Assembly: GCA_017460955.1 (NCBI GenBank)
Contig: JAFTZY010000022.1
Span: forward strand, 1-63,701
Length of the DNA: 63,701 nt
Origin: Oscillospiraceae bacterium
GTDB taxonomy: Bacteria; Bacillota; Clostridia; Oscillospirales; Ruminococcaceae
Direction: 5' to 3'
This document shows positions 1 to 63,701 of the stretch, one piece after another; position 1 is the first letter of the stretch, and the number at the start of each line of letters is the position of its first letter. Below the pieces are notes generated by a model. It searched no databases, was not told the DNA's origin, and was given only the letters and a program-made list of their open reading frames with translations. Position numbers and translations under genes: made by a program.

Positions 1-162
1 ATATATCGTTTCGTGCAATTTTTTTCGTTAAAAATTGGCCGGAAAATGGGCGATTGCGCAGCGAAACGTGGCGAAGTAAACGATTTCGATTCGTCAAAAT
101 TGTGGAAAATACACAATTAGCAACCAAAATTATGTACGGAAGATAGAAAAACGGTGCGCGGC
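1..162. promoter_or_regulatory. AT-rich upstream region with two palindromes
   Basis: No coding sequence is recognised here. Two clear inverted repeats are visible. CAATTTTT at 16-23 pairs with AAAAATTG at 30-37. AATTGTG at 98-104 pairs with CACAATT at 112-118 across a 7-base spacer. The second lies about 45 bases before the -35 box of the locus A promoter and has the size of a site for a dimeric regulator. CGTTTCG (7-13) and CGAAACG (62-68) also form a pair. A regulatory role is inferred only from position and symmetry. Confidence 0.4.
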
Positions 163-191
163 TTGACTTTACAAGATTTTTATGGTATAAT
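163..191 (+). promoter_or_regulatory. Sigma-A promoter of fibre locus A
   Basis: TTGACT (163-168), a 17-base spacer and TATAAT (186-191), with TGG directly before the -10 box. This is a near-consensus vegetative promoter. It would transcribe the SipW gene and, as no internal terminator is certain, possibly the whole of locus A to about 21 kb. Confidence 0.85.
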
Positions 192-361
192 AAGGCTAAA
201 CAGTCGGAGGGCGGACCGATCCTGCCCGGACGGCTTCACGGGAGCACGCAGCGCCGGACCCGCCCCGCGGGCATGGGGAATGGGGAAGACACGGCGAGGC
301 GGTACCGGCGGCAGTTGCCGGACTCCCGCGAACGAAAGCTGCAAGGGAGTGTTGCCGTAGC
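192..361 (+). promoter_or_regulatory. Structured 5' leader that may hide the SipW ribosome binding site
   Basis: A GC-rich leader of about 160 bases separates the promoter from the first gene. ACTCCC (322-327) can pair with GGGAGT (345-350), which contains the only plausible Shine-Dalgarno sequence (GGGAG, 345-349). Other hairpins are possible, such as CCGGC/GCCGG near 304-321. It matches no riboswitch class I know. Translational control by hiding the ribosome binding site is an inference. Confidence 0.4.
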
Positions 362-964
362 GTGAAACAAGGGACGGACAGCGGACAGCGAGCGGCGTAC
401 CGTATTTTTTCGACGGTGCGCACGATCTGCATTTACCTGCTGGCATTGCTGGTGATCGCAGCGGCGCTGCTGTTTGCAGCGGACAGAACCCCGGACAAAA
501 CCTTGTTCGGGTATCGGTACTTTACGGTACTGACAAATTCCATGGTGCCGGTATTTTCAAGCGGCGATGCGGTGCTGGTCCACGCGGAGGATGCGCAGAG
601 CATCCAGGTCGGGGACATCATCACCTACCATCCGTCGGCGGACACGGACAGCTATCTGACGCACCGGGTCACGCAGAAGCTTGAAAACTACGAAGGCACG
701 GGGGTCACCTGCTTCAGGACGCAGGGTGACGCCAACGACGCCGAGGATCCCTTCACGATCGGGGAGGAACAGGTCGTCGGAACGGTGGCGTTGCATATCC
801 CGAAGCTGGGGCTGGTGATACGGTTTGTGCAGCTGCGGTGGTATTATGTGGTACCGCTGCTGCTGTTGGTGTTCCTGTTTTTTCACCTTCTGGGGCGCTA
901 CTTCACGCCGGAGGAGGGAACCGGGGAGAGCGGTGACACGCCCCCGGAGGAACGGACTATATGA
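362..964 (+). CDS. sipW: SipW-type signal peptidase I (locus A)
   Basis: A 200-residue membrane protease of the SipW/archaeal-type signal peptidase family. Members cleave the special signal peptides of TasA-like matrix proteins. A hydrophobic segment lies at about residues 22-41. The catalytic serine is S60 in TNSMVP, and the general base is H101 in LTHRV, as expected for the Ser-His type rather than the bacterial Ser-Lys type. A GDANDAED stretch follows, with a second membrane segment near residues 160-178 and a charged tail. The usual GSMEP box reads NSMVP here. The start is the GTG at 362, since no better start follows GGGAG at 345; the 12-base spacing is long. It is the first gene of locus A, 13 bases before a SipW-cognate subunit, which is its likely substrate. 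Confidence 0.88.
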   Translation: MKQGTDSGQRAAYRIFSTVRTICIYLLALLVIAAALLFAADRTPDKTLFGYRYFTVLTNSMVPVFSSGDAVLVHAEDAQSIQVGDIITYHPSADTDSYLTHRVTQKLENYEGTGVTCFRTQGDANDAEDPFTIGEEQVVGTVALHIPKLGLVIRFVQLRWYYVVPLLLLVFLFFHLLGRYFTPEEGTGESGDTPPEERTI

Positions 965-977
965 ATGGAGGTAAATT

Positions 978-2432
978 ATGAAAACTGCAAAGAAGAAGAC
1001 TGCAAGAGAAAAGAGAGTCCTGGTCGCAGCTTTGCTGGTCGCCGCTGTGACGATCGCCGGCAGCACCTTTGCCTGGTTCACATCACAGGACGAGGTAACG
1101 AACAGACTGTCTGCATCTGCTGACTACAATACGACCATCTACGAGGACTTCACCCCTGAAAAGGACTGGACTCCCGGCGAAGAGGTCAAGAAGGAAGTTG
1201 GCGCTATCAATACCGGCAGCGTGGACTCCTTTGTAAGAATGTGGCTGACCGGCGAGATGAAGCTGCTGGCAGCCGGCGAGGGCACAGCACTCTTTAGTGG
1301 TGGTACACTGAGTGCGCCTACAATCACGTTTACCGCTGATGATGACCTTGTGACGAATAATAGAACTGATTTGAAGAATGCAAGACTGAACGGCTCTGTT
1401 GATAATTCTGGTACAAAAACATATTATAGGGAAGTTAAGAATGTGGATGTAACAGACGATTTGGGAAGTGTTACGAATGAGCGTAAGGCACTTCAGAGCG
1501 GTGAGCTGGTTTATGCGACCGGTTCTTTCACCTATACTGCAAATCAGCCGACTGGTTCCACCGAGCAGACAGTATCAAACCATACGGATGGTACTGTTCT
1601 GAATGTGGACAGTGAGAGCTTCACGCCTACACAGGCAGGTCTCTACATCTTCCGCAGGAACTATGACCTGACGGAAACGGATGCAGTTGACAATGCCGAG
1701 TACAGCGGTTACTATTTTGACGGCACTCACTACTGGGCACTCCAGACGGAAACTGACGGTACTGTAGCAGGCGGTCAGGCCGAGACTGCCGCAAAGCCGT
1801 TTATCAGTGCTTTGAAGGATAAGAATACAGCAACTGAAATCACGGGCGCAATTAGCAATATTAAGCTGTTCACTGCTACGGAATCTACACTGCCCAATGA
1901 AAAACTGACATGGGCATATAAGACCGCAGCTTCTGACGATCCGTTTGCGACTGGCACGAACTATTTGGAAGTACATCCGACTGAGGGTGCAACAGGTCTC
2001 ATTATCAATGTAGAACTCGCTAATATTGGCACCGGCGCAGACCAGTGGACGAAGATGGGCGATGGAGCTGCAACGACCTTCTACTATAATGATGACGTAG
2101 AGGCCGGCGGTAATACCAAGCTGCTTGTGAAGGGTGTACAGCTTGATAAGGATGTTACTCAGAATACCTTCATTTCCTTCGACTTTGACCTCAATGTAAA
2201 CCTCGAGTCCATTCAGGTTACTGTTGACAACGAGGGCAAGGAGCTTGCTACAGCGGTTGCAAATTGGGCAGCTACTGATGGAAAGGGCATCACTGGTGCG
2301 AACGGTACAGCTACAAATTCCGACAATGAGATCTCTTTGATGACTTGGAATACTTATTCTGCACCGGCTGTAACGCCTGCAGCGACTGAAGCACCTGCAG
2401 CGACTGAAGCACCTGAAACGACTGAACCGTAA
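978..2432 (+). CDS. TasA/BsaA-like SipW-dependent matrix or pilin subunit
   Basis: A 484-residue secreted protein. A basic N-terminus is followed by a hydrophobic segment (about 14-33) and FTSQDEVTNR (34-43), the hallmark of SipW-cognate signal peptides. The mature part starts with 'TPGEEVKKEVGAINTGSVDS', which resembles the camelysin/TasA/BsaA beta-sandwich family, whose members assemble into biofilm fibres. The C-terminus is a run of short Thr/Pro/Ala/Glu repeats (ATEAPA type) from two near-identical 18-base units, probably a flexible spacer. There is no LPXTG signal. The ribosome binding site is GGAGGT before the ATG. The central part (roughly 1310-2340) looks less GC-rich than the ends. 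It follows SipW directly and is probably the main structural subunit of locus A. The exact subfamily is uncertain. Confidence 0.75.
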   Translation: MKTAKKKTAREKRVLVAALLVAAVTIAGSTFAWFTSQDEVTNRLSASADYNTTIYEDFTPEKDWTPGEEVKKEVGAINTGSVDSFVRMWLTGEMKLLAAGEGTALFSGGTLSAPTITFTADDDLVTNNRTDLKNARLNGSVDNSGTKTYYREVKNVDVTDDLGSVTNERKALQSGELVYATGSFTYTANQPTGSTEQTVSNHTDGTVLNVDSESFTPTQAGLYIFRRNYDLTETDAVDNAEYSGYYFDGTHYWALQTETDGTVAGGQAETAAKPFISALKDKNTATEITGAISNIKLFTATESTLPNEKLTWAYKTAASDDPFATGTNYLEVHPTEGATGLIINVELANIGTGADQWTKMGDGAATTFYYNDDVEAGGNTKLLVKGVQLDKDVTQNTFISFDFDLNVNLESIQVTVDNEGKELATAVANWAATDGKGITGANGTATNSDNEISLMTWNTYSAPAVTPAATEAPAATEAPETTEP

Positions 2433-2482
2433 ATCTCACATCTCACATCTAATCTCTAACATCTAAGAGGGGAGGCAGCTTC
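2433..2482 (+). repeat. Short tandem ATCTCAC-like repeats between subunit and anchor genes
   Basis: The 50-base gap has repeated ATCT-centred units (ATCTCAC, ATCTCAC, ATCTAATCTCTAAC, ATCTAAG) directly before GAGGGGAGG, the ribosome binding site of the anchor gene. Simple repeats here could change in number and alter leader length; this is an inference. Confidence 0.5.
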
Positions 2483-3250
2483 ATGCGCATAAAAAATATG
2501 TTTACTGCGCTGGCAAGCTGCCTCCTGCTCCTTACCTGCAACAGCCTTTCGGCTTTTGCGGAGGTCGCTTTGCCCGACGGCGCGGTGAAGGGGCTTCCGG
2601 AGAAGCTGACCGCCATGGACAGCGAGGGCAACGTCGTCAGCTCCGATACCGGGGAGTATTTCTTCCGCGTCGAGGATATGAACTACGGCGTGACCTACAC
2701 CAAGGATGTCCAGCTCATGAATCTCCGGGACGACAAGTCCTACCACATCTACTTCTACGTCGAGCCCCTCTGGAAGGACGGCGAGATCGACCTCGAGGAG
2801 GGCTGCGACTGCACCTTCTGGCTCGACGGTCAGGAGGTCTACCGCGGCAAGGTCACCGGCGAGCCGTATGACGGCTACATGGACCTCACACAGGAGGTCC
2901 TCGACTGCGGCAGCTACGCCCCCGGCGACTCCCATACCCTGAAATGCTCCGTCATCTGGAATGACCTCGATGTCCTGGTGGGCGTTGATAACGGCCACCG
3001 CCTTGTCGATATCGACGGCGAGCACGTCCTCGTCGGCTCCGATGACGAAGGCTATGTTGAGGGCCAGATCGAGTTCAAGTGGATCTTCTACGCCGCCGTG
3101 GATGAGGACTACGAGCCCCCGAATACCGGACTCCTTGGCGTCAACGGCGCCTTCTGGATCGTCTGTATCGCCGTGCTCTTCGTGCTTATCGCCGGGATGC
3201 TCCTGCTCCTCTTCTTCAAGAAAAACAAGAAGAAGGCCGAAAAGCCATGA
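2483..3250 (+). CDS. Small sortase-anchored base protein with PPNTG signal
   Basis: A 255-residue secreted wall protein that I cannot assign to a named family. It has a classic signal peptide (about 1-25, ending in AFA), a compact extracellular domain and a sorting signal at the end: PPNTG at 212-216, a hydrophobic segment to about residue 244 and a lysine-rich tail. Four cysteines (a CDC pair, then DCG and KCS) lie in the ectodomain and could form disulfides. PPNTG differs from LPXTG in its first residue. The next gene, a class B sortase, overlaps by four bases (ATGA), so the pair is probably co-translated and the sortase is the likely anchoring enzyme. Because the adhesins lack a sorting signal, this may be the wall-linked foot of the fibre. 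The ribosome binding site is GAGGGGAGG. Confidence 0.75.
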   Translation: MRIKNMFTALASCLLLLTCNSLSAFAEVALPDGAVKGLPEKLTAMDSEGNVVSSDTGEYFFRVEDMNYGVTYTKDVQLMNLRDDKSYHIYFYVEPLWKDGEIDLEEGCDCTFWLDGQEVYRGKVTGEPYDGYMDLTQEVLDCGSYAPGDSHTLKCSVIWNDLDVLVGVDNGHRLVDIDGEHVLVGSDDEGYVEGQIEFKWIFYAAVDEDYEPPNTGLLGVNGAFWIVCIAVLFVLIAGMLLLLFFKKNKKKAEKP

Positions 3251-3969
3251 AACGCGCCCCCCTGATCGGCATTCTTGCCGTGCTCGTCGCTGCCGCCGGA
3301 CTGTGCGCCTATCGCTACTACGATACCGCCGTGCTGCCCGAAAAGCGTCTCGATGAGGCGGATGCGCAGCAGCTTGCACTCTTTGAGAGCATCCGTCCTG
3401 CGTCCGCCGATGCAAACGGTACGCCCCTCGAAGCGGCACAGGCCGTCAATGCGTCCGTGACCGCATGGCTCACCATCCCCGATACCCATATCGATTATCC
3501 CATCGCCCAGGCGGAGGACAACGATTTCTACCTCCACCACGGCTTTGACGGGGCCCTGAATCAGGAGCTCGGGTGTCCGTTCCTTGACTATCGCTGCGAG
3601 CGTGATTTTTCGGGCTTCAATTCCATTGTCTATGCCCATCATATGACAAGGCAGCGGATGTTTGCGGACATCGCCCTCTTCAAGGACGAGAGCTTCCTGC
3701 AAAGCCACCCCGAAGGGACCCTCACACTGCCGGACGGGACCCATACCGTGCGCTTCTATGCGTACCTGACCGTCCCGAGTACGGCCCCGGCATACCATAC
3801 AGTTTTTGTGACAGATGTACAGCGCAGAGAGTATCTTGACTACATTGCTTCTGCGGCAAGCGTCCTGCAGCCCACGGGACCCGATGAATCCTCCCGGCTG
3901 CTGCTCCTCTCGACCTGTACCTTTGAATATGAGGAGGCACGGGGCGTGCTGGTAGGCGTGATCGAATGA
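3247..3969 (+). CDS. srtB: Class B sortase
   Basis: A 240-residue membrane-tethered cysteine transpeptidase that joins sorting-signal proteins to peptidoglycan or to each other. One N-terminal membrane segment (about 6-22) is followed by the class B pattern: VTAWLTIPDT near residues 76-85, the catalytic histidine in YAHHM (H131 or H132), the catalytic cysteine C224 in LSTCTFEYEEARG and the arginine R232. Length and motif order fit SrtB rather than the pilin-polymerising class C, which carries a lid loop not seen here. It overlaps the PPNTG anchor gene by four bases. It is the only sortase in the window, so it may serve both fibre loci. Confidence 0.92.
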   Translation: MKRAPLIGILAVLVAAAGLCAYRYYDTAVLPEKRLDEADAQQLALFESIRPASADANGTPLEAAQAVNASVTAWLTIPDTHIDYPIAQAEDNDFYLHHGFDGALNQELGCPFLDYRCERDFSGFNSIVYAHHMTRQRMFADIALFKDESFLQSHPEGTLTLPDGTHTVRFYAYLTVPSTAPAYHTVFVTDVQRREYLDYIASAASVLQPTGPDESSRLLLLSTCTFEYEEARGVLVGVIE

Positions 3970-4127
3970 TGTGCGGCTGAGAATTTCCCCCATGTTTTCC
4001 GGCTGCGGATCGCTGTTCCGGGCCGGGCGCCCGTTGTTGTCATAGAGAATACTATCCTTGCACTTGATTTCAGCTATGGGGGAAATTGGGTGCTTTTTTG
4101 TTTCTTCTGCGAACGGAGGTGAGAAGC
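3970..4127 (+). promoter_or_regulatory. Structured spacer with 12-base inverted repeat and T-run
   Basis: AATTTCCCCCAT (3982-3993) is perfectly complementary to ATGGGGGAAATT (4076-4087), with 82 bases between. GGGTGC and a six-T run (4094-4099) follow directly. A smaller GC-rich hairpin (GGGCGCCC) sits inside the loop. The arrangement resembles a long-loop terminator or attenuator between the sortase and the adhesin half of the locus. No known riboswitch class was recognised. Confidence 0.45.
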
Positions 4128-5006
4128 GTGCGCATTTCTGTACTATGGAAAGACAAACAAAACAGAAGGAGATTGCTGACACTGCTTCTCTCCTTTTTGC
4201 TCTATGCCTTCATAATCTCCCGGATCTTCGCCTACTACAGCTCCGATGACGAGGTGACCAACCGCATCACCGGCAAAAGCATCGGACTGGAGCTCTACGA
4301 GCCGGAATGGGATGCCGTCGGCTCGAAGATGGCCCGTGCCTCCGAGCCCGGCATGGTCATCCCGAAGGACCCGTATGCCAAGAATACCGGCAATATGGAT
4401 GAGGTCGTGCGCCTGCATCTGACGATCCGTCTTGACGAGAGCATCGCAAGGCCGCCCTCGGGCAATGCACAGCATGAGGATATGCTCCAGAAGGCGACCG
4501 ATACCGAGCGCAAGATCGCGATCCTGCGTGCAATCCTCTATGAGAACGGCGGCTCCTTCGTGACTGTGCAAAGCGGTACACAGGCAGCCTCCGGGAATAC
4601 CATCCCTGTTACGGACGAGGACGGCGACAAGTTCATCGTCAGCTACCAGGGATCGGATTTCCTCATTGAGGATGCACAGCGTGACGGTGAGGCGTTTGAC
4701 TTCTATTTCTACTATATCGGGAACAATTACATCGGCGGGACCACCGGTACCAATGCGCAAGGGGTCCCCTATGACTACTCTTCGTTCACCCGCGAGGAGA
4801 CTGTGATGGAAACGCTCTCGCCCGAGGAGTCGACCTCCAAGCTGTTCCATAAGCTGGCGTATCCGATCTACAAGACCGATTATCTGACTGTGTTCGACCA
4901 GGGCTATACGATCGATGTGTATGCCGAGGGCATCCTGTGCAAGGACCTGGATGCGCGGAAGCTTGGTCATACGGTCGAAAATTTCAAGAAGCTTGCGGCT
5001 GAGTAA
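4128..5006 (+). CDS. SipW-cognate minor subunit, locus A
   Basis: A 292-residue secreted protein. After a basic start it has a hydrophobic segment (about 16-36) and SSDDEVTNR at 38-46, nearly the same processing motif as the first subunit. I start it at the GTG at 4128 because GGAGGTG lies six bases upstream; an in-frame ATG at 4086 lacks such a site and falls inside the inverted repeat. It is paralogous to the subunit of locus B: both have EPEWD soon after the signal, then EPGMxIPKDPY, then an Asn-rich aromatic region and a Tyr-Leu-containing end. The fold is probably camelysin-like. It lies 29 bases before the giant adhesin and may be its docking partner; that role is inferred. Confidence 0.7.
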   Translation: MRISVLWKDKQNRRRLLTLLLSFLLYAFIISRIFAYYSSDDEVTNRITGKSIGLELYEPEWDAVGSKMARASEPGMVIPKDPYAKNTGNMDEVVRLHLTIRLDESIARPPSGNAQHEDMLQKATDTERKIAILRAILYENGGSFVTVQSGTQAASGNTIPVTDEDGDKFIVSYQGSDFLIEDAQRDGEAFDFYFYYIGNNYIGGTTGTNAQGVPYDYSSFTREETVMETLSPEESTSKLFHKLAYPIYKTDYLTVFDQGYTIDVYAEGILCKDLDARKLGHTVENFKKLAAE

Positions 5007-5035
5007 CTGCTGCCTGATGGGAGGGTATCGAACCA

Positions 5036-8000
5036 ATGAAACATAATAAATCGATCATGAGCAGATGCCTGGCATGCTTCGGTGCATTCTTCCTGTCGGT
5101 GTACGCATTGGCGGATGTGGCATCCGCAGCCGCACAGGCTGCCGGAACGGACCGCGTTCCGGACGAAACGGCTGCTTACGAGACCTATGTGTCGGAGGAG
5201 GCAACGCAGGAAGCACCGACGGAGGAGGCAACACGGGAATACAGTGAGGAGGTCTCCGGGTATCTTGAGGAGGCGCTCACCTATGAGGAGCTGTCCGACG
5301 AGGCCAGACAGTTCCTGTCGGAAGAGAATATCCCTCTTGCCGGGTATGAGGAGTACCCGGCCGAATCGCTTGCACAGATGCAGATGGCAAAGCCCGAGGG
5401 GCAGACCGTTCTGGCAGGCGAAGGTGAGGATCCGGGCAGCGATACCGATCCGATCGTCTGGAATGAGATCGTGGATCTGACATACGTTCCGGAAGAGAAT
5501 GACAGTGATAACCCTGTCCGCAGCTTTCAGGCGACCTATTCGAGCGACATCATCGCCGGAAACGGGAAGGACAACGAGAACTTCCTCTACCGTGAGGATG
5601 ATTTCATCGTCAAATACACGGTCACACTCAACACAACGCAGACCCTGGACGCCGGCAGTGCCGTGATCGTGATCCCCCAGAAGCTCCTGGACCAGAGAGA
5701 CGGCCAGCCGATCGAGATCCGCGATGTGGACGGCATTGCGCTGCCCATGTTCTCGGAGGCTCCCACGAAGAACCCCGAAGGCTCCGTGCCCCTCTACAGC
5801 GGCGGCACGATCACCCCGAGTACCCGTACACAGTTCGGCTACTATATTGACAATGAGGGAAATTATGTCATTGTCAACTATGCTGCTGTCAAGCCGGGCT
5901 CCACATGGTTTGAAGTGGTGTACGACGAGGTCAATGTCTTTGATGCGAAGGACGGCCTGAAGAATGATACCGATTATACCCAGGCGGAGCCGTCCTGGAC
6001 GATCGATCCGAAGATCAGTGCGCAGTACAAGTTCGAGAAGGAGTGCTGGGTCTATGTGGGCAATATGCCGAACGAGACAACGGACAGCATCACCCTGAGC
6101 TCGAAGATCAAGAACAACTGGACGGAATACATGTCGCCGACGTGGGAGGATGAATACCGTGCGATGGTCGCCGATGGATACGATGTTTTCGGCGGATTGT
6201 CCGTGATGACCGACGGTGAGAACACCTATTATGGTGTGGATAATACGGATAAATTAAAAGAATATACGGATGACCCATCCAATGGCTGGGATAGCAGCCT
6301 TGGCTTTCTGTCCATGCTCCTCTACACAAAGGATGATTCCGGGGAGCCCGTTCTGACATACAGGCAGATCATCAAACTCGATGAGAACATGAAGTTTGTC
6401 ACAAGCTACCAGAAGCTGGTGAACAATGAATGGGTCGATGTCTCGACGGAGGATGAACCCAAGTCCGCGACCCGCAGAGCCACAAAGTGCCTCAAGGACG
6501 GCGAGACCTATTATCGTGTACTGACGACCGAGACGGCCAATTCCAACCAGGCCATCTCCGTCTATACCTATTACAACAGCGAAGGCGATCCCGTATACCA
6601 GAGAAAGGTACAGCCGGACGGCAGTGCGATCATCCGGAGGGCGGAGAGCGGCGCATGGGTGGACTGCAGCGAAAGTGAGCTGCCTACCGTTGACTGGGTC
6701 TATGAGACCTATGAGAAGAGCTCGGACCCGCTGACGGGCCTTATCAACACGAAGGTGGAGCTCGAGCCCCTTGTCAAGAAGGTCGGCGATGTGACTGATA
6801 CCGTCAAGGGTAATCTGAACTCCAAGGAGCAGATCCTCTCCTTCATCCCGCAGGCACAGCGCAGTGCGATCGAGCCGAAGCTCGATCTTGACAAGTATAT
6901 CTATGTCCTCTGGGATGTGGATGTCAGCGGCAAGGACGTCACGCAGCCCTTCCGGCTCTATCTGGATGAAATGACCAGCTACAGCACCGGTGCCGTTGAC
7001 GAAAACCAGCAGCCCCTGACATATACCTATTATGACGCCAGCACTGGCAATGTCCTGACCAATACGGAGGCAAACAAGAGCTTCATCCCCGGCGGTGAGA
7101 TCATCTACGTCGCAGGTGATGAGACCTCCACCGTTCCTGGTTATACCTCCATATACGAAGACAGTCAGGGTCTGTACTACATCGGCTCTGCGATCAACGA
7201 TGAGGTGGACGGCAGTGCCGTCAGCGCCGACGCCGATCTGAGCAAGGCAAGGACAACCGGCAGCTACTCCAAGAAGATCAAGGTCGTGACGGCCTATCCG
7301 AGGGATGCCGCCGGAGACACCCCCGGTGTCGCCATCGATACCATCGTAGCCGACAATGAGGGCGACTATGTCTATATCCCTTACGATGCGACCCTGTACG
7401 ATACAAATCTGTGGAGCGCGGTCAATGCACAGCTTGCTACACAAGCCGCGTCCGGCAAGGGCATTCTTGCCGACCGCAAGACCGTCAAGCAGGTCCTCGA
7501 GGGCATTCTAAACACCGCACTTGCCACGCAGGGCAATGACAATCCGCTGCTCCATGACTTTGTCCATGAGCTGGCACAGACCCTCCCGTCCACACCGGGC
7601 CTGTCGGCTGATTTTGCCGCCCTGACAACGGAGGAGCAGATCGAGAGCTACATCATCGACTGCTGGAAGGGGAACGTGATCGGCAGCAATGCGGCCCAGA
7701 TCAAAAAGGCATGCCAGGACTATCTCAATGACATCCTGGAGTCCAATCTGCAGCAGCTCAATGTCACCGTAGGCACCGATTCCGCCCCGCTGCAGAGCTA
7801 TCGGCAGAAGACCGTCTACCGCGAGGTCAGGAACGATGCCAATGCGATCGTTGTGCCGATCGACAACAAGGATGACAATGAGACGGAGTACGCACAGGCA
7901 GTTCACCAGCGTGAGGATAAGGACCCGAGCGTACCGAACGGGTTTTCGTACACCAAGGGTGCCAGCGGCAGCAAGAGCGGCTGGATCGACATGTACGATG

Positions 8001-11000
8001 CCACCACGGACGAGGTCTTTGGCAGTACCTTTTCCTTTACCGTCAGCACCAAGGCGACTACCTTTGAGGAGACCCATCCGCGCTCCTCGGCCTATTTCTA
8101 TGACAATGCCTCCTATGTACACCTTGTGACCGCCGATGACATCCTGACCGCCGAGCCCTACGGCACGGATGTGAACGGCAACCAGATCTACGGCGGTTCG
8201 TATGTCCTGCAGCCGGCGGATTACTGCTATACCAGTGCCAAGATCGTTGTCAACGACCAGATCTACAACATCGTGGATGACTCCTGGAAATACGGCGCGA
8301 CCGCTCCGACGTCCGATGAGTTCCTCATCGACAAGGAGGGCTCGGTCGGCCGTGACTGGATCGTCTATGTCAGCTACGACGGCACAAGCTGGGTGGAGTA
8401 TACCCGGATCACCATGGAGGATTACCTCCAGGAGGCTCCCTCGGATTACAGCAATAATGCCAGGGGTGCCAATGTCCGCGTGCTCGATTTCTCACAGGAT
8501 ACACAGCTGCCCTGCCGGATCAAGGTGGAGCACAATACCATCGACTATGTCTCCACAGTGGATATGACACTGACTGCGGCGATCCGGAAGGATTCTCCGC
8601 TGCTCGGAGATCCGGACAGGATCGCAACGAGCCTGCGCAACGAGCTGTACAGCACCGTAAGACCTGACACGCCGTTTACCAGCGAGGATAACAGCATCGA
8701 TGTGTTCAAGATGCGCATCCGCAACTATGCCGGCCTCTATGCCGAGAACGGGAAGCTCACGGAGTCCGGAGGGACGATCACGGCAACGCCGGGCACCCCT
8801 CTGCTCGCGGGTAAGGGGTCGGAGTATGACCTGCTCAACCGCGATCATGTGTCGGGCAATACGCTGCTCTCGGACGATGAGAAGCTCACCGATGACCAGA
8901 TCCCGGCAACAGCCTTCGGCGATGGGATCGACGCCTCCAACGTGGCCCGTATGAGCCGTGCTGTCGATGTGACGAAGCTCGAGAAGGCCTCCCTTGCCGA
9001 AAAGACCTCCACCTATACGAATGATCTGACGCACGGCCGCGCCCACATCACCTACCGCATTGCCGGCTATGAGGGCTATCTGCTCGATGCCTCGTACAAG
9101 AACGAGATCGACAAGCTTTCCAGCTACCGCATGCTGCCCGGTGCGAACCGCAACGAAATCTACATCTATGACCTGCTGCCCCCCGGCGTGGAGTTCGAGG
9201 GCTACAGCGGTTCCAATGAGAAGCCCGTTGCAGGCTACCTGACCTCCAAGGCAAACATCACCGACCCGGCACAGTGGACGGCAACGGATAAGATCTCCGT
9301 CTCTGCCGAGGTCGTCAGTGAGGACAGCCCGGAATGGGAGACCTGGGGCGGCGCTGCCAACGGCGACGGCCGCTACCTCGTCAAGTTCAAGCTGACTCTC
9401 GAGGATGCGGAGGATTACGACCGCGTCGAGAGCGGCAACTGGTTCTGGGGCGTGGGCATTCAGTTCAATGCCAATGTTTCCTGGGAACGCTATACCGCTG
9501 CCAAGAATACGCCGAACCTTGCCGTTTATGTCACGCCGACGGAGACCATCGGCAAGCACGACCAGACTGTGTACAAGGATGACGGCATTTCCGTTCCGGG
9601 CGGATATGAGCTGTTCAAAAACGACAGTGCCAATAACCAGCCCGCCAAGACCGATTTTAATCACGATACCGCAACAGATGACTACACCAGAATGTATGCC
9701 AAGTCGCAGGATCTCGGTGAGATCGCGCGTGCCAGCTCCACTGCCATCGGCAAGCAGGTGCGTGCCGATGCGGATACCTATGCCCTGTACACGGACAAGA
9801 CGGCCGTCATCAAGGGGGAAAACTATACCTATAATGTCAATGTCGAGAACCAGGCAGGCGGTGCCGTCAGCGGCATCATCCTCTATGACTGGCTCGACGG
9901 TGCGGGCACGAATACGGAAAATTGGAAGGGCACACTGCGTGCCGTGGATACCTCTGCCCTGCTGCTCGGCCAGATCTACCCGGTCGTGTACTGCTACATG
10001 GGAACGGACCTTGCCCGGGATGAGGACGGACTGCTGACACAGATCCCCTACCAGTCCCAGACGACGAACCAGGTGGCCGTGCTGCCGACCGAGGCGCAGT
10101 GGAATGCAAAGGGCTGGGTCAGGTTGGATGCGGTCTCGACCATTGCCGATGTCAGGGCAGTGGCGATCGCCCTGTATGCGGATGCTGCACATACGACACC
10201 CTATACGCTCAACGGCAAGCAGACACTGTCCTACAAGCTTGCGATGAAGGCACCGGCGACGGAGGATACCAGCAGGCCCTATGCGGTGAATATGCCGAAC
10301 TACTGCTACGTCAAGGTCGAGGGCTCCACGAATCAGGAAACGCCCTGGGTCGTACAGTCCGACAGCAAGTACTATGACGATCCCGGTAACAAGACCGTTG
10401 TCCTGCTTGGTGACAGACGGATGCTCAAGGTCGCAAAGCATGTGGAATCGAATTATTCCGACTCCGAAGGCATCGGAACGCTCGGCAGCGAGGAGGAGCT
10501 TGAGTTCACATTCCGCCTGACGCGCTTCACCGGCTACTATGAGAACGATGTGTGGAAGGAGGGCGACGTTCCCTGCGCCAATGTCCAGTACCGGATCTTC
10601 AACTGCACATTCCAGACGGAGGGGACCTCCGACAAGATCGAATCGCTCGGCCAGGAAGTGGATGCGGGTATCATCCATACTACGAATGAGAACGGTGAGT
10701 TCGTCCTCAAGGACGGACAGTGCGCCGTATTCCAGTATGTTCCCTCTACGATCAATCTGGTAACGGGGACGGCAGCGAATACCTATGATTTTGATAACTA
10801 CAGGATCACGGAGCTGAGCAAGCCGTTCTGGTATGAGTTCAAGAGCGTCGATTCCTCCACGGAGGGCTGGTATTCCGGCAGCAACCCGGATTCACCGACA
10901 TCGGAGCCCGGCGTTAGCGAAGGCAATGCCTATACCGGATCCCAGACCTACTACAAGCAGACCTCCATGACGGTGACCAACACCTACCGACCGGTCATCT

Positions 11001-14000
11001 ATCTCTCCAAGGAGACCGTCAGCGTTCCGGGCGATCTGCCGACAACGGACGGACTGACTGCGGCACAGGCTGCGGCAAAGATCGAGGCATTCAACACGTT
11101 CAAGTACCATCTCTGGCTCTTTGAATACCCGATCAACCGTATGACCGGTGAATACTTCCAGAACGGTGCGTATGATCCGGAAGCGGACACGGACGGGGAC
11201 GGCGAGGACAGTGAGCACAACCTTGCTGCATGGCGCAAGTTCAAGGCATATTATGAAGCCATCGGCAATGATCCGGGGGCTGATACGGGCGATACCTACT
11301 TTGCACAGATCAACCAAAAGATCAATTCTCTGACGGCCCAGCGTAATGCCATTACCGAATCTGACGAGACGCAGGCGAGGAGAAGTGAGCTTTTGCGGCA
11401 GATCGAAAGCTGGGGAAAGCTGAAAAGCGCCCTGATCGCAGATAAGGCGGTCTTTGATGCACATATCGCAGCGGCCACAGCTAACGACAAGACCTTCTTC
11501 TCCGCTCCTTTTGAGGATCCGGAGGGGGAGTGGGTCGATAATGCAGACGGGAATGCCTATCTCTATCACTCGATTTCTGACAAGCTCCTTCTGCCCATCG
11601 GCGGCTATGCCGACACGGCGGGCGGAACGGATAAGAGCTTCAGCAACCGCGTATCGCAGGGGGATACCCGTTTAAACGGCCCCTACCTCTATAGCTACAC
11701 CGTCGGCAGCGCTGCGGATATCTACAGCACACCGGACGGCTGGATCGAATGGGAGGTATCCGACGCCGAAAACCGCCGGCAGATCCATGCAACGAGCAAT
11801 CCCATCGAGTTCGAGGTCAGAGCGGGGACCGTCGTTGCACTGCCGATCTATTTTGACGGCGGCATGATGTACAGCGACTTCGGGATCGGTGATGCAACGG
11901 CCGATACCTGGGACGGTCTGTCCGCAGCGAGGTACCTCCAGCGCTACTGCTACCAGATCCAGGAGGCAATGGACGATCAGTACTGGGATGACGCCGCCGG
12001 TACCTACAAAACGATCACCGATGCAGCGGCACAGGCTGCGGAAAGAAGCTGGGAGGTGCAGACGCCCTCCGGCAACGTCAAGCAAAAGAACGCCCTCGGT
12101 GCATACGGGGACAACTACATCGACTACGACAACAACTACCGCTTCAAGGACATCTATCTGCAAAAGTCCGTGGAGCCGGCCGACCATGTCCCGAAGGGCG
12201 ATGCCGCCAACAGCGTGGAGACCACGGCCTTTGTCTATAAAGTGACAAGGCGAGCGCTCGATGCAGGAGCATCCGATCCCTTTGACGAGATCCCCCCAAA
12301 CATCCGCAGCCGGATGACATGGGAGCTGTGGACCAGGGACGAGGACGGCAAGCTGCTCGAGAAGCAGATGATCGGCCCCGTGAATGCCGACGGCATGCTC
12401 GTGGCACCGATCGCCAACTACACCGGTGCTTCAACGCTGTACACGATCAAGATCCGCAATGCAGAGGTGGGCTACACCTACCGTGTGGAGGAGGTCATGA
12501 AGCTTGAGGACCTGTTCGGTACGGGCTATTCCGAGCTGTCCGAGGAGAACAAGACCGCGCAGCGCAGTACAGCGATCGCGTCGAAATTCCCCTACATCAC
12601 CTACAATGCTGCATCCAACACCTTTACCTACAATACAGCCGGGGCAAACGCCGTGACCTTCACCTCGGACAGCTTCAGCACGACCCAGGACTACATCCTG
12701 GCAACGCAGGAGCTGTATGCCGTGGACGGGACGGACACCTCGGGTGCGCTGAAGATCTCGGACAACGACTCGATCACCTCCGCACTGTCGAAGGTCGATA
12801 TGAGCATTGACAACGTGTACCGGCTGCGTGATCTGACGGTCACAAAGTCGATCGTGGCAAAGTCCATCGATCCGGAAATGGCGTTCACCATGCGTGTGCG
12901 CCGCAGGGATCTTGCGGCCTTTGCACCGACGGCCATTCGCTTCTACCGGATGGTGGACGGCGACAAGGTCTACCTGACGGAATCCGAGATCAAGGCACTG
13001 CAAGGGGACAGCACACTGGACGTGACGAGCGTGTATGACACCGTCACGAGCGGCAGCGGGACGCCGACGCAGGTGTTCCGGTATGCCTGCTATGTTCCCG
13101 CGCTCATGTACTACGATGCCGATGCAGCAAGTGCAGCGGAGCGGCAGAGCTACGGCGATACGGGCTACTACTATCTGTCCTTCCGGCTCAGGGACGGGTA
13201 CTATGCCGAGATCGTTGATATCGGCTATGAAAAGGACGAATACCAGATCGCCGAGGAGGACTGGTCGGACATGAACGAGGAGGGTGCGTACATCCATCTC
13301 GATCCTGTGGACGATGCCGCAACCGAGCTGTCGGCATGGAAGTCGGTGGAGCTTGGCGACAACACCTCCTGCCAGGTGCGCAACGGTGACGAGGGCTACA
13401 TGATCCTTGCCAAGACCTATGTGTCCGACAGCGCGGGTGACTATGACGAATATGCCAGGAGCCTACTGCAGACGGGGGATGACCACAAGGTCACGCTCGA
13501 GCTGAAGATCGGCGAGAAGAACAGCGGGTCGGAGCCGGCCTCGCGCACGATCCCGGCGGGCTTCGTGACGATCAGCGGCAGCACCGATCCGGTAACCGAC
13601 CTGAGCAGTATCAAGCTCAAGGGCGGCCAGACGGTCATTGTCAATCTCAAGGGCCTGTGTGAGGCGATCGGGATCGACTACGACAACGTCGTGTACGAGG
13701 TCACCGAGACCATTCCGGACGACATCCGGTTTTTCGACGATCCCACAGCGGACGTACTGTACTCCGTGGAGCGGATCACGGATGACGAGGAAATGAAGGG
13801 TGACAAGAACAGGACATCGGTCGATGTGTGCAACCAGGTCACGAAATACAGCTCGGTCATCTACAAGCGGCTCGGCGGCAACAGCAGCTGGACGCCGCCC
13901 GCGTCCATCGACGGCCCCCTTGTGCTCGAGCTGCGTGACGGCGGCGGAAACAGCCGCCAGGAGGGCGTCAAGTGGATCGCGACGGGCAAGACCTTCTCGC

Positions 14001-16645
14001 TCGATTCTGCCAAGCTGGAGGAAAACCATGGCGTGACAGGGGAGGATGGCACACTGACCGTACACTCCTTTGACGGCTGGTCGAATACAGCGGACGGCAA
14101 CCTGACGTATTATGTGAAGGTCTACTTCAATGAGACCGTCGAGTGCAATCTGACGCGCAGTGACAATGCGCAGGTACTGGAGGTCCGGGAGGATCTGCTG
14201 GCCTCGGATGACAACTGGGGGTACCTGATCGGCTACGAGACCTACGGCAACGCGGATACCTATGTATCGCAGTCGGCGCTGGAGGACATGACGCAGTGGC
14301 ACCGCAAGCAGGACACGATCGTCAACACCGTGGAGACGACGGGGACGCGCAAGGTCGAGGTCACAAAGCGGGTCTATAACCGTTCGGGCTCGCTGACGGA
14401 CACGGACAAAACGGCGCAGTTCACCTTCACGGTCAAGCAGTGGATCAACGGGGCGTATACAGCGGCACCGGGCATCCGCTATGCGGTGTACGATGAGGAC
14501 GGCCATCCCGTGCTTGATGAGGATGACCTTCCTGTGACCGGCGTGACGGACAGCACCGGCAGCTTTACGCTGCAGCACGGGCAGACCGCGCAGATGGAGC
14601 TTCCGCTGTTTGCGTACTGGGAGATCACCGAGACGGGCAAGGGCGATTACCGCCTGCTGGTCGATGAGACCGGCGAGATCGTGTACGACAAGGACGATGA
14701 CAACGAGCTTGACACCGGCGTGGATGGTCTGGCACCTGACAAGACCGCAGAGGATGATTACAACGCCAAGCGCGCAGCCTCGGGATTTACGCTGAATACG
14801 GATCTTGATATTCAGTCGGGTATTAAGCCGGGTGAGGATGTTATTTTGATTCGTATGGTGTATGGTACCAATAATAAAAGTGGAAATGGAAAACAAACGG
14901 ATTTCTGGCGATGTGGTATCAGGTTCGCTATTCCTATGGAGGGAGCCGATGACAGTCCATTTTATAGTTGGGATGCGCTGCTTGTAAATGGAAATGACGC
15001 AGCGAAACACAGGGTTATTTTCGGCGTTAATCAGCCCCTGACGGATGCTGGTAATAGCGAACGATCAAATTTGTTCTCTGCTTTGGTAAGACAAATCGGC
15101 ACGGATTTCACATATAAGTCTACAGCTAAAAACTTTGAAGACGTTGCCATTAAAGAAATCTACGCTTATGATAAATCTGCCGGCGGTATTGGGACACTCA
15201 TTTGGTCTAAGACAAAGCCAACGGGTGATAATGCAAATGATTTTCTTGGTACGGAATTAACGGATCGTGGCAATCCTATCAGTGAAAGTTGTGGATGGAC
15301 TAATAAAAAATATTTAACAAATGATAACGGTTCTACTGGAAGTATGCTTAACAATAATATTGTGATTCCTGAACAGATCTATGTGGTTTATTCCAATGGG
15401 GATGTAAAGCTACATACAGTGGTTGGTATTGGAAAGAATGCTGGCAGAGCATGGTACGAGAATGCAAGTACTGATCAAAAGTCGTTAAGTATCGCGTCTC
15501 TGACAATTCCCAAATCTGTCAAAAAGATAGGCGATTACGCATTCTATCGTACAGATAACCTTAAAGCGATCAACATTCCTGATGGCAGCGAGCTGACATA
15601 TATTGGACAGTATGCTTTCACAAAGCAAACAGCGGCTGAAATGAGCTCTACTCTGAATCTGCCGGACACCTTGGAGTATATCGGACAACATGCTTTTGAG
15701 AATAGTTACCATTTCTCAGGAGATTTTGTATTACCTTATTCACTTGAGTATATTGGCTGGCAGGCACTTCGTCCCAATACAAGTAATAATGATGTAAAAG
15801 ATAATGATAAACTTGCTTTTGCACAGGATGCAGCTAATAAAACAGGTGCAGGCACATTATGGGTCGGTTCAAAAGAATATCATGGTGATGACACAGTAAC
15901 TGAAAATCCAATTGTTCCCGTTTATACTAATATTAAGATGTTGGTTTCGGGTAACAAGGGAAACGGATCGGATATGATAGATTTTCATGGTAGTAATAAC
16001 TGGCAATATCCTGCCATAGCTCCGTATTCCAGACTATTATTTAAAACTGTTATAGTGGGTGAAGGTGTAAAAACGGTCGATGGTGCATTTAAAAACTTTA
16101 AAGCAAATCCAAACAATAATAATTTTTATACTCATGAGTATATTTTCCCTAAATCATTGGAGGAAACAACGGGTGACGTAATTTCACATTTTGAACTGTT
16201 AATAGTACAAGGGAACGATATATCTAAGTATTCTGGAAAGTATGGCTATGAGGGCGGAAAAAGATATGTTGTATTTACGGATTTAACGCTTGACGAATAT
16301 ACAGCATATTACAATGCTATCACGGTGCCTGATCAGTGGCAAGGTATTGCGAAATATATTGGCAGCTATGACGCAAACAAAGGCGCATACTACAAGGATG
16401 GAAAACAAAGGGTTTATTTTGTCAAAGGGATGACGCAGGCGGAACGACAAGCAGTTGTAGATAAAATAAAGGAAGATTATGGCTCTATGTCTGTCTATGC
16501 TGAACGTGTTATTCTTGGACAAAACATCTTAGGAAGCACGCCCACGACACAGAATCTCCCCAAGCCCCCCGTCCACACCCAGCCCAAGGCGGCCGCGTAC
16601 CTCGCCGAAGCCATCTGGCTCAATGAAAAACGCAGATCCAACTGA
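5036..16645 (+). CDS. Giant multidomain surface adhesin, 3869 residues
   Basis: A secreted Cna-B/isopeptide-type adhesin. It has a signal peptide (1-33), a Thr/Glu-rich segment to about 130, an adhesin-like beta domain near 175-330, then a long series of beta-sandwich modules. Cna-B or DUF7601-like repeats, opening with patterns such as LxVxKxV, lie near 1795, 1985, 2372, 2598, 2787, 2939 and 3104; several end with a glutamate-containing TYRVEE or YWEITE strand typical of isopeptide folds. Residues about 3480-3590 are BspA-type leucine-rich repeats (IGDYAF, YIGQYAF, YIGQHAF). DNA from about 14790 to 16530 is far more AT-rich than the rest, so this part looks acquired. There is no LPXTG motif and no C-terminal membrane segment; the end is AYLAEAIW plus a basic tail. 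GGGAGGG precedes the ATG. The ligand is unknown. Confidence 0.82.
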   Translation: MKHNKSIMSRCLACFGAFFLSVYALADVASAAAQAAGTDRVPDETAAYETYVSEEATQEAPTEEATREYSEEVSGYLEEALTYEELSDEARQFLSEENIPLAGYEEYPAESLAQMQMAKPEGQTVLAGEGEDPGSDTDPIVWNEIVDLTYVPEENDSDNPVRSFQATYSSDIIAGNGKDNENFLYREDDFIVKYTVTLNTTQTLDAGSAVIVIPQKLLDQRDGQPIEIRDVDGIALPMFSEAPTKNPEGSVPLYSGGTITPSTRTQFGYYIDNEGNYVIVNYAAVKPGSTWFEVVYDEVNVFDAKDGLKNDTDYTQAEPSWTIDPKISAQYKFEKECWVYVGNMPNETTDSITLSSKIKNNWTEYMSPTWEDEYRAMVADGYDVFGGLSVMTDGENTYYGVDNTDKLKEYTDDPSNGWDSSLGFLSMLLYTKDDSGEPVLTYRQIIKLDENMKFVTSYQKLVNNEWVDVSTEDEPKSATRRATKCLKDGETYYRVLTTETANSNQAISVYTYYNSEGDPVYQRKVQPDGSAIIRRAESGAWVDCSESELPTVDWVYETYEKSSDPLTGLINTKVELEPLVKKVGDVTDTVKGNLNSKEQILSFIPQAQRSAIEPKLDLDKYIYVLWDVDVSGKDVTQPFRLYLDEMTSYSTGAVDENQQPLTYTYYDASTGNVLTNTEANKSFIPGGEIIYVAGDETSTVPGYTSIYEDSQGLYYIGSAINDEVDGSAVSADADLSKARTTGSYSKKIKVVTAYPRDAAGDTPGVAIDTIVADNEGDYVYIPYDATLYDTNLWSAVNAQLATQAASGKGILADRKTVKQVLEGILNTALATQGNDNPLLHDFVHELAQTLPSTPGLSADFAALTTEEQIESYIIDCWKGNVIGSNAAQIKKACQDYLNDILESNLQQLNVTVGTDSAPLQSYRQKTVYREVRNDANAIVVPIDNKDDNETEYAQAVHQREDKDPSVPNGFSYTKGASGSKSGWIDMYDATTDEVFGSTFSFTVSTKATTFEETHPRSSAYFYDNASYVHLVTADDILTAEPYGTDVNGNQIYGGSYVLQPADYCYTSAKIVVNDQIYNIVDDSWKYGATAPTSDEFLIDKEGSVGRDWIVYVSYDGTSWVEYTRITMEDYLQEAPSDYSNNARGANVRVLDFSQDTQLPCRIKVEHNTIDYVSTVDMTLTAAIRKDSPLLGDPDRIATSLRNELYSTVRPDTPFTSEDNSIDVFKMRIRNYAGLYAENGKLTESGGTITATPGTPLLAGKGSEYDLLNRDHVSGNTLLSDDEKLTDDQIPATAFGDGIDASNVARMSRAVDVTKLEKASLAEKTSTYTNDLTHGRAHITYRIAGYEGYLLDASYKNEIDKLSSYRMLPGANRNEIYIYDLLPPGVEFEGYSGSNEKPVAGYLTSKANITDPAQWTATDKISVSAEVVSEDSPEWETWGGAANGDGRYLVKFKLTLEDAEDYDRVESGNWFWGVGIQFNANVSWERYTAAKNTPNLAVYVTPTETIGKHDQTVYKDDGISVPGGYELFKNDSANNQPAKTDFNHDTATDDYTRMYAKSQDLGEIARASSTAIGKQVRADADTYALYTDKTAVIKGENYTYNVNVENQAGGAVSGIILYDWLDGAGTNTENWKGTLRAVDTSALLLGQIYPVVYCYMGTDLARDEDGLLTQIPYQSQTTNQVAVLPTEAQWNAKGWVRLDAVSTIADVRAVAIALYADAAHTTPYTLNGKQTLSYKLAMKAPATEDTSRPYAVNMPNYCYVKVEGSTNQETPWVVQSDSKYYDDPGNKTVVLLGDRRMLKVAKHVESNYSDSEGIGTLGSEEELEFTFRLTRFTGYYENDVWKEGDVPCANVQYRIFNCTFQTEGTSDKIESLGQEVDAGIIHTTNENGEFVLKDGQCAVFQYVPSTINLVTGTAANTYDFDNYRITELSKPFWYEFKSVDSSTEGWYSGSNPDSPTSEPGVSEGNAYTGSQTYYKQTSMTVTNTYRPVIYLSKETVSVPGDLPTTDGLTAAQAAAKIEAFNTFKYHLWLFEYPINRMTGEYFQNGAYDPEADTDGDGEDSEHNLAAWRKFKAYYEAIGNDPGADTGDTYFAQINQKINSLTAQRNAITESDETQARRSELLRQIESWGKLKSALIADKAVFDAHIAAATANDKTFFSAPFEDPEGEWVDNADGNAYLYHSISDKLLLPIGGYADTAGGTDKSFSNRVSQGDTRLNGPYLYSYTVGSAADIYSTPDGWIEWEVSDAENRRQIHATSNPIEFEVRAGTVVALPIYFDGGMMYSDFGIGDATADTWDGLSAARYLQRYCYQIQEAMDDQYWDDAAGTYKTITDAAAQAAERSWEVQTPSGNVKQKNALGAYGDNYIDYDNNYRFKDIYLQKSVEPADHVPKGDAANSVETTAFVYKVTRRALDAGASDPFDEIPPNIRSRMTWELWTRDEDGKLLEKQMIGPVNADGMLVAPIANYTGASTLYTIKIRNAEVGYTYRVEEVMKLEDLFGTGYSELSEENKTAQRSTAIASKFPYITYNAASNTFTYNTAGANAVTFTSDSFSTTQDYILATQELYAVDGTDTSGALKISDNDSITSALSKVDMSIDNVYRLRDLTVTKSIVAKSIDPEMAFTMRVRRRDLAAFAPTAIRFYRMVDGDKVYLTESEIKALQGDSTLDVTSVYDTVTSGSGTPTQVFRYACYVPALMYYDADAASAAERQSYGDTGYYYLSFRLRDGYYAEIVDIGYEKDEYQIAEEDWSDMNEEGAYIHLDPVDDAATELSAWKSVELGDNTSCQVRNGDEGYMILAKTYVSDSAGDYDEYARSLLQTGDDHKVTLELKIGEKNSGSEPASRTIPAGFVTISGSTDPVTDLSSIKLKGGQTVIVNLKGLCEAIGIDYDNVVYEVTETIPDDIRFFDDPTADVLYSVERITDDEEMKGDKNRTSVDVCNQVTKYSSVIYKRLGGNSSWTPPASIDGPLVLELRDGGGNSRQEGVKWIATGKTFSLDSAKLEENHGVTGEDGTLTVHSFDGWSNTADGNLTYYVKVYFNETVECNLTRSDNAQVLEVREDLLASDDNWGYLIGYETYGNADTYVSQSALEDMTQWHRKQDTIVNTVETTGTRKVEVTKRVYNRSGSLTDTDKTAQFTFTVKQWINGAYTAAPGIRYAVYDEDGHPVLDEDDLPVTGVTDSTGSFTLQHGQTAQMELPLFAYWEITETGKGDYRLLVDETGEIVYDKDDDNELDTGVDGLAPDKTAEDDYNAKRAASGFTLNTDLDIQSGIKPGEDVILIRMVYGTNNKSGNGKQTDFWRCGIRFAIPMEGADDSPFYSWDALLVNGNDAAKHRVIFGVNQPLTDAGNSERSNLFSALVRQIGTDFTYKSTAKNFEDVAIKEIYAYDKSAGGIGTLIWSKTKPTGDNANDFLGTELTDRGNPISESCGWTNKKYLTNDNGSTGSMLNNNIVIPEQIYVVYSNGDVKLHTVVGIGKNAGRAWYENASTDQKSLSIASLTIPKSVKKIGDYAFYRTDNLKAINIPDGSELTYIGQYAFTKQTAAEMSSTLNLPDTLEYIGQHAFENSYHFSGDFVLPYSLEYIGWQALRPNTSNNDVKDNDKLAFAQDAANKTGAGTLWVGSKEYHGDDTVTENPIVPVYTNIKMLVSGNKGNGSDMIDFHGSNNWQYPAIAPYSRLLFKTVIVGEGVKTVDGAFKNFKANPNNNNFYTHEYIFPKSLEETTGDVISHFELLIVQGNDISKYSGKYGYEGGKRYVVFTDLTLDEYTAYYNAITVPDQWQGIAKYIGSYDANKGAYYKDGKQRVYFVKGMTQAERQAVVDKIKEDYGSMSVYAERVILGQNILGSTPTTQNLPKPPVHTQPKAAAYLAEAIWLNEKRRSN
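14790..16530 (+). other. AT-rich inserted module carrying leucine-rich repeats inside the giant adhesin
   Basis: Within an otherwise GC-rich reading frame the composition changes sharply. Bases 15301-15360 are 13/60 GC, while 13861-13920 are 44/60 GC. The module encodes about 580 residues, including at least four BspA-like repeats, and the frame is intact on both sides. High GC resumes at about 16540, just before the C-terminal tail. No flanking repeat was recognised. Confidence 0.7.
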
Positions 16646-16659
16646 AAGGAGTGCAGGCA

Positions 16660-19600
16660 ATGAAACAGAATCCCTTCGGGCGCATCGTCAGTGCGCTGCT
16701 CGGCGCAGTGCTTGCACTCTGTGCGCTCACGCCCCCCGGCTTCATCGTCGGGGGCGAGGAGCCGACCGAGCCCGATAACCCCACGCTCTACTTCCAGAAC
16801 GAAAAGTACGACGGCATCAAGGTCTTCAAGAACATCTACACCAACGACGAGTACTACAAGGAGGACCGCCGCCCCATCCGCGTCACCAACCCCGAGCCCG
16901 GCGATATCTACGACATCAACGACCTCGGCTATGACGAGTTCCGTCTCGTCCTCTACGGCGCGGACGACAAGGATGAGCTCTACAACGCCAACGACCGCCC
17001 CCCCATGGACGGCGTCAAGTTCCAGCGTAAGCTCGGAAGTCTGCTCTACTACAACCTCAAGCTCCACCAGAACGGCAAGGACCTCATCCTCGCCCCCTAC
17101 GACATCAGCGACTACTTCCTCTACTATTCCGGGGCCGACGGCACCATCGAGATCGTCTTTGACTCGCGTACCTCCTATTTCACCCACAGCGACATTCCCG
17201 CCAAGGACCGCACCCAGGAACAGATCGATGAAGCCGCCGCCTATGCCGCCCTGAATTACCACGAGAAGTACCTCCGGGACGGCGCCTATTATACCGCCAA
17301 CGGCACCGCCGCACAGAAGGCGGTCTTTGCCGGCTATTCCGGCGCCTCCCCCGATTTCTACACCGGCTCTGACGGCAGCTTCTATATCTTCGACGGCGAT
17401 ATCGTCTATTTCGATGAGTCCGTGCTCGATAAGAAGTACGTCCGCGTCAAGGAGTCCTGGGAATCCGTCCGCGATCTCAATGCCGAGCGCAAAAACAGCG
17501 AGAACTACAGCCATTATACCGGCGAGTACATCTACATGATCGGCGACGACGTCGTGACCGATGTCATCGCCTCCTCCCAGAGCGGATCGCTCGAGGTCGC
17601 CAACCGCTTCGATGAGCCCAGCCATGAGCTCACCGTCAGCAAGACCGTGCCGTTCTTCGGCGTGGCCCCCAGTGACGTCAACCCCTTCCGCACCTCGGAC
17701 GTCTTTGAGTATAAGCTGCTCATCAACAACAAGACCCCCGCAAGCATCCAGTATACGCTCCTCGACACCAAGACCAACCGCCGGTACCCCACCGCCTCCG
17801 AGGCCGGGCAGACCAATGTCACCGAGACCGCAAGCGGCTACCGCTATGTGGCCGAGAACGGCGTGTTCTCCCTCTATGCCGAGCAGACCGCGATCTTCTA
17901 CGGCGTCAAGAACAACGATACCGTCGAGATCCGTGAGTATACGAATCCCGATAAGTACAGCGTTCTCAGCGAGCTCACGGGCAATGCCGTGTTCCGGTAC
18001 GTCAGTGCCTCCGACCCCGGCAACGACGAGACACCGCCCCGGGATTATGCCAGCATCACCGTCCAGTACGGCAATGAGCTCAACCAGCGGCATAACCCGA
18101 CCTTTACCAATGTCCCCAATGTCCTGCAGGTCAGAAAGCGCGTGCTCGCGTCCAATATCGACACCGAGCGGGAGTTCACCTTCACCATCCGGAAGCTCGT
18201 ACCCGATCCCGAGGATCCCGCCAAGCCGAAAAAAACGGCCGCAGGGGAGTATGTCATCGATGAGGATGCCCCGACGACCTATACCTACTATGTCCGCGAC
18301 GGCGATAACAATTACGATCCGGCTGCCCGGACCGCACTTGGCGGCGTGTTCACCCTCCGGCATGACCAGACGGCCATGTTCACCGGACTCAAGGCCGATT
18401 CCCTCTACCTTGTGACCGAGTCGGGCGATGCGTCCTACAACTTGCTCGACGGCAATTCCCGCGTGCTCAATACCCGCGGAGAGACCGTGGAGGATACGCT
18501 CATCCGCTCCAAGTCCGGCAATCACTACGAGCTGTTCATCAACGAACGCGACGAGATGAAGGGCATCGTGCTCACCAAGAGGGTGCTCGATTCCGATAAC
18601 CGGCTCAATGCCAAGGCGGAGTATGTGTTCCGGCTCGAAAAGCTCAATACCACGACCAGACAATATGAGGCCGCTGCCGGCGTTGCCTACAGCTACAAGG
18701 AGGGCACTTACGATCTGAAAAGCGCAGAGACGGACGAGAACGGCTATTTCCGCGTCAAGGGCAATCTCAACAACACCATCGTGAAATTTCCGACGGCCAA
18801 CGGCACCTACCGCATCACAGAGGTCGATCCGAATGACTGGAACGACCAGAACAATCCCCTCGGTGCCGCCTCGCCCAACCCGCAGCATGAGGAGTACCTC
18901 TATATCACCGACGTGGATTATGACATCTACGATGTGCGCGATCCCGAGAATCCGGAGCTGCTCCAGAACGGCGAGACCGTGACCTACAATGAGGATATGA
19001 CAACGCATACGGATGACATCGTGCTTGAGGGCATCTCCTGCTCACAGGATCTGGCTGCCTCCGTTGATTTCACGAACCGCATCCGGGAAAAGACCTATTA
19101 CTTCGACATCGAAAAGCTGGCCTATCTCGATGACAACATCCATGACGGCAAGTCGGATCCGACCCAGCGCTTCCTGTTCAGGATCGAGCGCTTTGATACG
19201 ATGGCGGATGCGCTCAAAAGCGACAGCACGCCGCTCGAGACCTTCTACACGGACCTGTCATGTACGGAGAAGTTCATCATCACCGATCACGGCAGCGCAG
19301 CGTCCCCGCAGTTTACCTACAGCGCCGACGGCAGGAATTACCCCTATCGGTTCGACCCGATCGCGTATACCTACACGGGCAGGGGCGGCGGTGCGGACAG
19401 CGTGCAGTATGCCGATGAGATCGTGACGCGCACCTATCAGAAGGCCGATACCGCTGCCGTGTACGAAAACGGGGAAACGGAGACCTATAAGTTCTTCTCG
19501 ACGATCTACAGAGGGCACCGCGAGGTTGCCGTACAGAAGCAGGGGTACTACCGTATCACCGAGATCTGCAGCTGGTCCAATACGGATTATGACTACTGCC

Positions 19601-20385
19601 TGTGCTCGAACCGCTACAAGGGCTACCTGGAAGGGAATACCCTTGCCAAAAACCGCCTCTTTGCCGACAACTCGACGATCACGGAGAGCGGCAGCGTGCG
19701 GGACCGCTCCGTCATTATCTATGCAGGAGCGCTCGATGACGGGACCTATCCCTATACGCTTGGCTGTGAGTACTTTACGGACACGTCGGGAACGGTGCGG
19801 TACATCCGGCCGGAAACGCAGGAGGTCCTCATCCAGAAACGCAATGACAACGGCGACCTGCTCTATTATGAGACGGGGGACTCCGGCGATGAAACGACGG
19901 AAAAGTATGACAGTGACGGCAACCGGCGTCTGCCGGTCCCCGCACCGGATAAACAGTTCCGTATTCAGGATATCGCAAACGGCAAGCTGCTGTATTTCGA
20001 TGCCGAGCATACCCAGCCGGTCTACCAGTATGTTTCCGGCCTTGCAGACGATCAGTTTGTACAGGAGGGGTATCCCGAAGAGGAGGATGACGGCGAGGGA
20101 GGGACCAAAACGGTCACAAAACAACGCAAACAAGCGTTCCCTGTCTATGACAGTGAAGGCAGCCCGGTGGAGGGCGAGACAAGATTCATGCTCTCGGATC
20201 CGGAGAAGGAGAGCAGTTATACACACAACAGCAAGGTCCGGACCGATACGGTCTACACCGTGCAGACGGACACGGGGGCGCTCCGGCCAATGGCAAGCTT
20301 CTCCAATGTGGAGAGCGAGTATGCGCTTCTGAGCTCCAATGCATGGGCCGACAACATCATCGGACGTGCCGGAACGGATCCGTAA
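16660..20385 (+). CDS. Second giant adhesin of locus A, 1241 residues
   Basis: A secreted protein with a signal peptide (about 1-28) and several Cna-B/DUF7601-like modules. These begin near 325 (LTVSKTV), 490 (LQVRKRV) and 645 (IVLTKRVLD). A large C-terminal module starts near 812 with YYFDIEKL, then HD and FLFRIERF. The same start pattern and ending occur in the 2671-residue adhesin of locus B. The last residues contain SFSNVESEYALLSSNAWADN, closely matching the locus B end (SFTNTETEYAYLSSQAYAEN). There is no LPXTG signal. The start is the ATG at 16660, with AAAGGAG eight bases upstream; an in-frame GTG at 16651 overlaps that site. It begins 14 bases after the first adhesin and is probably co-transcribed with it. 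Confidence 0.8.
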   Translation: MKQNPFGRIVSALLGAVLALCALTPPGFIVGGEEPTEPDNPTLYFQNEKYDGIKVFKNIYTNDEYYKEDRRPIRVTNPEPGDIYDINDLGYDEFRLVLYGADDKDELYNANDRPPMDGVKFQRKLGSLLYYNLKLHQNGKDLILAPYDISDYFLYYSGADGTIEIVFDSRTSYFTHSDIPAKDRTQEQIDEAAAYAALNYHEKYLRDGAYYTANGTAAQKAVFAGYSGASPDFYTGSDGSFYIFDGDIVYFDESVLDKKYVRVKESWESVRDLNAERKNSENYSHYTGEYIYMIGDDVVTDVIASSQSGSLEVANRFDEPSHELTVSKTVPFFGVAPSDVNPFRTSDVFEYKLLINNKTPASIQYTLLDTKTNRRYPTASEAGQTNVTETASGYRYVAENGVFSLYAEQTAIFYGVKNNDTVEIREYTNPDKYSVLSELTGNAVFRYVSASDPGNDETPPRDYASITVQYGNELNQRHNPTFTNVPNVLQVRKRVLASNIDTEREFTFTIRKLVPDPEDPAKPKKTAAGEYVIDEDAPTTYTYYVRDGDNNYDPAARTALGGVFTLRHDQTAMFTGLKADSLYLVTESGDASYNLLDGNSRVLNTRGETVEDTLIRSKSGNHYELFINERDEMKGIVLTKRVLDSDNRLNAKAEYVFRLEKLNTTTRQYEAAAGVAYSYKEGTYDLKSAETDENGYFRVKGNLNNTIVKFPTANGTYRITEVDPNDWNDQNNPLGAASPNPQHEEYLYITDVDYDIYDVRDPENPELLQNGETVTYNEDMTTHTDDIVLEGISCSQDLAASVDFTNRIREKTYYFDIEKLAYLDDNIHDGKSDPTQRFLFRIERFDTMADALKSDSTPLETFYTDLSCTEKFIITDHGSAASPQFTYSADGRNYPYRFDPIAYTYTGRGGGADSVQYADEIVTRTYQKADTAAVYENGETETYKFFSTIYRGHREVAVQKQGYYRITEICSWSNTDYDYCLCSNRYKGYLEGNTLAKNRLFADNSTITESGSVRDRSVIIYAGALDDGTYPYTLGCEYFTDTSGTVRYIRPETQEVLIQKRNDNGDLLYYETGDSGDETTEKYDSDGNRRLPVPAPDKQFRIQDIANGKLLYFDAEHTQPVYQYVSGLADDQFVQEGYPEEEDDGEGGTKTVTKQRKQAFPVYDSEGSPVEGETRFMLSDPEKESSYTHNSKVRTDTVYTVQTDTGALRPMASFSNVESEYALLSSNAWADNIIGRAGTDP

Positions 20386-20403
20386 GGAAGGGAGGGTGCA
20401 GCA

Positions 20404-21087
20404 ATGGCAAACAAGCAGACCGGAAGCAAACTGCGTTTTCCGCTGATCATGGCGGTCACGCTGTCTCTGATGGCGGCAAGCATCCTCGCTGTCGCTGCGA
20501 TCCTTCCGCAGCTCAGGAAGCATCGGACCAATGACTTCGATCCTGGACAGGCGCAGATCCTGATCCGGGAGAACGAGACCACACCGCTTTCCACCGACGA
20601 AAACGAGCTGACGCTGACACCGGATGCGTCGAAGAGCAAGTACACGGTGGACAAAAAGGTGCAGATCACAAGTCCCCGCAACGATGAGTACATCAAGGTC
20701 GCACTGGTCCCGCAGTGGTATGATGAAAACGGCCGACTGTGCGGCGGGCTGGGGGATCTCAGCGATTTCGGCGTTGCACAGCCCCCCGATGCGCTGACCA
20801 ATACGCAGCAGTATGTCAGCTCACAGAACGACAGCTTCGTGATCCTGACCTACCGCCTTGCTCCGGATTGGAGCAAGTACTGGACCTATGACAGCAGCTC
20901 GGGCTTCTATCATTACAAGGAGGTCCTGAAAAAGGGCCGGACCACCGAGCCGCTCATCCTGAGCGCGGAGCTCTCCGCGGATGTCTATGCACTGTCCGAG
21001 GACTATCAGCTGCAGATCGATGTGATCAGCGAATCCATCCAGACAAACGCCGATGCCCAGACCATCCGGGCCTTCCGGGCGTCATAA
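20404..21087 (+). CDS. Small membrane-tethered fibre-locus protein, locus A
   Basis: A 227-residue protein with one hydrophobic segment near the N-terminus (about 12-34) and an extracellular domain. After the segment, NDFDPGQAQI recalls the start of SipW-processed TasA-like proteins (N-x-F-x-P-G). It is paralogous to the last gene of locus B: both have VxLVPxWYD followed by a Cys-Gly pair, then YALxEDYxLxIDV near the end. In each locus it follows an adhesin with the shared C-terminal module (18 bases here, 30 bases in locus B). This fixed pairing suggests it binds or caps the adhesin end; that is an inference. The family is not recognised. GGAAGGGAGG lies before the ATG. Confidence 0.65.
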   Translation: MANKQTGSKLRFPLIMAVTLSLMAASILAVAAILPQLRKHRTNDFDPGQAQILIRENETTPLSTDENELTLTPDASKSKYTVDKKVQITSPRNDEYIKVALVPQWYDENGRLCGGLGDLSDFGVAQPPDALTNTQQYVSSQNDSFVILTYRLAPDWSKYWTYDSSSGFYHYKEVLKKGRTTEPLILSAELSADVYALSEDYQLQIDVISESIQTNADAQTIRAFRAS

Positions 21088-21091
21088 CAGC

Positions 21092-21125
21092 AAAAAGCAC
21101 CATCCCTATTCGGGAAGGTGCTTTT
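21092..21125. terminator. Bidirectional intrinsic terminator between convergent genes
   Basis: AAAGCACC pairs with GGTGCTTT around a short CCC/GGG-extended loop, with A-run and T-run on the two sides. It ends locus A on the + strand and overlaps the last codons of the minus-strand SipW gene. Confidence 0.8.
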
Positions 21126-21585
21126 CTTTTGCAGACAGCAGGGACGGCAGCGTGAGCAGGAGAAAGACCGCAGCGACGATCGCGATGCCGGGCTTGCTTT
21201 TCAGAAATGTGACGGCGTAACCGAGCTTCGGCACGCTCCACAGAGTCTTCCCGGCATAATTTTCCTGTGTCACTTTCGCGGCATCCTCCGCATTGTTGGC
21301 ATCCCCCTTGGTGGTGATCCCCTCCGCATCGATGCGGACAGCCCGGTGTGTGACAAGCATGTTTTCACCGATGGAAAATGAAATGATGTCGCCCTGTGCA
21401 ATGGCATCGAACGGCGTGTTCCGATCGACCAGGCAGATGCTGCCGACGGGAATGGCGGGCTCCATGGAGCCGGTCGTGACAACATAGAACCGGAATCCGA
21501 GGCAATAGAGCAGGATGAACGCTGCCGCCAGGATCATGAACAGGACCTGCAGGGAGTTTCGGGTGAGGGAAAGGGCCTTCTTCAT
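21106..21585 (-). CDS. sipW: SipW-type signal peptidase I coupled to a diguanylate cyclase
   Basis: A 159-residue SipW-family protease with membrane segments at about 12-34 and 135-151. It has the most canonical active site of the three in this window: S40 in TGSMEP and H80 in VTHRA, then GDANNAED. Its ATG overlaps the stop of the upstream GGDEF gene (ATGA), so the two are probably translated together. It lies opposite and between the two fibre loci. No TasA-like substrate gene follows it, so its substrates are probably encoded in loci A or B or elsewhere. Its last codons form part of the terminator stem. Confidence 0.88.
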   Translation of the reverse strand: MKKALSLTRNSLQVLFMILAAAFILLYCLGFRFYVVTTGSMEPAIPVGSICLVDRNTPFDAIAQGDIISFSIGENMLVTHRAVRIDAEGITTKGDANNAEDAAKVTQENYAGKTLWSVPKLGYAVTFLKSKPGIAIVAAVFLLLTLPSLLSAKEKHLPE

Positions 21586-22790
21586 GTGCGGGCCCCCTTC
21601 GCTTTACCGTATCCGGAGGGCACCCGGTCAGCTGCCTTGAGCGTGCGCTTGTGTTCATACATGAACTGATCGGCACGCTTGAAAATGTCGTTATAATTGC
21701 GGTCCTGTGCCGAATCAAACACGGCAAGGCCGCAGGATACGACCACATCCCCCGTTTTCAGATGCACATCGACCGTTTTTCGGAAGGTGTTTATCAGCTC
21801 CTCCCGTCTTTCATGATCGCTGCCCCTGAGGACCGCAACAAATTCATCGCCGCCGATCCGGAACACCGGGCTATGGTCAAAGATCCGGCAGATCAGGCGG
21901 CAGCCGCTCTTGATGTACGCATCCCCGGCTTCGTGCCCGAGCGTATCGTTGATCGTTTTCAGGCCGTTCACATCAAAGACGACCACGCCGTATTCCGTTA
22001 GCTCTTCGTTTTCAATGGAGGTCTCAAGCTCTGCTAAGTACTCAAGATACGCAAGCTTGTTCCTGACATTGGTCAGGCCGTCCTTGTAGGCCTTTTGCTT
22101 TGCGAGCTGGATCGCCATATTCTGTTCGGTCTCTTTGTCCTTGTAAATGAACGTGTGGATCAGACAGGTACCGAAAAGACATCCCATCGAATAGAACGGC
22201 ATGAGCGGGAAAAACATCTGAATGCAGATAAAGAACAGCATGATGATCCCGGAAATGCTGATCGTCCTGTAGTGGGAGCGGCTCACGCCTTCCGAACGGA
22301 TGGCCATGATCATGGAATAGACCGAGGTGACGAGGAACAGGACCATTTGCAGGATCAGCCCGATATATCTTGCGGGGAGCGGCACATATTCCTTCTCCTC
22401 ATTGAATGTGAAAGAGACGGGAACAAACAGATTGAAGAGCAGAACGATGATCTCAAACGAAAACACCATCAGGCCGCTCCATACAAGGAGTCTGCCGTAT
22501 TTGTTCCTGTTCCCGGCAAATGCGACGACACCCCTTGTCCAGAAGAGAACGGACAATACCATGGATGAGAAAAACAGGCAGGTATCTATGTAGGTCAGGA
22601 TCACCCATTTGTTTTCATGAAAAAATCCCCAAATAATATCCGAGATAAAGAAAAAGATCAGCGAGAGCAGGTACTGGCGGTATTTCAAGCGCACATCATT
22701 GCTGCTCGTGTTCTCCACCTTTCTGAGGGCCTCAACATTGATGATGACCAGAACGATCAGTGCGATGATCCCGACACTGGAATAATACAT
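21582..22790 (-). CDS. Membrane diguanylate cyclase (GGDEF)
   Basis: A 402-residue protein predicted to make cyclic di-GMP. The N-terminal half (about 1-225) has six to seven hydrophobic segments and no recognised sensor family. A short linker leads to a GGDEF domain with D-G-L-T-x-x-x-N-K near 245 and an intact RIGGDEF active site (GGDEF at 313-317). I use the ATG at 22790 because AAAGGGAG lies about seven bases upstream; an ATG six bases earlier is too close. No RxxD inhibitory site was clearly seen. The gene overlaps the downstream SipW gene by four bases, linking a second-messenger enzyme with matrix-protein processing. A decayed relative lies directly upstream. Confidence 0.85.
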   Translation of the reverse strand: MYYSSVGIIALIVLVIINVEALRKVENTSSNDVRLKYRQYLLSLIFFFISDIIWGFFHENKWVILTYIDTCLFFSSMVLSVLFWTRGVVAFAGNRNKYGRLLVWSGLMVFSFEIIVLLFNLFVPVSFTFNEEKEYVPLPARYIGLILQMVLFLVTSVYSMIMAIRSEGVSRSHYRTISISGIIMLFFICIQMFFPLMPFYSMGCLFGTCLIHTFIYKDKETEQNMAIQLAKQKAYKDGLTNVRNKLAYLEYLAELETSIENEELTEYGVVVFDVNGLKTINDTLGHEAGDAYIKSGCRLICRIFDHSPVFRIGGDEFVAVLRGSDHERREELINTFRKTVDVHLKTGDVVVSCGLAVFDSAQDRNYNDIFKRADQFMYEHKRTLKAADRVPSGYGKAKGART

Positions 22791-22799
22791 GAGCATTCT

Positions 22800-23340
22800 C
22801 CCTTTCTGTACAGCTCCTGTCACACAGCGGCGGCCCTGCATCTGCCGGTGCTCTTTTCGCTTCCGTCTGTTTTCGTACATGAGCTGATCCGCACCAGCTC
22901 CCACAGCGACACGGCAGCTGCATTGATCGTTTTCTGGCAGTCGCAGTCGAATACACCAATGGCAAATTCCAGCCCCATTGCACCGCAGCAGACTTGCCTC
23001 GATCGGCACGGCAACGGCACACTTGGCGATATTCGGGACCAGTCCCTGCCAGTCCCCCTCCGTTTCGGATGCGGGTACTGTGACACACAGGCGCATGCCG
23101 TTGCACTCTTCGGCCATTGTGGATAGTCCGCTATGATCCCGACCACACCGAGGAACTGTCCCTTCCAATACACGGGGCGTCGTAGGATATGACACGGACG
23201 AAGCAATGCGGAAGTAATAGGTCAGGACGCCTTCGGTCTTGGAAGCCGTCATCTTCACACAGCATCCGGAGCGACTGATCGGATGTGTGTGCATTTTGGG
23301 GGTATGTATATGCTCCCATAAGTATCATTGCCCGATCTGC
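22800..23340 (-). pseudogene. Decayed sensor/diguanylate cyclase-like remnant
   Basis: Fragments in different frames read like a broken regulatory protein. One frame has YWKGQFLGVVGIIADY, the style of an extracytoplasmic sensor strand. Another has LEFAIGVFDCD followed, after a frame change, by ADQLMYENRRKRKEH, which matches the usual end of a GGDEF domain. No GGDEF signature survives. It lies between promoter 23354-23382 and the intact cyclase, so it is probably an inactivated relative whose promoter still drives the cyclase-SipW pair. Exact ends are uncertain. Confidence 0.5.
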
Positions 23341-23353
23341 AGGAGCTTTTACT

Positions 23354-23382
23354 ATTATACCATAAAGCCTTACGGATTTCAA
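23354..23382 (-). promoter_or_regulatory. Sigma-A promoter for the cyclase-SipW operon
   Basis: Reading the minus strand: TTGAAA (23382-23377), 17 bases, then TATAAT (23359-23354), with TATGG just before the -10 box. It points into the decayed cyclase remnant and, about 560 bases later, the intact GGDEF gene. Confidence 0.75.
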
Positions 23383-23551
23383 CCCTTTTTGCACCAAAGT
23401 ACTCCCGGAGTAGGCGCCCCTGCCGGGATCCGCACAATTCCCGCAGAAAAAACAAAATTTACATTTTCAGCACAACTTTCAACAAAGCCGCATCCGCATT
23501 GGCTCTTATGACGTTTTATCCCCTGCGCTGTGTGTTTTAGGAAATGCACTC

Positions 23552-23580
23552 TTGAAATCGTCCACTCTTTGTGGTATAAT
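23552..23580 (+). promoter_or_regulatory. Sigma-A promoter of fibre locus B
   Basis: TTGAAA (23552-23557), 17 bases, TATAAT (23575-23580), with GTGG before the -10 box. It starts locus B about 80 bases before the SipW gene. It is divergent from the cyclase promoter, with about 170 bases between them. Confidence 0.8.
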
Positions 23581-23625
23581 GTATGGAATGAGGCTATCTT
23601 TTGATATAATAAGTAAGCTGTTCTG

Positions 23626-23656
23626 CGTGTGCAGGCGGACGGCAGGGAGGCGCACG
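23626..23656 (+). promoter_or_regulatory. Hairpin enclosing the SipW-B ribosome binding site
   Basis: CGTGTGC (23626-23632) can pair with GCGCACG (23650-23656), one pair being G-U. The loop and 3' arm contain GGGAGG (23645-23650), the ribosome binding site for the GTG at 23662. It parallels the leader of locus A, where the site is also in a possible stem. Confidence 0.35.
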
Positions 23657-23661
23657 GTCGC

Positions 23662-24171
23662 GTGAAGCATCAGCATCTCAGGACCATATACAACACGGTC
23701 TACATCATCGTCTCCACCACGGTCATCACCGTCGGTGTGCTCCTTGTGCTCCAGACACTCTGCGGGATCCGGATGTACCACGTTCTCACCGGATCGATGG
23801 GGTCATTGTTGCCGGTCGGGAGTGCGTGCTTTGTGAGCACCTATTCCCGGTACGAGGATGTCCGGGTGGGGGATGTGATCGCCTACCGGTTAAGTGACGA
23901 GATGCTCGTCACCCATCGGGCGGTCGCGGTCACCGACGAGGGGATCATCACGCAGGGCGACATGAACAATACGCCCGATGAAACGCCTGTGACGGCGGAG
24001 CTTTACATCGGAAAGACAGTGTTTGCGCTGCCGCACCTTGGTGCGCTCCTCGAGTCGCTCCATACTGTGAAGGGTCTTGTGTGCATTATTCTGGGCCTGA
24101 CTGCCCTATGGCTCGGCGGATTGCTGTATAGAAGCGAAACGGAGGATCCCGGGCGGCGCAGCGGACAGTGA
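23662..24171 (+). CDS. sipW: SipW-type signal peptidase I (locus B)
   Basis: A 169-residue SipW-family protease: membrane segment near 12-32, S45 in TGSMGS, H85 in VTHRA, then GDMNNTPDE and a second membrane segment near 135-152. The residue after SM is Gly rather than the usual Glu, so the substrate-binding box differs from the canonical GSMEP. I prefer the GTG at 23662, which follows GGGAGG by 11 bases; an in-frame GTG at 23629 would add 11 residues but lacks a good site. It is the first gene of locus B, 29 bases before a SipW-cognate subunit that is probably its substrate. Confidence 0.87.
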   Translation: MKHQHLRTIYNTVYIIVSTTVITVGVLLVLQTLCGIRMYHVLTGSMGSLLPVGSACFVSTYSRYEDVRVGDVIAYRLSDEMLVTHRAVAVTDEGIITQGDMNNTPDETPVTAELYIGKTVFALPHLGALLESLHTVKGLVCIILGLTALWLGGLLYRSETEDPGRRSGQ

Positions 24172-24200
24172 ACATCCTTGCAGGGAGAGGAGGGTGTCTT

Positions 24201-25004
24201 GTGAAGGAATCATTTCGCAGCTTGTTTCGTGACCACACACGGCAGAAGCTGACGATACTTCTGGCCGCATTTCTGGTCATTCTGGTACTGTTTACCGGCA
24301 TCTTCTCCTATCTGCAAAGCAGGGATTCCGTGTCGAACCGCATGACGGGCAGGAACGGTTCCGTGACCCTGCTCGAGCCGGAATGGGACCGGAGCGGACA
24401 GGAACTGGCAAAAGCCGCGGAGCCGGGGATGCAGATCCCCAAAGACCCCTACGGCTACAATGACGGGCAGGCCGACCTGTATGTACGGCTTGTGATGACC
24501 GTGGAGCTGGGGGCATTTGACACTTCGGGAAAAACGGAGGCCTATCGATCCCGCTACAACGCGGACGAAGAAGCGCGGGATCAGCGGCGGCTGCGCTCGA
24601 TCGCGGAAGCAATACAGTACGTCAGCGGCGGCACGGCCGTACCGCTTCTGACGCTCGATTCCACGGGGGATGTGAAGGACTGGACGATCACCTCCTGTGA
24701 GAATGCGGACTTTGTGTACGACCCGGCCAACCACGCGCAGACGGACGACGAGCTTGTGTTCTATTTTTACTACACGGCAGGGGACCGGGAGGGCAGCGAT
24801 GACATGATGCATCTTGTCGCGCCGGACGGCTCCACCGCACGGCTGTTCCAGCGTGTGGATATCCCGGTTTATAAAGAGGATTATTTTGGCGTGTTCGATC
24901 AGCGCTTTCAGATCAGGATCCAGGCGCAGGCTGTTCCGGCAGCGGACTACCCGGACGGATTGAAAGCAGAAGATGCGGCGGGTGCATTTGACGCATCCGC
25001 ATGA
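24201..25004 (+). CDS. SipW-cognate subunit, locus B
   Basis: A 267-residue secreted protein paralogous to the locus A gene at 4128. A basic start and hydrophobic segment (about 16-36) precede SRDSVSNR at 40-47, a diverged form of the DEVTNR processing motif. It shares EPEWD (59-63) and EPGMxIPKDPY with its paralog. I start it at the GTG at 24201 because GAGGAGGG lies six bases upstream; an in-frame GTG at 24168 overlaps the SipW stop. The gene lies between SipW-B and a giant adhesin, in the same relative place as its paralog, and is probably a small fibre subunit or adhesin partner. Confidence 0.7.
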   Translation: MKESFRSLFRDHTRQKLTILLAAFLVILVLFTGIFSYLQSRDSVSNRMTGRNGSVTLLEPEWDRSGQELAKAAEPGMQIPKDPYGYNDGQADLYVRLVMTVELGAFDTSGKTEAYRSRYNADEEARDQRRLRSIAEAIQYVSGGTAVPLLTLDSTGDVKDWTITSCENADFVYDPANHAQTDDELVFYFYYTAGDREGSDDMMHLVAPDGSTARLFQRVDIPVYKEDYFGVFDQRFQIRIQAQAVPAADYPDGLKAEDAAGAFDASA

Positions 25005-25016
25005 GGGGGCGGGAGA

Positions 25017-28000
25017 ATGCTCAGGAAGATACGCGATCGGTTCATCAGCTGCATCACGGCTGCGGTCATGACAGCGGCACATATCAGCACGGTCATGCCG
25101 CTGCGTGCGGCGGATGCGCAGCAGGATCTGACCTACCGGAGCATTGAGCTGTACCCGAACGGCAAGCATGCAGAGCAGGTCGTGACCCTCGACGGGATGA
25201 TGCCGGAGGGGGCAAGAGCCAGGGCGGTCGATGTTTCGGAGGACTACGAAGGCGAGGCGGCCTATGATATCACCATAAAGGACGGATGGGAGGAATACCA
25301 GCCGGGAACGGAGCACCCGATCCTGGTGGAGATCACCGACCCTGTCATTACAGAGAACATCACGCTCTGGCATATCCACGATTTCGGAGCGCGGGAGCAG
25401 ATCTTTGACTATACCGTCGAGGAGGGCAGGGTCAGCTTCTATGCCACCGGGTTCTCGGTGTATGAGATCGTGAACGAGGAGGTTGACTTTAACGTGACCT
25501 GTGATGTTGTCCCGGTGACGGGCAGCACCTCGTCCTTTGAGACCTATACTGTGCAGGCAGCCGGCGAAGCGGAGATGTTTTCCTATCCGGTGGTGGAGAA
25601 AACGTATCCTGAAATGTATGGGACGGCGACGCAGATCACGGGCATAGATGATTTGAAGCTGAAAATTGCTGATGGTGAAGGCTTTTATATTAGAAGCAAC
25701 GCACATGGCTCTTATGCAAAAAATAGCCAATGCGTTATATCAGGCGCGAGAACAGGTATTTCCGTTACGACAAAATACACCGATGCAAATGTCAGCAAGA
25801 ATATGTATGATGCATATAATGCAGGCGCCCAAAAATATTATTTTGAGGAAGTGGATGCTTCACAGAATCAGTACTATATTTATACCTATGATGATGAGAA
25901 TGAAATACAGTATGTGGGATGGAATGCAGTTGGATCAAATAACAATTTATATTTGACGAATGATAAAAATGCTACCACCTATCCTGCACATGTATGGAAG
26001 GTCAATATAGAAAATGGGCTGTTTTATTTTAAGGATAGCAATGCAAATCGATTTTGGACATCTAAGTATGACAACGATAATACAAGAGGTTTTGCCAATT
26101 ATACATCCAACAGCACCGGCGAAAAATTTTCGCTCTGGAGCTACACCCCGCCTGACCTCTCAACAGACCCCTACGAGCTCGACGGAAACATCTACGGTCT
26201 TGTGAATTTCCAGTCTGCAACAAAGGGAAGCGCTCTTCTTGCGGGAAATTATAACAATTCAGGAAATACGCTGGGAAACAATCAGTACTTGACACCCGAT
26301 AGTGGGACCCCGACCGTGTATACCTCCTCCTACGGTATCACCGGCTGGAAATTTGAATGGGTCGGCGGGACCAGGTATAGGATCAGTGCAATCGCGGATG
26401 ACGGTGCATCATGGAAATACCTGAAGCTGGACTCCACCGGTCTATCGCTGACTGCGGATGCTTCGGAAGCGACTGAGCTGACTGTAGTTCCGGGCGCCAA
26501 CAACAGGATCAGGCTGACAGCGGATGGACGCGCTGTGAATAGAAACGGTGATACCAGCTTTAATGCGGCAACAAGCAACCCAAATGATAAACAATACTTC
26601 GACCTTGTGGACGTTTCAGGCGTGACGAATGACGGTCTGTCCCTGAACGGCTCCACCTTCGGCTTGGTCAGCAAACAGAGCGCCACGATCGGAAACGCAA
26701 TGATGGCCTCAGCGTATTCAGCTACGCATCTTGATAATCAGGTCGTAACTGCGGGCGATGCATGCTATGTTTTCCCCGGAGGGATCTCCACCTGGACGTT
26801 CCACAATATTGATACGAATCGCTATACGATCTCCAATGGCTCTCAGTATCTGAAGCTTGATAGAGGTGGACTGTATGTTTCTGACACTCCGTATATTTTG
26901 ACGGTAGTAGCGGGCGAAGGCGATAATGCAGGAAAAATCAGGATCCTCAATACATCGGATAAGTGCCTGATTCGGAAAAACGGCAATACATCTTTTTATT
27001 CTAATACTGATTTTGCAAGTGTCTCTGCTGACAAATGGTTCGACCTTGTCACTGTCCCCGAGGCGCCCGCATCCGATCCGCTCGGCCTTGACGGCAACAC
27101 CTATGGGATCATGAACCGGAACAATGCATTAGGTTACGCGATGATGGCAGAAGCGGAAACGGCAGCAGCTCTTCGCAATCAAAATGCAACATTCGATAGC
27201 GACGCCTTGCAGTACAAATCGTTCGGTGCGATCAGCGGATGGACATTTCACTGGCAGGGGTATGCCAACTATACACTTTCTGCAACCGCAGCTGACGGAA
27301 CAGAAAGGTGGATAAAGTTTGATTCTACAGGCATCTCATTAGTCGATGCCAGTGAAGCAACACCGATCACAGTTGAGGTCAATACCGGTAATTTCCCAGG
27401 CAGGATCAGGATCATTCCGTATTTGGACAATAATATCAGCTCACTCCAAAGAGCTAATGCGAATTTTGGAAGGAATATAAATTCAAATTACGCAACAGGA
27501 GGACAGTATTGGCACGACCTCGTGACCTTTACGCTCGATGACCCCTACAGCCTTGACGGCAAGAGCTACGGGCTGATCTACAGCACCGGCGGCTCCATCG
27601 GCTATGCCCTCGAAGCGGAAGCGTCCTCCTATTTTGCAGAGCTCGACAGCATCGTGACCCGTGATGCAAGCGCGATCAAGACCTATTATGTCAGCCAGGA
27701 AAGCGACATCACGCTTTGGTCCTTTGAAAAGACGCAGGAGGACAGATACCGCCTGAAAGCGCCCTCCGGTCAGTACCTTACGTTCGCCGGCGATGCTCTC
27801 GCGCTTGTGGATACTGCGGACAGCGCCGCCGATTTCCGGATCCTGCCGCAGTCCGACGGCAGCATCTATGTTGCCTGTGCATCAGGCTACCTTGCCTTTG
27901 ACGGGACCGGATTCTCCGTGGCGGGCGCACCGTCCAAACTGCATTTCGTCAAAAAGACGGACGTGACCGGCTCGGACTCCATCACCTACACGGCGGACAG

Positions 28001-31000
28001 GATCAGTGTTTCCGACGGTGAGAAGGCGAAGGACGGCGAGCAGGTGATCGTCTATACCCGTATATGGGATGATGCGAACAAGCGGTATGAATTCTTTGCG
28101 ATCGACCATGACGGCTCGCTCAAGGAGGTCTATGCCTACGGCGATAAGATCATGTGGCTGGGCGATGCCGTTCAGACGCTCTGGTGGAAGCTCACGGTCT
28201 ATGAGAATGCGGACGGCTCCGAGACCGGCTATTATGAGCTGCAAAATACCTACTCCGGCAAATACCTTGCGCCCCAGATCTCCGGCAGCCAGACGCTGTC
28301 CGATACGAAGATCGGCATCCAGCTCCCCGGACGCTCCTACGAGAAGGTCGCCGCTACCGATGAGACGACCGGTGAGACAACGTACACCTACAATTACGGA
28401 GAATACTACTCGGCAGTCATTGCATGGGATAAGCGGTATTACGACTATGCAAGCCTCGATGCCGTCGTGACCGACCAGACGACAAAGACGGGCGAGATCC
28501 GGGCAGCAAGCTATGCCGCAGCCGATACGTTCTATTTCGCCGTGCCCGATGACGTGTTTGCCAACGAACAGGAGGCCACCCTTCATCCGGTCAAGACGAT
28601 CGACAATACCGAATACGGCATTTCGATGAAAATGATCGATTTTGGTGATGACAGTCTGTCAACCGCGGCAGGCAGTGATGTCACCAAGTACTATTTCGGC
28701 GGCGACTCCGGCAACACCACCGGGCTGTTGTCCACACGCCTTGATGCAGACGGCCATCCGATCGTAGTAAAGACAAGTGATGCGGGAAAAGATTTCGGTG
28801 ATGCGTTTAATGATGCAGTCGGGGTAAATCATCTGTTCATCAATAGCATCCACGAATCCAGCGGCTATTTTGAGTTTGACAGTACGCAGAACTATGCCAC
28901 CCTGCTGCAGGCGGATGGGACGGTCGGCAATGAGTTTACGGTGTACAGAGAACTTGGTACACATGACTCCTCGACAAAGAACTCCCTGCGTCACGGGCAG
29001 TTCTTCCCCTACAATACGATCGAGCCCGGTGTATTTGATGACGATCCCGCTAAGGATAATGACGGCCTCAATCTATACACATTCGATGCCACAACGGCGA
29101 ATGATACAACCGTTGCGAAGGGCCAGCTGTCGGACGATGACCCCCGTAAATATGAAAAGCTGTATAAGATCCAGGATCCCGACTACTATTTCGGGATGGA
29201 GATGGAAGCGGAGTTTGTCCAGACCCCGAGCGGACTGGACGCCTGGGGACATGACATCATCTTTGAGTTCACCGGAGACGATGACTTCTGGCTCTATGTT
29301 GACGGCGAGCTTGAGATCGACCTGGGCGGTATCCACTCCGCCGAAGCGTGCAATGTCAATTTCCGTACCGGCAAGGTCGTTGTGAACGGCCAGGCGACAA
29401 CGCTCAAGCAGATATTTACCGAGCATTACAAAACCTACCCCTACACGGAAGAGGAAGCCAAAGCCAAGATCCTGAGAGTGGACTGCGATGCTGACCGGAA
29501 TATCACACTGGCTGAGTTTGAGGCGTGGTACCATACAGAATACGAAGATGCCAGAACTGCCTATGTGACCGACAACCCTGACGCAGAGGAAGCGGAGATC
29601 ACGGCCTATCTGACGAAGAACCTTGCAAACAGAAAGGTCACATATGACGAATTCAAGGAACACTATCCCGATCAAGTGGCCTATGACACCCTGCTTGCAG
29701 GGTATCTCGCACAAAATCACGATGATGAGGCGACCGAATTCTATATCAGCAGTATCTTCGAGCCGAACGGGGAGACCGGCGATAATGCCGGCTATGTATT
29801 CAAGGACTATACCACGCACCATATGAAGATCTATTATATGGAGCGCGGTGCAGGGGCCTCCAATCTGCATATGCGGTTCAACCTCTCCGCTGTCACACCG
29901 GGAAATGTCTTGTTTGCAAAGCAGCTCTCCGGTGTCAGCGCCAAGGATGACATGGATTACAGCATGGTGCAGTATCCGTTTCAGATCTTCTGGAAATTTT
30001 CCGATGATGCAAATGAACCGTGGCGTTCTCTTACCAACAAGGATGATGAAAATCATCTGACCGTAAAATATCAGAATTCCACACAGACGGTCCGGTTTGC
30101 CGAGAAATACACCCCGGCTGTGGAGGCGGCCAAGCCCGTCGGAGAGCGGCACATCTATGACAATGTGTTCTTCCTGGTGCCGGGACGAAGCATTGAGATC
30201 AGCTTCCCCGATAACGCCATGTACTATCAGATCATCGAATGCGCTGTCAATACGGACATCTATGACACGGTATCGGCAATGGGCGGTGACGGGAACGAAA
30301 TACAGCTGATAGAAAATGTAGTGAGCGGCAATATCAAGGACCTGATCGCAGAAGCAACACAGGTCAAGGAGCAGCCCACGATCGCGTTTGATAATCAGGT
30401 CAGACCGGGCGGTGTGCGGTCTCTGAACATTACCAAGATCCTCTACAACGAAGAGGATGACGGTACCAAGCAGTCCGGGCATCGTCTGAGTCATGCGCAG
30501 GATCCGACGACCTTCAGCTACAGACTCTATCTTTCCAACGGCGTCAGTGCCGAGATGCAGCTTGCGAATCTGCAGCGGTACTATGTGCTCGATGAGGATA
30601 ACTATCTGTGTACATGGGATTCCGATACGCAGGAATTTGTCCGCTACACACCGCAGACGCAGGAGGCCGCAGCGCTCAGCGAGGAGGAGAAGCACAAGGT
30701 CACGTTCCACACCTCCCAATACGGCGCGATCTCCAATATCCCCGCAGGATATACGGTCAAGGTGCCCGGCCTGGTCGCAGGTACGAGATTCATGATCGAG
30801 GAGCGGGACAACGAGATCCCCGTGGGCTACGGATTGATGGATTATGAGTGCGGAACGGAGCTGATCGATGGTGTCACAGCGCAGGCGTCCTATCTTGCCG
30901 ATGACCCTGACAATCCAAATACGGGAACGATCCTCACCACGAGCGATGCACATGCGATCATCAACAACCAGCGCGGCTTTGGCATCCGGGCCGACAAGGT

Positions 31001-33032
31001 CTGGTCCGACACCGATTTTGCAAGCGGACACGGGACGATCTATACCGCGGTGTATGTTGGCGACAGCCTGACACCGCTTCCCGGTTCCGTAAAAAGCATT
31101 GAAACGGATGAGACCGCCGTGCAGTATTTCTACCATTCGCTGGAGCCCGGCAGAACGCTTTCCGACTATCGGATCTGTGAAGTCCTGCTGACCGATCCGG
31201 TCAAAAACAGCGACGGGAGTATCAGCTATTCTTCTATTACGAAGCTTGAAAACGAGTCCCTGCTCGTCAGTCATCCCGTGACGGATCACAACGGCACGGA
31301 GACGGCCGATGACTACATGGTCAGCTATATGCTCGGGCCCCCTGAAAAGTCCATCCCCTCGCTGGATTATGAGAACGCCCGCACCGATACGATCAAGAAT
31401 ACCCGGAAGGGCGGCCTTGCGATCAACCTGCATGTGTGGAACACGACAAGCGGGCCGGATACGCCGCTTGCGGACGGGACCTTCCGTCTGACGCGCACAC
31501 GCGGCGGTGCAGAATCCGCAGTCGGGACGTATATCTCCGATGCGGACGGCTCCGTGACGGTCCTGTACCATTTTGAAGCCGGGGATGTGTATAAGCTCGA
31601 GGAAACGATCTCTCCGAGGGGCTACCTTGGCCTGACCGAGCCGATCTATTTTACGATCACCAAAACGGGCGACGTGTACAGTCTTGTCTCGTGGAAGAAT
31701 GAGAACGATTCTGACATGCCAAAGCTCGATCCGGAAACGGGCGAGCCGATCCTGAGGACCGATCCGAATACCGGGGCCCCGATCCCAAAGATCGATCCGG
31801 CAACGAATGAGCCGGTCCTGAAACTGGATCCGGCAACGGGCGAGCCGATCCCGGAGACAGACCCGGTCACGGGGGAACCGATCACCGATCCTGAGGGGAA
31901 TATAGTCTACCAGATCGAATATGAGACCGTGCCCGAGAGCGATCTGGAGCCGACGGACGGCAAGTACTGGGCGGAATACAATCTTACCTCGGGGATCATG
32001 GTCGCCACGATCGATGTGTACAACAAGCCGTTTACCCTGCAGGTCGTCAAGGCGGACAGTGAGAACACCGACCAGGGTCTGGGCGGTGCGCATTTTGAGC
32101 TGTACAAGAGCGTCATGAGCAGTATCGCAGGCCAGATCAAGGACTTCCGTCCCCTGACCGGATATGAGGATCTCATCACGGATGCAAACGGCGTCATTCC
32201 CGGGATCGACCAGACCCTGCTGCCCCGGACGTACTATCTGACGGAGACCCAGGCGCCTCCCGGCTATGAGGGACTCAGCGAGGATATCGTCTTTGAGATC
32301 AGGGATAACGGCGAGATCTCCTGCGATGAAAGATTCCTTGCCCGCAGGGAAGAGACCGTTGGCGGCACGCTCCATGTGACATTTACGATCAGCATCCCCA
32401 ATGTCCGCTCGGCACGGGCCTATTACTTTGACATCGAAAAGCTCATCCTCATTGACCGCTATGTCCATGACGAAGATACGGAGCAGAAGTTCCTGTTCAA
32501 GGTGGAGCGCTTTGCAGATGAGGACGCCTACAACGCAGAAACGGTTGCCGGCACGTTTTATGTGACCATGAACTGCGACCGGGATCTGACGGCGACGGGC
32601 TACCCCTATGCGCTCAGCGCAGACACCGGGCACAACTATAACGAATCACGCGGCGAGGTGACGATCACCTATGACACGGACCGGCAGTACACCTTCCCCG
32701 CCGGGATCTGGCAGGGCAGACAGACCGTCATGGTCAGCGAAGGCGGGATCTACCGTGTTTCGGAGGTCTCTGACTGGTCATCCACGGACTACGATCCCTG
32801 GGAGGGTGCCAATATCTATACCGGCTGCGGCAGTGCCATCCGGCAGGGCCAGACCGACGGCTATGTGGTGTTCAATGTGGAAAGTGTGAAGGCTGACAGG
32901 TTTGAGAATGAGACAGCACAGATCGACGGAGCCACGGTCGGACGACCCACAGCAAGCTTTACCAACACCGAGACCGAATACGCATACCTCAGCTCCCAGG
33001 CTTACGCTGAGAATGCGATCACCAGGAAATAA
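25017..33032 (+). CDS. Giant multidomain surface adhesin, 2671 residues (locus B)
   Basis: A secreted protein with a signal peptide (about 1-31). After an N-terminal beta domain and an AT-rich insert (about 205-372) come four related modules of about 140-150 residues, starting near 382, 542, 690 and 843. Each opens with LDGxxYGL or a variant, and the first three end with a DLV strand. A beta domain at about 995-1180 leads to a PA14-like 'fibro-slime' domain (about 1195-1625) with FTGDDDFWLYVDG and ERGAGASNLHMRFNL. An EF-hand-like loop lies inside it at 1489-1500. Cna-B-like modules follow near 1631, 1803, 1990 and 2134, then five 11-residue Pro-rich repeats (31722-31886) and a SpaA-type module (about 2338-2445). 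The last 200 residues are the YYFDIEKL module shared with the locus A adhesin. No LPXTG signal is present. Confidence 0.82.
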   Translation: MLRKIRDRFISCITAAVMTAAHISTVMPLRAADAQQDLTYRSIELYPNGKHAEQVVTLDGMMPEGARARAVDVSEDYEGEAAYDITIKDGWEEYQPGTEHPILVEITDPVITENITLWHIHDFGAREQIFDYTVEEGRVSFYATGFSVYEIVNEEVDFNVTCDVVPVTGSTSSFETYTVQAAGEAEMFSYPVVEKTYPEMYGTATQITGIDDLKLKIADGEGFYIRSNAHGSYAKNSQCVISGARTGISVTTKYTDANVSKNMYDAYNAGAQKYYFEEVDASQNQYYIYTYDDENEIQYVGWNAVGSNNNLYLTNDKNATTYPAHVWKVNIENGLFYFKDSNANRFWTSKYDNDNTRGFANYTSNSTGEKFSLWSYTPPDLSTDPYELDGNIYGLVNFQSATKGSALLAGNYNNSGNTLGNNQYLTPDSGTPTVYTSSYGITGWKFEWVGGTRYRISAIADDGASWKYLKLDSTGLSLTADASEATELTVVPGANNRIRLTADGRAVNRNGDTSFNAATSNPNDKQYFDLVDVSGVTNDGLSLNGSTFGLVSKQSATIGNAMMASAYSATHLDNQVVTAGDACYVFPGGISTWTFHNIDTNRYTISNGSQYLKLDRGGLYVSDTPYILTVVAGEGDNAGKIRILNTSDKCLIRKNGNTSFYSNTDFASVSADKWFDLVTVPEAPASDPLGLDGNTYGIMNRNNALGYAMMAEAETAAALRNQNATFDSDALQYKSFGAISGWTFHWQGYANYTLSATAADGTERWIKFDSTGISLVDASEATPITVEVNTGNFPGRIRIIPYLDNNISSLQRANANFGRNINSNYATGGQYWHDLVTFTLDDPYSLDGKSYGLIYSTGGSIGYALEAEASSYFAELDSIVTRDASAIKTYYVSQESDITLWSFEKTQEDRYRLKAPSGQYLTFAGDALALVDTADSAADFRILPQSDGSIYVACASGYLAFDGTGFSVAGAPSKLHFVKKTDVTGSDSITYTADRISVSDGEKAKDGEQVIVYTRIWDDANKRYEFFAIDHDGSLKEVYAYGDKIMWLGDAVQTLWWKLTVYENADGSETGYYELQNTYSGKYLAPQISGSQTLSDTKIGIQLPGRSYEKVAATDETTGETTYTYNYGEYYSAVIAWDKRYYDYASLDAVVTDQTTKTGEIRAASYAAADTFYFAVPDDVFANEQEATLHPVKTIDNTEYGISMKMIDFGDDSLSTAAGSDVTKYYFGGDSGNTTGLLSTRLDADGHPIVVKTSDAGKDFGDAFNDAVGVNHLFINSIHESSGYFEFDSTQNYATLLQADGTVGNEFTVYRELGTHDSSTKNSLRHGQFFPYNTIEPGVFDDDPAKDNDGLNLYTFDATTANDTTVAKGQLSDDDPRKYEKLYKIQDPDYYFGMEMEAEFVQTPSGLDAWGHDIIFEFTGDDDFWLYVDGELEIDLGGIHSAEACNVNFRTGKVVVNGQATTLKQIFTEHYKTYPYTEEEAKAKILRVDCDADRNITLAEFEAWYHTEYEDARTAYVTDNPDAEEAEITAYLTKNLANRKVTYDEFKEHYPDQVAYDTLLAGYLAQNHDDEATEFYISSIFEPNGETGDNAGYVFKDYTTHHMKIYYMERGAGASNLHMRFNLSAVTPGNVLFAKQLSGVSAKDDMDYSMVQYPFQIFWKFSDDANEPWRSLTNKDDENHLTVKYQNSTQTVRFAEKYTPAVEAAKPVGERHIYDNVFFLVPGRSIEISFPDNAMYYQIIECAVNTDIYDTVSAMGGDGNEIQLIENVVSGNIKDLIAEATQVKEQPTIAFDNQVRPGGVRSLNITKILYNEEDDGTKQSGHRLSHAQDPTTFSYRLYLSNGVSAEMQLANLQRYYVLDEDNYLCTWDSDTQEFVRYTPQTQEAAALSEEEKHKVTFHTSQYGAISNIPAGYTVKVPGLVAGTRFMIEERDNEIPVGYGLMDYECGTELIDGVTAQASYLADDPDNPNTGTILTTSDAHAIINNQRGFGIRADKVWSDTDFASGHGTIYTAVYVGDSLTPLPGSVKSIETDETAVQYFYHSLEPGRTLSDYRICEVLLTDPVKNSDGSISYSSITKLENESLLVSHPVTDHNGTETADDYMVSYMLGPPEKSIPSLDYENARTDTIKNTRKGGLAINLHVWNTTSGPDTPLADGTFRLTRTRGGAESAVGTYISDADGSVTVLYHFEAGDVYKLEETISPRGYLGLTEPIYFTITKTGDVYSLVSWKNENDSDMPKLDPETGEPILRTDPNTGAPIPKIDPATNEPVLKLDPATGEPIPETDPVTGEPITDPEGNIVYQIEYETVPESDLEPTDGKYWAEYNLTSGIMVATIDVYNKPFTLQVVKADSENTDQGLGGAHFELYKSVMSSIAGQIKDFRPLTGYEDLITDANGVIPGIDQTLLPRTYYLTETQAPPGYEGLSEDIVFEIRDNGEISCDERFLARREETVGGTLHVTFTISIPNVRSARAYYFDIEKLILIDRYVHDEDTEQKFLFKVERFADEDAYNAETVAGTFYVTMNCDRDLTATGYPYALSADTGHNYNESRGEVTITYDTDRQYTFPAGIWQGRQTVMVSEGGIYRVSEVSDWSSTDYDPWEGANIYTGCGSAIRQGQTDGYVVFNVESVKADRFENETAQIDGATVGRPTASFTNTETEYAYLSSQAYAENAITRK
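31722..31886 (+). repeat. Five tandem 33-base units (11-residue DPxTGEPI repeats)
   Basis: The locus B adhesin has five consecutive 11-residue units of the form KLDPxTGEPIx. The repeats lie between a Cna-B-like and a SpaA-like module and probably form a stiff, extended linker. In-frame tandem units can vary in number between strains. Confidence 0.85.
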
Positions 33033-33062
33033 GCCGGAATCCCGCAAAAGGAGGGGTGATGA

Positions 33063-33692
33063 ATGAAACGCAGACAAAAACGTACCATGCTCATCGGCGG
33101 TATCGCAGCAGCGCTGTTCATCACCGCTCTTGCCGTTCTGGCGGCATTGTATCTCAGCCGGCAGCGTGTGAATGTGTTCCGGCCGGCCACAGTCGATATC
33201 GAGGTCAAGGAAGGCACAAAGAAGGACGAGCAGCTGGAACGGACCATGGAGCTGGATGAGGAAACCGGGCGCGTGGAGAAGCCCGTCGAGATCTCCGACA
33301 CCCGTTCCCGTGCGCAGGAGGCGCTGCGTGTCTGCCTGGTACCGATGTGGTACGACAGCGAGGAGCGGGTCTGCGGCAGTCTGTTCCGTATCGGCACACC
33401 TGCCATGAACAGCGAGGAGACCGCACTGGTCTATACGGACGGCGACATAACGATCACACTCGGGCTGCACGAGGGCTGGAAGGAGAGCGGCTGGGAATAC
33501 CGCAGTGACGGCTGCTTCTATTATACCGGTGCGCTCCTGTCCGGGAAGCTCACGCCGCAGCTTCTGGACAGCGTGGTGCTGAACGATGACGCATACGCGC
33601 TGACGGAGGACTATACCCTGCGTATCGATGTCCTTGCCGATGCGATCCAGACAAGCGGGGATGCCCCGGCGACCCGGGGATGGACGGAATGA
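33063..33692 (+). CDS. Small membrane-tethered fibre-locus protein, locus B
   Basis: A 209-residue paralog of the 20404-21087 gene. It has a Lys/Arg-rich start, a hydrophobic segment (about 9-29), then NVFRPATVDIEV, similar to the post-signal start of TasA-like proteins. Conserved patches are CLVPMWYD followed by VCGS, and YALTEDYTLRIDV near the C-terminus. It lies 30 bases after the giant adhesin with AAAGGAGGGG before its ATG, and it closes locus B. A fixed adhesin-plus-small-protein pair at the end of both loci suggests a shared assembly step. The family is not recognised. Confidence 0.65.
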   Translation: MKRRQKRTMLIGGIAAALFITALAVLAALYLSRQRVNVFRPATVDIEVKEGTKKDEQLERTMELDEETGRVEKPVEISDTRSRAQEALRVCLVPMWYDSEERVCGSLFRIGTPAMNSEETALVYTDGDITITLGLHEGWKESGWEYRSDGCFYYTGALLSGKLTPQLLDSVVLNDDAYALTEDYTLRIDVLADAIQTSGDAPATRGWTE

Positions 33693-33737
33693 ACGGCAGC
33701 TGACATGGGCTGCACTGTGAAAACTCCGTAAAACCCA

Positions 33738-33766
33738 TTGACAACCCGCTGCATATGTTGTATAAT
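33738..33766 (+). promoter_or_regulatory. Consensus sigma-A promoter
   Basis: TTGACA (33738-33743), 17 bases, TATAAT (33761-33766): both boxes match the consensus. It drives the following flavin-type oxidoreductase gene about 50 bases downstream. Confidence 0.88.
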
Positions 33767-33816
33767 AATACTATAGTGTGCCGCACGCAGCTGCGGCAGG
33801 AAAGGAGCCATGGTAT

Positions 33817-34212
33817 ATGGAACGGATTCTGGAATTTCTGAAGGAGGCCGGGGTGTTCTATCTGGCCACTGCCGACGGGGAGCAGCCGAAGCTGCGTCCG
33901 CTCGGGCTCTGCTTTGAAAAGGACGGGAAGCTTTGCTTTGGCGTGGGCGATTTCAAGGAAGTGTACCGCCAGCTGCGTGCCAATCCGAAAACCGAGATCG
34001 TTGCCTGCCGTCCCGACGGCCATTGGCTGCGGTATACGGGCAGCACCGTTTTCGAGACCGACCCCGCCTATGAGGCAGCGGCACTCGAGATCATGCCCGA
34101 TCTGAAGAACGTGTACAACGAGCAGACCGGCAACACGCTCTGCGTGTTCCATCTTGAAGAGGCAAGCGCCGTCATCATTCCGATGATGGGCGAGGGCGAG
34201 CGTATTTTATAA
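33817..34212 (+). CDS. Pyridoxamine 5'-phosphate oxidase-family (flavin-binding) protein
   Basis: A 131-residue cytosolic protein of the PPOX-like split beta-barrel family. Family members bind FMN or F420 and act in redox or reductase reactions; the substrate cannot be predicted. The characteristic start is FYLATADGEQPKLRPLG, where the Arg-Pro after a beta strand is typical, followed by DFKEVYRQL and a CRPDGHWLR strand. The ATG at 33817 is chosen because AAAGGAG lies nine bases upstream. It has its own consensus promoter and a terminator after it, so it is a single-gene unit. Confidence 0.8.
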   Translation: MERILEFLKEAGVFYLATADGEQPKLRPLGLCFEKDGKLCFGVGDFKEVYRQLRANPKTEIVACRPDGHWLRYTGSTVFETDPAYEAAALEIMPDLKNVYNEQTGNTLCVFHLEEASAVIIPMMGEGERIL

Positions 34213-34250
34213 ATCCTGCGGCCGCCGTTCCCGATGGGGAATGACGGCCC

Positions 34251-34283
34251 GCCAGCGGCATTTTTTATGCTGCTGGCTTTTTG
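34251..34283 (+). terminator. Intrinsic terminator after the PPOX gene
   Basis: GCCAGCGGCAT pairs with ATGCTGCTGGC (one G-T pair) around a T-rich loop, followed by five Ts. Confidence 0.75.
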
Positions 34284-34320
34284 TTTGCGCGGGGGTGCAT
34301 GTTTTTTTTCAGATTACCCC

Positions 34321-34349
34321 TTGCATTTTCTGCGTTTTTATGCTATGAT
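34321..34349 (+). promoter_or_regulatory. Probable sigma-A promoter of carB
   Basis: TTGCAT (34321-34326), 17 bases, TATGAT (34344-34349). An overlapping GATAAT at 34347 would give a 20-base spacer. About 90 bases of leader lie before carB, with no recognised pyrimidine-attenuator structure. Confidence 0.55.
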
Positions 34350-34437
34350 AATACTAATGGCGCCAAAAGAGATGCAGATACCGCAGCGGGCGCTGCAAGG
34401 AAATTTTTCGTGCGATGCACGGGTAGGGAGAGTTACT

Positions 34438-37662
<3,225 letters not shown>

Positions 37663-37672
37663 GCATCCCATA

Positions 37673-37706
37673 CATCGCCGATGTCACAGCATCGGCGATG
37701 CTTTTT
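37673..37706 (+). terminator. Intrinsic terminator of carB
   Basis: CATCGCCGATG (37673-37683) pairs perfectly with CATCGGCGATG (37690-37700) across a six-base loop, followed by CTTTTT. Confidence 0.9.
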
Positions 37707-37814
37707 GGTACGCGCCTGCATTTTCTCCACCAATTCCCGCAAAGCTTCACATCACAAAAGTCTCATAACTGATATATCCTCTGCTAATATTGACTTTTGG
37801 TAGAAACTTAAAAA

Positions 37815-37858
37815 TTTATACAGTTTTTAAGAAATCTTTAAGAAACTAACTGTATAAT
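37815..37858 (+). promoter_or_regulatory. Activator-type promoter with 11-base-spaced direct repeats
   Basis: TATAAT at 37853-37858 lacks a good -35 box. Just upstream, TTTAAGAAA occurs at 37826-37834 and again at 37837-37845. A weaker TTTATACAG sits one more 11-base step upstream at 37815-37823. Repeats in phase at one helical turn are typical of OmpR/PhoB-family regulator sites, so the dockerin gene may need an activator. The regulator is unknown. Confidence 0.5.
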
Positions 37859-37940
37859 AAAGCCAATCTGATGGGAGGCATGAACCATCAAATTGAGAAC
37901 CAGTCAACCGACTTTAAGAGAATGAAAAGGAGAATGTACC

Positions 37941-40900
37941 ATGAAGAAGCGTAATTCGTTCAGCCGCAGCATGGCAGCCCTGATCGCAGCAGGTACTCTG
38001 TGCGCCGCACTGCCGGCAGTTCCGTTTACCGCAGCCGCAGCCGGCGGCTCCGGCGACGTCAATGTGGACGGCACCACCAGTGCGCTTGATGTTGTCGCAC
38101 TCCAGAAGTACCTGGTACGGCAGGGGAGCCTGAGCAGACAGGGCGCTGCCAATGCCGATGTCACGGGCGACGGCAAGGTGAATGTCATTGACTTAGCTGC
38201 CCTCAAGCAGATGCTCGTAGCAGATCCGGTGACCAATGTGGTCTACATCCACCTCAAGGGCAATTCCATCACCGTGGAGGGCGATGACAACAAGGTCGTG
38301 AATGTAAACGGCACCACCGCGACCATCACGGCTTCCGGTCAGTACTATGTGGACGGCTCGATCACCGACGGCCAGCTCTATGTCAAGACCGCTGCCTCCG
38401 ATGTGAATGATGTCGAGCTCATCCTGACCGATACGACCTTCACCAACAGCACCAAGTCCGCGATCTACACCGATGCCGAGACCGGCAGCGACAAGACCAA
38501 GATCACGCTCAACGGCACGAACACCATGACCGATACCGCAGCCGCTGCTTACACGACCGGCTCCGGTGTGATCTTCACCAACAACAAGCTGACCGTGACC
38601 CGCAACAGCACCGGTACGCTGAACATCGCAAGCTACATGAACGATGCGATCCACAGCGAGAAGAAGCTGAACATCAACGGCGGTACGATCACCATCGATA
38701 CTGATACCGCGCCCGTGGACGGCTCGATTATCCCTGATGCCGATGCGATCGTATCCGACAAGAACATCGAGATCGAGAATGCAGTGCTGGATCTGGACGC
38801 TTCCGGCGACGGCATCAAGAGCGGCAACGCAGGCGTTTACATCACCTCCGGTGACATCTCCGTCAAGGCCGGCGCCGATGCCATCCAGGCAGCCACCGAG
38901 CTTGCGGTTTCCGGCGGTAATGTGGTAGCCGGCGGCGACAGAGGCATCCGCCTGAACGACGGGGCTCTGCTGAACATCACGGGCGGTACCGTAGTGGCAA
39001 CCGCGACCGATTACCAGTTCAACAACGGCATTACCGTGGACACCAGCGGCAGCACCCAGGCCATCATGACCTTCGATATGGCAGCCGAGTGGAAGAAGGC
39101 AAACACCATCATGATCGGCACGAACGAGTATGCGGCCACCAAGAAGTATGACTATGTCTTCATCAGCGACAGCACGCTGGGCGCATCCGATACCTACAAG
39201 GTCTATGTGGGCGGCTCCCAGATGAAGCATTCCACCGATGCAAGCGGCAGCTTCAAGAACACCGGTACGCTCACCCAGTACTATGCAGTGGATGTCCTCT
39301 CCGGCGGTGAGACCGTTGTCACCAGCGACAATGTGGTATCCTCCATCGTTTACAGCACCTCGAGCGTGGCTCTGTACAATGCAAGCGGCGCAGCCGTGAG
39401 TGCATCGGCAGCCGAGAACGTACAGGTCTCCAACAATACCTATGTGACCATCACCAAGTCCGGTGCCTACACCGTATCCGGTACGAGCACGAACGGTCAG
39501 CTCAAGGTCTCTACCGATGATACCGCAGAGCCCGCCGCCATCGTGGAGATGAGCTTCGACGGCCTGACGCTGTCCAACTCCACCGCAGCACCGGTCTACA
39601 TCGAGAATGTCGGCGATGAGGCAGTGATCTCCGCCAAGAACGGCACCACCTCCACGATCTCCGACGGTACGAGCCACACCGATACCTACACCAATTCCGA
39701 AGGCGAGACCAAGACCTGCGCCGCAGCCATCTACGCAAGGGATGACCTGAAGCTCAAGGGCAAGGGCACGCTCGTTGTCAAGGGTAACTACGAGGACGGT
39801 ATCGTTTCCACCAACGACATCAAGCTGTGGAACGGCGACATCCAGGTAACGGCTGTCGATGACGGCATCCGCGGCGATACAGTAAAGATCGGCGATGCAG
39901 ACGATCTGGCAGTGGCAGGCGCTTACGATAACCTCAAGGTCACCGTCAACACCAACGGCTCCACCACCGGCGGCGACGGCATCAAGGCCTCGAGCACCGA
40001 TACCGGCAAGGGGATCGTCCTCATCAACGGCGGCAGCGTGAACATCAATGCTTACGCTGACGGCATCCAGGCCGAGCAGGACTTCACCATGAACGGCGGC
40101 GACCTGACGATCTACACCTATCAGGGCAGCGGCTACACCGGCTCCGGCACCTCCACCGGCTCGACAACGACCGATCCCAGACAGGGCGGCTTCAACCCCG
40201 GCGGTATGGGTCAGGACGGCAACTCCAACAAGACCGACATTTCTGCGAAGGGCATCAAAGCAGTGGGCCTGTACGATGCATCCGGCACGACCTGGCAGAG
40301 CCTTGGCAACATTACGGTAAACGGCGGTAACCTCACCGTGAATTCCTCCGATGATGCCCTCCACTGCGGCGGCGATATGACCCTCGTCGGCGGCGTATTC
40401 ACACTGGAGAGCGCCGATGACGGCCTGCATTCCGATCATGCCCTCACCATTGGCAAGAGCAGCGCCAATACCTTTGATGACGTACAGATCTACATTTCCA
40501 AGTGCTATGAAGGCGTTGAGGGTGTGGATATTGTCCAGAACAGCGGTACGGTCTATGTGATCGCAGGCGATGACGGCTATAACGCAGCAGGCGGTACGGA
40601 CGGCTCCGGCAGCACCAACCCCGGCGGCTTTGGCCCGGGCGGCATGAGCACCTCCACCGGTACCCTTACGCTCAACGGCGGTCTGGGCATCGTCAACTCC
40701 GCAAGCGGCGACCATGATGCCTTCGACTCCAACGGCAACTTCACCATCACCGGCGGTTACTTCTACGCAAACGGTCAGGAGCCCATGGACTATGACGGCA
40801 CCTTCACCAACAACGGCGGCTCCATTATGACGATGACCGTCGGCAACACCAACCTGACCTCCCGGTACAGCTTCGTGGACAGCTCCGGTAAGGTGATCGT

Positions 40901-41099
40901 ATCCTTCCTGTCCGGCTCCGGCAGCCCCGGCGCGACCTGCAGCGGCTGCACGGCATACTCCGGCGGCACCGTTTCCGGCGGCACCACCATTCTCTCGAAT
41001 GCAGGCAGCCAGGCAGTGACCGTGGGCGGCACGCTCTCCGGCGGCTCCCAGATCACGCAGTCCGCATCCACCGGCGGCGGTGGCATGCAGCCCTGGTAA
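37941..41099 (+). CDS. Dockerin protein with Cthe_2159-like carbohydrate-binding beta-helix domains
   Basis: A 1052-residue secreted protein. It has a signal peptide (about 1-34) and a type I dockerin at 38-93 with two calcium-loop repeats (GDVNVDGTTSALD and ADVTGDGKVNVID). This implies docking to a cohesin of a cellulosome or other scaffold. The rest has two or more parallel beta-helix regions of the Cthe_2159 type, known for binding pectin-like polygalacturonate. Typical strands are DAIHSEKKLNINGG, GDGIKSGNAGVYI, DGIRGDTVKIGDADD, DGIQAEQDFTMNGGD and ALHCGGDMTLVGG. Gly-rich linkers lie near 735-760 and 890-905. AAAAGGAG precedes the ATG. No cohesin gene is in the window. The dockerin is N-terminal, a less common place. 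Confidence 0.88.
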   Translation: MKKRNSFSRSMAALIAAGTLCAALPAVPFTAAAAGGSGDVNVDGTTSALDVVALQKYLVRQGSLSRQGAANADVTGDGKVNVIDLAALKQMLVADPVTNVVYIHLKGNSITVEGDDNKVVNVNGTTATITASGQYYVDGSITDGQLYVKTAASDVNDVELILTDTTFTNSTKSAIYTDAETGSDKTKITLNGTNTMTDTAAAAYTTGSGVIFTNNKLTVTRNSTGTLNIASYMNDAIHSEKKLNINGGTITIDTDTAPVDGSIIPDADAIVSDKNIEIENAVLDLDASGDGIKSGNAGVYITSGDISVKAGADAIQAATELAVSGGNVVAGGDRGIRLNDGALLNITGGTVVATATDYQFNNGITVDTSGSTQAIMTFDMAAEWKKANTIMIGTNEYAATKKYDYVFISDSTLGASDTYKVYVGGSQMKHSTDASGSFKNTGTLTQYYAVDVLSGGETVVTSDNVVSSIVYSTSSVALYNASGAAVSASAAENVQVSNNTYVTITKSGAYTVSGTSTNGQLKVSTDDTAEPAAIVEMSFDGLTLSNSTAAPVYIENVGDEAVISAKNGTTSTISDGTSHTDTYTNSEGETKTCAAAIYARDDLKLKGKGTLVVKGNYEDGIVSTNDIKLWNGDIQVTAVDDGIRGDTVKIGDADDLAVAGAYDNLKVTVNTNGSTTGGDGIKASSTDTGKGIVLINGGSVNINAYADGIQAEQDFTMNGGDLTIYTYQGSGYTGSGTSTGSTTTDPRQGGFNPGGMGQDGNSNKTDISAKGIKAVGLYDASGTTWQSLGNITVNGGNLTVNSSDDALHCGGDMTLVGGVFTLESADDGLHSDHALTIGKSSANTFDDVQIYISKCYEGVEGVDIVQNSGTVYVIAGDDGYNAAGGTDGSGSTNPGGFGPGGMSTSTGTLTLNGGLGIVNSASGDHDAFDSNGNFTITGGYFYANGQEPMDYDGTFTNNGGSIMTMTVGNTNLTSRYSFVDSSGKVIVSFLSGSGSPGATCSGCTAYSGGTVSGGTTILSNAGSQAVTVGGTLSGGSQITQSASTGGGGMQPW

Positions 41100-41150
41100 T
41101 CCATCAGAGATTCACCATTCTCTCTTTAAATTCCTTTTCATCACGGGAAG

Positions 41151-41180
41151 GCGGCAGCCCTACGGCTGCCGCTTTCTCTT
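41151..41180 (+). terminator. Intrinsic terminator after the dockerin gene
   Basis: GCGGCAGCC (41151-41159) pairs perfectly with GGCTGCCGC (41164-41172), followed by a T-rich stretch that overlaps the next promoter's -35 box. Confidence 0.8.
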
Positions 41181-41208
41181 TGACTTTTTTCCCCGGATGT
41201 GGTATACT
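41180..41208 (+). promoter_or_regulatory. Sigma-A promoter of the dipeptidase gene
   Basis: TTGACT (41180-41185), 17 bases, TATACT (41203-41208), with TGTGG before the -10 box. Confidence 0.8.
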
Positions 41209-41237
41209 ATGAAGGAATCAGGAAAGGAGTGCTGCAT

Positions 41238-42635
41238 ATGCAATATAAAAAGGAGATCGAACAATATCTGGAGGCGAACAGGGAGGAAATGCTCGCGCTC
41301 CTGCGGGAGCTCATCGCTGTCCGCAGTGTGCAGGGGGAGCCGGCGCCGGGAGCGCCCTTCGGGGAGGCGCCCTTAAAGGCACTGCATCTGATGCTGCAAA
41401 AAGCGCAGGAATACGGCTTTGCGGCAGAGGAGGTGGACGGCTATGCGGGGTGCATCTCCTTCGGGGCGGCACCGTCCCTCGGGATCCTCGCCCACCTCGA
41501 TGTGGTCCCGGAGGGGGAGGGCTGGACGCATCCCCCCTACACGCTCACCTATGAGCCGGAAACGCAGTACCTCTACGGGCGCGGTACCTCCGATGACAAG
41601 GGCCCGGCCGTGGCTGCGCTCTTTGCCATGCGTGCTGTGAAGGAGCTGGGGATCCCCCTGCACAGCGGCGTGCAGCTCATCCTCGGGACCAATGAGGAGA
41701 ACGGCTCGGAGGACCTGCGCTACTATATGGCGCACCGCACCCTGCCGCCCATGGTGTTCACCCCTGACGGGGAGTACCCCGTGATCCACCTCGAGAAGGG
41801 CATGGCCAGACTGCGCCTGTCAGGGCGCTTTCCGCAGGGCGGCCCCCTGCTGCATCTGAAGGCGGGGGAGGCCGTCAATGCCGTGCCCGTGGTGGCGGTG
41901 GCTTCCCTGCGCGGCTTTGCAGCAGGAGCGGTGCAAAGCGCCCATCGGTCGCTTGCCGATCTGTACCCGGACTTCCCGGTGCTTGAGACCGTGCCGGAGG
42001 GGGAGGTGCTGCACCTGACCATGCGCGGCACGTCCGCCCATGCCTCCACCCCGGAGAAGGGCCGCAATGCCCTGACTGCGCTGCTTGCACTGCTCCATGC
42101 CCTGCATCTGCCCGGTGCGCAGGGGGAGACCATCGCGCTGCTGCAAATGCGCTTCCCCTACGGGGAGACCGACGGCAGTGCCTGCGGGGTCGCAGCGCAC
42201 GATGCACGCTCCGGAGCGCTCACGATGGTCCTGAGCGTCATGGAGCTGTCAAATACAGATTTTACAGCCCATGTGGACATCCGCTTTCCCGTGTGCTGCA
42301 CGGGAGCAGAGGTTACGCAGGGGATGCAGCGGGCACTTTCGCCGCTTGACTGTGAGGTGCTTATGTGCGATGAGCCCCATGATACGGATGAGAACAGCCC
42401 CTTCGTGCGCACGCTCCTGCGCGTCTATGAGGTGGTGACGGGGGAGGAGGGGCACTGCCTTGCCATCGGCGGCGGCACCTATGTCCATCACATCGAGGGC
42501 GGCGTGGCCTTCGGGTGTGAATTCCCCGGCACGGATATCCGGATGCACGGTGCGGATGAGTTCATCCCCCTGCCCCATCTGATGCTTGATGCACAGATGA
42601 TGGCACTTGCGGTCACGGAGCTTTGCGGCGGATAA
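41238..42635 (+). CDS. M20-family dipeptidase (PepV/Sapep-like)
   Basis: A 465-residue cytosolic metallopeptidase that splits dipeptides, a late step in peptide use. M20 signatures are clear: AHLDVVPEGEGW (metal-binding His and Asp near 85-90), GRGTSDDKGP with the bridging aspartate, and GTNEENGSED with the catalytic Glu-Glu pair. A lid domain with the loop GTSAHASTPEKG follows, and the C-terminal GGGTYVHH supplies a late metal ligand. Length matches PepV. The ATG at 41238 has GGAAAGGAG seven bases upstream. It stands alone under its own promoter. Confidence 0.9.
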   Translation: MQYKKEIEQYLEANREEMLALLRELIAVRSVQGEPAPGAPFGEAPLKALHLMLQKAQEYGFAAEEVDGYAGCISFGAAPSLGILAHLDVVPEGEGWTHPPYTLTYEPETQYLYGRGTSDDKGPAVAALFAMRAVKELGIPLHSGVQLILGTNEENGSEDLRYYMAHRTLPPMVFTPDGEYPVIHLEKGMARLRLSGRFPQGGPLLHLKAGEAVNAVPVVAVASLRGFAAGAVQSAHRSLADLYPDFPVLETVPEGEVLHLTMRGTSAHASTPEKGRNALTALLALLHALHLPGAQGETIALLQMRFPYGETDGSACGVAAHDARSGALTMVLSVMELSNTDFTAHVDIRFPVCCTGAEVTQGMQRALSPLDCEVLMCDEPHDTDENSPFVRTLLRVYEVVTGEEGHCLAIGGGTYVHHIEGGVAFGCEFPGTDIRMHGADEFIPLPHLMLDAQMMALAVTELCGG

Positions 42636-42652
42636 TTTTTCCCGGAAACCCC

Positions 42653-42681
42653 TTGATTTTTTGCCGGATGCATGGTATAAT
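42653..42681 (+). promoter_or_regulatory. Sigma-A promoter of the 72-residue protein gene
   Basis: TTGATT (42653-42658), 17 bases, TATAAT (42676-42681), with CATGG before the -10 box. Confidence 0.8.
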
Positions 42682-42711
42682 GGAGATATCATATTTTGGG
42701 AGGTCAATTTC

Positions 42712-42930
42712 ATGGATATCAAGGCAAAAATCACTGAGATCGTAGAAAAGGTCAAGTCCGACAAGGATTTTGCAGCAAAGTTTTCCGCAGACCCGGTCAA
42801 GGCTGTGGAGGGCGTGCTCGGCGTGGATCTTCCGGATGACCAGGTCAACGCCGTCATTGAAGGTGTCAAGGCACAGGTGAACGGCGGCGGCATCGTGGAC
42901 AAGATCACGGGACTTTTCGGGAAGAAGTGA
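42712..42930 (+). CDS. 72-residue helical protein resembling a peptide leader
   Basis: A small acidic protein with no signal peptide. It has an N-terminal amphipathic helix (about 1-20), then DFAAKFSADPVKAVEGVLG and LPDDQVNAVIEGVKA (about 19-54), a Gly-Gly-Gly turn at 58-60 and the short tail ITGLFGKK. The DPxxAxxxxxGxxLPxxQ pattern recalls Nif11- and nitrile-hydratase-like leader regions of ribosomally made peptides, where a Gly motif separates leader from core. No modification enzyme or transporter lies nearby, so a stand-alone regulatory or structural role is equally possible. It has a good promoter, GGGAGG before the ATG and its own terminator. Confidence 0.6.
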   Translation: MDIKAKITEIVEKVKSDKDFAAKFSADPVKAVEGVLGVDLPDDQVNAVIEGVKAQVNGGGIVDKITGLFGKK

Positions 42931-42939
42931 GAAACGCAG

Positions 42940-42970
42940 GCTGCCGCACAGGATGCGGCAGCTTTTCTTT
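42940..42970 (+). terminator. Intrinsic terminator after the 72-residue protein gene
   Basis: GCTGCCGCA (42940-42948) pairs with TGCGGCAGC (42954-42962), followed by TTTTCTTT. Confidence 0.85.
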
Positions 42971-42997
42971 ATGACGGCAAAGCGCTGAGGGGGAGCT

Positions 42998-43507
42998 ATG
43001 AAGGATTCCATCGAAAAAACCAATGTGATGCGGCTGCTGGATCAGAAGAAGATCCCCTACCGCAGTTATTGCTATGCGGACACGGCAGCGGTGAGCGGTG
43101 CCGAGGTCGCCGCCGTGCTCGGACAGGATCCGGCACAGGTGTTCAAGACACTCGTGACCGTGTCGGGAAAGTCGCAGTACTATGTGTTTGTGATCCCCGT
43201 GGAGCAGGAGCTCGACCTGAAGAAGGCTGCCAGAGCGGTGGGGGAGAAGAGCATCGCCATGCTGCGCGCAAAGGAGCTCTTGCCCCTGACCGGGTACATC
43301 CACGGGGGCTGCTCGCCCATCGGGATGAAGAAGGCGTTCCGGACGGTCGTGGATGCATCGGCCCAAGGCTTTGAGACGATCATTTTCAGCGCCGGGAAGA
43401 TCGGCTATCAGGTGGAGCTTGCACCGGCTGCGCTGTCGCACTTTGTCCGGCTGAGCTTTGCGGATGTGACGGTATCACAGGAGAAGGAGGATGCTGCATG
43501 GAACTGA
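42998..43507 (+). CDS. ybaK: Cys-tRNA(Pro)/Cys-tRNA(Cys) deacylase
   Basis: A 169-residue editing enzyme of the YbaK family. It removes cysteine wrongly attached to tRNA(Pro). Family features include the N-terminal TNVMRLLDQKKIPY, the QVFKTLVTVSGK strand with the conserved lysine, and the substrate-pocket region HGGCSPIGMKKAF. Length is normal. GAGGGGGAG precedes the ATG. Its end overlaps the next gene by ten bases, starting a tightly packed run of four genes. Confidence 0.9.
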   Translation: MKDSIEKTNVMRLLDQKKIPYRSYCYADTAAVSGAEVAAVLGQDPAQVFKTLVTVSGKSQYYVFVIPVEQELDLKKAARAVGEKSIAMLRAKELLPLTGYIHGGCSPIGMKKAFRTVVDASAQGFETIIFSAGKIGYQVELAPAALSHFVRLSFADVTVSQEKEDAAWN

Positions 43508-44118
43508 AAACACTGTGCCTTGGCTCGCTCGGCACGAACTGTTATCTTCTGGACTGCGGCGGCAGTGATGTGCTTGCCGTGGACATCGGCGACGGCGCAC
43601 AGGAGGTGCTGGACGTCCTCTCGTCCGGGGGGCGCCGTCTGCTTGCCATCCTGCTCACACACGGGCATTATGACCATGTGGCGGGCGTGGAGGAGGTGCG
43701 CCGTGCCACGGGCGCAAGGGTCTATATCCACGAGGCGGATGCCGTGATGCTCACAAGCGCACGGGCCAATCTTGCCTGGCAGATCAGTGACACCCCCTAT
43801 ATCCCCGTGGAGGACTTTGAAACCGTGCAGGACGGGCAGGTCCTCACCGTCGGGACACGCAGCATCCGCGTGATGCACACCCCCGGCCATACACCGGGAG
43901 GCTGCTGCTTTTTCACGGAGGATCTGATGTTTTCCGGGGACACCCTGTTCAAGGGGAGCATCGGGCGCACGGATCTTGGCGGGAATGTCGCACAGATGCA
44001 GGAGACGCTCCGTATGCTCTCCGGGATCCCGGGGGAGTACAGGGTCTATCCCGGGCATTTCGGGAGCTCCACGCTCACCTGGGAACGGCAGCACAACCCC
44101 TATCTGAGGCAGCGCTGA
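43498..44118 (+). CDS. MBL-fold metallohydrolase (glyoxalase II-like)
   Basis: A 206-residue cytosolic hydrolase of the metallo-beta-lactamase fold. The metal motif THGHYDHVAG lies near 59-68, followed by HTPGHTPGG near 127 and FSGDTLF near 144, with a late PGHFGSST near 184. This set matches the glyoxalase II-like subgroup common in Firmicutes, which acts on thioesters; the substrate is not fixed by sequence. It overlaps ybaK and its last base overlaps hemZ, so the three are probably co-translated. Confidence 0.88.
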   Translation: MELKTLCLGSLGTNCYLLDCGGSDVLAVDIGDGAQEVLDVLSSGGRRLLAILLTHGHYDHVAGVEEVRRATGARVYIHEADAVMLTSARANLAWQISDTPYIPVEDFETVQDGQVLTVGTRSIRVMHTPGHTPGGCCFFTEDLMFSGDTLFKGSIGRTDLGGNVAQMQETLRMLSGIPGEYRVYPGHFGSSTLTWERQHNPYLRQR

Positions 44119-45608
44119 TGGAGCGCTATGCACTGGTGTTCCGCGGACACCGTTTCGGCTATGAGGTGCAGGCGATCGCTAAGCTCTTTCTCCCCGGCGT
44201 GCGATTTCTGCTGTGTGAGGACGGCCAGCCCGAGCCGGAGGCGGAATACTGCCTCCTGACGCAGATCACCCCCACGGGCGATGCGCTGACGCTCCTGTGC
44301 CGCGCTGTGCTTCCCGAAGGAGCGAGGGAGAGCGTGCAGACACAGCCGACGGCGCTTTCCGGCAATGCACTCGAGAAGGCGCTTTGCACGCAGCTCTATC
44401 TGCTCCTGCGGGAGATGACGGGCTACACGCCGCCCTGGGGGATGCTCACGGGCATCCGGCCGGTGCGGATGATCACCCAGGCCGTGCAGCAGGGGTGTAC
44501 CCCGGAGGCTGCCTGTGCGCGGATGCGGGAGGAATATCTTGTCAGCGAGGAGAAGCTGCGCCTTGCACTCGAGACCGCCCGTGTGCAGCTGCCCATCCTG
44601 CCCCACGCGCAGGAGGAGATCGGACTGTATGTGTCCATCCCCTTCTGTCCGACCCGGTGCAGCTACTGCTCGTTCGTGTCGCACTCGATGGATTCGGCCA
44701 GGGCGCTCATCCCTGCGTATGTGGAAAAGCTCTGTGAGGAGCTGGCCGTGCTCGGGAACATCATCCGGGAGCGCGGCCTTATCGTGCAGTCGGTGTACAT
44801 CGGCGGCGGCACCCCCACGTCCCTGACAGCCTTGCAGCTGCGGCAGGTGATGGAGGCGGTCGCGGAGCACATCCCACTCACGCACGCACGCGAATACACC
44901 GTGGAAGCCGGGCGTGCGGATACCATCACAAGGGAGAAGCTATCCGTCATCCGGCAGATGGGCGCGACGCGCATCTCCGTCAATCCCCAGACGCTCCAGG
45001 ACAGCGTGCTCGAGGTGATCGGGCGGCGGCATACCGCACAGCAGGCGGTCAGGGCCTATGAAACGGCGCGGGAGATGGGCTTTGACGACATCAATATGGA
45101 CCTTATCGCAGGACTTCCCACGGATACCTTCGAGGGCTTTGCCGATACGCTCTCGCGTGTCATGGCGCTCTCTCCCGACAGCATCACCGTGCATACCCTC
45201 ACGCGCAAGCGGGCCGCCGATCTCTATACGGCGCAGGGACTGACCGGGGTGCAGGAGGTCTCGGCCATGGCAAAGCTTGCCGCAGACCGGCTCCCGCAGG
45301 CCGGCTGGCGTCCGTACTATCTCTACCGGCAGAAGAATACCATCGGGAATCTGGAGAATGTCGGCTATGCAAGGCCGGGCAAGGAAAATCTCTACAACAT
45401 CCTCATCATGGATGAGACGCAGACCATCCTGGCCGCCGGCTGTGCGGCATCGACGAAGGTCGTAAAGAACGGACAGATCACGCGGGTGATGAATTACAAA
45501 TTCCCGTATGAATACATCGGACGCTTCGATCAGCTGATGGAGAAAAAACAGGAGATCCTCCGTGCGCTTGACGCAGGAGGCAGGAGCGCAGGGGAGGACC
45601 GGACATGA
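44118..45608 (+). CDS. hemZ: Coproporphyrinogen III dehydrogenase-like radical SAM protein
   Basis: A 496-residue radical SAM enzyme of the HemZ/HemN group, linked to oxygen-independent porphyrin synthesis. The 4Fe-4S motif is CPTRCSYC with C177, C181 and C184. The SAM-binding YIGGGTPTSL follows near 233, and a substrate region ENLYNILIMDETQTILAAG near 422. The N-terminal 165 residues are the HemZ-specific extension. Some relatives act in heme use rather than synthesis, so the exact role is uncertain. It overlaps the neighbours on both sides (one base and four bases). Confidence 0.88.
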   Translation: MERYALVFRGHRFGYEVQAIAKLFLPGVRFLLCEDGQPEPEAEYCLLTQITPTGDALTLLCRAVLPEGARESVQTQPTALSGNALEKALCTQLYLLLREMTGYTPPWGMLTGIRPVRMITQAVQQGCTPEAACARMREEYLVSEEKLRLALETARVQLPILPHAQEEIGLYVSIPFCPTRCSYCSFVSHSMDSARALIPAYVEKLCEELAVLGNIIRERGLIVQSVYIGGGTPTSLTALQLRQVMEAVAEHIPLTHAREYTVEAGRADTITREKLSVIRQMGATRISVNPQTLQDSVLEVIGRRHTAQQAVRAYETAREMGFDDINMDLIAGLPTDTFEGFADTLSRVMALSPDSITVHTLTRKRAADLYTAQGLTGVQEVSAMAKLAADRLPQAGWRPYYLYRQKNTIGNLENVGYARPGKENLYNILIMDETQTILAAGCAASTKVVKNGQITRVMNYKFPYEYIGRFDQLMEKKQEILRALDAGGRSAGEDRT

Positions 45609-46117
45609 AGAACGCACTGCTCGTGATCGATATGCAGAATGACTATCTGTGGGAAGCAAGAAAGCCGAAATTTGCCTATAATACGGCAAAACTGGTGGAT
45701 GATGTCAATACGCTCATCCATGCATACGCGGATGCAGGACATGATGTGATCTACATCCGCCACCTCATCCAGAACCTGCCGACCAACCGGCTCCTGTTCG
45801 GGTATTCCATCGCCGGTACCCCCGGGGCGGAGCTCTACAGCGGGCTCGACATCGTCTCAAAGTACCGCTTTGACAAGCTCTTTGGCGATGCATTCACCAA
45901 CCGCTACCTCGAGCGCATGGTCCGGGAGCGCGGCTATGCACAGCTTTGTCTGTGCGGTCTTGATGAGGCGGGCTGCGTGACAGCGACCGCACTCGGTGCG
46001 AAGAAGCGCGGCTTTGAGGCCGTTATCTGCGAGCGCGGTGTGGCAACGGTCATGCCGGAGAAGAAGGTGAGCAAGGCAAGGGAGAAGCTCGGACAAGCCG
46101 GCATCCGGCGCATATGA
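45605..46117 (+). CDS. Isochorismatase-family cysteine hydrolase
   Basis: A 170-residue cytosolic hydrolase. The catalytic triad pattern is visible: Asp in LLVIDMQNDYL (D9), Lys near the middle (FDKLFGDAF), and the nucleophile Cys in LDEAGCVTATALGAKKRGF. The family includes nicotinamidases and other amide hydrolases; the substrate cannot be read from sequence. Its ATG overlaps the hemZ stop (ATGA), so it is the last member of the ybaK-MBL-hemZ run. Confidence 0.85.
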   Translation: MKNALLVIDMQNDYLWEARKPKFAYNTAKLVDDVNTLIHAYADAGHDVIYIRHLIQNLPTNRLLFGYSIAGTPGAELYSGLDIVSKYRFDKLFGDAFTNRYLERMVRERGYAQLCLCGLDEAGCVTATALGAKKRGFEAVICERGVATVMPEKKVSKAREKLGQAGIRRI

Positions 46118-46192
46118 AGGAGGGGAGGTCCTGCGCTGGGGGGACCGCATCAGCTACCCGACCGAGATCTGAGATACGAAAGGAGGACCCCT

Positions 46193-46669
46193 ATGTTCCG
46201 GGAGGTCGCAAGAGCCAAGCAGGCGCTCACAAGAGAGGAGTGCCTTACACTGTTGAAGGAAACACGCAGGGGCGTGCTGGCACTGCAGGGGGAGGACGGA
46301 TACCCCTATGCCGTGCCGCATAACCACTGGTACAGTGAGGAGGACGGCGTGCTGTATTTCCATTCCGGGCAGCACGGCGCCAAGATCGACGCGATCCGGC
46401 GCTCGGACAAGGCATCCTATTGTGTGATGGACGAGGGGACCCCCGTCCCGGACGCATGGTGGCTGCAATTCAAGAGCGTTATCGCATTCGGACGCCTGGA
46501 GGTCGTGGAGGACCATGCGCGGGCGATCGACATCAGCCGTGCCCTTAGCCTGACATTTACGCAGGACCGGGACTATATCGAGCATGAGGTCGAGAAATCC
46601 GGCCCCGGTGTGCTGGTATTTGCCCTGCACATCGAGCACATCACCGGAAAGCGCGTCACCGAACGGTAA
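46193..46669 (+). CDS. Pyridoxamine 5'-phosphate oxidase-family (NimA-like) protein
   Basis: A 158-residue cytosolic protein of the PPOX split-barrel superfamily. It has the 5-nitroimidazole-reductase-like layout: RRGVLALQGEDGYPYAVPHNHWY, then HSGQHGAKIDAIRRSDKASYCV, and FKSVIAFGRLEVV. Such proteins bind flavin; the substrate is unknown. GAAAGGAGG precedes the ATG. It lies ten bases before rlmD and is probably transcribed with it. Confidence 0.85.
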   Translation: MFREVARAKQALTREECLTLLKETRRGVLALQGEDGYPYAVPHNHWYSEEDGVLYFHSGQHGAKIDAIRRSDKASYCVMDEGTPVPDAWWLQFKSVIAFGRLEVVEDHARAIDISRALSLTFTQDRDYIEHEVEKSGPGVLVFALHIEHITGKRVTER

Positions 46670-46678
46670 AGGAGCAGT

Positions 46679-48034
46679 ATGCAGAAAAACGAGATCTATG
46701 AAGCGGCCGTCACCGGCATGACAGCGGAGGGCAGCGGCGTGTGCCGTGTGGAGGGCATAGCCGTGTTCGTCCCGCAGACCGCTGTGGGGGATGTGCTGCG
46801 CGTGCGCATTGTGAAGGTCCTAAAGCACCACGCCTTCGGCATCATCGAGGAGCTGCTCGTACCAGCGCCCTCGCGCACCGAAGCGGACTGCCCGGTGTTC
46901 CGGCAGTGCGGCGGGTGCGTGTACCGGCACATGACCTATGAGGCCGAGCTTGCGGTCAAGGCGCAGCTCGTGGAGGATGCCTTCCGGCGTATCGGGGGAC
47001 TCTCACCCGAGTTCGAGCCCATCTTAGCAGCGGACAGCCGCTGCGGCTACCGTAATAAGGCGCAGTACCCGGTCGCAGAGCAGGACGGGCAGCTTGTATG
47101 CGGCTTCTATGCAAGGCACAGCCACCGGGTGATCCCCCATACCGCATGCGCCCTGCAGCCGGAGATCTTCACGCAGATCCTGGAGACGCTCCTGCCGCTT
47201 CTGACACGGGCGGGCGTACAGGCCTATGACGAGCGCACGCATACGGGGGAGCTGCGCCATCTCTATCTGCGCCGGGGGTACCACTCCGGGCAGATCATGC
47301 TGTGCTTTGTGACAAGGTGCAGCATCCGGCGGAAGCTCTCTGCGCCCATCGAGGCACTCCGGGCGCAGTTTCCGGAGATCGTGAGCGTGATGGAATCGGT
47401 CAACCCCGAGCGGACGAATGTGATCCTCGGCAGGCACTGCACCTGCCTTGCGGGAGCGGAACGGATCGAGGATACGATGTGCGGCATCCCGGTCACGCTC
47501 TCGCCGCAGTCATTCTACCAGGTGCATACGCAGCAGGCCGAGCGCCTGTACGGGATCGCAGAGGGGTATGCGGCGCTGACCGGGCAGGAGGTGCTGCTCG
47601 ATCTGTACTGCGGCGCCGGGACGATCGGGCTGTCGATGGCACACCGCACGCGCCGTCTCATCGGCGCAGAGATCGTGCCGGAGGCGGTGGAGAACGCAAG
47701 GGAGAATGCAAGGTGCTCCGGCATCACAAATGCGCAGTTTCTGTGCGGGGATGCGGGGGAGGTGGCAGGACAGCTTGCGGATGAGGCGCTGCATCCGGAC
47801 GTGATCGTGCTCGACCCGCCCCGGAAGGGATGCAGTCCCGATACGATCGCAGCCTGCCTTGCCATGCACCCGCAGCGGATCGTGATGATCTCCTGCAACC
47901 CTGCCACCGCCGCCCGCGATGCCGCTGCCTTCGCCGCACAGGGCTACCCCGTGCAGAAGGTTCGCGCCGCGGATCTGTTCCCGGGGACGGCGCATGTGGA
48001 GTGTGTGGTATTGATGTCAAAAGATAAAGATTGA
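46679..48034 (+). CDS. rlmD: 23S rRNA uracil-C5 methyltransferase
   Basis: A 451-residue SAM-dependent enzyme of the RlmD/RumA/TrmA group that methylates uracil C5 in 23S rRNA. It has an N-terminal TRAM RNA-binding domain (about 5-60), an iron-sulfur cluster motif CPVFRQCGGC (C71, C77, C80), a central RNA-binding part, LLDLYCGAGTIGL for SAM binding near 305, DPPRKGC near 378, and the catalytic cysteine in MISCNPATAARD near 405. Some Gram-positive paralogs target a different uracil, so the site is not certain. Confidence 0.92.
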   Translation: MQKNEIYEAAVTGMTAEGSGVCRVEGIAVFVPQTAVGDVLRVRIVKVLKHHAFGIIEELLVPAPSRTEADCPVFRQCGGCVYRHMTYEAELAVKAQLVEDAFRRIGGLSPEFEPILAADSRCGYRNKAQYPVAEQDGQLVCGFYARHSHRVIPHTACALQPEIFTQILETLLPLLTRAGVQAYDERTHTGELRHLYLRRGYHSGQIMLCFVTRCSIRRKLSAPIEALRAQFPEIVSVMESVNPERTNVILGRHCTCLAGAERIEDTMCGIPVTLSPQSFYQVHTQQAERLYGIAEGYAALTGQEVLLDLYCGAGTIGLSMAHRTRRLIGAEIVPEAVENARENARCSGITNAQFLCGDAGEVAGQLADEALHPDVIVLDPPRKGCSPDTIAACLAMHPQRIVMISCNPATAARDAAAFAAQGYPVQKVRAADLFPGTAHVECVVLMSKDKD

Positions 48035-48637
48035 AAAGCTCGATTCTACGGCGATTTTCGGGGCTACAGCAAAACTGCATACGGGGCTATGGTTGTTTTT
48101 TTGCTGTATCTGGAAAGATATCTACGCACTGAAAGCGGCTGACAACATTTCTGCACACTGAAGTTAGTGCGTCGGTATGATAACAAGCGGTCGAGAGTGC
48201 GCCAAAATGTTGTCAGAGGTTGAAAAGTGCGTAGAATCGCAGAAAATAGGACATATCAAATGTTGCGATTGAGATATAGGGCTGAGGGCGTGGAAATGTT
48301 GTCATGCGCCACTAAATCGCAAATAACTGGCATTGGGGCATCTCCCAAAGCCTATCATTTTGTAGTTTTCGCACTTCCAAAAACACGTAAATACGTTATC
48401 TGATATTGAAAATCGGGGTTTTTAGAGGTGTCCATTATTTAAATTGACAATTCGAGTGAACTGTTAGATTGATTATCAGCTCGAATATCTTAATGGTTGT
48501 AAAGCCATTAAATGATATTCATCAATGTTTACAAGAATTAACCATATGGCCCAATAATCTGTGTGTGGCAAATACTCTTTTTCAAAACCTGATATTAGCA
48601 TAAAACAGTAAATACTATTATTTAATGGAGGAAACCA
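48035..48637. other. 600-base AT-rich spacer with direct and inverted repeats
   Basis: No gene is recognised. AAATGTTGTCA occurs at 48205-48215 and 48294-48304, and inverted (TGACAACATTT) at 48140-48150. TCTACGCACT at 48121-48130 is the exact complement of AGTGCGTAGA at 48226-48235. Together these give a long imperfect hairpin from 48121 to 48235. AATCGCA follows the forward copies at 48235-48241 and 48315-48321. The spacer marks the switch from GC-rich housekeeping DNA to the AT-rich nuclease-helicase gene. It could be a structured RNA, a regulator-binding cluster or an element remnant. A TTGACA at 48444 lacks a well-spaced -10 box. Confidence 0.5.
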
Positions 48638-50164
48638 ATGAGATCTGTTAATTTACTTCAACTCACTGCAATGGATGATCCGTCATTGTTTGAAAGATAT
48701 GAAAAACAATTATCATTTCGAAATGAAAAGTTAAAAGTTGATATGGGCGAAATACAGAGTATCAGAAAAATCATGCAACACTTAAATGAGGAAAAATGTA
48801 CTATTGAAGACTTAGCTGGATATTTCTATGCTTTTAAGATTCCTCAAATCGGGAAAGAATTTGATCTTTTACGCATTGGTGATAATACAATACTTAACAT
48901 CGAAATAAAGAGTTTCCCAACAACAGAAGCTAAGATTCTTGAACAATTAAAAAAGAATCAATACTACCTTCAAAGTTTATGTAGAGAAATAATCCAGTTT
49001 TCATATTTACTTCCAGATGATAGACTTTATGTTTTGAATCAGGATGGTGAATTACAAATATCATCTTTTTCTGTTTTATTGAAGGCCATTTCAATACAGA
49101 GAAATGTGTTTAATGGTGATATTAGTGAACTTTTTAAAGTATCGGACTTCCTCATTTCTCCTTTGAATACCCCGATGAAGTTTTACAAAGGAGAATACTT
49201 TTTAACAAACCATCAAGCTGAAATAAAAAGAAAAATATTACAATCATTAAGTGGTCAAAGCCATAAATACTACGGCCTTACTGGTGATCCCGGAACAGGA
49301 AAAACAATTCTGCTATATGATTTGGCACGTGAATTATGCAAGACGAAAAAAGTGTTAATAATCCATTGTGGAATTTTATCGGATGGTCATCATAAGCTTA
49401 ATGAATTGATTAATAACATTTCAATTATTCCAGCAAAAGCATTGAATGATGACCTGGATCTATCTCGGTACCAATATATCATGACGGATGAAACTCATCG
49501 AATGTATTGGCCTCAGTTTGAAAATTTAGTTGAAAAGGTTAACCTGATTTCTGATTTGTGTGTAATATTCTCATATGATATAAATCAGACTCTATCCAAA
49601 AATGAGATAAAAAGCAATATTGCCGAGCGAATTGGTAACTTACCTTTAGTAAGCATCTTTGAATTATCTGGAAAAATACGTACCAATCCTGAAATATCTT
49701 CATTTATTAAACGACTTCTCGATTTGAAATCCCATGATATTAAAGACTCCTACCCTTCGGTTGACATCAATTACACTGCAAGTGAGAAACAAACTATCGA
49801 GTTATTGAAATATTATAAATCACGCAATTATACCTATATTAGATATTCGGGTTCGAATTATGTAACCGGTTTATATGATCAGGTTAATTTAATTACTACG
49901 TCTGATTATGATACTCATCATGTAATAGGCCAGGAATATGATAATGTTGTTATGGTTATAGGCCAAAACTTTGAATATAATGAAGAAAAAAAGCTAATAT
50001 CCCGCCAACATCCAAATCCAGATTATTTATATAGACAATTACTATTCCAAGGACTAACTCGTACGCGAGAAAAACTTGCAATAATTGTATGGAATAATAA
50101 ACCAGTGTTTGAAGCTGTTCTTTCTATTGTTCAAAAAGAGCACACTCCTATTCATGAGGAATGA
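48638..50164 (+). CDS. Nuclease-like domain fused to SF1/DUF2075-type helicase ATPase
   Basis: A 508-residue protein. Residues about 65-110 read EFDLLRIGDNTILNIEIKS, a pattern like the active site of NERD/PD-(D/E)xK nucleases (acidic, acidic, then E-x-K). An SF1 motor follows: Walker A GDPGTGKT at 216-223, Walker B MTDETH with D284-E285, GQEYDNVVMVIG near 431, and the arginine-finger motif QGLTRTR near 470. The DNA is very AT-rich (14/60 GC at 49561-49620) compared with rlmD, suggesting transfer. Such nuclease-helicase fusions are common in defence islands, but no partner gene is seen here. TGGAGG precedes the ATG. Antiviral function is a hypothesis. Confidence 0.72.
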   Translation: MRSVNLLQLTAMDDPSLFERYEKQLSFRNEKLKVDMGEIQSIRKIMQHLNEEKCTIEDLAGYFYAFKIPQIGKEFDLLRIGDNTILNIEIKSFPTTEAKILEQLKKNQYYLQSLCREIIQFSYLLPDDRLYVLNQDGELQISSFSVLLKAISIQRNVFNGDISELFKVSDFLISPLNTPMKFYKGEYFLTNHQAEIKRKILQSLSGQSHKYYGLTGDPGTGKTILLYDLARELCKTKKVLIIHCGILSDGHHKLNELINNISIIPAKALNDDLDLSRYQYIMTDETHRMYWPQFENLVEKVNLISDLCVIFSYDINQTLSKNEIKSNIAERIGNLPLVSIFELSGKIRTNPEISSFIKRLLDLKSHDIKDSYPSVDINYTASEKQTIELLKYYKSRNYTYIRYSGSNYVTGLYDQVNLITTSDYDTHHVIGQEYDNVVMVIGQNFEYNEEKKLISRQHPNPDYLYRQLLFQGLTRTREKLAIIVWNNKPVFEAVLSIVQKEHTPIHEE

Positions 50165-50240
50165 TATTTCTGCTTTAACACAGAACATCTAATATAATAG
50201 GTGGTGTTGATGGCGTTATTTCTAAAATTGGATATAATAC

Positions 50241-50293
50241 AAAAAGGGCTGCTGATACCGTGTGAACCTTATCACACGATACCAGCAGCCCTT
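50241..50293 (-). terminator. Long near-perfect hairpin terminator
   Basis: A stem of about 22 base pairs: AAGGGCTGCTGATACCGTGTGA (first 20 shown as arms at 50244-50265) pairs with 50272-50293 with one or two mismatches around a six-base loop. On the minus strand it ends in five Ts. It lies just past the recombinase C-terminal remnant and could be that gene's terminator or an element end. Confidence 0.7.
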
Positions 50294-50303
50294 ATCATTA
50301 TAT

Positions 50304-50634
50304 TCACTTTTCCACGCTGACCGCCACACCGGACTTGAACCGGAACTCCAGATAGTCATCGTACACAGTCACTTTTTCGAGCAGCTTCCGAACCAGCGCC
50401 TCGTCAAATACCAAAACATCGTCCTTCTGCTTTCAATATCTCCTCATTGACCGTTCTTGCATGGCACTCGCCCTTATGATCCAATCTGGTAAGGCACCGC
50501 CACACGATCGATTTCTTGCCGCGGTTGTTCCAGTGAATCCTGCGGAACTCCTCACCGCACTCGGCACAGAACACGAGTTTTGGCTCTTCCGTCTGCCGAA
50601 GCAGGCGTTCTGTTATCTGCTGCGGCTTCTTCAT
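50304..50634 (-). pseudogene. C-terminal remnant of a large serine recombinase
   Basis: The first part reads as a recombinase zinc-ribbon: FCAECGEEF, then a second cysteine pair around [15 protein letters not shown]. The frame then shifts near 50425 and continues [19 protein letters not shown] and EFRFKSGVAVSVEK to a stop at 50304. This layout is typical of the C-terminus of TnpX/TndX-type recombinases from mobile elements. The catalytic domain is missing here; a matching N-terminal remnant is at 53018-53424, same strand. Confidence 0.75.
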
Positions 50635-50896
50635 CGATCACCAGAAAGTGCCGTACACTACGCACGTTCATCGGTTTTCGGTTGCAAGTCACCAAAAAGC
50701 CGATGTGCAGGGACCTCCTGCCCCCCTGAACAAATTCCCTATCAAAAGTAAGGATGCACCTGTGTTTCTGTGACTTGTAATGATTGGATTTCCGCCAATC
50801 AAATCATTCAGAAAATAAAGCAGTCGGAGCTTTAGCCCCGACTGCAAGTTTCATTATAACATTCGGTTTTGAAATTGACGGATGAAGCTTGTGCTG
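50635..50896. other. Spacer with two hairpins
   Basis: No convincing gene. TGATTGG/CCAATCA form a hairpin at about 50781-50801, near the stronger terminator at 50812-50846. Some recombinase-region DNA may extend into 50635-50740, but no domain could be read. Confidence 0.3.
50812..50846 (-). terminator. Intrinsic terminator of the sigma/anti-sigma operon
   Basis: GCAGTCGG and CCGACTGC arms (50820-50845) enclose a short loop. On the minus strand a T-rich run (TTTATTTTC) follows. It lies about 50 bases after the anti-sigma gene. Confidence 0.8.
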
Positions 50897-52096
50897 TCAA
50901 TTGATGAACGTAAACAGTTTCATGTCATCTGCATATTCGGTATCGTCATCCCACTCTACTGTATTTCCCTTGAATATAAGCGTACCAGAACCGCCTGTGT
51001 ACGCGGTTTCATCGGATACAACTTCACCATCAGAATTATATTCCACGTTTCTGCAAGTGGAGTCCTGATAGGAAACATTCAGACGATCCTCTGTCAGAAC
51101 ACATGCTCCGGACATTGTCCATTCCGTCGTACTCCATGCACTGTTTCCCCATGAAATCGTGACCTTTGCGCTGTTATCACCCAATGCCTCCACAACCATT
51201 GAGGCTCTGTCAACCGGGTATTCACCTGCGTATCTGCCAACAAAGCCCATGATCGGATTCACATCACTTTGCGGCAGTTCTCCGCCTTTCGTGAATGACC
51301 GATCCATACCATCCACATCAACCGTGATGGTATCACCGCTGATCGTGTAGGGGTAGGTAAAGTCTGCGCCGACCAGCTCATGATCATTCCACTGAATGGG
51401 GATGGTATCCTGAAAGGCTATCGTGCCTGTCCCATCGGCATTCAAGGTGATGATGCCGTATTTAGAGGAATAGACACCTGCGGAAGTTTCTGGCAGTGCT
51501 GTCTGTGTATTGGTTTCCTCGGCAGCAGACTGCGGCTCGGTCACCTGCGGCTCGGCCTCCTGTATGGGTGAGGTCTCAGAAGGTTCTGCGGCAGTTACGG
51601 CAGCAGTTGTATCCAATGAGGTGATATCACCAGCGCCTGTAGCAGCTGTAGTAGAGGAATCAATGCCATCGGGGGCAGCAGCGGGAAACGTTCCTGTGTC
51701 GATCAATGCAGAAGTTGCAGCAGTAGCAAGCATCTCATAAGACGCATCGACAGATCCGTCGTCTAAGGAAATTTGCAAGGGGGGGTGCTTCATCAGCAGT
51801 ACGATTCCTGTGCCCCCCATTACGGCAATAAAACAAGCCGCAGCAGTCGCAGCGTATCTTTGCCATAAGGGCGGGGGACAGGTGCCTACACCCTGCACCC
51901 TTATTTCAGGATCATCGTTGACGGCTGCTTTATGCGCAACGATGACAGCCTTAGCATTTTTTCTCTTATGATACTTTCTTTCGCTCATTTTAAAAAGGTG
52001 ATTGATCTGTGCATCAGACAATTCAGGCGTTTTATCAGTAATCTCATTTAGTTCATCATCCATTGCATGTTCAAGATAATCAAAAATGTCTTTCAC
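50897..52096 (-). CDS. Anti-sigma-like membrane protein with large extracellular part
   Basis: A 399-residue single-pass protein. The cytosolic N-terminus (1-79), with ELSDAQINHLFKMSERK, resembles the sigma-binding start of clostridial anti-sigma factors. A membrane segment (about 82-102) leads to a Thr/Ala/Glu-rich stalk (about 130-205) and a beta-rich domain with two related strands (YGIITLNADGTGTIAF and GSGTLIFKGNTVEW). It begins with a GTG 14 bases after the sigma gene stop, so the two form an operon. The extracellular domain probably senses envelope state; the ligand is unknown. Confidence 0.7.
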   Translation of the reverse strand: MKDIFDYLEHAMDDELNEITDKTPELSDAQINHLFKMSERKYHKRKNAKAVIVAHKAAVNDDPEIRVQGVGTCPPPLWQRYAATAAACFIAVMGGTGIVLLMKHPPLQISLDDGSVDASYEMLATAATSALIDTGTFPAAAPDGIDSSTTAATGAGDITSLDTTAAVTAAEPSETSPIQEAEPQVTEPQSAAEETNTQTALPETSAGVYSSKYGIITLNADGTGTIAFQDTIPIQWNDHELVGADFTYPYTISGDTITVDVDGMDRSFTKGGELPQSDVNPIMGFVGRYAGEYPVDRASMVVEALGDNSAKVTISWGNSAWSTTEWTMSGACVLTEDRLNVSYQDSTCRNVEYNSDGEVVSDETAYTGGSGTLIFKGNTVEWDDDTEYADDMKLFTFIN

Positions 52097-52110
52097 GGTT
52101 TTTCCCCCCC

Positions 52111-52671
52111 TTATGCCGAGATTCCTTTGGATTCGAGCAGAGACCTCAGTTTTTTCATTGCTCTTGTACAGCGTGAACGAACTGATGATGGATTCATGGA
52201 AAGCGCTGCTGCGATCTCCGAAGAGCTTCGGCTGTAGTAGAACTTCTGAAGGATGATCGTTGCATCCGGTTCGCCCAGTGAAGCTATCGTGTTAAGTAAG
52301 ACCCTGCGGATCTCATTACGCTCAGCGATACGCTCCACATCAAATTCCGAAGCCATATTCTGTATGTCCTCTTCCTCCATAGGCACAGATCTGCCGTTTC
52401 TGGATGACAGGCTGCGAAAATAGTCTACAGCACGGCGTTTGGCGATCGTGCCAAGCAATTTTTTGATATCTGTGCAGTTCCCCGCATCAATGGCAAGAAA
52501 CAGGTCAGAAAAAACATCACTTATGCACTCGTCAATGTCCTCAGAACTTCCATAGCTCCTGAGTTTATTGTACACAATTGCATAGACATAGCGGCCGTAT
52601 TCTTTCATCAGCAGCCTGTGGCATTCCTGCGGCGATTTATGAAGCAGGTCTGTAAATTCGGTGTCGATCAT
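52111..52671 (-). CDS. ECF-type RNA polymerase sigma factor
   Basis: A 186-residue sigma-70-family protein with region 2 near 25-85 (YAIVYNKLRSYGSSEDIDECISDVF) and region 4 near 130-180 (FYYSRSSSEIAAALSMNPSSVRSR), the helix-turn-helix that reads the -35 box. AAAGGAGG lies before the ATG. It is first in a two-gene operon with an anti-sigma-like protein and would control envelope-type genes, possibly itself. The operon lies between two pieces of a serine recombinase, so it may have arrived with a mobile element. Confidence 0.88.
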   Translation of the reverse strand: MIDTEFTDLLHKSPQECHRLLMKEYGRYVYAIVYNKLRSYGSSEDIDECISDVFSDLFLAIDAGNCTDIKKLLGTIAKRRAVDYFRSLSSRNGRSVPMEEEDIQNMASEFDVERIAERNEIRRVLLNTIASLGEPDATIILQKFYYSRSSSEIAAALSMNPSSVRSRCTRAMKKLRSLLESKGISA

Positions 52672-53017
52672 GCGTTTGACCTCCTTTTTACTCCTTTCAT
52701 AAATAACAATCGGAAGAGAATAGAAAAGTGCTGCAAGTTTACATTCATTTTTATTTCAGAGTACAATCATTATGTATCAGATACGATATTGCAATCAGCC
52801 TTCTCCCTTAAAAATCTTGTGCAAGGAGCACGAGTGTCATATAGATATATGAAATCTATTCCAGAACGATCTGTATTGTACAGTTTTCCTTTTCATGGTT
52901 GCTTTTATTATAGCTCAGAGCGGGGCGACTTGCAATGAGGATTGAAAATAGAATCATTTGTCGAATAAGAAATGAACACCACAATTCGGAACGAAAATAA
53001 AGCTGCTTATGCGGTCA
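52672..53017. other. Leader and promoter region of the sigma operon
   Basis: About 345 AT-rich bases without a gene. They contain the promoter at 52907-52935, about 235 bases of leader, and the terminator hairpin of the recombinase remnant. No middle part of the recombinase could be read. Confidence 0.5.
52907..52935 (-). promoter_or_regulatory. Sigma-A promoter of the sigma/anti-sigma operon
   Basis: Minus strand: TTGCAA (52935-52930), 17 bases, TATAAT (52912-52907). Confidence 0.7.

Positions 53018-53039
<22 letters not shown>
52993..53039 (-). terminator. Hairpin after the recombinase N-terminal remnant
   Basis: AAAGCTGC (52999-53006) pairs with GCAGCTTT (53032-53039), extended by ATGC/GCAT. 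On the minus strand ATTTTCG follows. It stands where the broken recombinase frame ends. Confidence 0.65.
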
Positions 53040-55193
<2,154 letters not shown>

Positions 55194-55304
55194 GTTGATT
55201 CTCCAAATAACTTCCGATTTTCACGAACAAGCTGACCGTCTGCCTTCATCCTGCATCAAAGGGATTCATATGTCCGCCTCCATACGATCATAAAGCATTT
55301 TGCA

Positions 55305-55343
55305 ACAAAGTAAAACTATATTTTACACAAAGTTTCACTTTGT
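55305..55343 (-). promoter_or_regulatory. Palindromic operator just downstream of the S41 peptidase -10 box
   Basis: ACAAAGT (55327-55333), TTC, ACTTTGT (55337-55343) is a perfect inverted repeat touching the -10 box. A third half-site, ACAAAGT, is at 55305-55311. A repressor bound here would cover the transcription start. No regulator gene is adjacent. Confidence 0.6.
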
Positions 55344-55372
55344 ATTATAGCATAGAAGCTCGCAGCTGTCAA
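55344..55372 (-). promoter_or_regulatory. Consensus sigma-A promoter of the S41 peptidase gene
   Basis: Minus strand: TTGACA (55372-55367), 17 bases, TATAAT (55349-55344). Both boxes are perfect, which suits a promoter kept silent by a repressor. Confidence 0.85.
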
Positions 55373-55417
55373 TCGACAAGTTCACAGGGTGTCATTTCTG
55401 CGACCAACACCGTTACC

Positions 55418-56071
55418 TCAGAGAGACGTTTCTGAGACGATCCGGATATGCGGCGCCGCTTGCTGCAAGAGACGCACAACGCGCTCCAGATCGCCTTGAT
55501 GGACAGCATACATCCGCTTCATACCGGCAGCATCGCGGAGGATAAGATAATCGGGATTCCCCTCCACATAACGGTCGGCGGCAGCATTCAGCGCAGCAGA
55601 TGCGGCAAAGCTGACAGGATCCGGTCCCGCATACATGCGCATGTTTGGAAGGGATGCTGCCTGGATCGTCTGAATATCCCGAAGCTCCATATAGCTGAAC
55701 AGCTCCATGCCCGATACGATGAACGTATCCGTGATAAGCGTCCCGAACGGCTTGCCGTGATACGTCAGATACAGCGGATGCGCCAGTCCCTCGTTGATGA
55801 GCTCCGCCAGAAGCGGTGCTGCGCCATAGCGTTCAAAAACAGGATGCCGCCTTGTCCGCACAAGGCGGATGAGGGACCGCCCGATCAGAACAAGGCAGAA
55901 GAGCAGGGCTGCTGCACCAACCAGCGAAAACGGGTGCAGCCAGCCGAGCTGCGTCCCGCAGAAGACTGTGCAGAATCCGACGATCCCCCCTGCGATCAAC
56001 TCCGCCGTCAGGTAGGAGCCGCTGCTGCGCCTGAGCTGCTGATAGATGAGCTTTTCTGTGACCTTTGGCAT
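55418..56071 (-). CDS. Uncharacterised two-segment membrane protein
   Basis: A 217-residue protein with two hydrophobic segments (about 22-40 and 48-66), a short basic loop, then a cytosolic domain with GLAHPLYLTYHGKPFGTLIT and ELFSYMELRDIQTIQAASLP, which reads like a PH-like or membrane-associated beta domain. I do not recognise a family. It follows the 56142-56582 gene on the same strand by about 70 bases and is probably co-transcribed with it downstream of the LytTR-like repeats. Confidence 0.6.
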   Translation of the reverse strand: MPKVTEKLIYQQLRRSSGSYLTAELIAGGIVGFCTVFCGTQLGWLHPFSLVGAAALLFCLVLIGRSLIRLVRTRRHPVFERYGAAPLLAELINEGLAHPLYLTYHGKPFGTLITDTFIVSGMELFSYMELRDIQTIQAASLPNMRMYAGPDPVSFAASAALNAAADRYVEGNPDYLILRDAAGMKRMYAVHQGDLERVVRLLQQAAPHIRIVSETSL

Positions 56072-56141
56072 CTGTTCTCACGACCTCCATTTGGTTTTGG
56101 ATCAAAATATGACTGCGTAGAGTCCCATCTTTCTGCAAGGT

Positions 56142-56582
56142 TCAATCATCACCGCTCCGGCGCTGTTTCAGGAAGTATCGGATCGGGACGATCCAGCCTG
56201 CAAGGGCGATCACCGCAACCATCCCATAGGTTAGCGCCTTCAGGCCGGCTCCTGCCGGGACGAACACCTCACCCGGTTTGCTGGAAAGCACATATGCCCG
56301 GATCTTGTCGCCGGGTGTGACCGTGTAGGAGGACCGGTTCAGGGTGGCTTTGGCCCGCACTGTTTTTCCCGCAGTATCGACATATTCCACCTGAATGCTG
56401 CTCGCCGATCCCAGACGTGTCACAGACACAACGGTGCATTCTGTCAGCCTGCCGTTTCGGACATAGTTGTCCGACTTTTCGCTCCCTTTCTGCATCGCGC
56501 CGATCATCACAAACGGAAGCAAAATGCCGAGCAGAAGGAATACCAGAACCTGATAGGCCATACTGTTACGCTGCATGTTCAC
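56142..56582 (-). CDS. DUF3592-like small membrane protein
   Basis: A 146-residue protein with hydrophobic segments near 9-28 and 113-136. Between them is a beta-rich stretch: TECTVVSVTRLGSASSIQVEYVD, then a variable part and YTVTPGDKIRAYVLSSKPGEV. The pattern (strand with conversion to 'VEYxD', then 'GDxIxVYV') is like DUF3592 proteins, whose function is unknown. GGAGAGGAG precedes the ATG. It is the first gene after the paired repeats at 56694-56726 and may be controlled by the neighbouring LytTR regulator. Confidence 0.6.
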   Translation of the reverse strand: MNMQRNSMAYQVLVFLLLGILLPFVMIGAMQKGSEKSDNYVRNGRLTECTVVSVTRLGSASSIQVEYVDTAGKTVRAKATLNRSSYTVTPGDKIRAYVLSSKPGEVFVPAGAGLKALTYGMVAVIALAGWIVPIRYFLKQRRSGDD

Positions 56583-56693
56583 ATCTCCTCTCCTTGCTGC
56601 ACAGCCCCCGGTACCGGCCGTGCCTTTGGGAAATTCACTTCATGCTTTGATTCTATCATAGTTTCACTGTCAGGAAAAGACTTCTAAGAACAG

Positions 56694-56726
56694 TTTGTTG
56701 TGAATCCGCTGTTATTTGTTGTGAAT
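56694..56726 (-). promoter_or_regulatory. LytTR-like direct repeats with 21-base period
   Basis: TTTGTTGTGAAT occurs at 56694-56705 and 56715-56726, exactly 21 bases apart. Two direct repeats two helical turns apart is the layout bound by LytTR response regulators. On the minus strand they lie upstream of TATGAT/TAGAAT and the 56582 gene start, where no good -35 box is seen. The LytTR gene lies 1.3 kb away. Confidence 0.5.
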
Positions 56727-56727
56727 G

Positions 56728-56759
56728 AAAAGGGACTGCCGTACTATGTGCGGCAGTCC
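56728..56759 (-). terminator. Terminator of the kinase/regulator operon
   Basis: GGACTGCCG (56733-56741) pairs perfectly with CGGCAGTCC (56751-56759). On the minus strand CTTTTCATT follows. It overlaps the end of the kinase gene. Confidence 0.8.
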
Positions 56760-58039
56760 TCTTGTGTATCATGTAAATACAGCATGCATGTTGCAGTCAC
56801 GGTCCGATCCCGTTCGGAAAAGAGCAGTTCGCCGTGATAGCGCTCGAGCGCCCGCCGGACATTGGCAAGCCCGTAGCCGTGTCCCGGCGTATGCTGTTTG
56901 CCGAGGAACTGCCCGTCCCGGATGCAGATCTCCCCGGCGGCGGGATTTTCTACCTGCAAAAACAGCCGTCCCTTGTCGTATTCCATCCGCAGATGCAGGA
57001 AGCGCTCCTCCTCCGGGAGCTGCACGGCGGCATGGATGGCGTTGTCGATGAGATTGCCGAGAATGACCGTAATGTCCGCCGCCCGGAGTGCCAGGTCCTT
57101 CGGAATGCGCAGTCCTGCCTCCACGCGGATCCTTTGCGTGACAGCTTCGGAAAGCTTGAAGTTCACGATACCATCGACCGCAAGATTCCCGGTATCGCAA
57201 AGCTGCGCTCTCCCGCGCCCTTCCTCGCCGGAAAGCTCCCGGATATAGCGGATGCCCTCCTCATTCTGTCCGTCCTCCAGAAAGCCCTGCAGCGTAAGCA
57301 AATGGTTCCGGTAATCATGCCGGAATGCCGCCATGTCGCCGGATGCCTGTGCCATGTAGTCGCACTGGCTGCGGTAGTAGGCGACCTCCTGCTCGAATAC
57401 CGCGGATTCCAGGCGTTCCTGGTACACGGCCCCCAGCTTCTCATAGAGATAGAAGATCAGGGCATTGATGAGCAGAATGGAAAGGAGCAGCAGCATGGCA
57501 TTTGCTTTAGTGATGGTGGGGGAGGCGTTGAGCACGAACAGGAGGAACATTGAGATCACCGGAACTGCCACGAGCGCAAACCATTCGCTTCCCTGCACCG
57601 CCTGCTTCTGCCGGACCGCCTTCACGTTCTTCATAAGCTGGGAGACGGCATAGGTGAGGATCACGCTTGCCACATTGCCGCCGATGTTCTCATAGGTCCC
57701 GCGCTCCATGCTCGAGATCCCGAAATAATTGGTGAAAACGGCAACGACCGTTTCCAGCACCAGTGTGAGGATACTGATAAACACGATCCCTGCAATGCGC
57801 TGCCGGAGCCTTGCCCTGTATTGCAGGGAGATCACCGCAATGCCAAGAATGTGGGCAGAAAAATTGACAAGCGGGATATTCACAAAAAGATTTGCCGCAA
57901 GCGGGAACACGATAAACGGTAGATCGGTCAGCAGCCGGAAGAGCCGGCCGCGCTCCGATTGTCCGAGGAACACCTGCAGGAAATTCCGTACATACAGCAC
58001 GGAGAAGAGCTGCAGGAGCACCAGCACAGCGTTATACAT
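56744..58039 (-). CDS. AgrC-type GHKL sensor histidine kinase
   Basis: A 431-residue membrane kinase. Six or so membrane segments fill residues 1-200, then a coiled linker, the phosphoacceptor region FRHDYRNHLLTL (H241), the N box LGNLIDNAIHAA (328-339 region) and the G box GHGYGLANV at 386-394. This is the type 10 (AgrC/ComD) layout that usually senses a secreted peptide. No agrB or agrD gene is next to it, so the signal is unknown. Its ATG overlaps the regulator gene's end by eight bases, with AAGGAGG upstream. Confidence 0.88.
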   Translation of the reverse strand: MYNAVLVLLQLFSVLYVRNFLQVFLGQSERGRLFRLLTDLPFIVFPLAANLFVNIPLVNFSAHILGIAVISLQYRARLRQRIAGIVFISILTLVLETVVAVFTNYFGISSMERGTYENIGGNVASVILTYAVSQLMKNVKAVRQKQAVQGSEWFALVAVPVISMFLLFVLNASPTITKANAMLLLLSILLINALIFYLYEKLGAVYQERLESAVFEQEVAYYRSQCDYMAQASGDMAAFRHDYRNHLLTLQGFLEDGQNEEGIRYIRELSGEEGRGRAQLCDTGNLAVDGIVNFKLSEAVTQRIRVEAGLRIPKDLALRAADITVILGNLIDNAIHAAVQLPEEERFLHLRMEYDKGRLFLQVENPAAGEICIRDGQFLGKQHTPGHGYGLANVRRALERYHGELLFSERDRTVTATCMLYLHDTQEDCRT

Positions 58040-58841
58040 CCTGCCAGTCCTCCTTCCCGAATGCCTCCATCTGCTTCTGGCGGAGCTCCTTGCGCTTGGT
58101 CACGCCGATGGGGATCTCTGTGCCGTCCCAGAGGATAACGCAGTCATACCGGTATTGTCGGATGAAGGCAGGGTTGACGAGGTACGAGCGGTGGACATCC
58201 AGAAAGCGGCAGGGCTGCAATTGCCGGAAGGCATCCGACAGCTTGCCGGGAAAGACGCGCTTGTGCGCAGGGCTCTCATTGAATGGAGCATTGTCCGAGC
58301 CTTCCAGATAGACCGTGATCTCGCGGTTATTGGCTTTCAGATACCGGATCTGCCCCACCTCGAGCTGCAAAACGTCCCGTCCGACCTTGTAGCGGAAAAG
58401 CTGCCGCTCGTCACGCCGCATATTGCAGTAGGCACCCAGCACCTCCCGCAGATCGTCGGGGGTGATCTCCTTGATGAGAAAGTGCAGCGGGTGGAACCGG
58501 TGGAGCGCAAGGCTGTACTGCGTATGCGCCGAAATATAGACGAGCTGGAGCTGATCGTCATGCAGCTCCTGCCGGATGTACTGCCCGACCTCAATGCCGG
58601 ACTTTCCCTCCATTTCAATGTCGAGGAACACAAGATCGAAGAGGGCATGGCTGCCCCGTGCCGCATTTTGCTCCTGTAAAAAGCGGATCCATCCATCGCC
58701 GGAGGAAAAGAGCAGTATCTCCATGCTGAGTGCAAATTCGGGGGAGAGCGCATGCAGCATCTCCCGCAGCCGGGCACGCATGCGGGCTTCATCATCAATA
58801 ATAGCGATCCGCAGTGTTGTCACCTCCGATCCGGGTCTCAT
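58032..58841 (-). CDS. LytTR-family response regulator
   Basis: A 269-residue regulator. The receiver domain has IIDDE (15-18) and the phosphoacceptor D74 in FLDIEM. The C-terminal LytTR DNA-binding domain starts near 165 (RYKVGRDVLQLEVGQIRYLKANNREI) and ends with HRSYLVNP and the KxRK-type end. The start is uncertain: ATG at 58841 gives this length, but GGAGGTG lies just inside it, and a CTG at 58814 or GTG at 58823 could begin a shorter protein closer to the receiver domain. It pairs with the GHKL kinase. Confidence 0.85.
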   Translation of the reverse strand: MRPGSEVTTLRIAIIDDEARMRARLREMLHALSPEFALSMEILLFSSGDGWIRFLQEQNAARGSHALFDLVFLDIEMEGKSGIEVGQYIRQELHDDQLQLVYISAHTQYSLALHRFHPLHFLIKEITPDDLREVLGAYCNMRRDERQLFRYKVGRDVLQLEVGQIRYLKANNREITVYLEGSDNAPFNESPAHKRVFPGKLSDAFRQLQPCRFLDVHRSYLVNPAFIRQYRYDCVILWDGTEIPIGVTKRKELRQKQMEAFGKEDWQDV

Positions 58842-58901
58842 AGCACATCCTGTTGACGGACATTCCAGGGGAACCTGACCGTCAACCGGCTTTCTGTTTT
58901 C

Positions 58902-58930
58902 ATTATACCGCTCTTGCTTTTGGTTGTCAA
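58902..58930 (-). promoter_or_regulatory. Consensus sigma-A promoter of the LytTR/kinase operon
   Basis: Minus strand: TTGACA (58930-58925), 17 bases, TATAAT (58907-58902), with CGG before the -10 box. Confidence 0.85.
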
Positions 58931-58938
58931 CCCGTGGA

Positions 58939-59170
58939 GGGGAGAAAGCATGGCAACAGCATTTACTCTGCAAAAGTCCTTTCTTGGGAAAAACATGCAA
59001 AACTTGCCCCCTCCGCCGCCGTTCGGCGGCACCAGCCAAGGCATAAGCGACCAGCAGCGCTCACAAGTTCGCTTGCTGTCTGCTTATCCCCCGCAAGCGG
59101 GGAGGACTTTGCGGCGGGGCTGCCCCAGAGGCGCAGAAAAAAGTAAATGCTGTTGCCTTGGGGAGAAAGC
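58939..59170. mobile_element. MITE-like element with 16-base terminal inverted repeats
   Basis: GGCAACAGCATTTACT (58952-58967) and AGTAAATGCTGTTGCC (59142-59157) are perfect terminal inverted repeats. The element is about 210 bases, with palindromic GC-rich DNA inside and no transposase. GGGGAGAAAGC is present on both sides (58939-58949 and 59160-59170), an 11-base direct repeat separated from the inverted repeats by two bases each side. That is the signature of a target-site duplication of the size made by IS4/IS231-type transposases. Family assignment is an inference. Confidence 0.7.
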
Positions 59171-59282
59171 GCATTAAGGTGTAACCCCGGACAGACTGCC
59201 GGCCGTCAGGGGGTAGCAACCAAAATGCAGCCCGGGACGCAGGATGGTCTGCTTCTAAGACAAAAAAGTGCAGAATATGTAT

Positions 59283-59310
59283 TGAAAAATGCAGCGGATC
59301 GTGGTATAAT
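59283..59310 (+). promoter_or_regulatory. Sigma-A promoter of the flavodoxin/SDR operon
   Basis: TTGAAA (59283-59288), 16 bases, TATAAT (59305-59310), with GTGG before the -10 box. Confidence 0.75.
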
Positions 59311-59453
59311 GAGCATGGTAGCAGCTGAAGGACAGCGTTTCCAAGCAGAACAGTGTCCGCAGCGAATACACAGTTTGCCTTGCCGGTTTGTCGTGCTTCA
59401 CCAACAGCTTTCTGATGGGGCAGGGCATTCCTATCTGAAAGGAGCATTGTATC

Positions 59454-59897
59454 ATGGGATCCATCGTGATTTATTTCAGTGCCGAGGCCGGCACGACCAG
59501 AAAAGTGGCACAGGAGCTTGCCAAGAAGCTGGATGCGGACATATTCGAGATCAAGCCGGAGCAGCCGTACACCGCTGCCGACATGAAGTGGACAAATCCG
59601 TTTGCCAGATGCAACAAGGAAAAGCTCGGCAAAAAGGATGTTCCCGTTGAGGGCAGGGTGGAGAACTGGGACGAATACGACACCGTTTATCTCGGCTTCC
59701 CGATCTGGTATTATGCTGCGCCGAACGTGATCGGCACGTTCTGCAAGGGCTACGACTGGAATGGGAAAACACTCCATATCTTCGCCACATCCGGCGGGAG
59801 CGACATCGGAAAGTCCGCCGAAAAGCTGGCTCCCTATGTCAAGGGCGCAGCCATCGCGGATGCAAAGCGGGTGACCTCTGCATCGGAGATCATATGA
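59454..59897 (+). CDS. Flavodoxin-family protein
   Basis: A 147-residue cytosolic FMN-binding electron carrier. The phosphate-binding loop is SAEAGTTRKVA near residues 9-19, followed by the usual alpha/beta alternation: YDTVYLGFPIWYYAAP near 78-93 and LHIFATSGGSDIGKSAEKL near 112-130, the flavin-contact loops. It resembles clostridial flavodoxins rather than long-chain types. The ATG has GAAAGGAG upstream. Its stop overlaps the SDR gene (ATGA), so the two are translated together and may share a redox task. Confidence 0.88.
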   Translation: MGSIVIYFSAEAGTTRKVAQELAKKLDADIFEIKPEQPYTAADMKWTNPFARCNKEKLGKKDVPVEGRVENWDEYDTVYLGFPIWYYAAPNVIGTFCKGYDWNGKTLHIFATSGGSDIGKSAEKLAPYVKGAAIADAKRVTSASEII

Positions 59898-60613
59898 AGG
59901 ACTTTGCAGACAGGATCGCCGTCATCACCGGCGGCGCAAACGGAATCGGCAAGTGTATCGCGGAGGAATTCCGCAAAAACGGTGCGAGGGTCTGCGTGAT
60001 CGACAAGGCGGAGGGAGAGCATTTTGTCGGGGATATCTCTGACAAGGCGGTGCTGGAACAATTCACAAAGAAGGTCCTTGCAGAGCATGGGCACATTGAT
60101 TTCCTCATCAACAATGCGCTCCCGCTGATGAAGGGCATTGCTGCATGCAGCTATGAGGAATTTCAGTATGCACTGTCCGTTGGCGTGACGGCGCCGTTTT
60201 ATCTGTCAAAGCTGTTTGTGCCGTATTTCAATCCCGGCGGCTCGATCATCAACATTTCCTCCTCCCGTGACCGGATGAGCCAGCCGCAGACTGAGAGCTA
60301 TACGGCGGCAAAGGGCGGTATTGCAGCGCTCACCCATGCGCTTGCGGTGAGCCTGGCCGGGCGGGTGCGGGTGAATTCTGTCTCACCGGGGTGGATCGAC
60401 ACCGCCTACACGGTTTACGAGGGCGCCGATGCCATCCAGCATCCCTGCGGACGTGTGGGAGATCCGATGGATATCGCCAACATGGTGCTGTTCCTGTGCT
60501 CTGACAAGGCGGGCTTCATCACGGGCGAGAACATCTGCATTGACGGCGGCATGACCAGGCAGATGATCTATCACGGCGATCATGGATGGTCGCTGGAGGT
60601 GTCCGATCCCTGA
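59894..60613 (+). CDS. Short-chain dehydrogenase/reductase
   Basis: A 239-residue cytosolic oxidoreductase of the SDR family. The NAD(P)-binding TGGANGIGK lies near residues 12-20, NNALP near 77, and the catalytic Tyr-Lys pair in SYTAAKGG near 136-143, after SSSRDRMS with the catalytic serine. The C-terminus has GRVGDPMDIANMVLFL and GENICIDGGM, as in most SDRs. The substrate is unknown. The gene overlaps the flavodoxin gene by four bases. Confidence 0.9.
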   Translation: MKDFADRIAVITGGANGIGKCIAEEFRKNGARVCVIDKAEGEHFVGDISDKAVLEQFTKKVLAEHGHIDFLINNALPLMKGIAACSYEEFQYALSVGVTAPFYLSKLFVPYFNPGGSIINISSSRDRMSQPQTESYTAAKGGIAALTHALAVSLAGRVRVNSVSPGWIDTAYTVYEGADAIQHPCGRVGDPMDIANMVLFLCSDKAGFITGENICIDGGMTRQMIYHGDHGWSLEVSDP

Positions 60614-60658
60614 AAAAGCCGGCCTCTGACAGCCCGGGATCCATAACCGACGTCCCCC

Positions 60659-60688
60659 CAAAAAAGAAAAGCGCCGCCGCTGCGGCAC
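60659..60688 (-). terminator. Terminator of the FIST-GGDEF gene
   Basis: AGCGCCGC (60669-60676) pairs with GCGGCACT (60681-60688), one G-T pair. On the minus strand a T-rich run (TTTCTTTTTT) follows. It also separates the convergent SDR gene. Confidence 0.75.
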
Positions 60689-60733
60689 TCTTCTTTCAAT
60701 GGAGCGCCTCCGTGCGCCCGGCTTGTCAGGCCT

Positions 60734-62482
60734 TTAATATACAATGTACTTGTTCTTGCCGGTCCTCTTGGCTTCATAAAGCGCCTTGTCCACGCGCACG
60801 AGCAGGGCATCCGACGATTCACCGGGAATGGCCTGTGTCACGCCCAGACTGATCGTCCGGTGTCCCGCATACGGGAAGGCGATCGCTGCGAAATCCTTGC
60901 GGATGTCCTCCGCGGCAAGCTGGGCATATTCGAGCGGATACGGCAGCATCAGCATGAATTCCTCACCGCCCCAACGGCCGGCAGCACCGTCCGGATTGTG
61001 CTCGGTGATGCCGTGCCGCAGCAGCTCGGAGAGACTGGCGATCACGCGGTCGCCCTCGTTGTGACCGTAGGTATCGTTGACGCTCTTGAAATTGTCGATG
61101 TCCATCATGATGAGTGTCATGGGCTTGCCGCTTTCAAGGCGTTCGGAGATCATGCGCTGGATCTCCTTGCGGTTGTAAAGCCCTGTCAGACCGTCGGTCA
61201 CGGCCATCTGGACAAGCTTCCGGTTGGCCTCCTCCAGCTCCTCCGTGGCGGCATCGATGAACTTGGCAAGGCGTGTGATCAGCGAGACCTTGCCCGAGTA
61301 CTCGTCGGTGTCCACATCGAAGAAGGAGGATGTCTCACCGGAGCCCTCTCCCTCACGCAGCGCTGCCACGACCATCGTGACATTGTGCTGATTCATCTTG
61401 CCGTCCGTGCGCAGGAATTCGCTGGAGGTGTAGAAGCCCGAGGTCGGCGCGATATGCTCGAACGGCATCGACTCCTTTCCGATATCGCTGTCGCCCCAGA
61501 ACGTCCTCCGCGCCGCGCACGAATAGATGTGGATGACCTCCGGCATATAGTCGCGGATGACCTGTCCGTCCACACGCACGCTGTTCAGGATCGTCCACGG
61601 GTCGCCGTAGGCAAGATGTGCCGTGACATTCTCATCGATATTCGAGGTCATGGTGAGGGACCCGTCCGGATTGCTGGCGATCGGCGCACGCAGGATCTTC
61701 ATGCCGTTGTGCTCGAGATAGAACGGGAATTCGAGCGAATTGAAGAAGAAATGCTCGTTGTTCTTGATGTTCAGATACTTGTAATAGGCCTCGTATGCAG
61801 CCCTGCCGTCGAGCTCGTAGAGCGTGCTGCCCTCGGCGCGGGTCACATGGAACGCCTTTCCGAGCGGCTTCCAGCCGGTGATGTGCGTGGTGCGCACATG
61901 AAGATCGTCGCCGCCCATCAGCAGGAAGACCACGGCATTGTCCGTGCAGGGACCGGCGCTTGAAAAGACCCAGGCGGCATTGTTGTCAATGTCGGCTGCA
62001 AAGGCGCCGCCGCCGAACACCGCGATATCCTCCCGCTCCGCCTGCAGCCGGTCGCAGAATTTCGTCATCGACATGCCGCGGATGGTGACCAGCAGCTCTA
62101 TGGCACGCACCCAGGGATTGGCCTCCAGCTCCTCATGGAGCGCCTGCATCGTCGCATCGACCTTGGCATCGGAGATCGGGTATTGCAGCATCTTCACCTG
62201 TGTGGAGGCATATTCAAACACCGTACAGGTGATGCAGATATTGTCGGATTCCAGCGTGCCCTCCAGAATGTTGCCGTTCGATGAGCAGCCCATATAGAGC
62301 GCTTCCGGGATCTCTTCGGAGATCCGGCCGCAGATCTTCCGGATCTGTTCGGGATCCATGACAGCCGTAAAGATCTGGAATACGGCTGCAGAAGTCATGC
62401 GCGAACGGCTCCACTGACGGATCTTCCGGAGCTCCCGTCCCAGAGCAGCTGCGCCGTTGTAGCGGAACTGAAACTGTTTCAT
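60734..62482 (-). CDS. FIST-domain diguanylate cyclase
   Basis: A 582-residue cytosolic protein. Residues about 30-390 are FIST N and C sensory domains (GCSSNGNILEG near 65, and GYxPxxR-like features); FIST domains bind small ligands, perhaps amino acids. A coiled linker with EELEEANRKL (near 405) joins a GGDEF domain that starts DGLTGLYNRKEI and has a GRWGGEEF active site (GGEEF at 505-509), expected to be active. No membrane segment is seen. It is a second cyclic di-GMP synthase in the window, unlinked to the fibre loci. Confidence 0.9.
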   Translation of the reverse strand: MKQFQFRYNGAAALGRELRKIRQWSRSRMTSAAVFQIFTAVMDPEQIRKICGRISEEIPEALYMGCSSNGNILEGTLESDNICITCTVFEYASTQVKMLQYPISDAKVDATMQALHEELEANPWVRAIELLVTIRGMSMTKFCDRLQAEREDIAVFGGGAFAADIDNNAAWVFSSAGPCTDNAVVFLLMGGDDLHVRTTHITGWKPLGKAFHVTRAEGSTLYELDGRAAYEAYYKYLNIKNNEHFFFNSLEFPFYLEHNGMKILRAPIASNPDGSLTMTSNIDENVTAHLAYGDPWTILNSVRVDGQVIRDYMPEVIHIYSCAARRTFWGDSDIGKESMPFEHIAPTSGFYTSSEFLRTDGKMNQHNVTMVVAALREGEGSGETSSFFDVDTDEYSGKVSLITRLAKFIDAATEELEEANRKLVQMAVTDGLTGLYNRKEIQRMISERLESGKPMTLIMMDIDNFKSVNDTYGHNEGDRVIASLSELLRHGITEHNPDGAAGRWGGEEFMLMLPYPLEYAQLAAEDIRKDFAAIAFPYAGHRTISLGVTQAIPGESSDALLVRVDKALYEAKRTGKNKYIVY

Positions 62483-62816
62483 ATATACCTCCCTTGCGGT
62501 CTGTGTACTGTTATTGCCCGATGCGGGGGCGTTCGATCATACTACTATCAGTATAGCATATCTCATAGCATCCGTCAACAGAATTATAGAATTATATAAG
62601 TTTTGTCCATAACGATCGTCTTTCCGATGGCGGCGCGGTGTATGAGGGGAACAACTGCATTGCCGGCGGCCAGAGAGCCTACGAGAGGCGCCGGGTCGGA
62701 CGCATTCGCCGAAGCGGCCCTGCGTGCCTGCTGCATCAATGCCGGAATGCTGACAGCGCTGGGTCTGCCGATATTCGTTTCCGGCTTTTTTAACTGATCT
62801 TGAAAGGAAGGATCCC
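62483..62816. other. Spacer between FIST-GGDEF and cyclase genes
   Basis: No convincing gene. It holds the promoter at 62550-62578. The + strand stretch 62603-62797 stays open for 64 codons and ends NAGMLTALGLPIFVSGFFN, which could be the tail of a lost gene, but no family can be named. Confidence 0.35.
62550..62578 (-). promoter_or_regulatory. Sigma-A promoter of the FIST-GGDEF gene
   Basis: Minus strand: TTGACG (62578-62573), 17 bases, TATACT (62555-62550). Confidence 0.75.
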
Positions 62817-63410
62817 ATGCTCATCGATATTTCACAGGAGGTGTTCTCCTGCCGTGTATACCCCGGCGATCCGGCCCCGGAGCGCGAGCGCCTCCAGTGC
62901 CTGGAGCACGGCGATGCCTGCAACCTGACCGCCTTTTCCATGTGTGCGCACAACGGCACCCATGTGGATGCGCCGTTCCACTTTTTTCAGGACGGCGATA
63001 CGGTCGGGGAGATGGGGCTTGTACCGTTTGTCGGCCCCTGCTATGTGGCAAGGCATGCGGGTGACGTGACCGCGCAGGACGCGCATGCCATCCTTGCGCG
63101 TGCCGGGGACTGCAAGCGGCTCCTGCTTGCCGGAGACCTGACTGTCACGGCCGGCGCTGCCGCGGTCTTTGCCGATGCGGGCCTGTGGCTCCTTGGCAAT
63201 GAGAGCCAGACGGTCGGACCGGAGACAGCGCCCCGGCATGTGCATCTGCTGCTGCTCGGCGCCCGCACCGTCCTGCTCGAGGGGATCGTGCTTGCGGGTG
63301 TGGCGGAGGGCCGGTATTTCCTGAGCGCGGCACCCCTGCACCTGGGCGGATGTGACGGCGCTCCCTGCCGGGCCTATCTGATGACCGGGGAGGACTGGCA
63401 TGAAGCATAG
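62817..63410 (+). CDS. Cyclase-family (kynurenine formamidase-like) hydrolase
   Basis: A 197-residue cytosolic metal-dependent hydrolase. The signature is HNGTHVDAPFHF (H45, H49, D51), which binds metal in the cyclase/kynurenine formamidase family, after VYPGDP near residues 14-19. The later GNESQTVGP matches the usual substrate-side loop. The substrate is not clear, since relatives also act on other amides. GAAAGGAAGG lies before the ATG. Confidence 0.87.
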   Translation: MLIDISQEVFSCRVYPGDPAPERERLQCLEHGDACNLTAFSMCAHNGTHVDAPFHFFQDGDTVGEMGLVPFVGPCYVARHAGDVTAQDAHAILARAGDCKRLLLAGDLTVTAGAAAVFADAGLWLLGNESQTVGPETAPRHVHLLLLGARTVLLEGIVLAGVAEGRYFLSAAPLHLGGCDGAPCRAYLMTGEDWHEA

Positions 63411-63558
63411 TCCCTTCCTCTACCGGGACTTATGCGGGCAGTCCAACTGAACCGATAAAATAAACTGCAACTGGCTCTATGAGGGCGCACCCCTTTCTGC
63501 TATAATAGACGTGACCGGCAATGTGCCGGCAGGAATTTGCAGAAAAGAGGTCATCCCT

Positions 63559-63701
63559 ATGAAGGAACAATATCAGCTGAACAAGGAGCTTGCCCAGATG
63601 CTCAAGGGCGGCGTCATCATGGACGTGACAACACCGGAGCAGGCACGCATCGCCCAGGAGGCCGGCGCGTGCGCGGTCATGGCGCTCGAGCGTATCCCGG
63701 C
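63559..63701 (+). CDS. pdxS: Pyridoxal 5'-phosphate synthase lyase subunit, 5' part
   Basis: The first 47 codons of PdxS are present; the window ends inside the gene. The start reads [26 protein letters not shown] and then [12 protein letters not shown], which matches the first strand and substrate-contact Asp (MDV) of this TIM-barrel enzyme. With PdxT it makes the vitamin B6 cofactor from ribose 5-phosphate, glyceraldehyde 3-phosphate and ammonia. AAAAGAGG precedes the ATG. A TATAAT at 63501-63506 may be its -10 box, with no clear -35. Confidence 0.93.

What the first reader, a model, noticed from the sequence alone, without database searches (positions are those of the whole stretch)
163..33692. 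Two-locus SipW/TasA-like fibre system with giant adhesins sharing one sortase
Seen: locus A has SipW, two SipW-cognate subunits, a PPNTG anchor, SrtB, two giant adhesins and a small single-segment protein. Locus B repeats only SipW, one subunit, one adhesin and the small protein. Known: SipW processes TasA/BsaA-type matrix subunits, and SrtB anchors proteins. Inference: locus B is a satellite that borrows the sortase and base from locus A, and the mix of SipW fibres with Cna-B adhesins over 1200 residues long forms one surface organelle. I know of no described system with this exact set.
Basis: partly seen in the sequence, partly recalled or inferred. Interest (0 to 1): 0.85.

Follow-up and report, generated by a model that had tools for sequence, protein, structure and literature searches.

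The report
Fibre operon mounting giant unanchored adhesins
A bacterium related to Ruminococcus carries a recurring set of genes that probably builds a TasA-like surface fibre held to the cell wall by one sortase-anchored protein, and fits it with giant sticky proteins that lack the usual wall anchor and, in two of three cases, end in a shared conserved tail instead.

Summary
Its picture of locus B as a satellite is reversed by relatives: in 10 of 10 related loci with a readable upstream side, the B-type cassette (SipW2-BsaA2-giant adhesin-small protein) runs straight on from core genes of the SipW1-BsaA1-PPNTG-SrtB set. The window has one such core followed by cassettes A and B, with an unlisted reverse-strand SipW3 and GGDEF gene between. 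The small proteins are weak BsaA relatives. The giants have no sorting signal. Adh2, Adh3 and 20 of 20 related adhesins instead carry a conserved C-terminal tail, consensus EYAYLSSQAYAENxI (in L114 behind an in-frame stop). A small protein is encoded in 27 of 27 genomes with such adhesins (only as fragments in two), directly downstream in 18 of 20 scanned loci; the PPNTG protein in 23 of 27. Best reading: one fibre system, one sortase-anchored base, exchangeable adhesin cassettes, the tail docking adhesin to fibre through the small protein. New variant of the SipW/BsaA kind.

The parts
163..191 (+). promoter-like site of locus A (TTGACT-17-TATAAT, TG before -10)
   Evidence: 11 of 12 matches
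362..964 (+). SipW1, SipW/ER-type signal peptidase (core)
   Evidence: TIGR02228 81.9 bits over cut-off; Ser-Met and His-Arg motifs
978..2432 (+). BsaA1, SipW-dependent BsaA-type fibre subunit (core)
   Evidence: TIGR04090 81.7 bits, cut-off 60; TIGR04088 19.7 bits, cut-off 19
2483..3250 (+). PPNTG protein, presumptive sortase-anchored base (core)
   Evidence: PPNTG, hydropathy 3.27; 58-77% identical in the 7 relatives aligned
3247..3969 (+). class B-type sortase (core)
   Evidence: PF04203 28.8 bits over cut-off; TIGR03064 139.8, under cut-off 153.75; H, C, R invariant
4086..5006 (+). BsaA2_A, second BsaA-related subunit, cassette A
5036..16645 (+). Adh1, giant surface protein with LRR_5 and DUF7601, no anchor, different C-terminus
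16651..20385 (+). Adh2, adhesin with DUF7601 domains and the conserved C-terminal domain and tail, no anchor
20293..20382 (+). Adh2 C-terminal tail, in the place of a sorting signal
20404..21087 (+). Small_A, weakly BsaA-related protein with N-terminal hydrophobic segment
21106..21585 (-).
21582..23294 (-). membrane GGDEF protein (true start probably further in)
   Evidence: PF00990 84.3 bits; homologue about 0.6 kb upstream of SipW1 in L146
23354..23382 (-). promoter-like site of the GGDEF-SipW3 unit
   Evidence: 11 of 12
23552..23580 (+). promoter-like site of locus B
   Evidence: 11 of 12
23629..24171 (+). SipW2, cassette B signal peptidase
   Evidence: TIGR02228 76.6 bits over cut-off
24168..25004 (+). 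BsaA2_B, subunit of cassette B, homologue of BsaA2_A
   Evidence: itself no BsaA-family hit, but 10 of 11 aligned members have one
25017..33032 (+). Adh3, giant adhesin: SpaA domains, fibro-slime and PA14-like hits below cut-off, conserved C-terminal domain and tail, no anchor
32949..33029 (+). Adh3 C-terminal tail, in the place of a sorting signal
33063..33692 (+). Small_B, weakly BsaA-related protein with N-terminal hydrophobic segment

Best explanation
This is one SipW/BsaA(TasA)-type fibre system with a single core (SipW1, subunit BsaA1, sortase-anchored PPNTG base, SrtB) and two adhesin cassettes in a row. A cassette is a second subunit (BsaA2), one or two giant adhesins and a small BsaA-like protein, usually with its own SipW. 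Subunits pass through Sec and are trimmed by the SipWs, then polymerise without sortase. SrtB fixes only the PPNTG base to the wall. The adhesins leave by ordinary signal peptides; Adh2 and Adh3 are held because their last Cna-B-like domain ends in a tail that docks on the small protein, which links them to the fibre. Swapping cassettes changes what the fibre binds. Shown: gene content, order in relatives, missing sorting signals, conserved tail, co-occurrence. Inferred: processing, polymerisation, docking, one organelle, any role of the neighbouring GGDEF gene.
For: Gene order: 10 of 10 upstream-resolved B cassettes are contiguous with core genes (L098, L100, L103, L104, L109-L113; L206; L103's PPNTG and SrtB); SrtB sits directly before SipW2 in 8 of the 10. 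One A-type cassette follows a full core (L139/L102). A second lineage keeps the parts in another order (Small-SipW1-BsaA1-PPNTG-SipW2-BsaA2-SrtB-adhesin; L207, L209; L208 the same without SrtB in the stretch). Co-occurrence: adhesin end in 11 of 396, PPNTG in 19 of 396, both in 9 (Fisher p 8e-12, not corrected for kinship). Small protein directly downstream in 18 of 20 scan loci, somewhere in the genome in 20 of 20. Tail in 22 of 22 adhesins printed; its window ranks 3rd of 190 for conservation over 219 columns. Isopeptide-type triad K 20/20, E 20/20, N 19/20, one tail E and one tail N 20/20 in the 20 rows of A11. No sorting motif or C-terminal membrane helix in Adh1-3, against PPNTG and the same genome's LPESG tip adhesin; C-terminal hydropathy -0.3 to 1.1 in the 20 scan adhesins. 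Small and BsaA2 members hit TIGR04090 at E up to 0.01 in 16 of 20 and 10 of 11. In C. perfringens, BsaA polymerises without its neighbouring srtB (PMC7395162, passages read).
Against: No structure, complex or expression data. The BsaA relationship of BsaA2 and Small is weak: Small_A, Small_B and BsaA2_A score 20 to 25.8 bits against a cut-off of 60, BsaA2_B has no hit, and neither profile finds TasA in the PDB by sequence. A donor-strand-mimic test of the tail was not significant. In 4 of 27 adhesin genomes no PPNTG gene was found (G035, G108, G152, G165; draft genomes). In 2 of 20 scan loci no small protein follows the adhesin (L115, L116). Ten of 19 PPNTG genomes lack the adhesin end, so the core can do without it. 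Adh1 lacks the tail, so its attachment is unexplained. Separate promoter-like sites would allow separate use of A and B. Gene linkage alone does not prove one organelle.
Confidence: 0.6

Rival explanations
1. Two independent fibre systems lie side by side. Each cassette with its SipW and subunit makes its own matrix fibre; SrtB and the PPNTG protein serve only BsaA1 or something else.
For: Separate promoter-like sites; three SipW genes with different active-site surroundings; an A-type cassette off the core contig in G019 and PPNTG-SrtB pairs apart from the cassette in G148; srtB is dispensable for BsaA polymers in C. perfringens.
Against: Contiguity of cassette and core genes in 10 of 10 resolved B loci and in a rearranged second lineage; 23 of 27 genomes with the adhesin end carry the PPNTG gene.
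Confidence: 0.2
2. The giants are not mounted on fibres but are secreted matrix proteins, or held by non-covalent wall binding; the tail is a folding or secretion element and the small protein a chaperone that does not stay in the structure.
For: No sorting signal or C-terminal membrane helix on the giants; small proteins have an N-terminal hydrophobic segment that might stay in the membrane; TapA acts as an assembly chaperone (PMC10151520, abstract read) and CapP is chaperone-like (PMC13082335, abstract read).
Against: Conservation of the tail in adhesins whose bodies differ; repeated linkage to fibre genes.
Confidence: 0.2
3. One reading: locus B is a satellite and its adhesin is fixed by the sortase borrowed from locus A.
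For: Only one PPNTG gene found in the genome.
Against: Adhesins lack a sorting signal; the B cassette is the usual continuation of the core in relatives.
Confidence: 0.04

Closest known systems
Clostridium perfringens sipW-bsaABCRSD with neighbouring srtB (PMC7395162; abstract and passages read)
   Same: SipW plus BsaA subunit, a putative sortase gene (srtB) beside the operon, putative secreted accessory proteins BsaB, BsaC, BsaD
   Different: The paper's main text has no occurrence of 'adhesin' or 'Cna', and the operon as given has one sipW; srtB lies 5' of sipW; regulation by BsaRS, here a GGDEF gene is linked. Whether BsaB/BsaC relate to the PPNTG or small protein was not tested.
Bacillus subtilis tapA-sipW-tasA (PMC9674648 passages, PMC10151520 abstract)
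   Same: SipW-processed beta-sandwich subunits; accessory protein that helps assembly
   Different: Three-gene operon without sortase, PPNTG protein or giant adhesin; sequence similarity to TasA was not detected here by PDB search
Bacillus cereus TasA-CalY-CapP (PMC13082335, abstract read)
   Same: sortase-independent heteropolymer of two subunits plus accessory protein
   Different: no giant adhesin or sortase-anchored base named in the abstract
Sortase-polymerised pili with large tip adhesins (a pilus-like locus lies on contig C32 of the same genome)
   Same: SpaA/DUF7601 (Cna-B-like) domains, giant adhesin of over 3000 residues
   Different: Proteins there carry LPXTG-like signals; the giants here do not, and the only sortase found in the window is class B-like

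Membership tests
SipW/BsaA(TasA) fibre system | SipW-type signal peptidase gene | tested here: met
   three copies in the window over the TIGR02228 cut-off
SipW/BsaA(TasA) fibre system | BsaA-family subunit over curated cut-off with SipW-type signal peptide | tested here: met
   BsaA1 only: TIGR04090 81.7 bits (60), TIGR04088 19.7 (19)
SipW/BsaA(TasA) fibre system | second subunits and small proteins belong to the same superfamily | tested here: inconclusive
   TIGR04090 hits at E up to 0.01 in 10 of 11 and 16 of 20 members, best E 3.2e-9 and 1.3e-8; window members at most 25.8 bits against 60, BsaA2_B none; no PDB hit to TasA
SipW/BsaA(TasA) fibre system | subunits polymerise by donor-strand exchange | not testable with these tools
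   structure prediction switched off
Sortase-polymerised (LPXTG/class C) pilus | adhesins and shaft subunits carry C-terminal sorting signals | tested here: not met
   none in the last 80 residues of Adh1-3; the subunit sequences end without LPXTG or a hydrophobic tail, by reading
Sortase-polymerised (LPXTG/class C) pilus | pilin-type class C sortase at the locus | tested here: not met
   the only sortase found in the window scores best as class B
Class B sortase with its substrate | sortase with conserved His, Cys, Arg | tested here: met
   invariant in 7 of 7 aligned; TIGR03064 score under cut-off
Class B sortase with its substrate | adjacent secreted protein with sorting motif, membrane helix and positive tail | tested here: met
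   PPNTG here; PPNTG, PPKTG, PPRTG, TPSTG, TPFTG in the 7 relatives aligned
Fibrillar adhesin with isopeptide domains | Lys-Glu-Asn triad in the Cna-B-like domain | tested here: met
   C-terminal domain K 20/20, E 20/20, N 19/20, by alignment only; SpaA/DUF7601 hits over cut-off elsewhere in Adh1-3

The most novel reading that the evidence does not exclude
The tail EYAYLSSQAYAENxI is a new sortase-independent attachment signal: by inserting as a donor strand into, or bonding covalently to, a BsaA-like adaptor, it mounts giant adhesins as tips on TasA-type fibres, so Gram-positive bacteria would have a tip-adhesin fibre working like chaperone-usher pili, with swappable adhesin cassettes on one sortase-anchored base.
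Probability: 0.3. Interest if true: 0.82.

Novelty: new variant of a known kind. Interest (0 to 1): 0.55.

Why it matters
TasA/BsaA fibres are known as biofilm matrix; whether they carry dedicated adhesins did not complete in the papers found here. A recurring eight-part gene set in Ruminococcus and relatives, many from rumen, ties such fibres to a sortase-anchored base and to giant adhesins that lack an anchor. It offers a concrete, testable attachment signal and may help explain how these bacteria hold on to plant fibre, host or each other.

Tried and rejected
Locus B as satellite: rejected on gene order in relatives. Sortase anchoring of the giants: rejected, no signal. A sortase-polymerised pilus: rejected for this locus; a pilus-like locus with LPXTG-like signals sits on contig C32. 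Tail as an amphipathic helix: the hydrophobic moment is low at 100 degrees (0.12) and higher at 170-180 (0.23-0.24) and at 80 degrees (0.30), so undecided. Tail as a mimic of the subunits' donor strand: noticed after the fact and tested with a profile of BsaA1/BsaA2 segments over 30 whole or partial surface proteins (L114 left out). Among the 22 tail-bearing ones the best window in the last 36 residues ranked 1 to 133, median 10, of 253 to 2750 windows; chance would give roughly a few tens; since these tails are homologous this is suggestive at most, and profiles with Small segments did worse. Of the eight others, three large proteins from more distant sets ranked 4, 13 and 5 (G060, G010, G083) and five giants without the tail 72 to 320. 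PDB searches with the Small and BsaA2 profiles gave one hit at E 1 and none; the PPNTG profile gave 7 hits, best levansucrases (E 0.0024) over about 54 residues, taken as chance. Profile comparison of Small against BsaA2 was weak: probability 17%, E 0.0015. Rfam at gathering threshold: 0 hits. Literature: ten searches listed no paper that by title or abstract describes this set in Ruminococcus; this covers only the held open-access library and the listed rows.

Full report
What is in the window. The window is the whole contig C72 of a 2.48 Mb draft genome in 84 contigs, 90.8% complete. Of the 20 loci of the named scan, 15 are titled Ruminococcus (5 of them R. flavefaciens) and 5 Oscillospiraceae, Clostridiales or Lachnospiraceae; many titles name rumen. 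Three things were added. Between the loci, on the reverse strand, lie a third SipW (21106-21585) and a membrane GGDEF protein (21582-23294). The two small proteins are weak but consistent relatives of the BsaA family: 16 of 20 members hit TIGR04090 at E up to 0.01, Small_B at 25.8 and Small_A at 20 bits against a cut-off of 60. The three giants have ordinary-looking N-terminal signal sequences but no sorting motif and no C-terminal membrane helix (maximum 19-residue hydropathy 0.46, 0.26 and 0.07 in the last 80 residues), whereas the PPNTG protein reaches 3.27 and the LPESG tip adhesin of the pilus-like locus on contig C32 of the same genome 1.49.

Transcription units. Locus A, locus B and the GGDEF-SipW3 unit each start with a promoter-like site matching 11 of 12 positions and a TG before the -10 box (163-191, 23552-23580, and 23382-23354 reverse). 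These are consensus matches only; the two scans found 8 and 7 sites where shuffles gave means of 3.1 and 2.8.

Relatives. An alignment of five adhesin C-termini was scanned against the genome-contig collection (84,980 species): 77 stretches matched a pattern and 20 encode a relative. Annotation by profiles built here shows the order SipW1-BsaA1-PPNTG-SrtB-SipW2-BsaA2-Adh3-Small, or the readable part of it, in L098, L104, L109, L110, L111, L112 and L113; L100 lacks SrtB between PPNTG and SipW2, and L103 has PPNTG-SrtB-SipW1-BsaA1-SipW2 (L144). With L206, 10 of 10 B cassettes whose upstream side can be read are continuous with core genes, and in 8 of 10 SrtB directly precedes SipW2. L101, L105, L106, L107 and L184 begin inside the adhesin at a contig border and were left out of that count. 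A-type cassettes (Adh1-Adh2-Small) are less tied: L102/L139 follows a full core, SipW2 and BsaA2; L186 follows BsaA1-SipW2-BsaA2, with the genome's two PPNTG-SrtB pairs on other contigs; in G019 the cassette is on contig C23 and the core on C12; L099 runs off its contig, with SipW and BsaA-like genes on the other strand; in L114 an Adh2-type gene carries an in-frame stop. So in the window a core is followed by an A cassette without SipW2 (116 bases between SrtB and BsaA2_A), then by the inverted SipW3-GGDEF unit, then by a complete B cassette.

A second lineage. In G251, G383 and G287 (L207, L209, L208) the order is Small-SipW1-BsaA1-PPNTG-SipW2-BsaA2-(SrtB)-adhesin; SrtB is not in the stretch of L208. 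These adhesins gave no phmmer hit to Adh1-3 at E 1e-4, yet their last domain and tail (..IYAYRSGQAYSYNTF.. in L207) are recognised by the C-terminal profile (66 to 69 bits). Keeping the same parts in a new order argues that they work together.

Co-occurrence. In 396 genomes drawn from the family, the adhesin end is found in 11, the PPNTG protein in 19, both in 9; Fisher p 8e-12, without correction for kinship. Ten genomes have PPNTG without the adhesin end (the weakest hits are G026 and G144). The earlier 148-genome sample gave 5, 6 and 4. Among the 20 scan genomes 17 have PPNTG. A small protein is present in all 27: directly downstream of the adhesin in 18 of the 20 scan loci, elsewhere in the genome for L115 and L116, in the cluster in G000, G251, G287, G383 and G400, and only as pieces in G027 and G108. 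The 148-genome search with the first Small profile gave hits in 14 of 148, most of them weak and in genomes without this adhesin, so Small alone is not specific. Copy number: 18 of 20 scan genomes hold one adhesin of this type; G149 has two, and G167 has one plus a remnant; the window's genome has two, so the double cassette is unusual.

The tail. In the 22 adhesins the protein ends 1 to 10 residues after the consensus FTN.E.EYAYLSSQAYAEN.I (individual tails differ at several positions; in L114 the tail lies behind an in-frame stop). Its 30 columns have mean entropy 1.16 bits against 1.96 for the other 189 columns; as a window it ranks 3rd of 190. In the 20-row alignment A11 (two window rows and 18 relatives; L114 and L115 not included) the Lys and Glu of an isopeptide-type triad are invariant, the Asn is present in 19, and in the tail one Glu and one Asn are invariant. 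The triad assignment is by comparison with the Lys-Glu-Asn listed for DUF7601 in PMC12617251 (passages read). The tail thus starts right after the last Cna-B-like strand, where LPXTG follows in sortase-anchored pilins (that last point recalled).

Mechanism. Shown: parts, order, missing signals, conserved tail, linkage. Inferred from TasA/BsaA: SipW processing and sortase-free polymerisation (PMC9674648 passages, PMC7395162 passages, PMC10151520 abstract). Inferred here: SrtB anchors only the PPNTG base; the tail docks adhesin on the small protein. Which end of the fibre carries the adhesin is unknown. A profile test of donor-strand mimicry was not significant. Domain hits on the giants (LRR_5, DUF7601, SpaA over cut-off; fibro-slime 44.8 bits against 45 and PA14 below cut-off) fit binding proteins, but ligands are unknown.

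Regulation. A GGDEF protein related to the window's (158 bits) lies about 0.6 kb upstream of SipW1 in R. flavefaciens YAD2003 (L146), so the link recurs at least once; a role for cyclic di-GMP is a guess.

Novelty. SipW-BsaA fibres and a srtB gene next to them are known from C. perfringens, where srtB was not needed for the polymer. Giant unanchored adhesins with a common tail, a small BsaA-like partner and a PPNTG base were not described in the listings, abstracts and passages seen from the ten searches named under Tried and rejected. It is a new variant of a known kind, recurring in several genera of the family (adhesin end in 7 of 126 genera) rather than peculiar to this genome.

Noticed in passing
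21106-23294 (-): SipW3 followed by a membrane GGDEF protein, divergent from locus B; a GGDEF homologue lies about 0.6 kb upstream of SipW1 in L146.
   Followed up: partly
60734-62482 (-): Second diguanylate cyclase-type protein with an N-terminal FIST sensor.
   Followed up: no
37941-41099 (+): Dockerin plus Cthe_2159 carbohydrate-binding protein, a cellulosome-type part near the fibre loci.
   Followed up: no
L014 5059-18944 (contig C32): Pilus-like locus in the same genome: LPQTG protein, LPSTG protein, 3203-residue LPESG adhesin, two sortases on that contig.
   Followed up: partly
5036-16645, C-terminus: Adh1-type proteins have another C-terminus, proline-rich and similar in the window and L097 (LPKPP..TQ), also without sorting signal.
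   Followed up: no
L058, L092, L093: More distant family members have similar sets with other tails: a large protein without LPXTG near SipW and BsaA-like subunits and, in L058 and L093, an IPQTG or PPQTG protein.
   Followed up: partly
L114 4509-4650: Adhesin gene broken by an in-frame stop before its tail while the small protein gene is open.
   Followed up: no
23629-24171 and B-cassette SipW2 genes: SipW2 has Ser-Met-Gly-Ser at the active site where SipW3 has Ser-Met-Glu-Pro; some relatives show SMGELLP, possibly a substrate preference.
   Followed up: no
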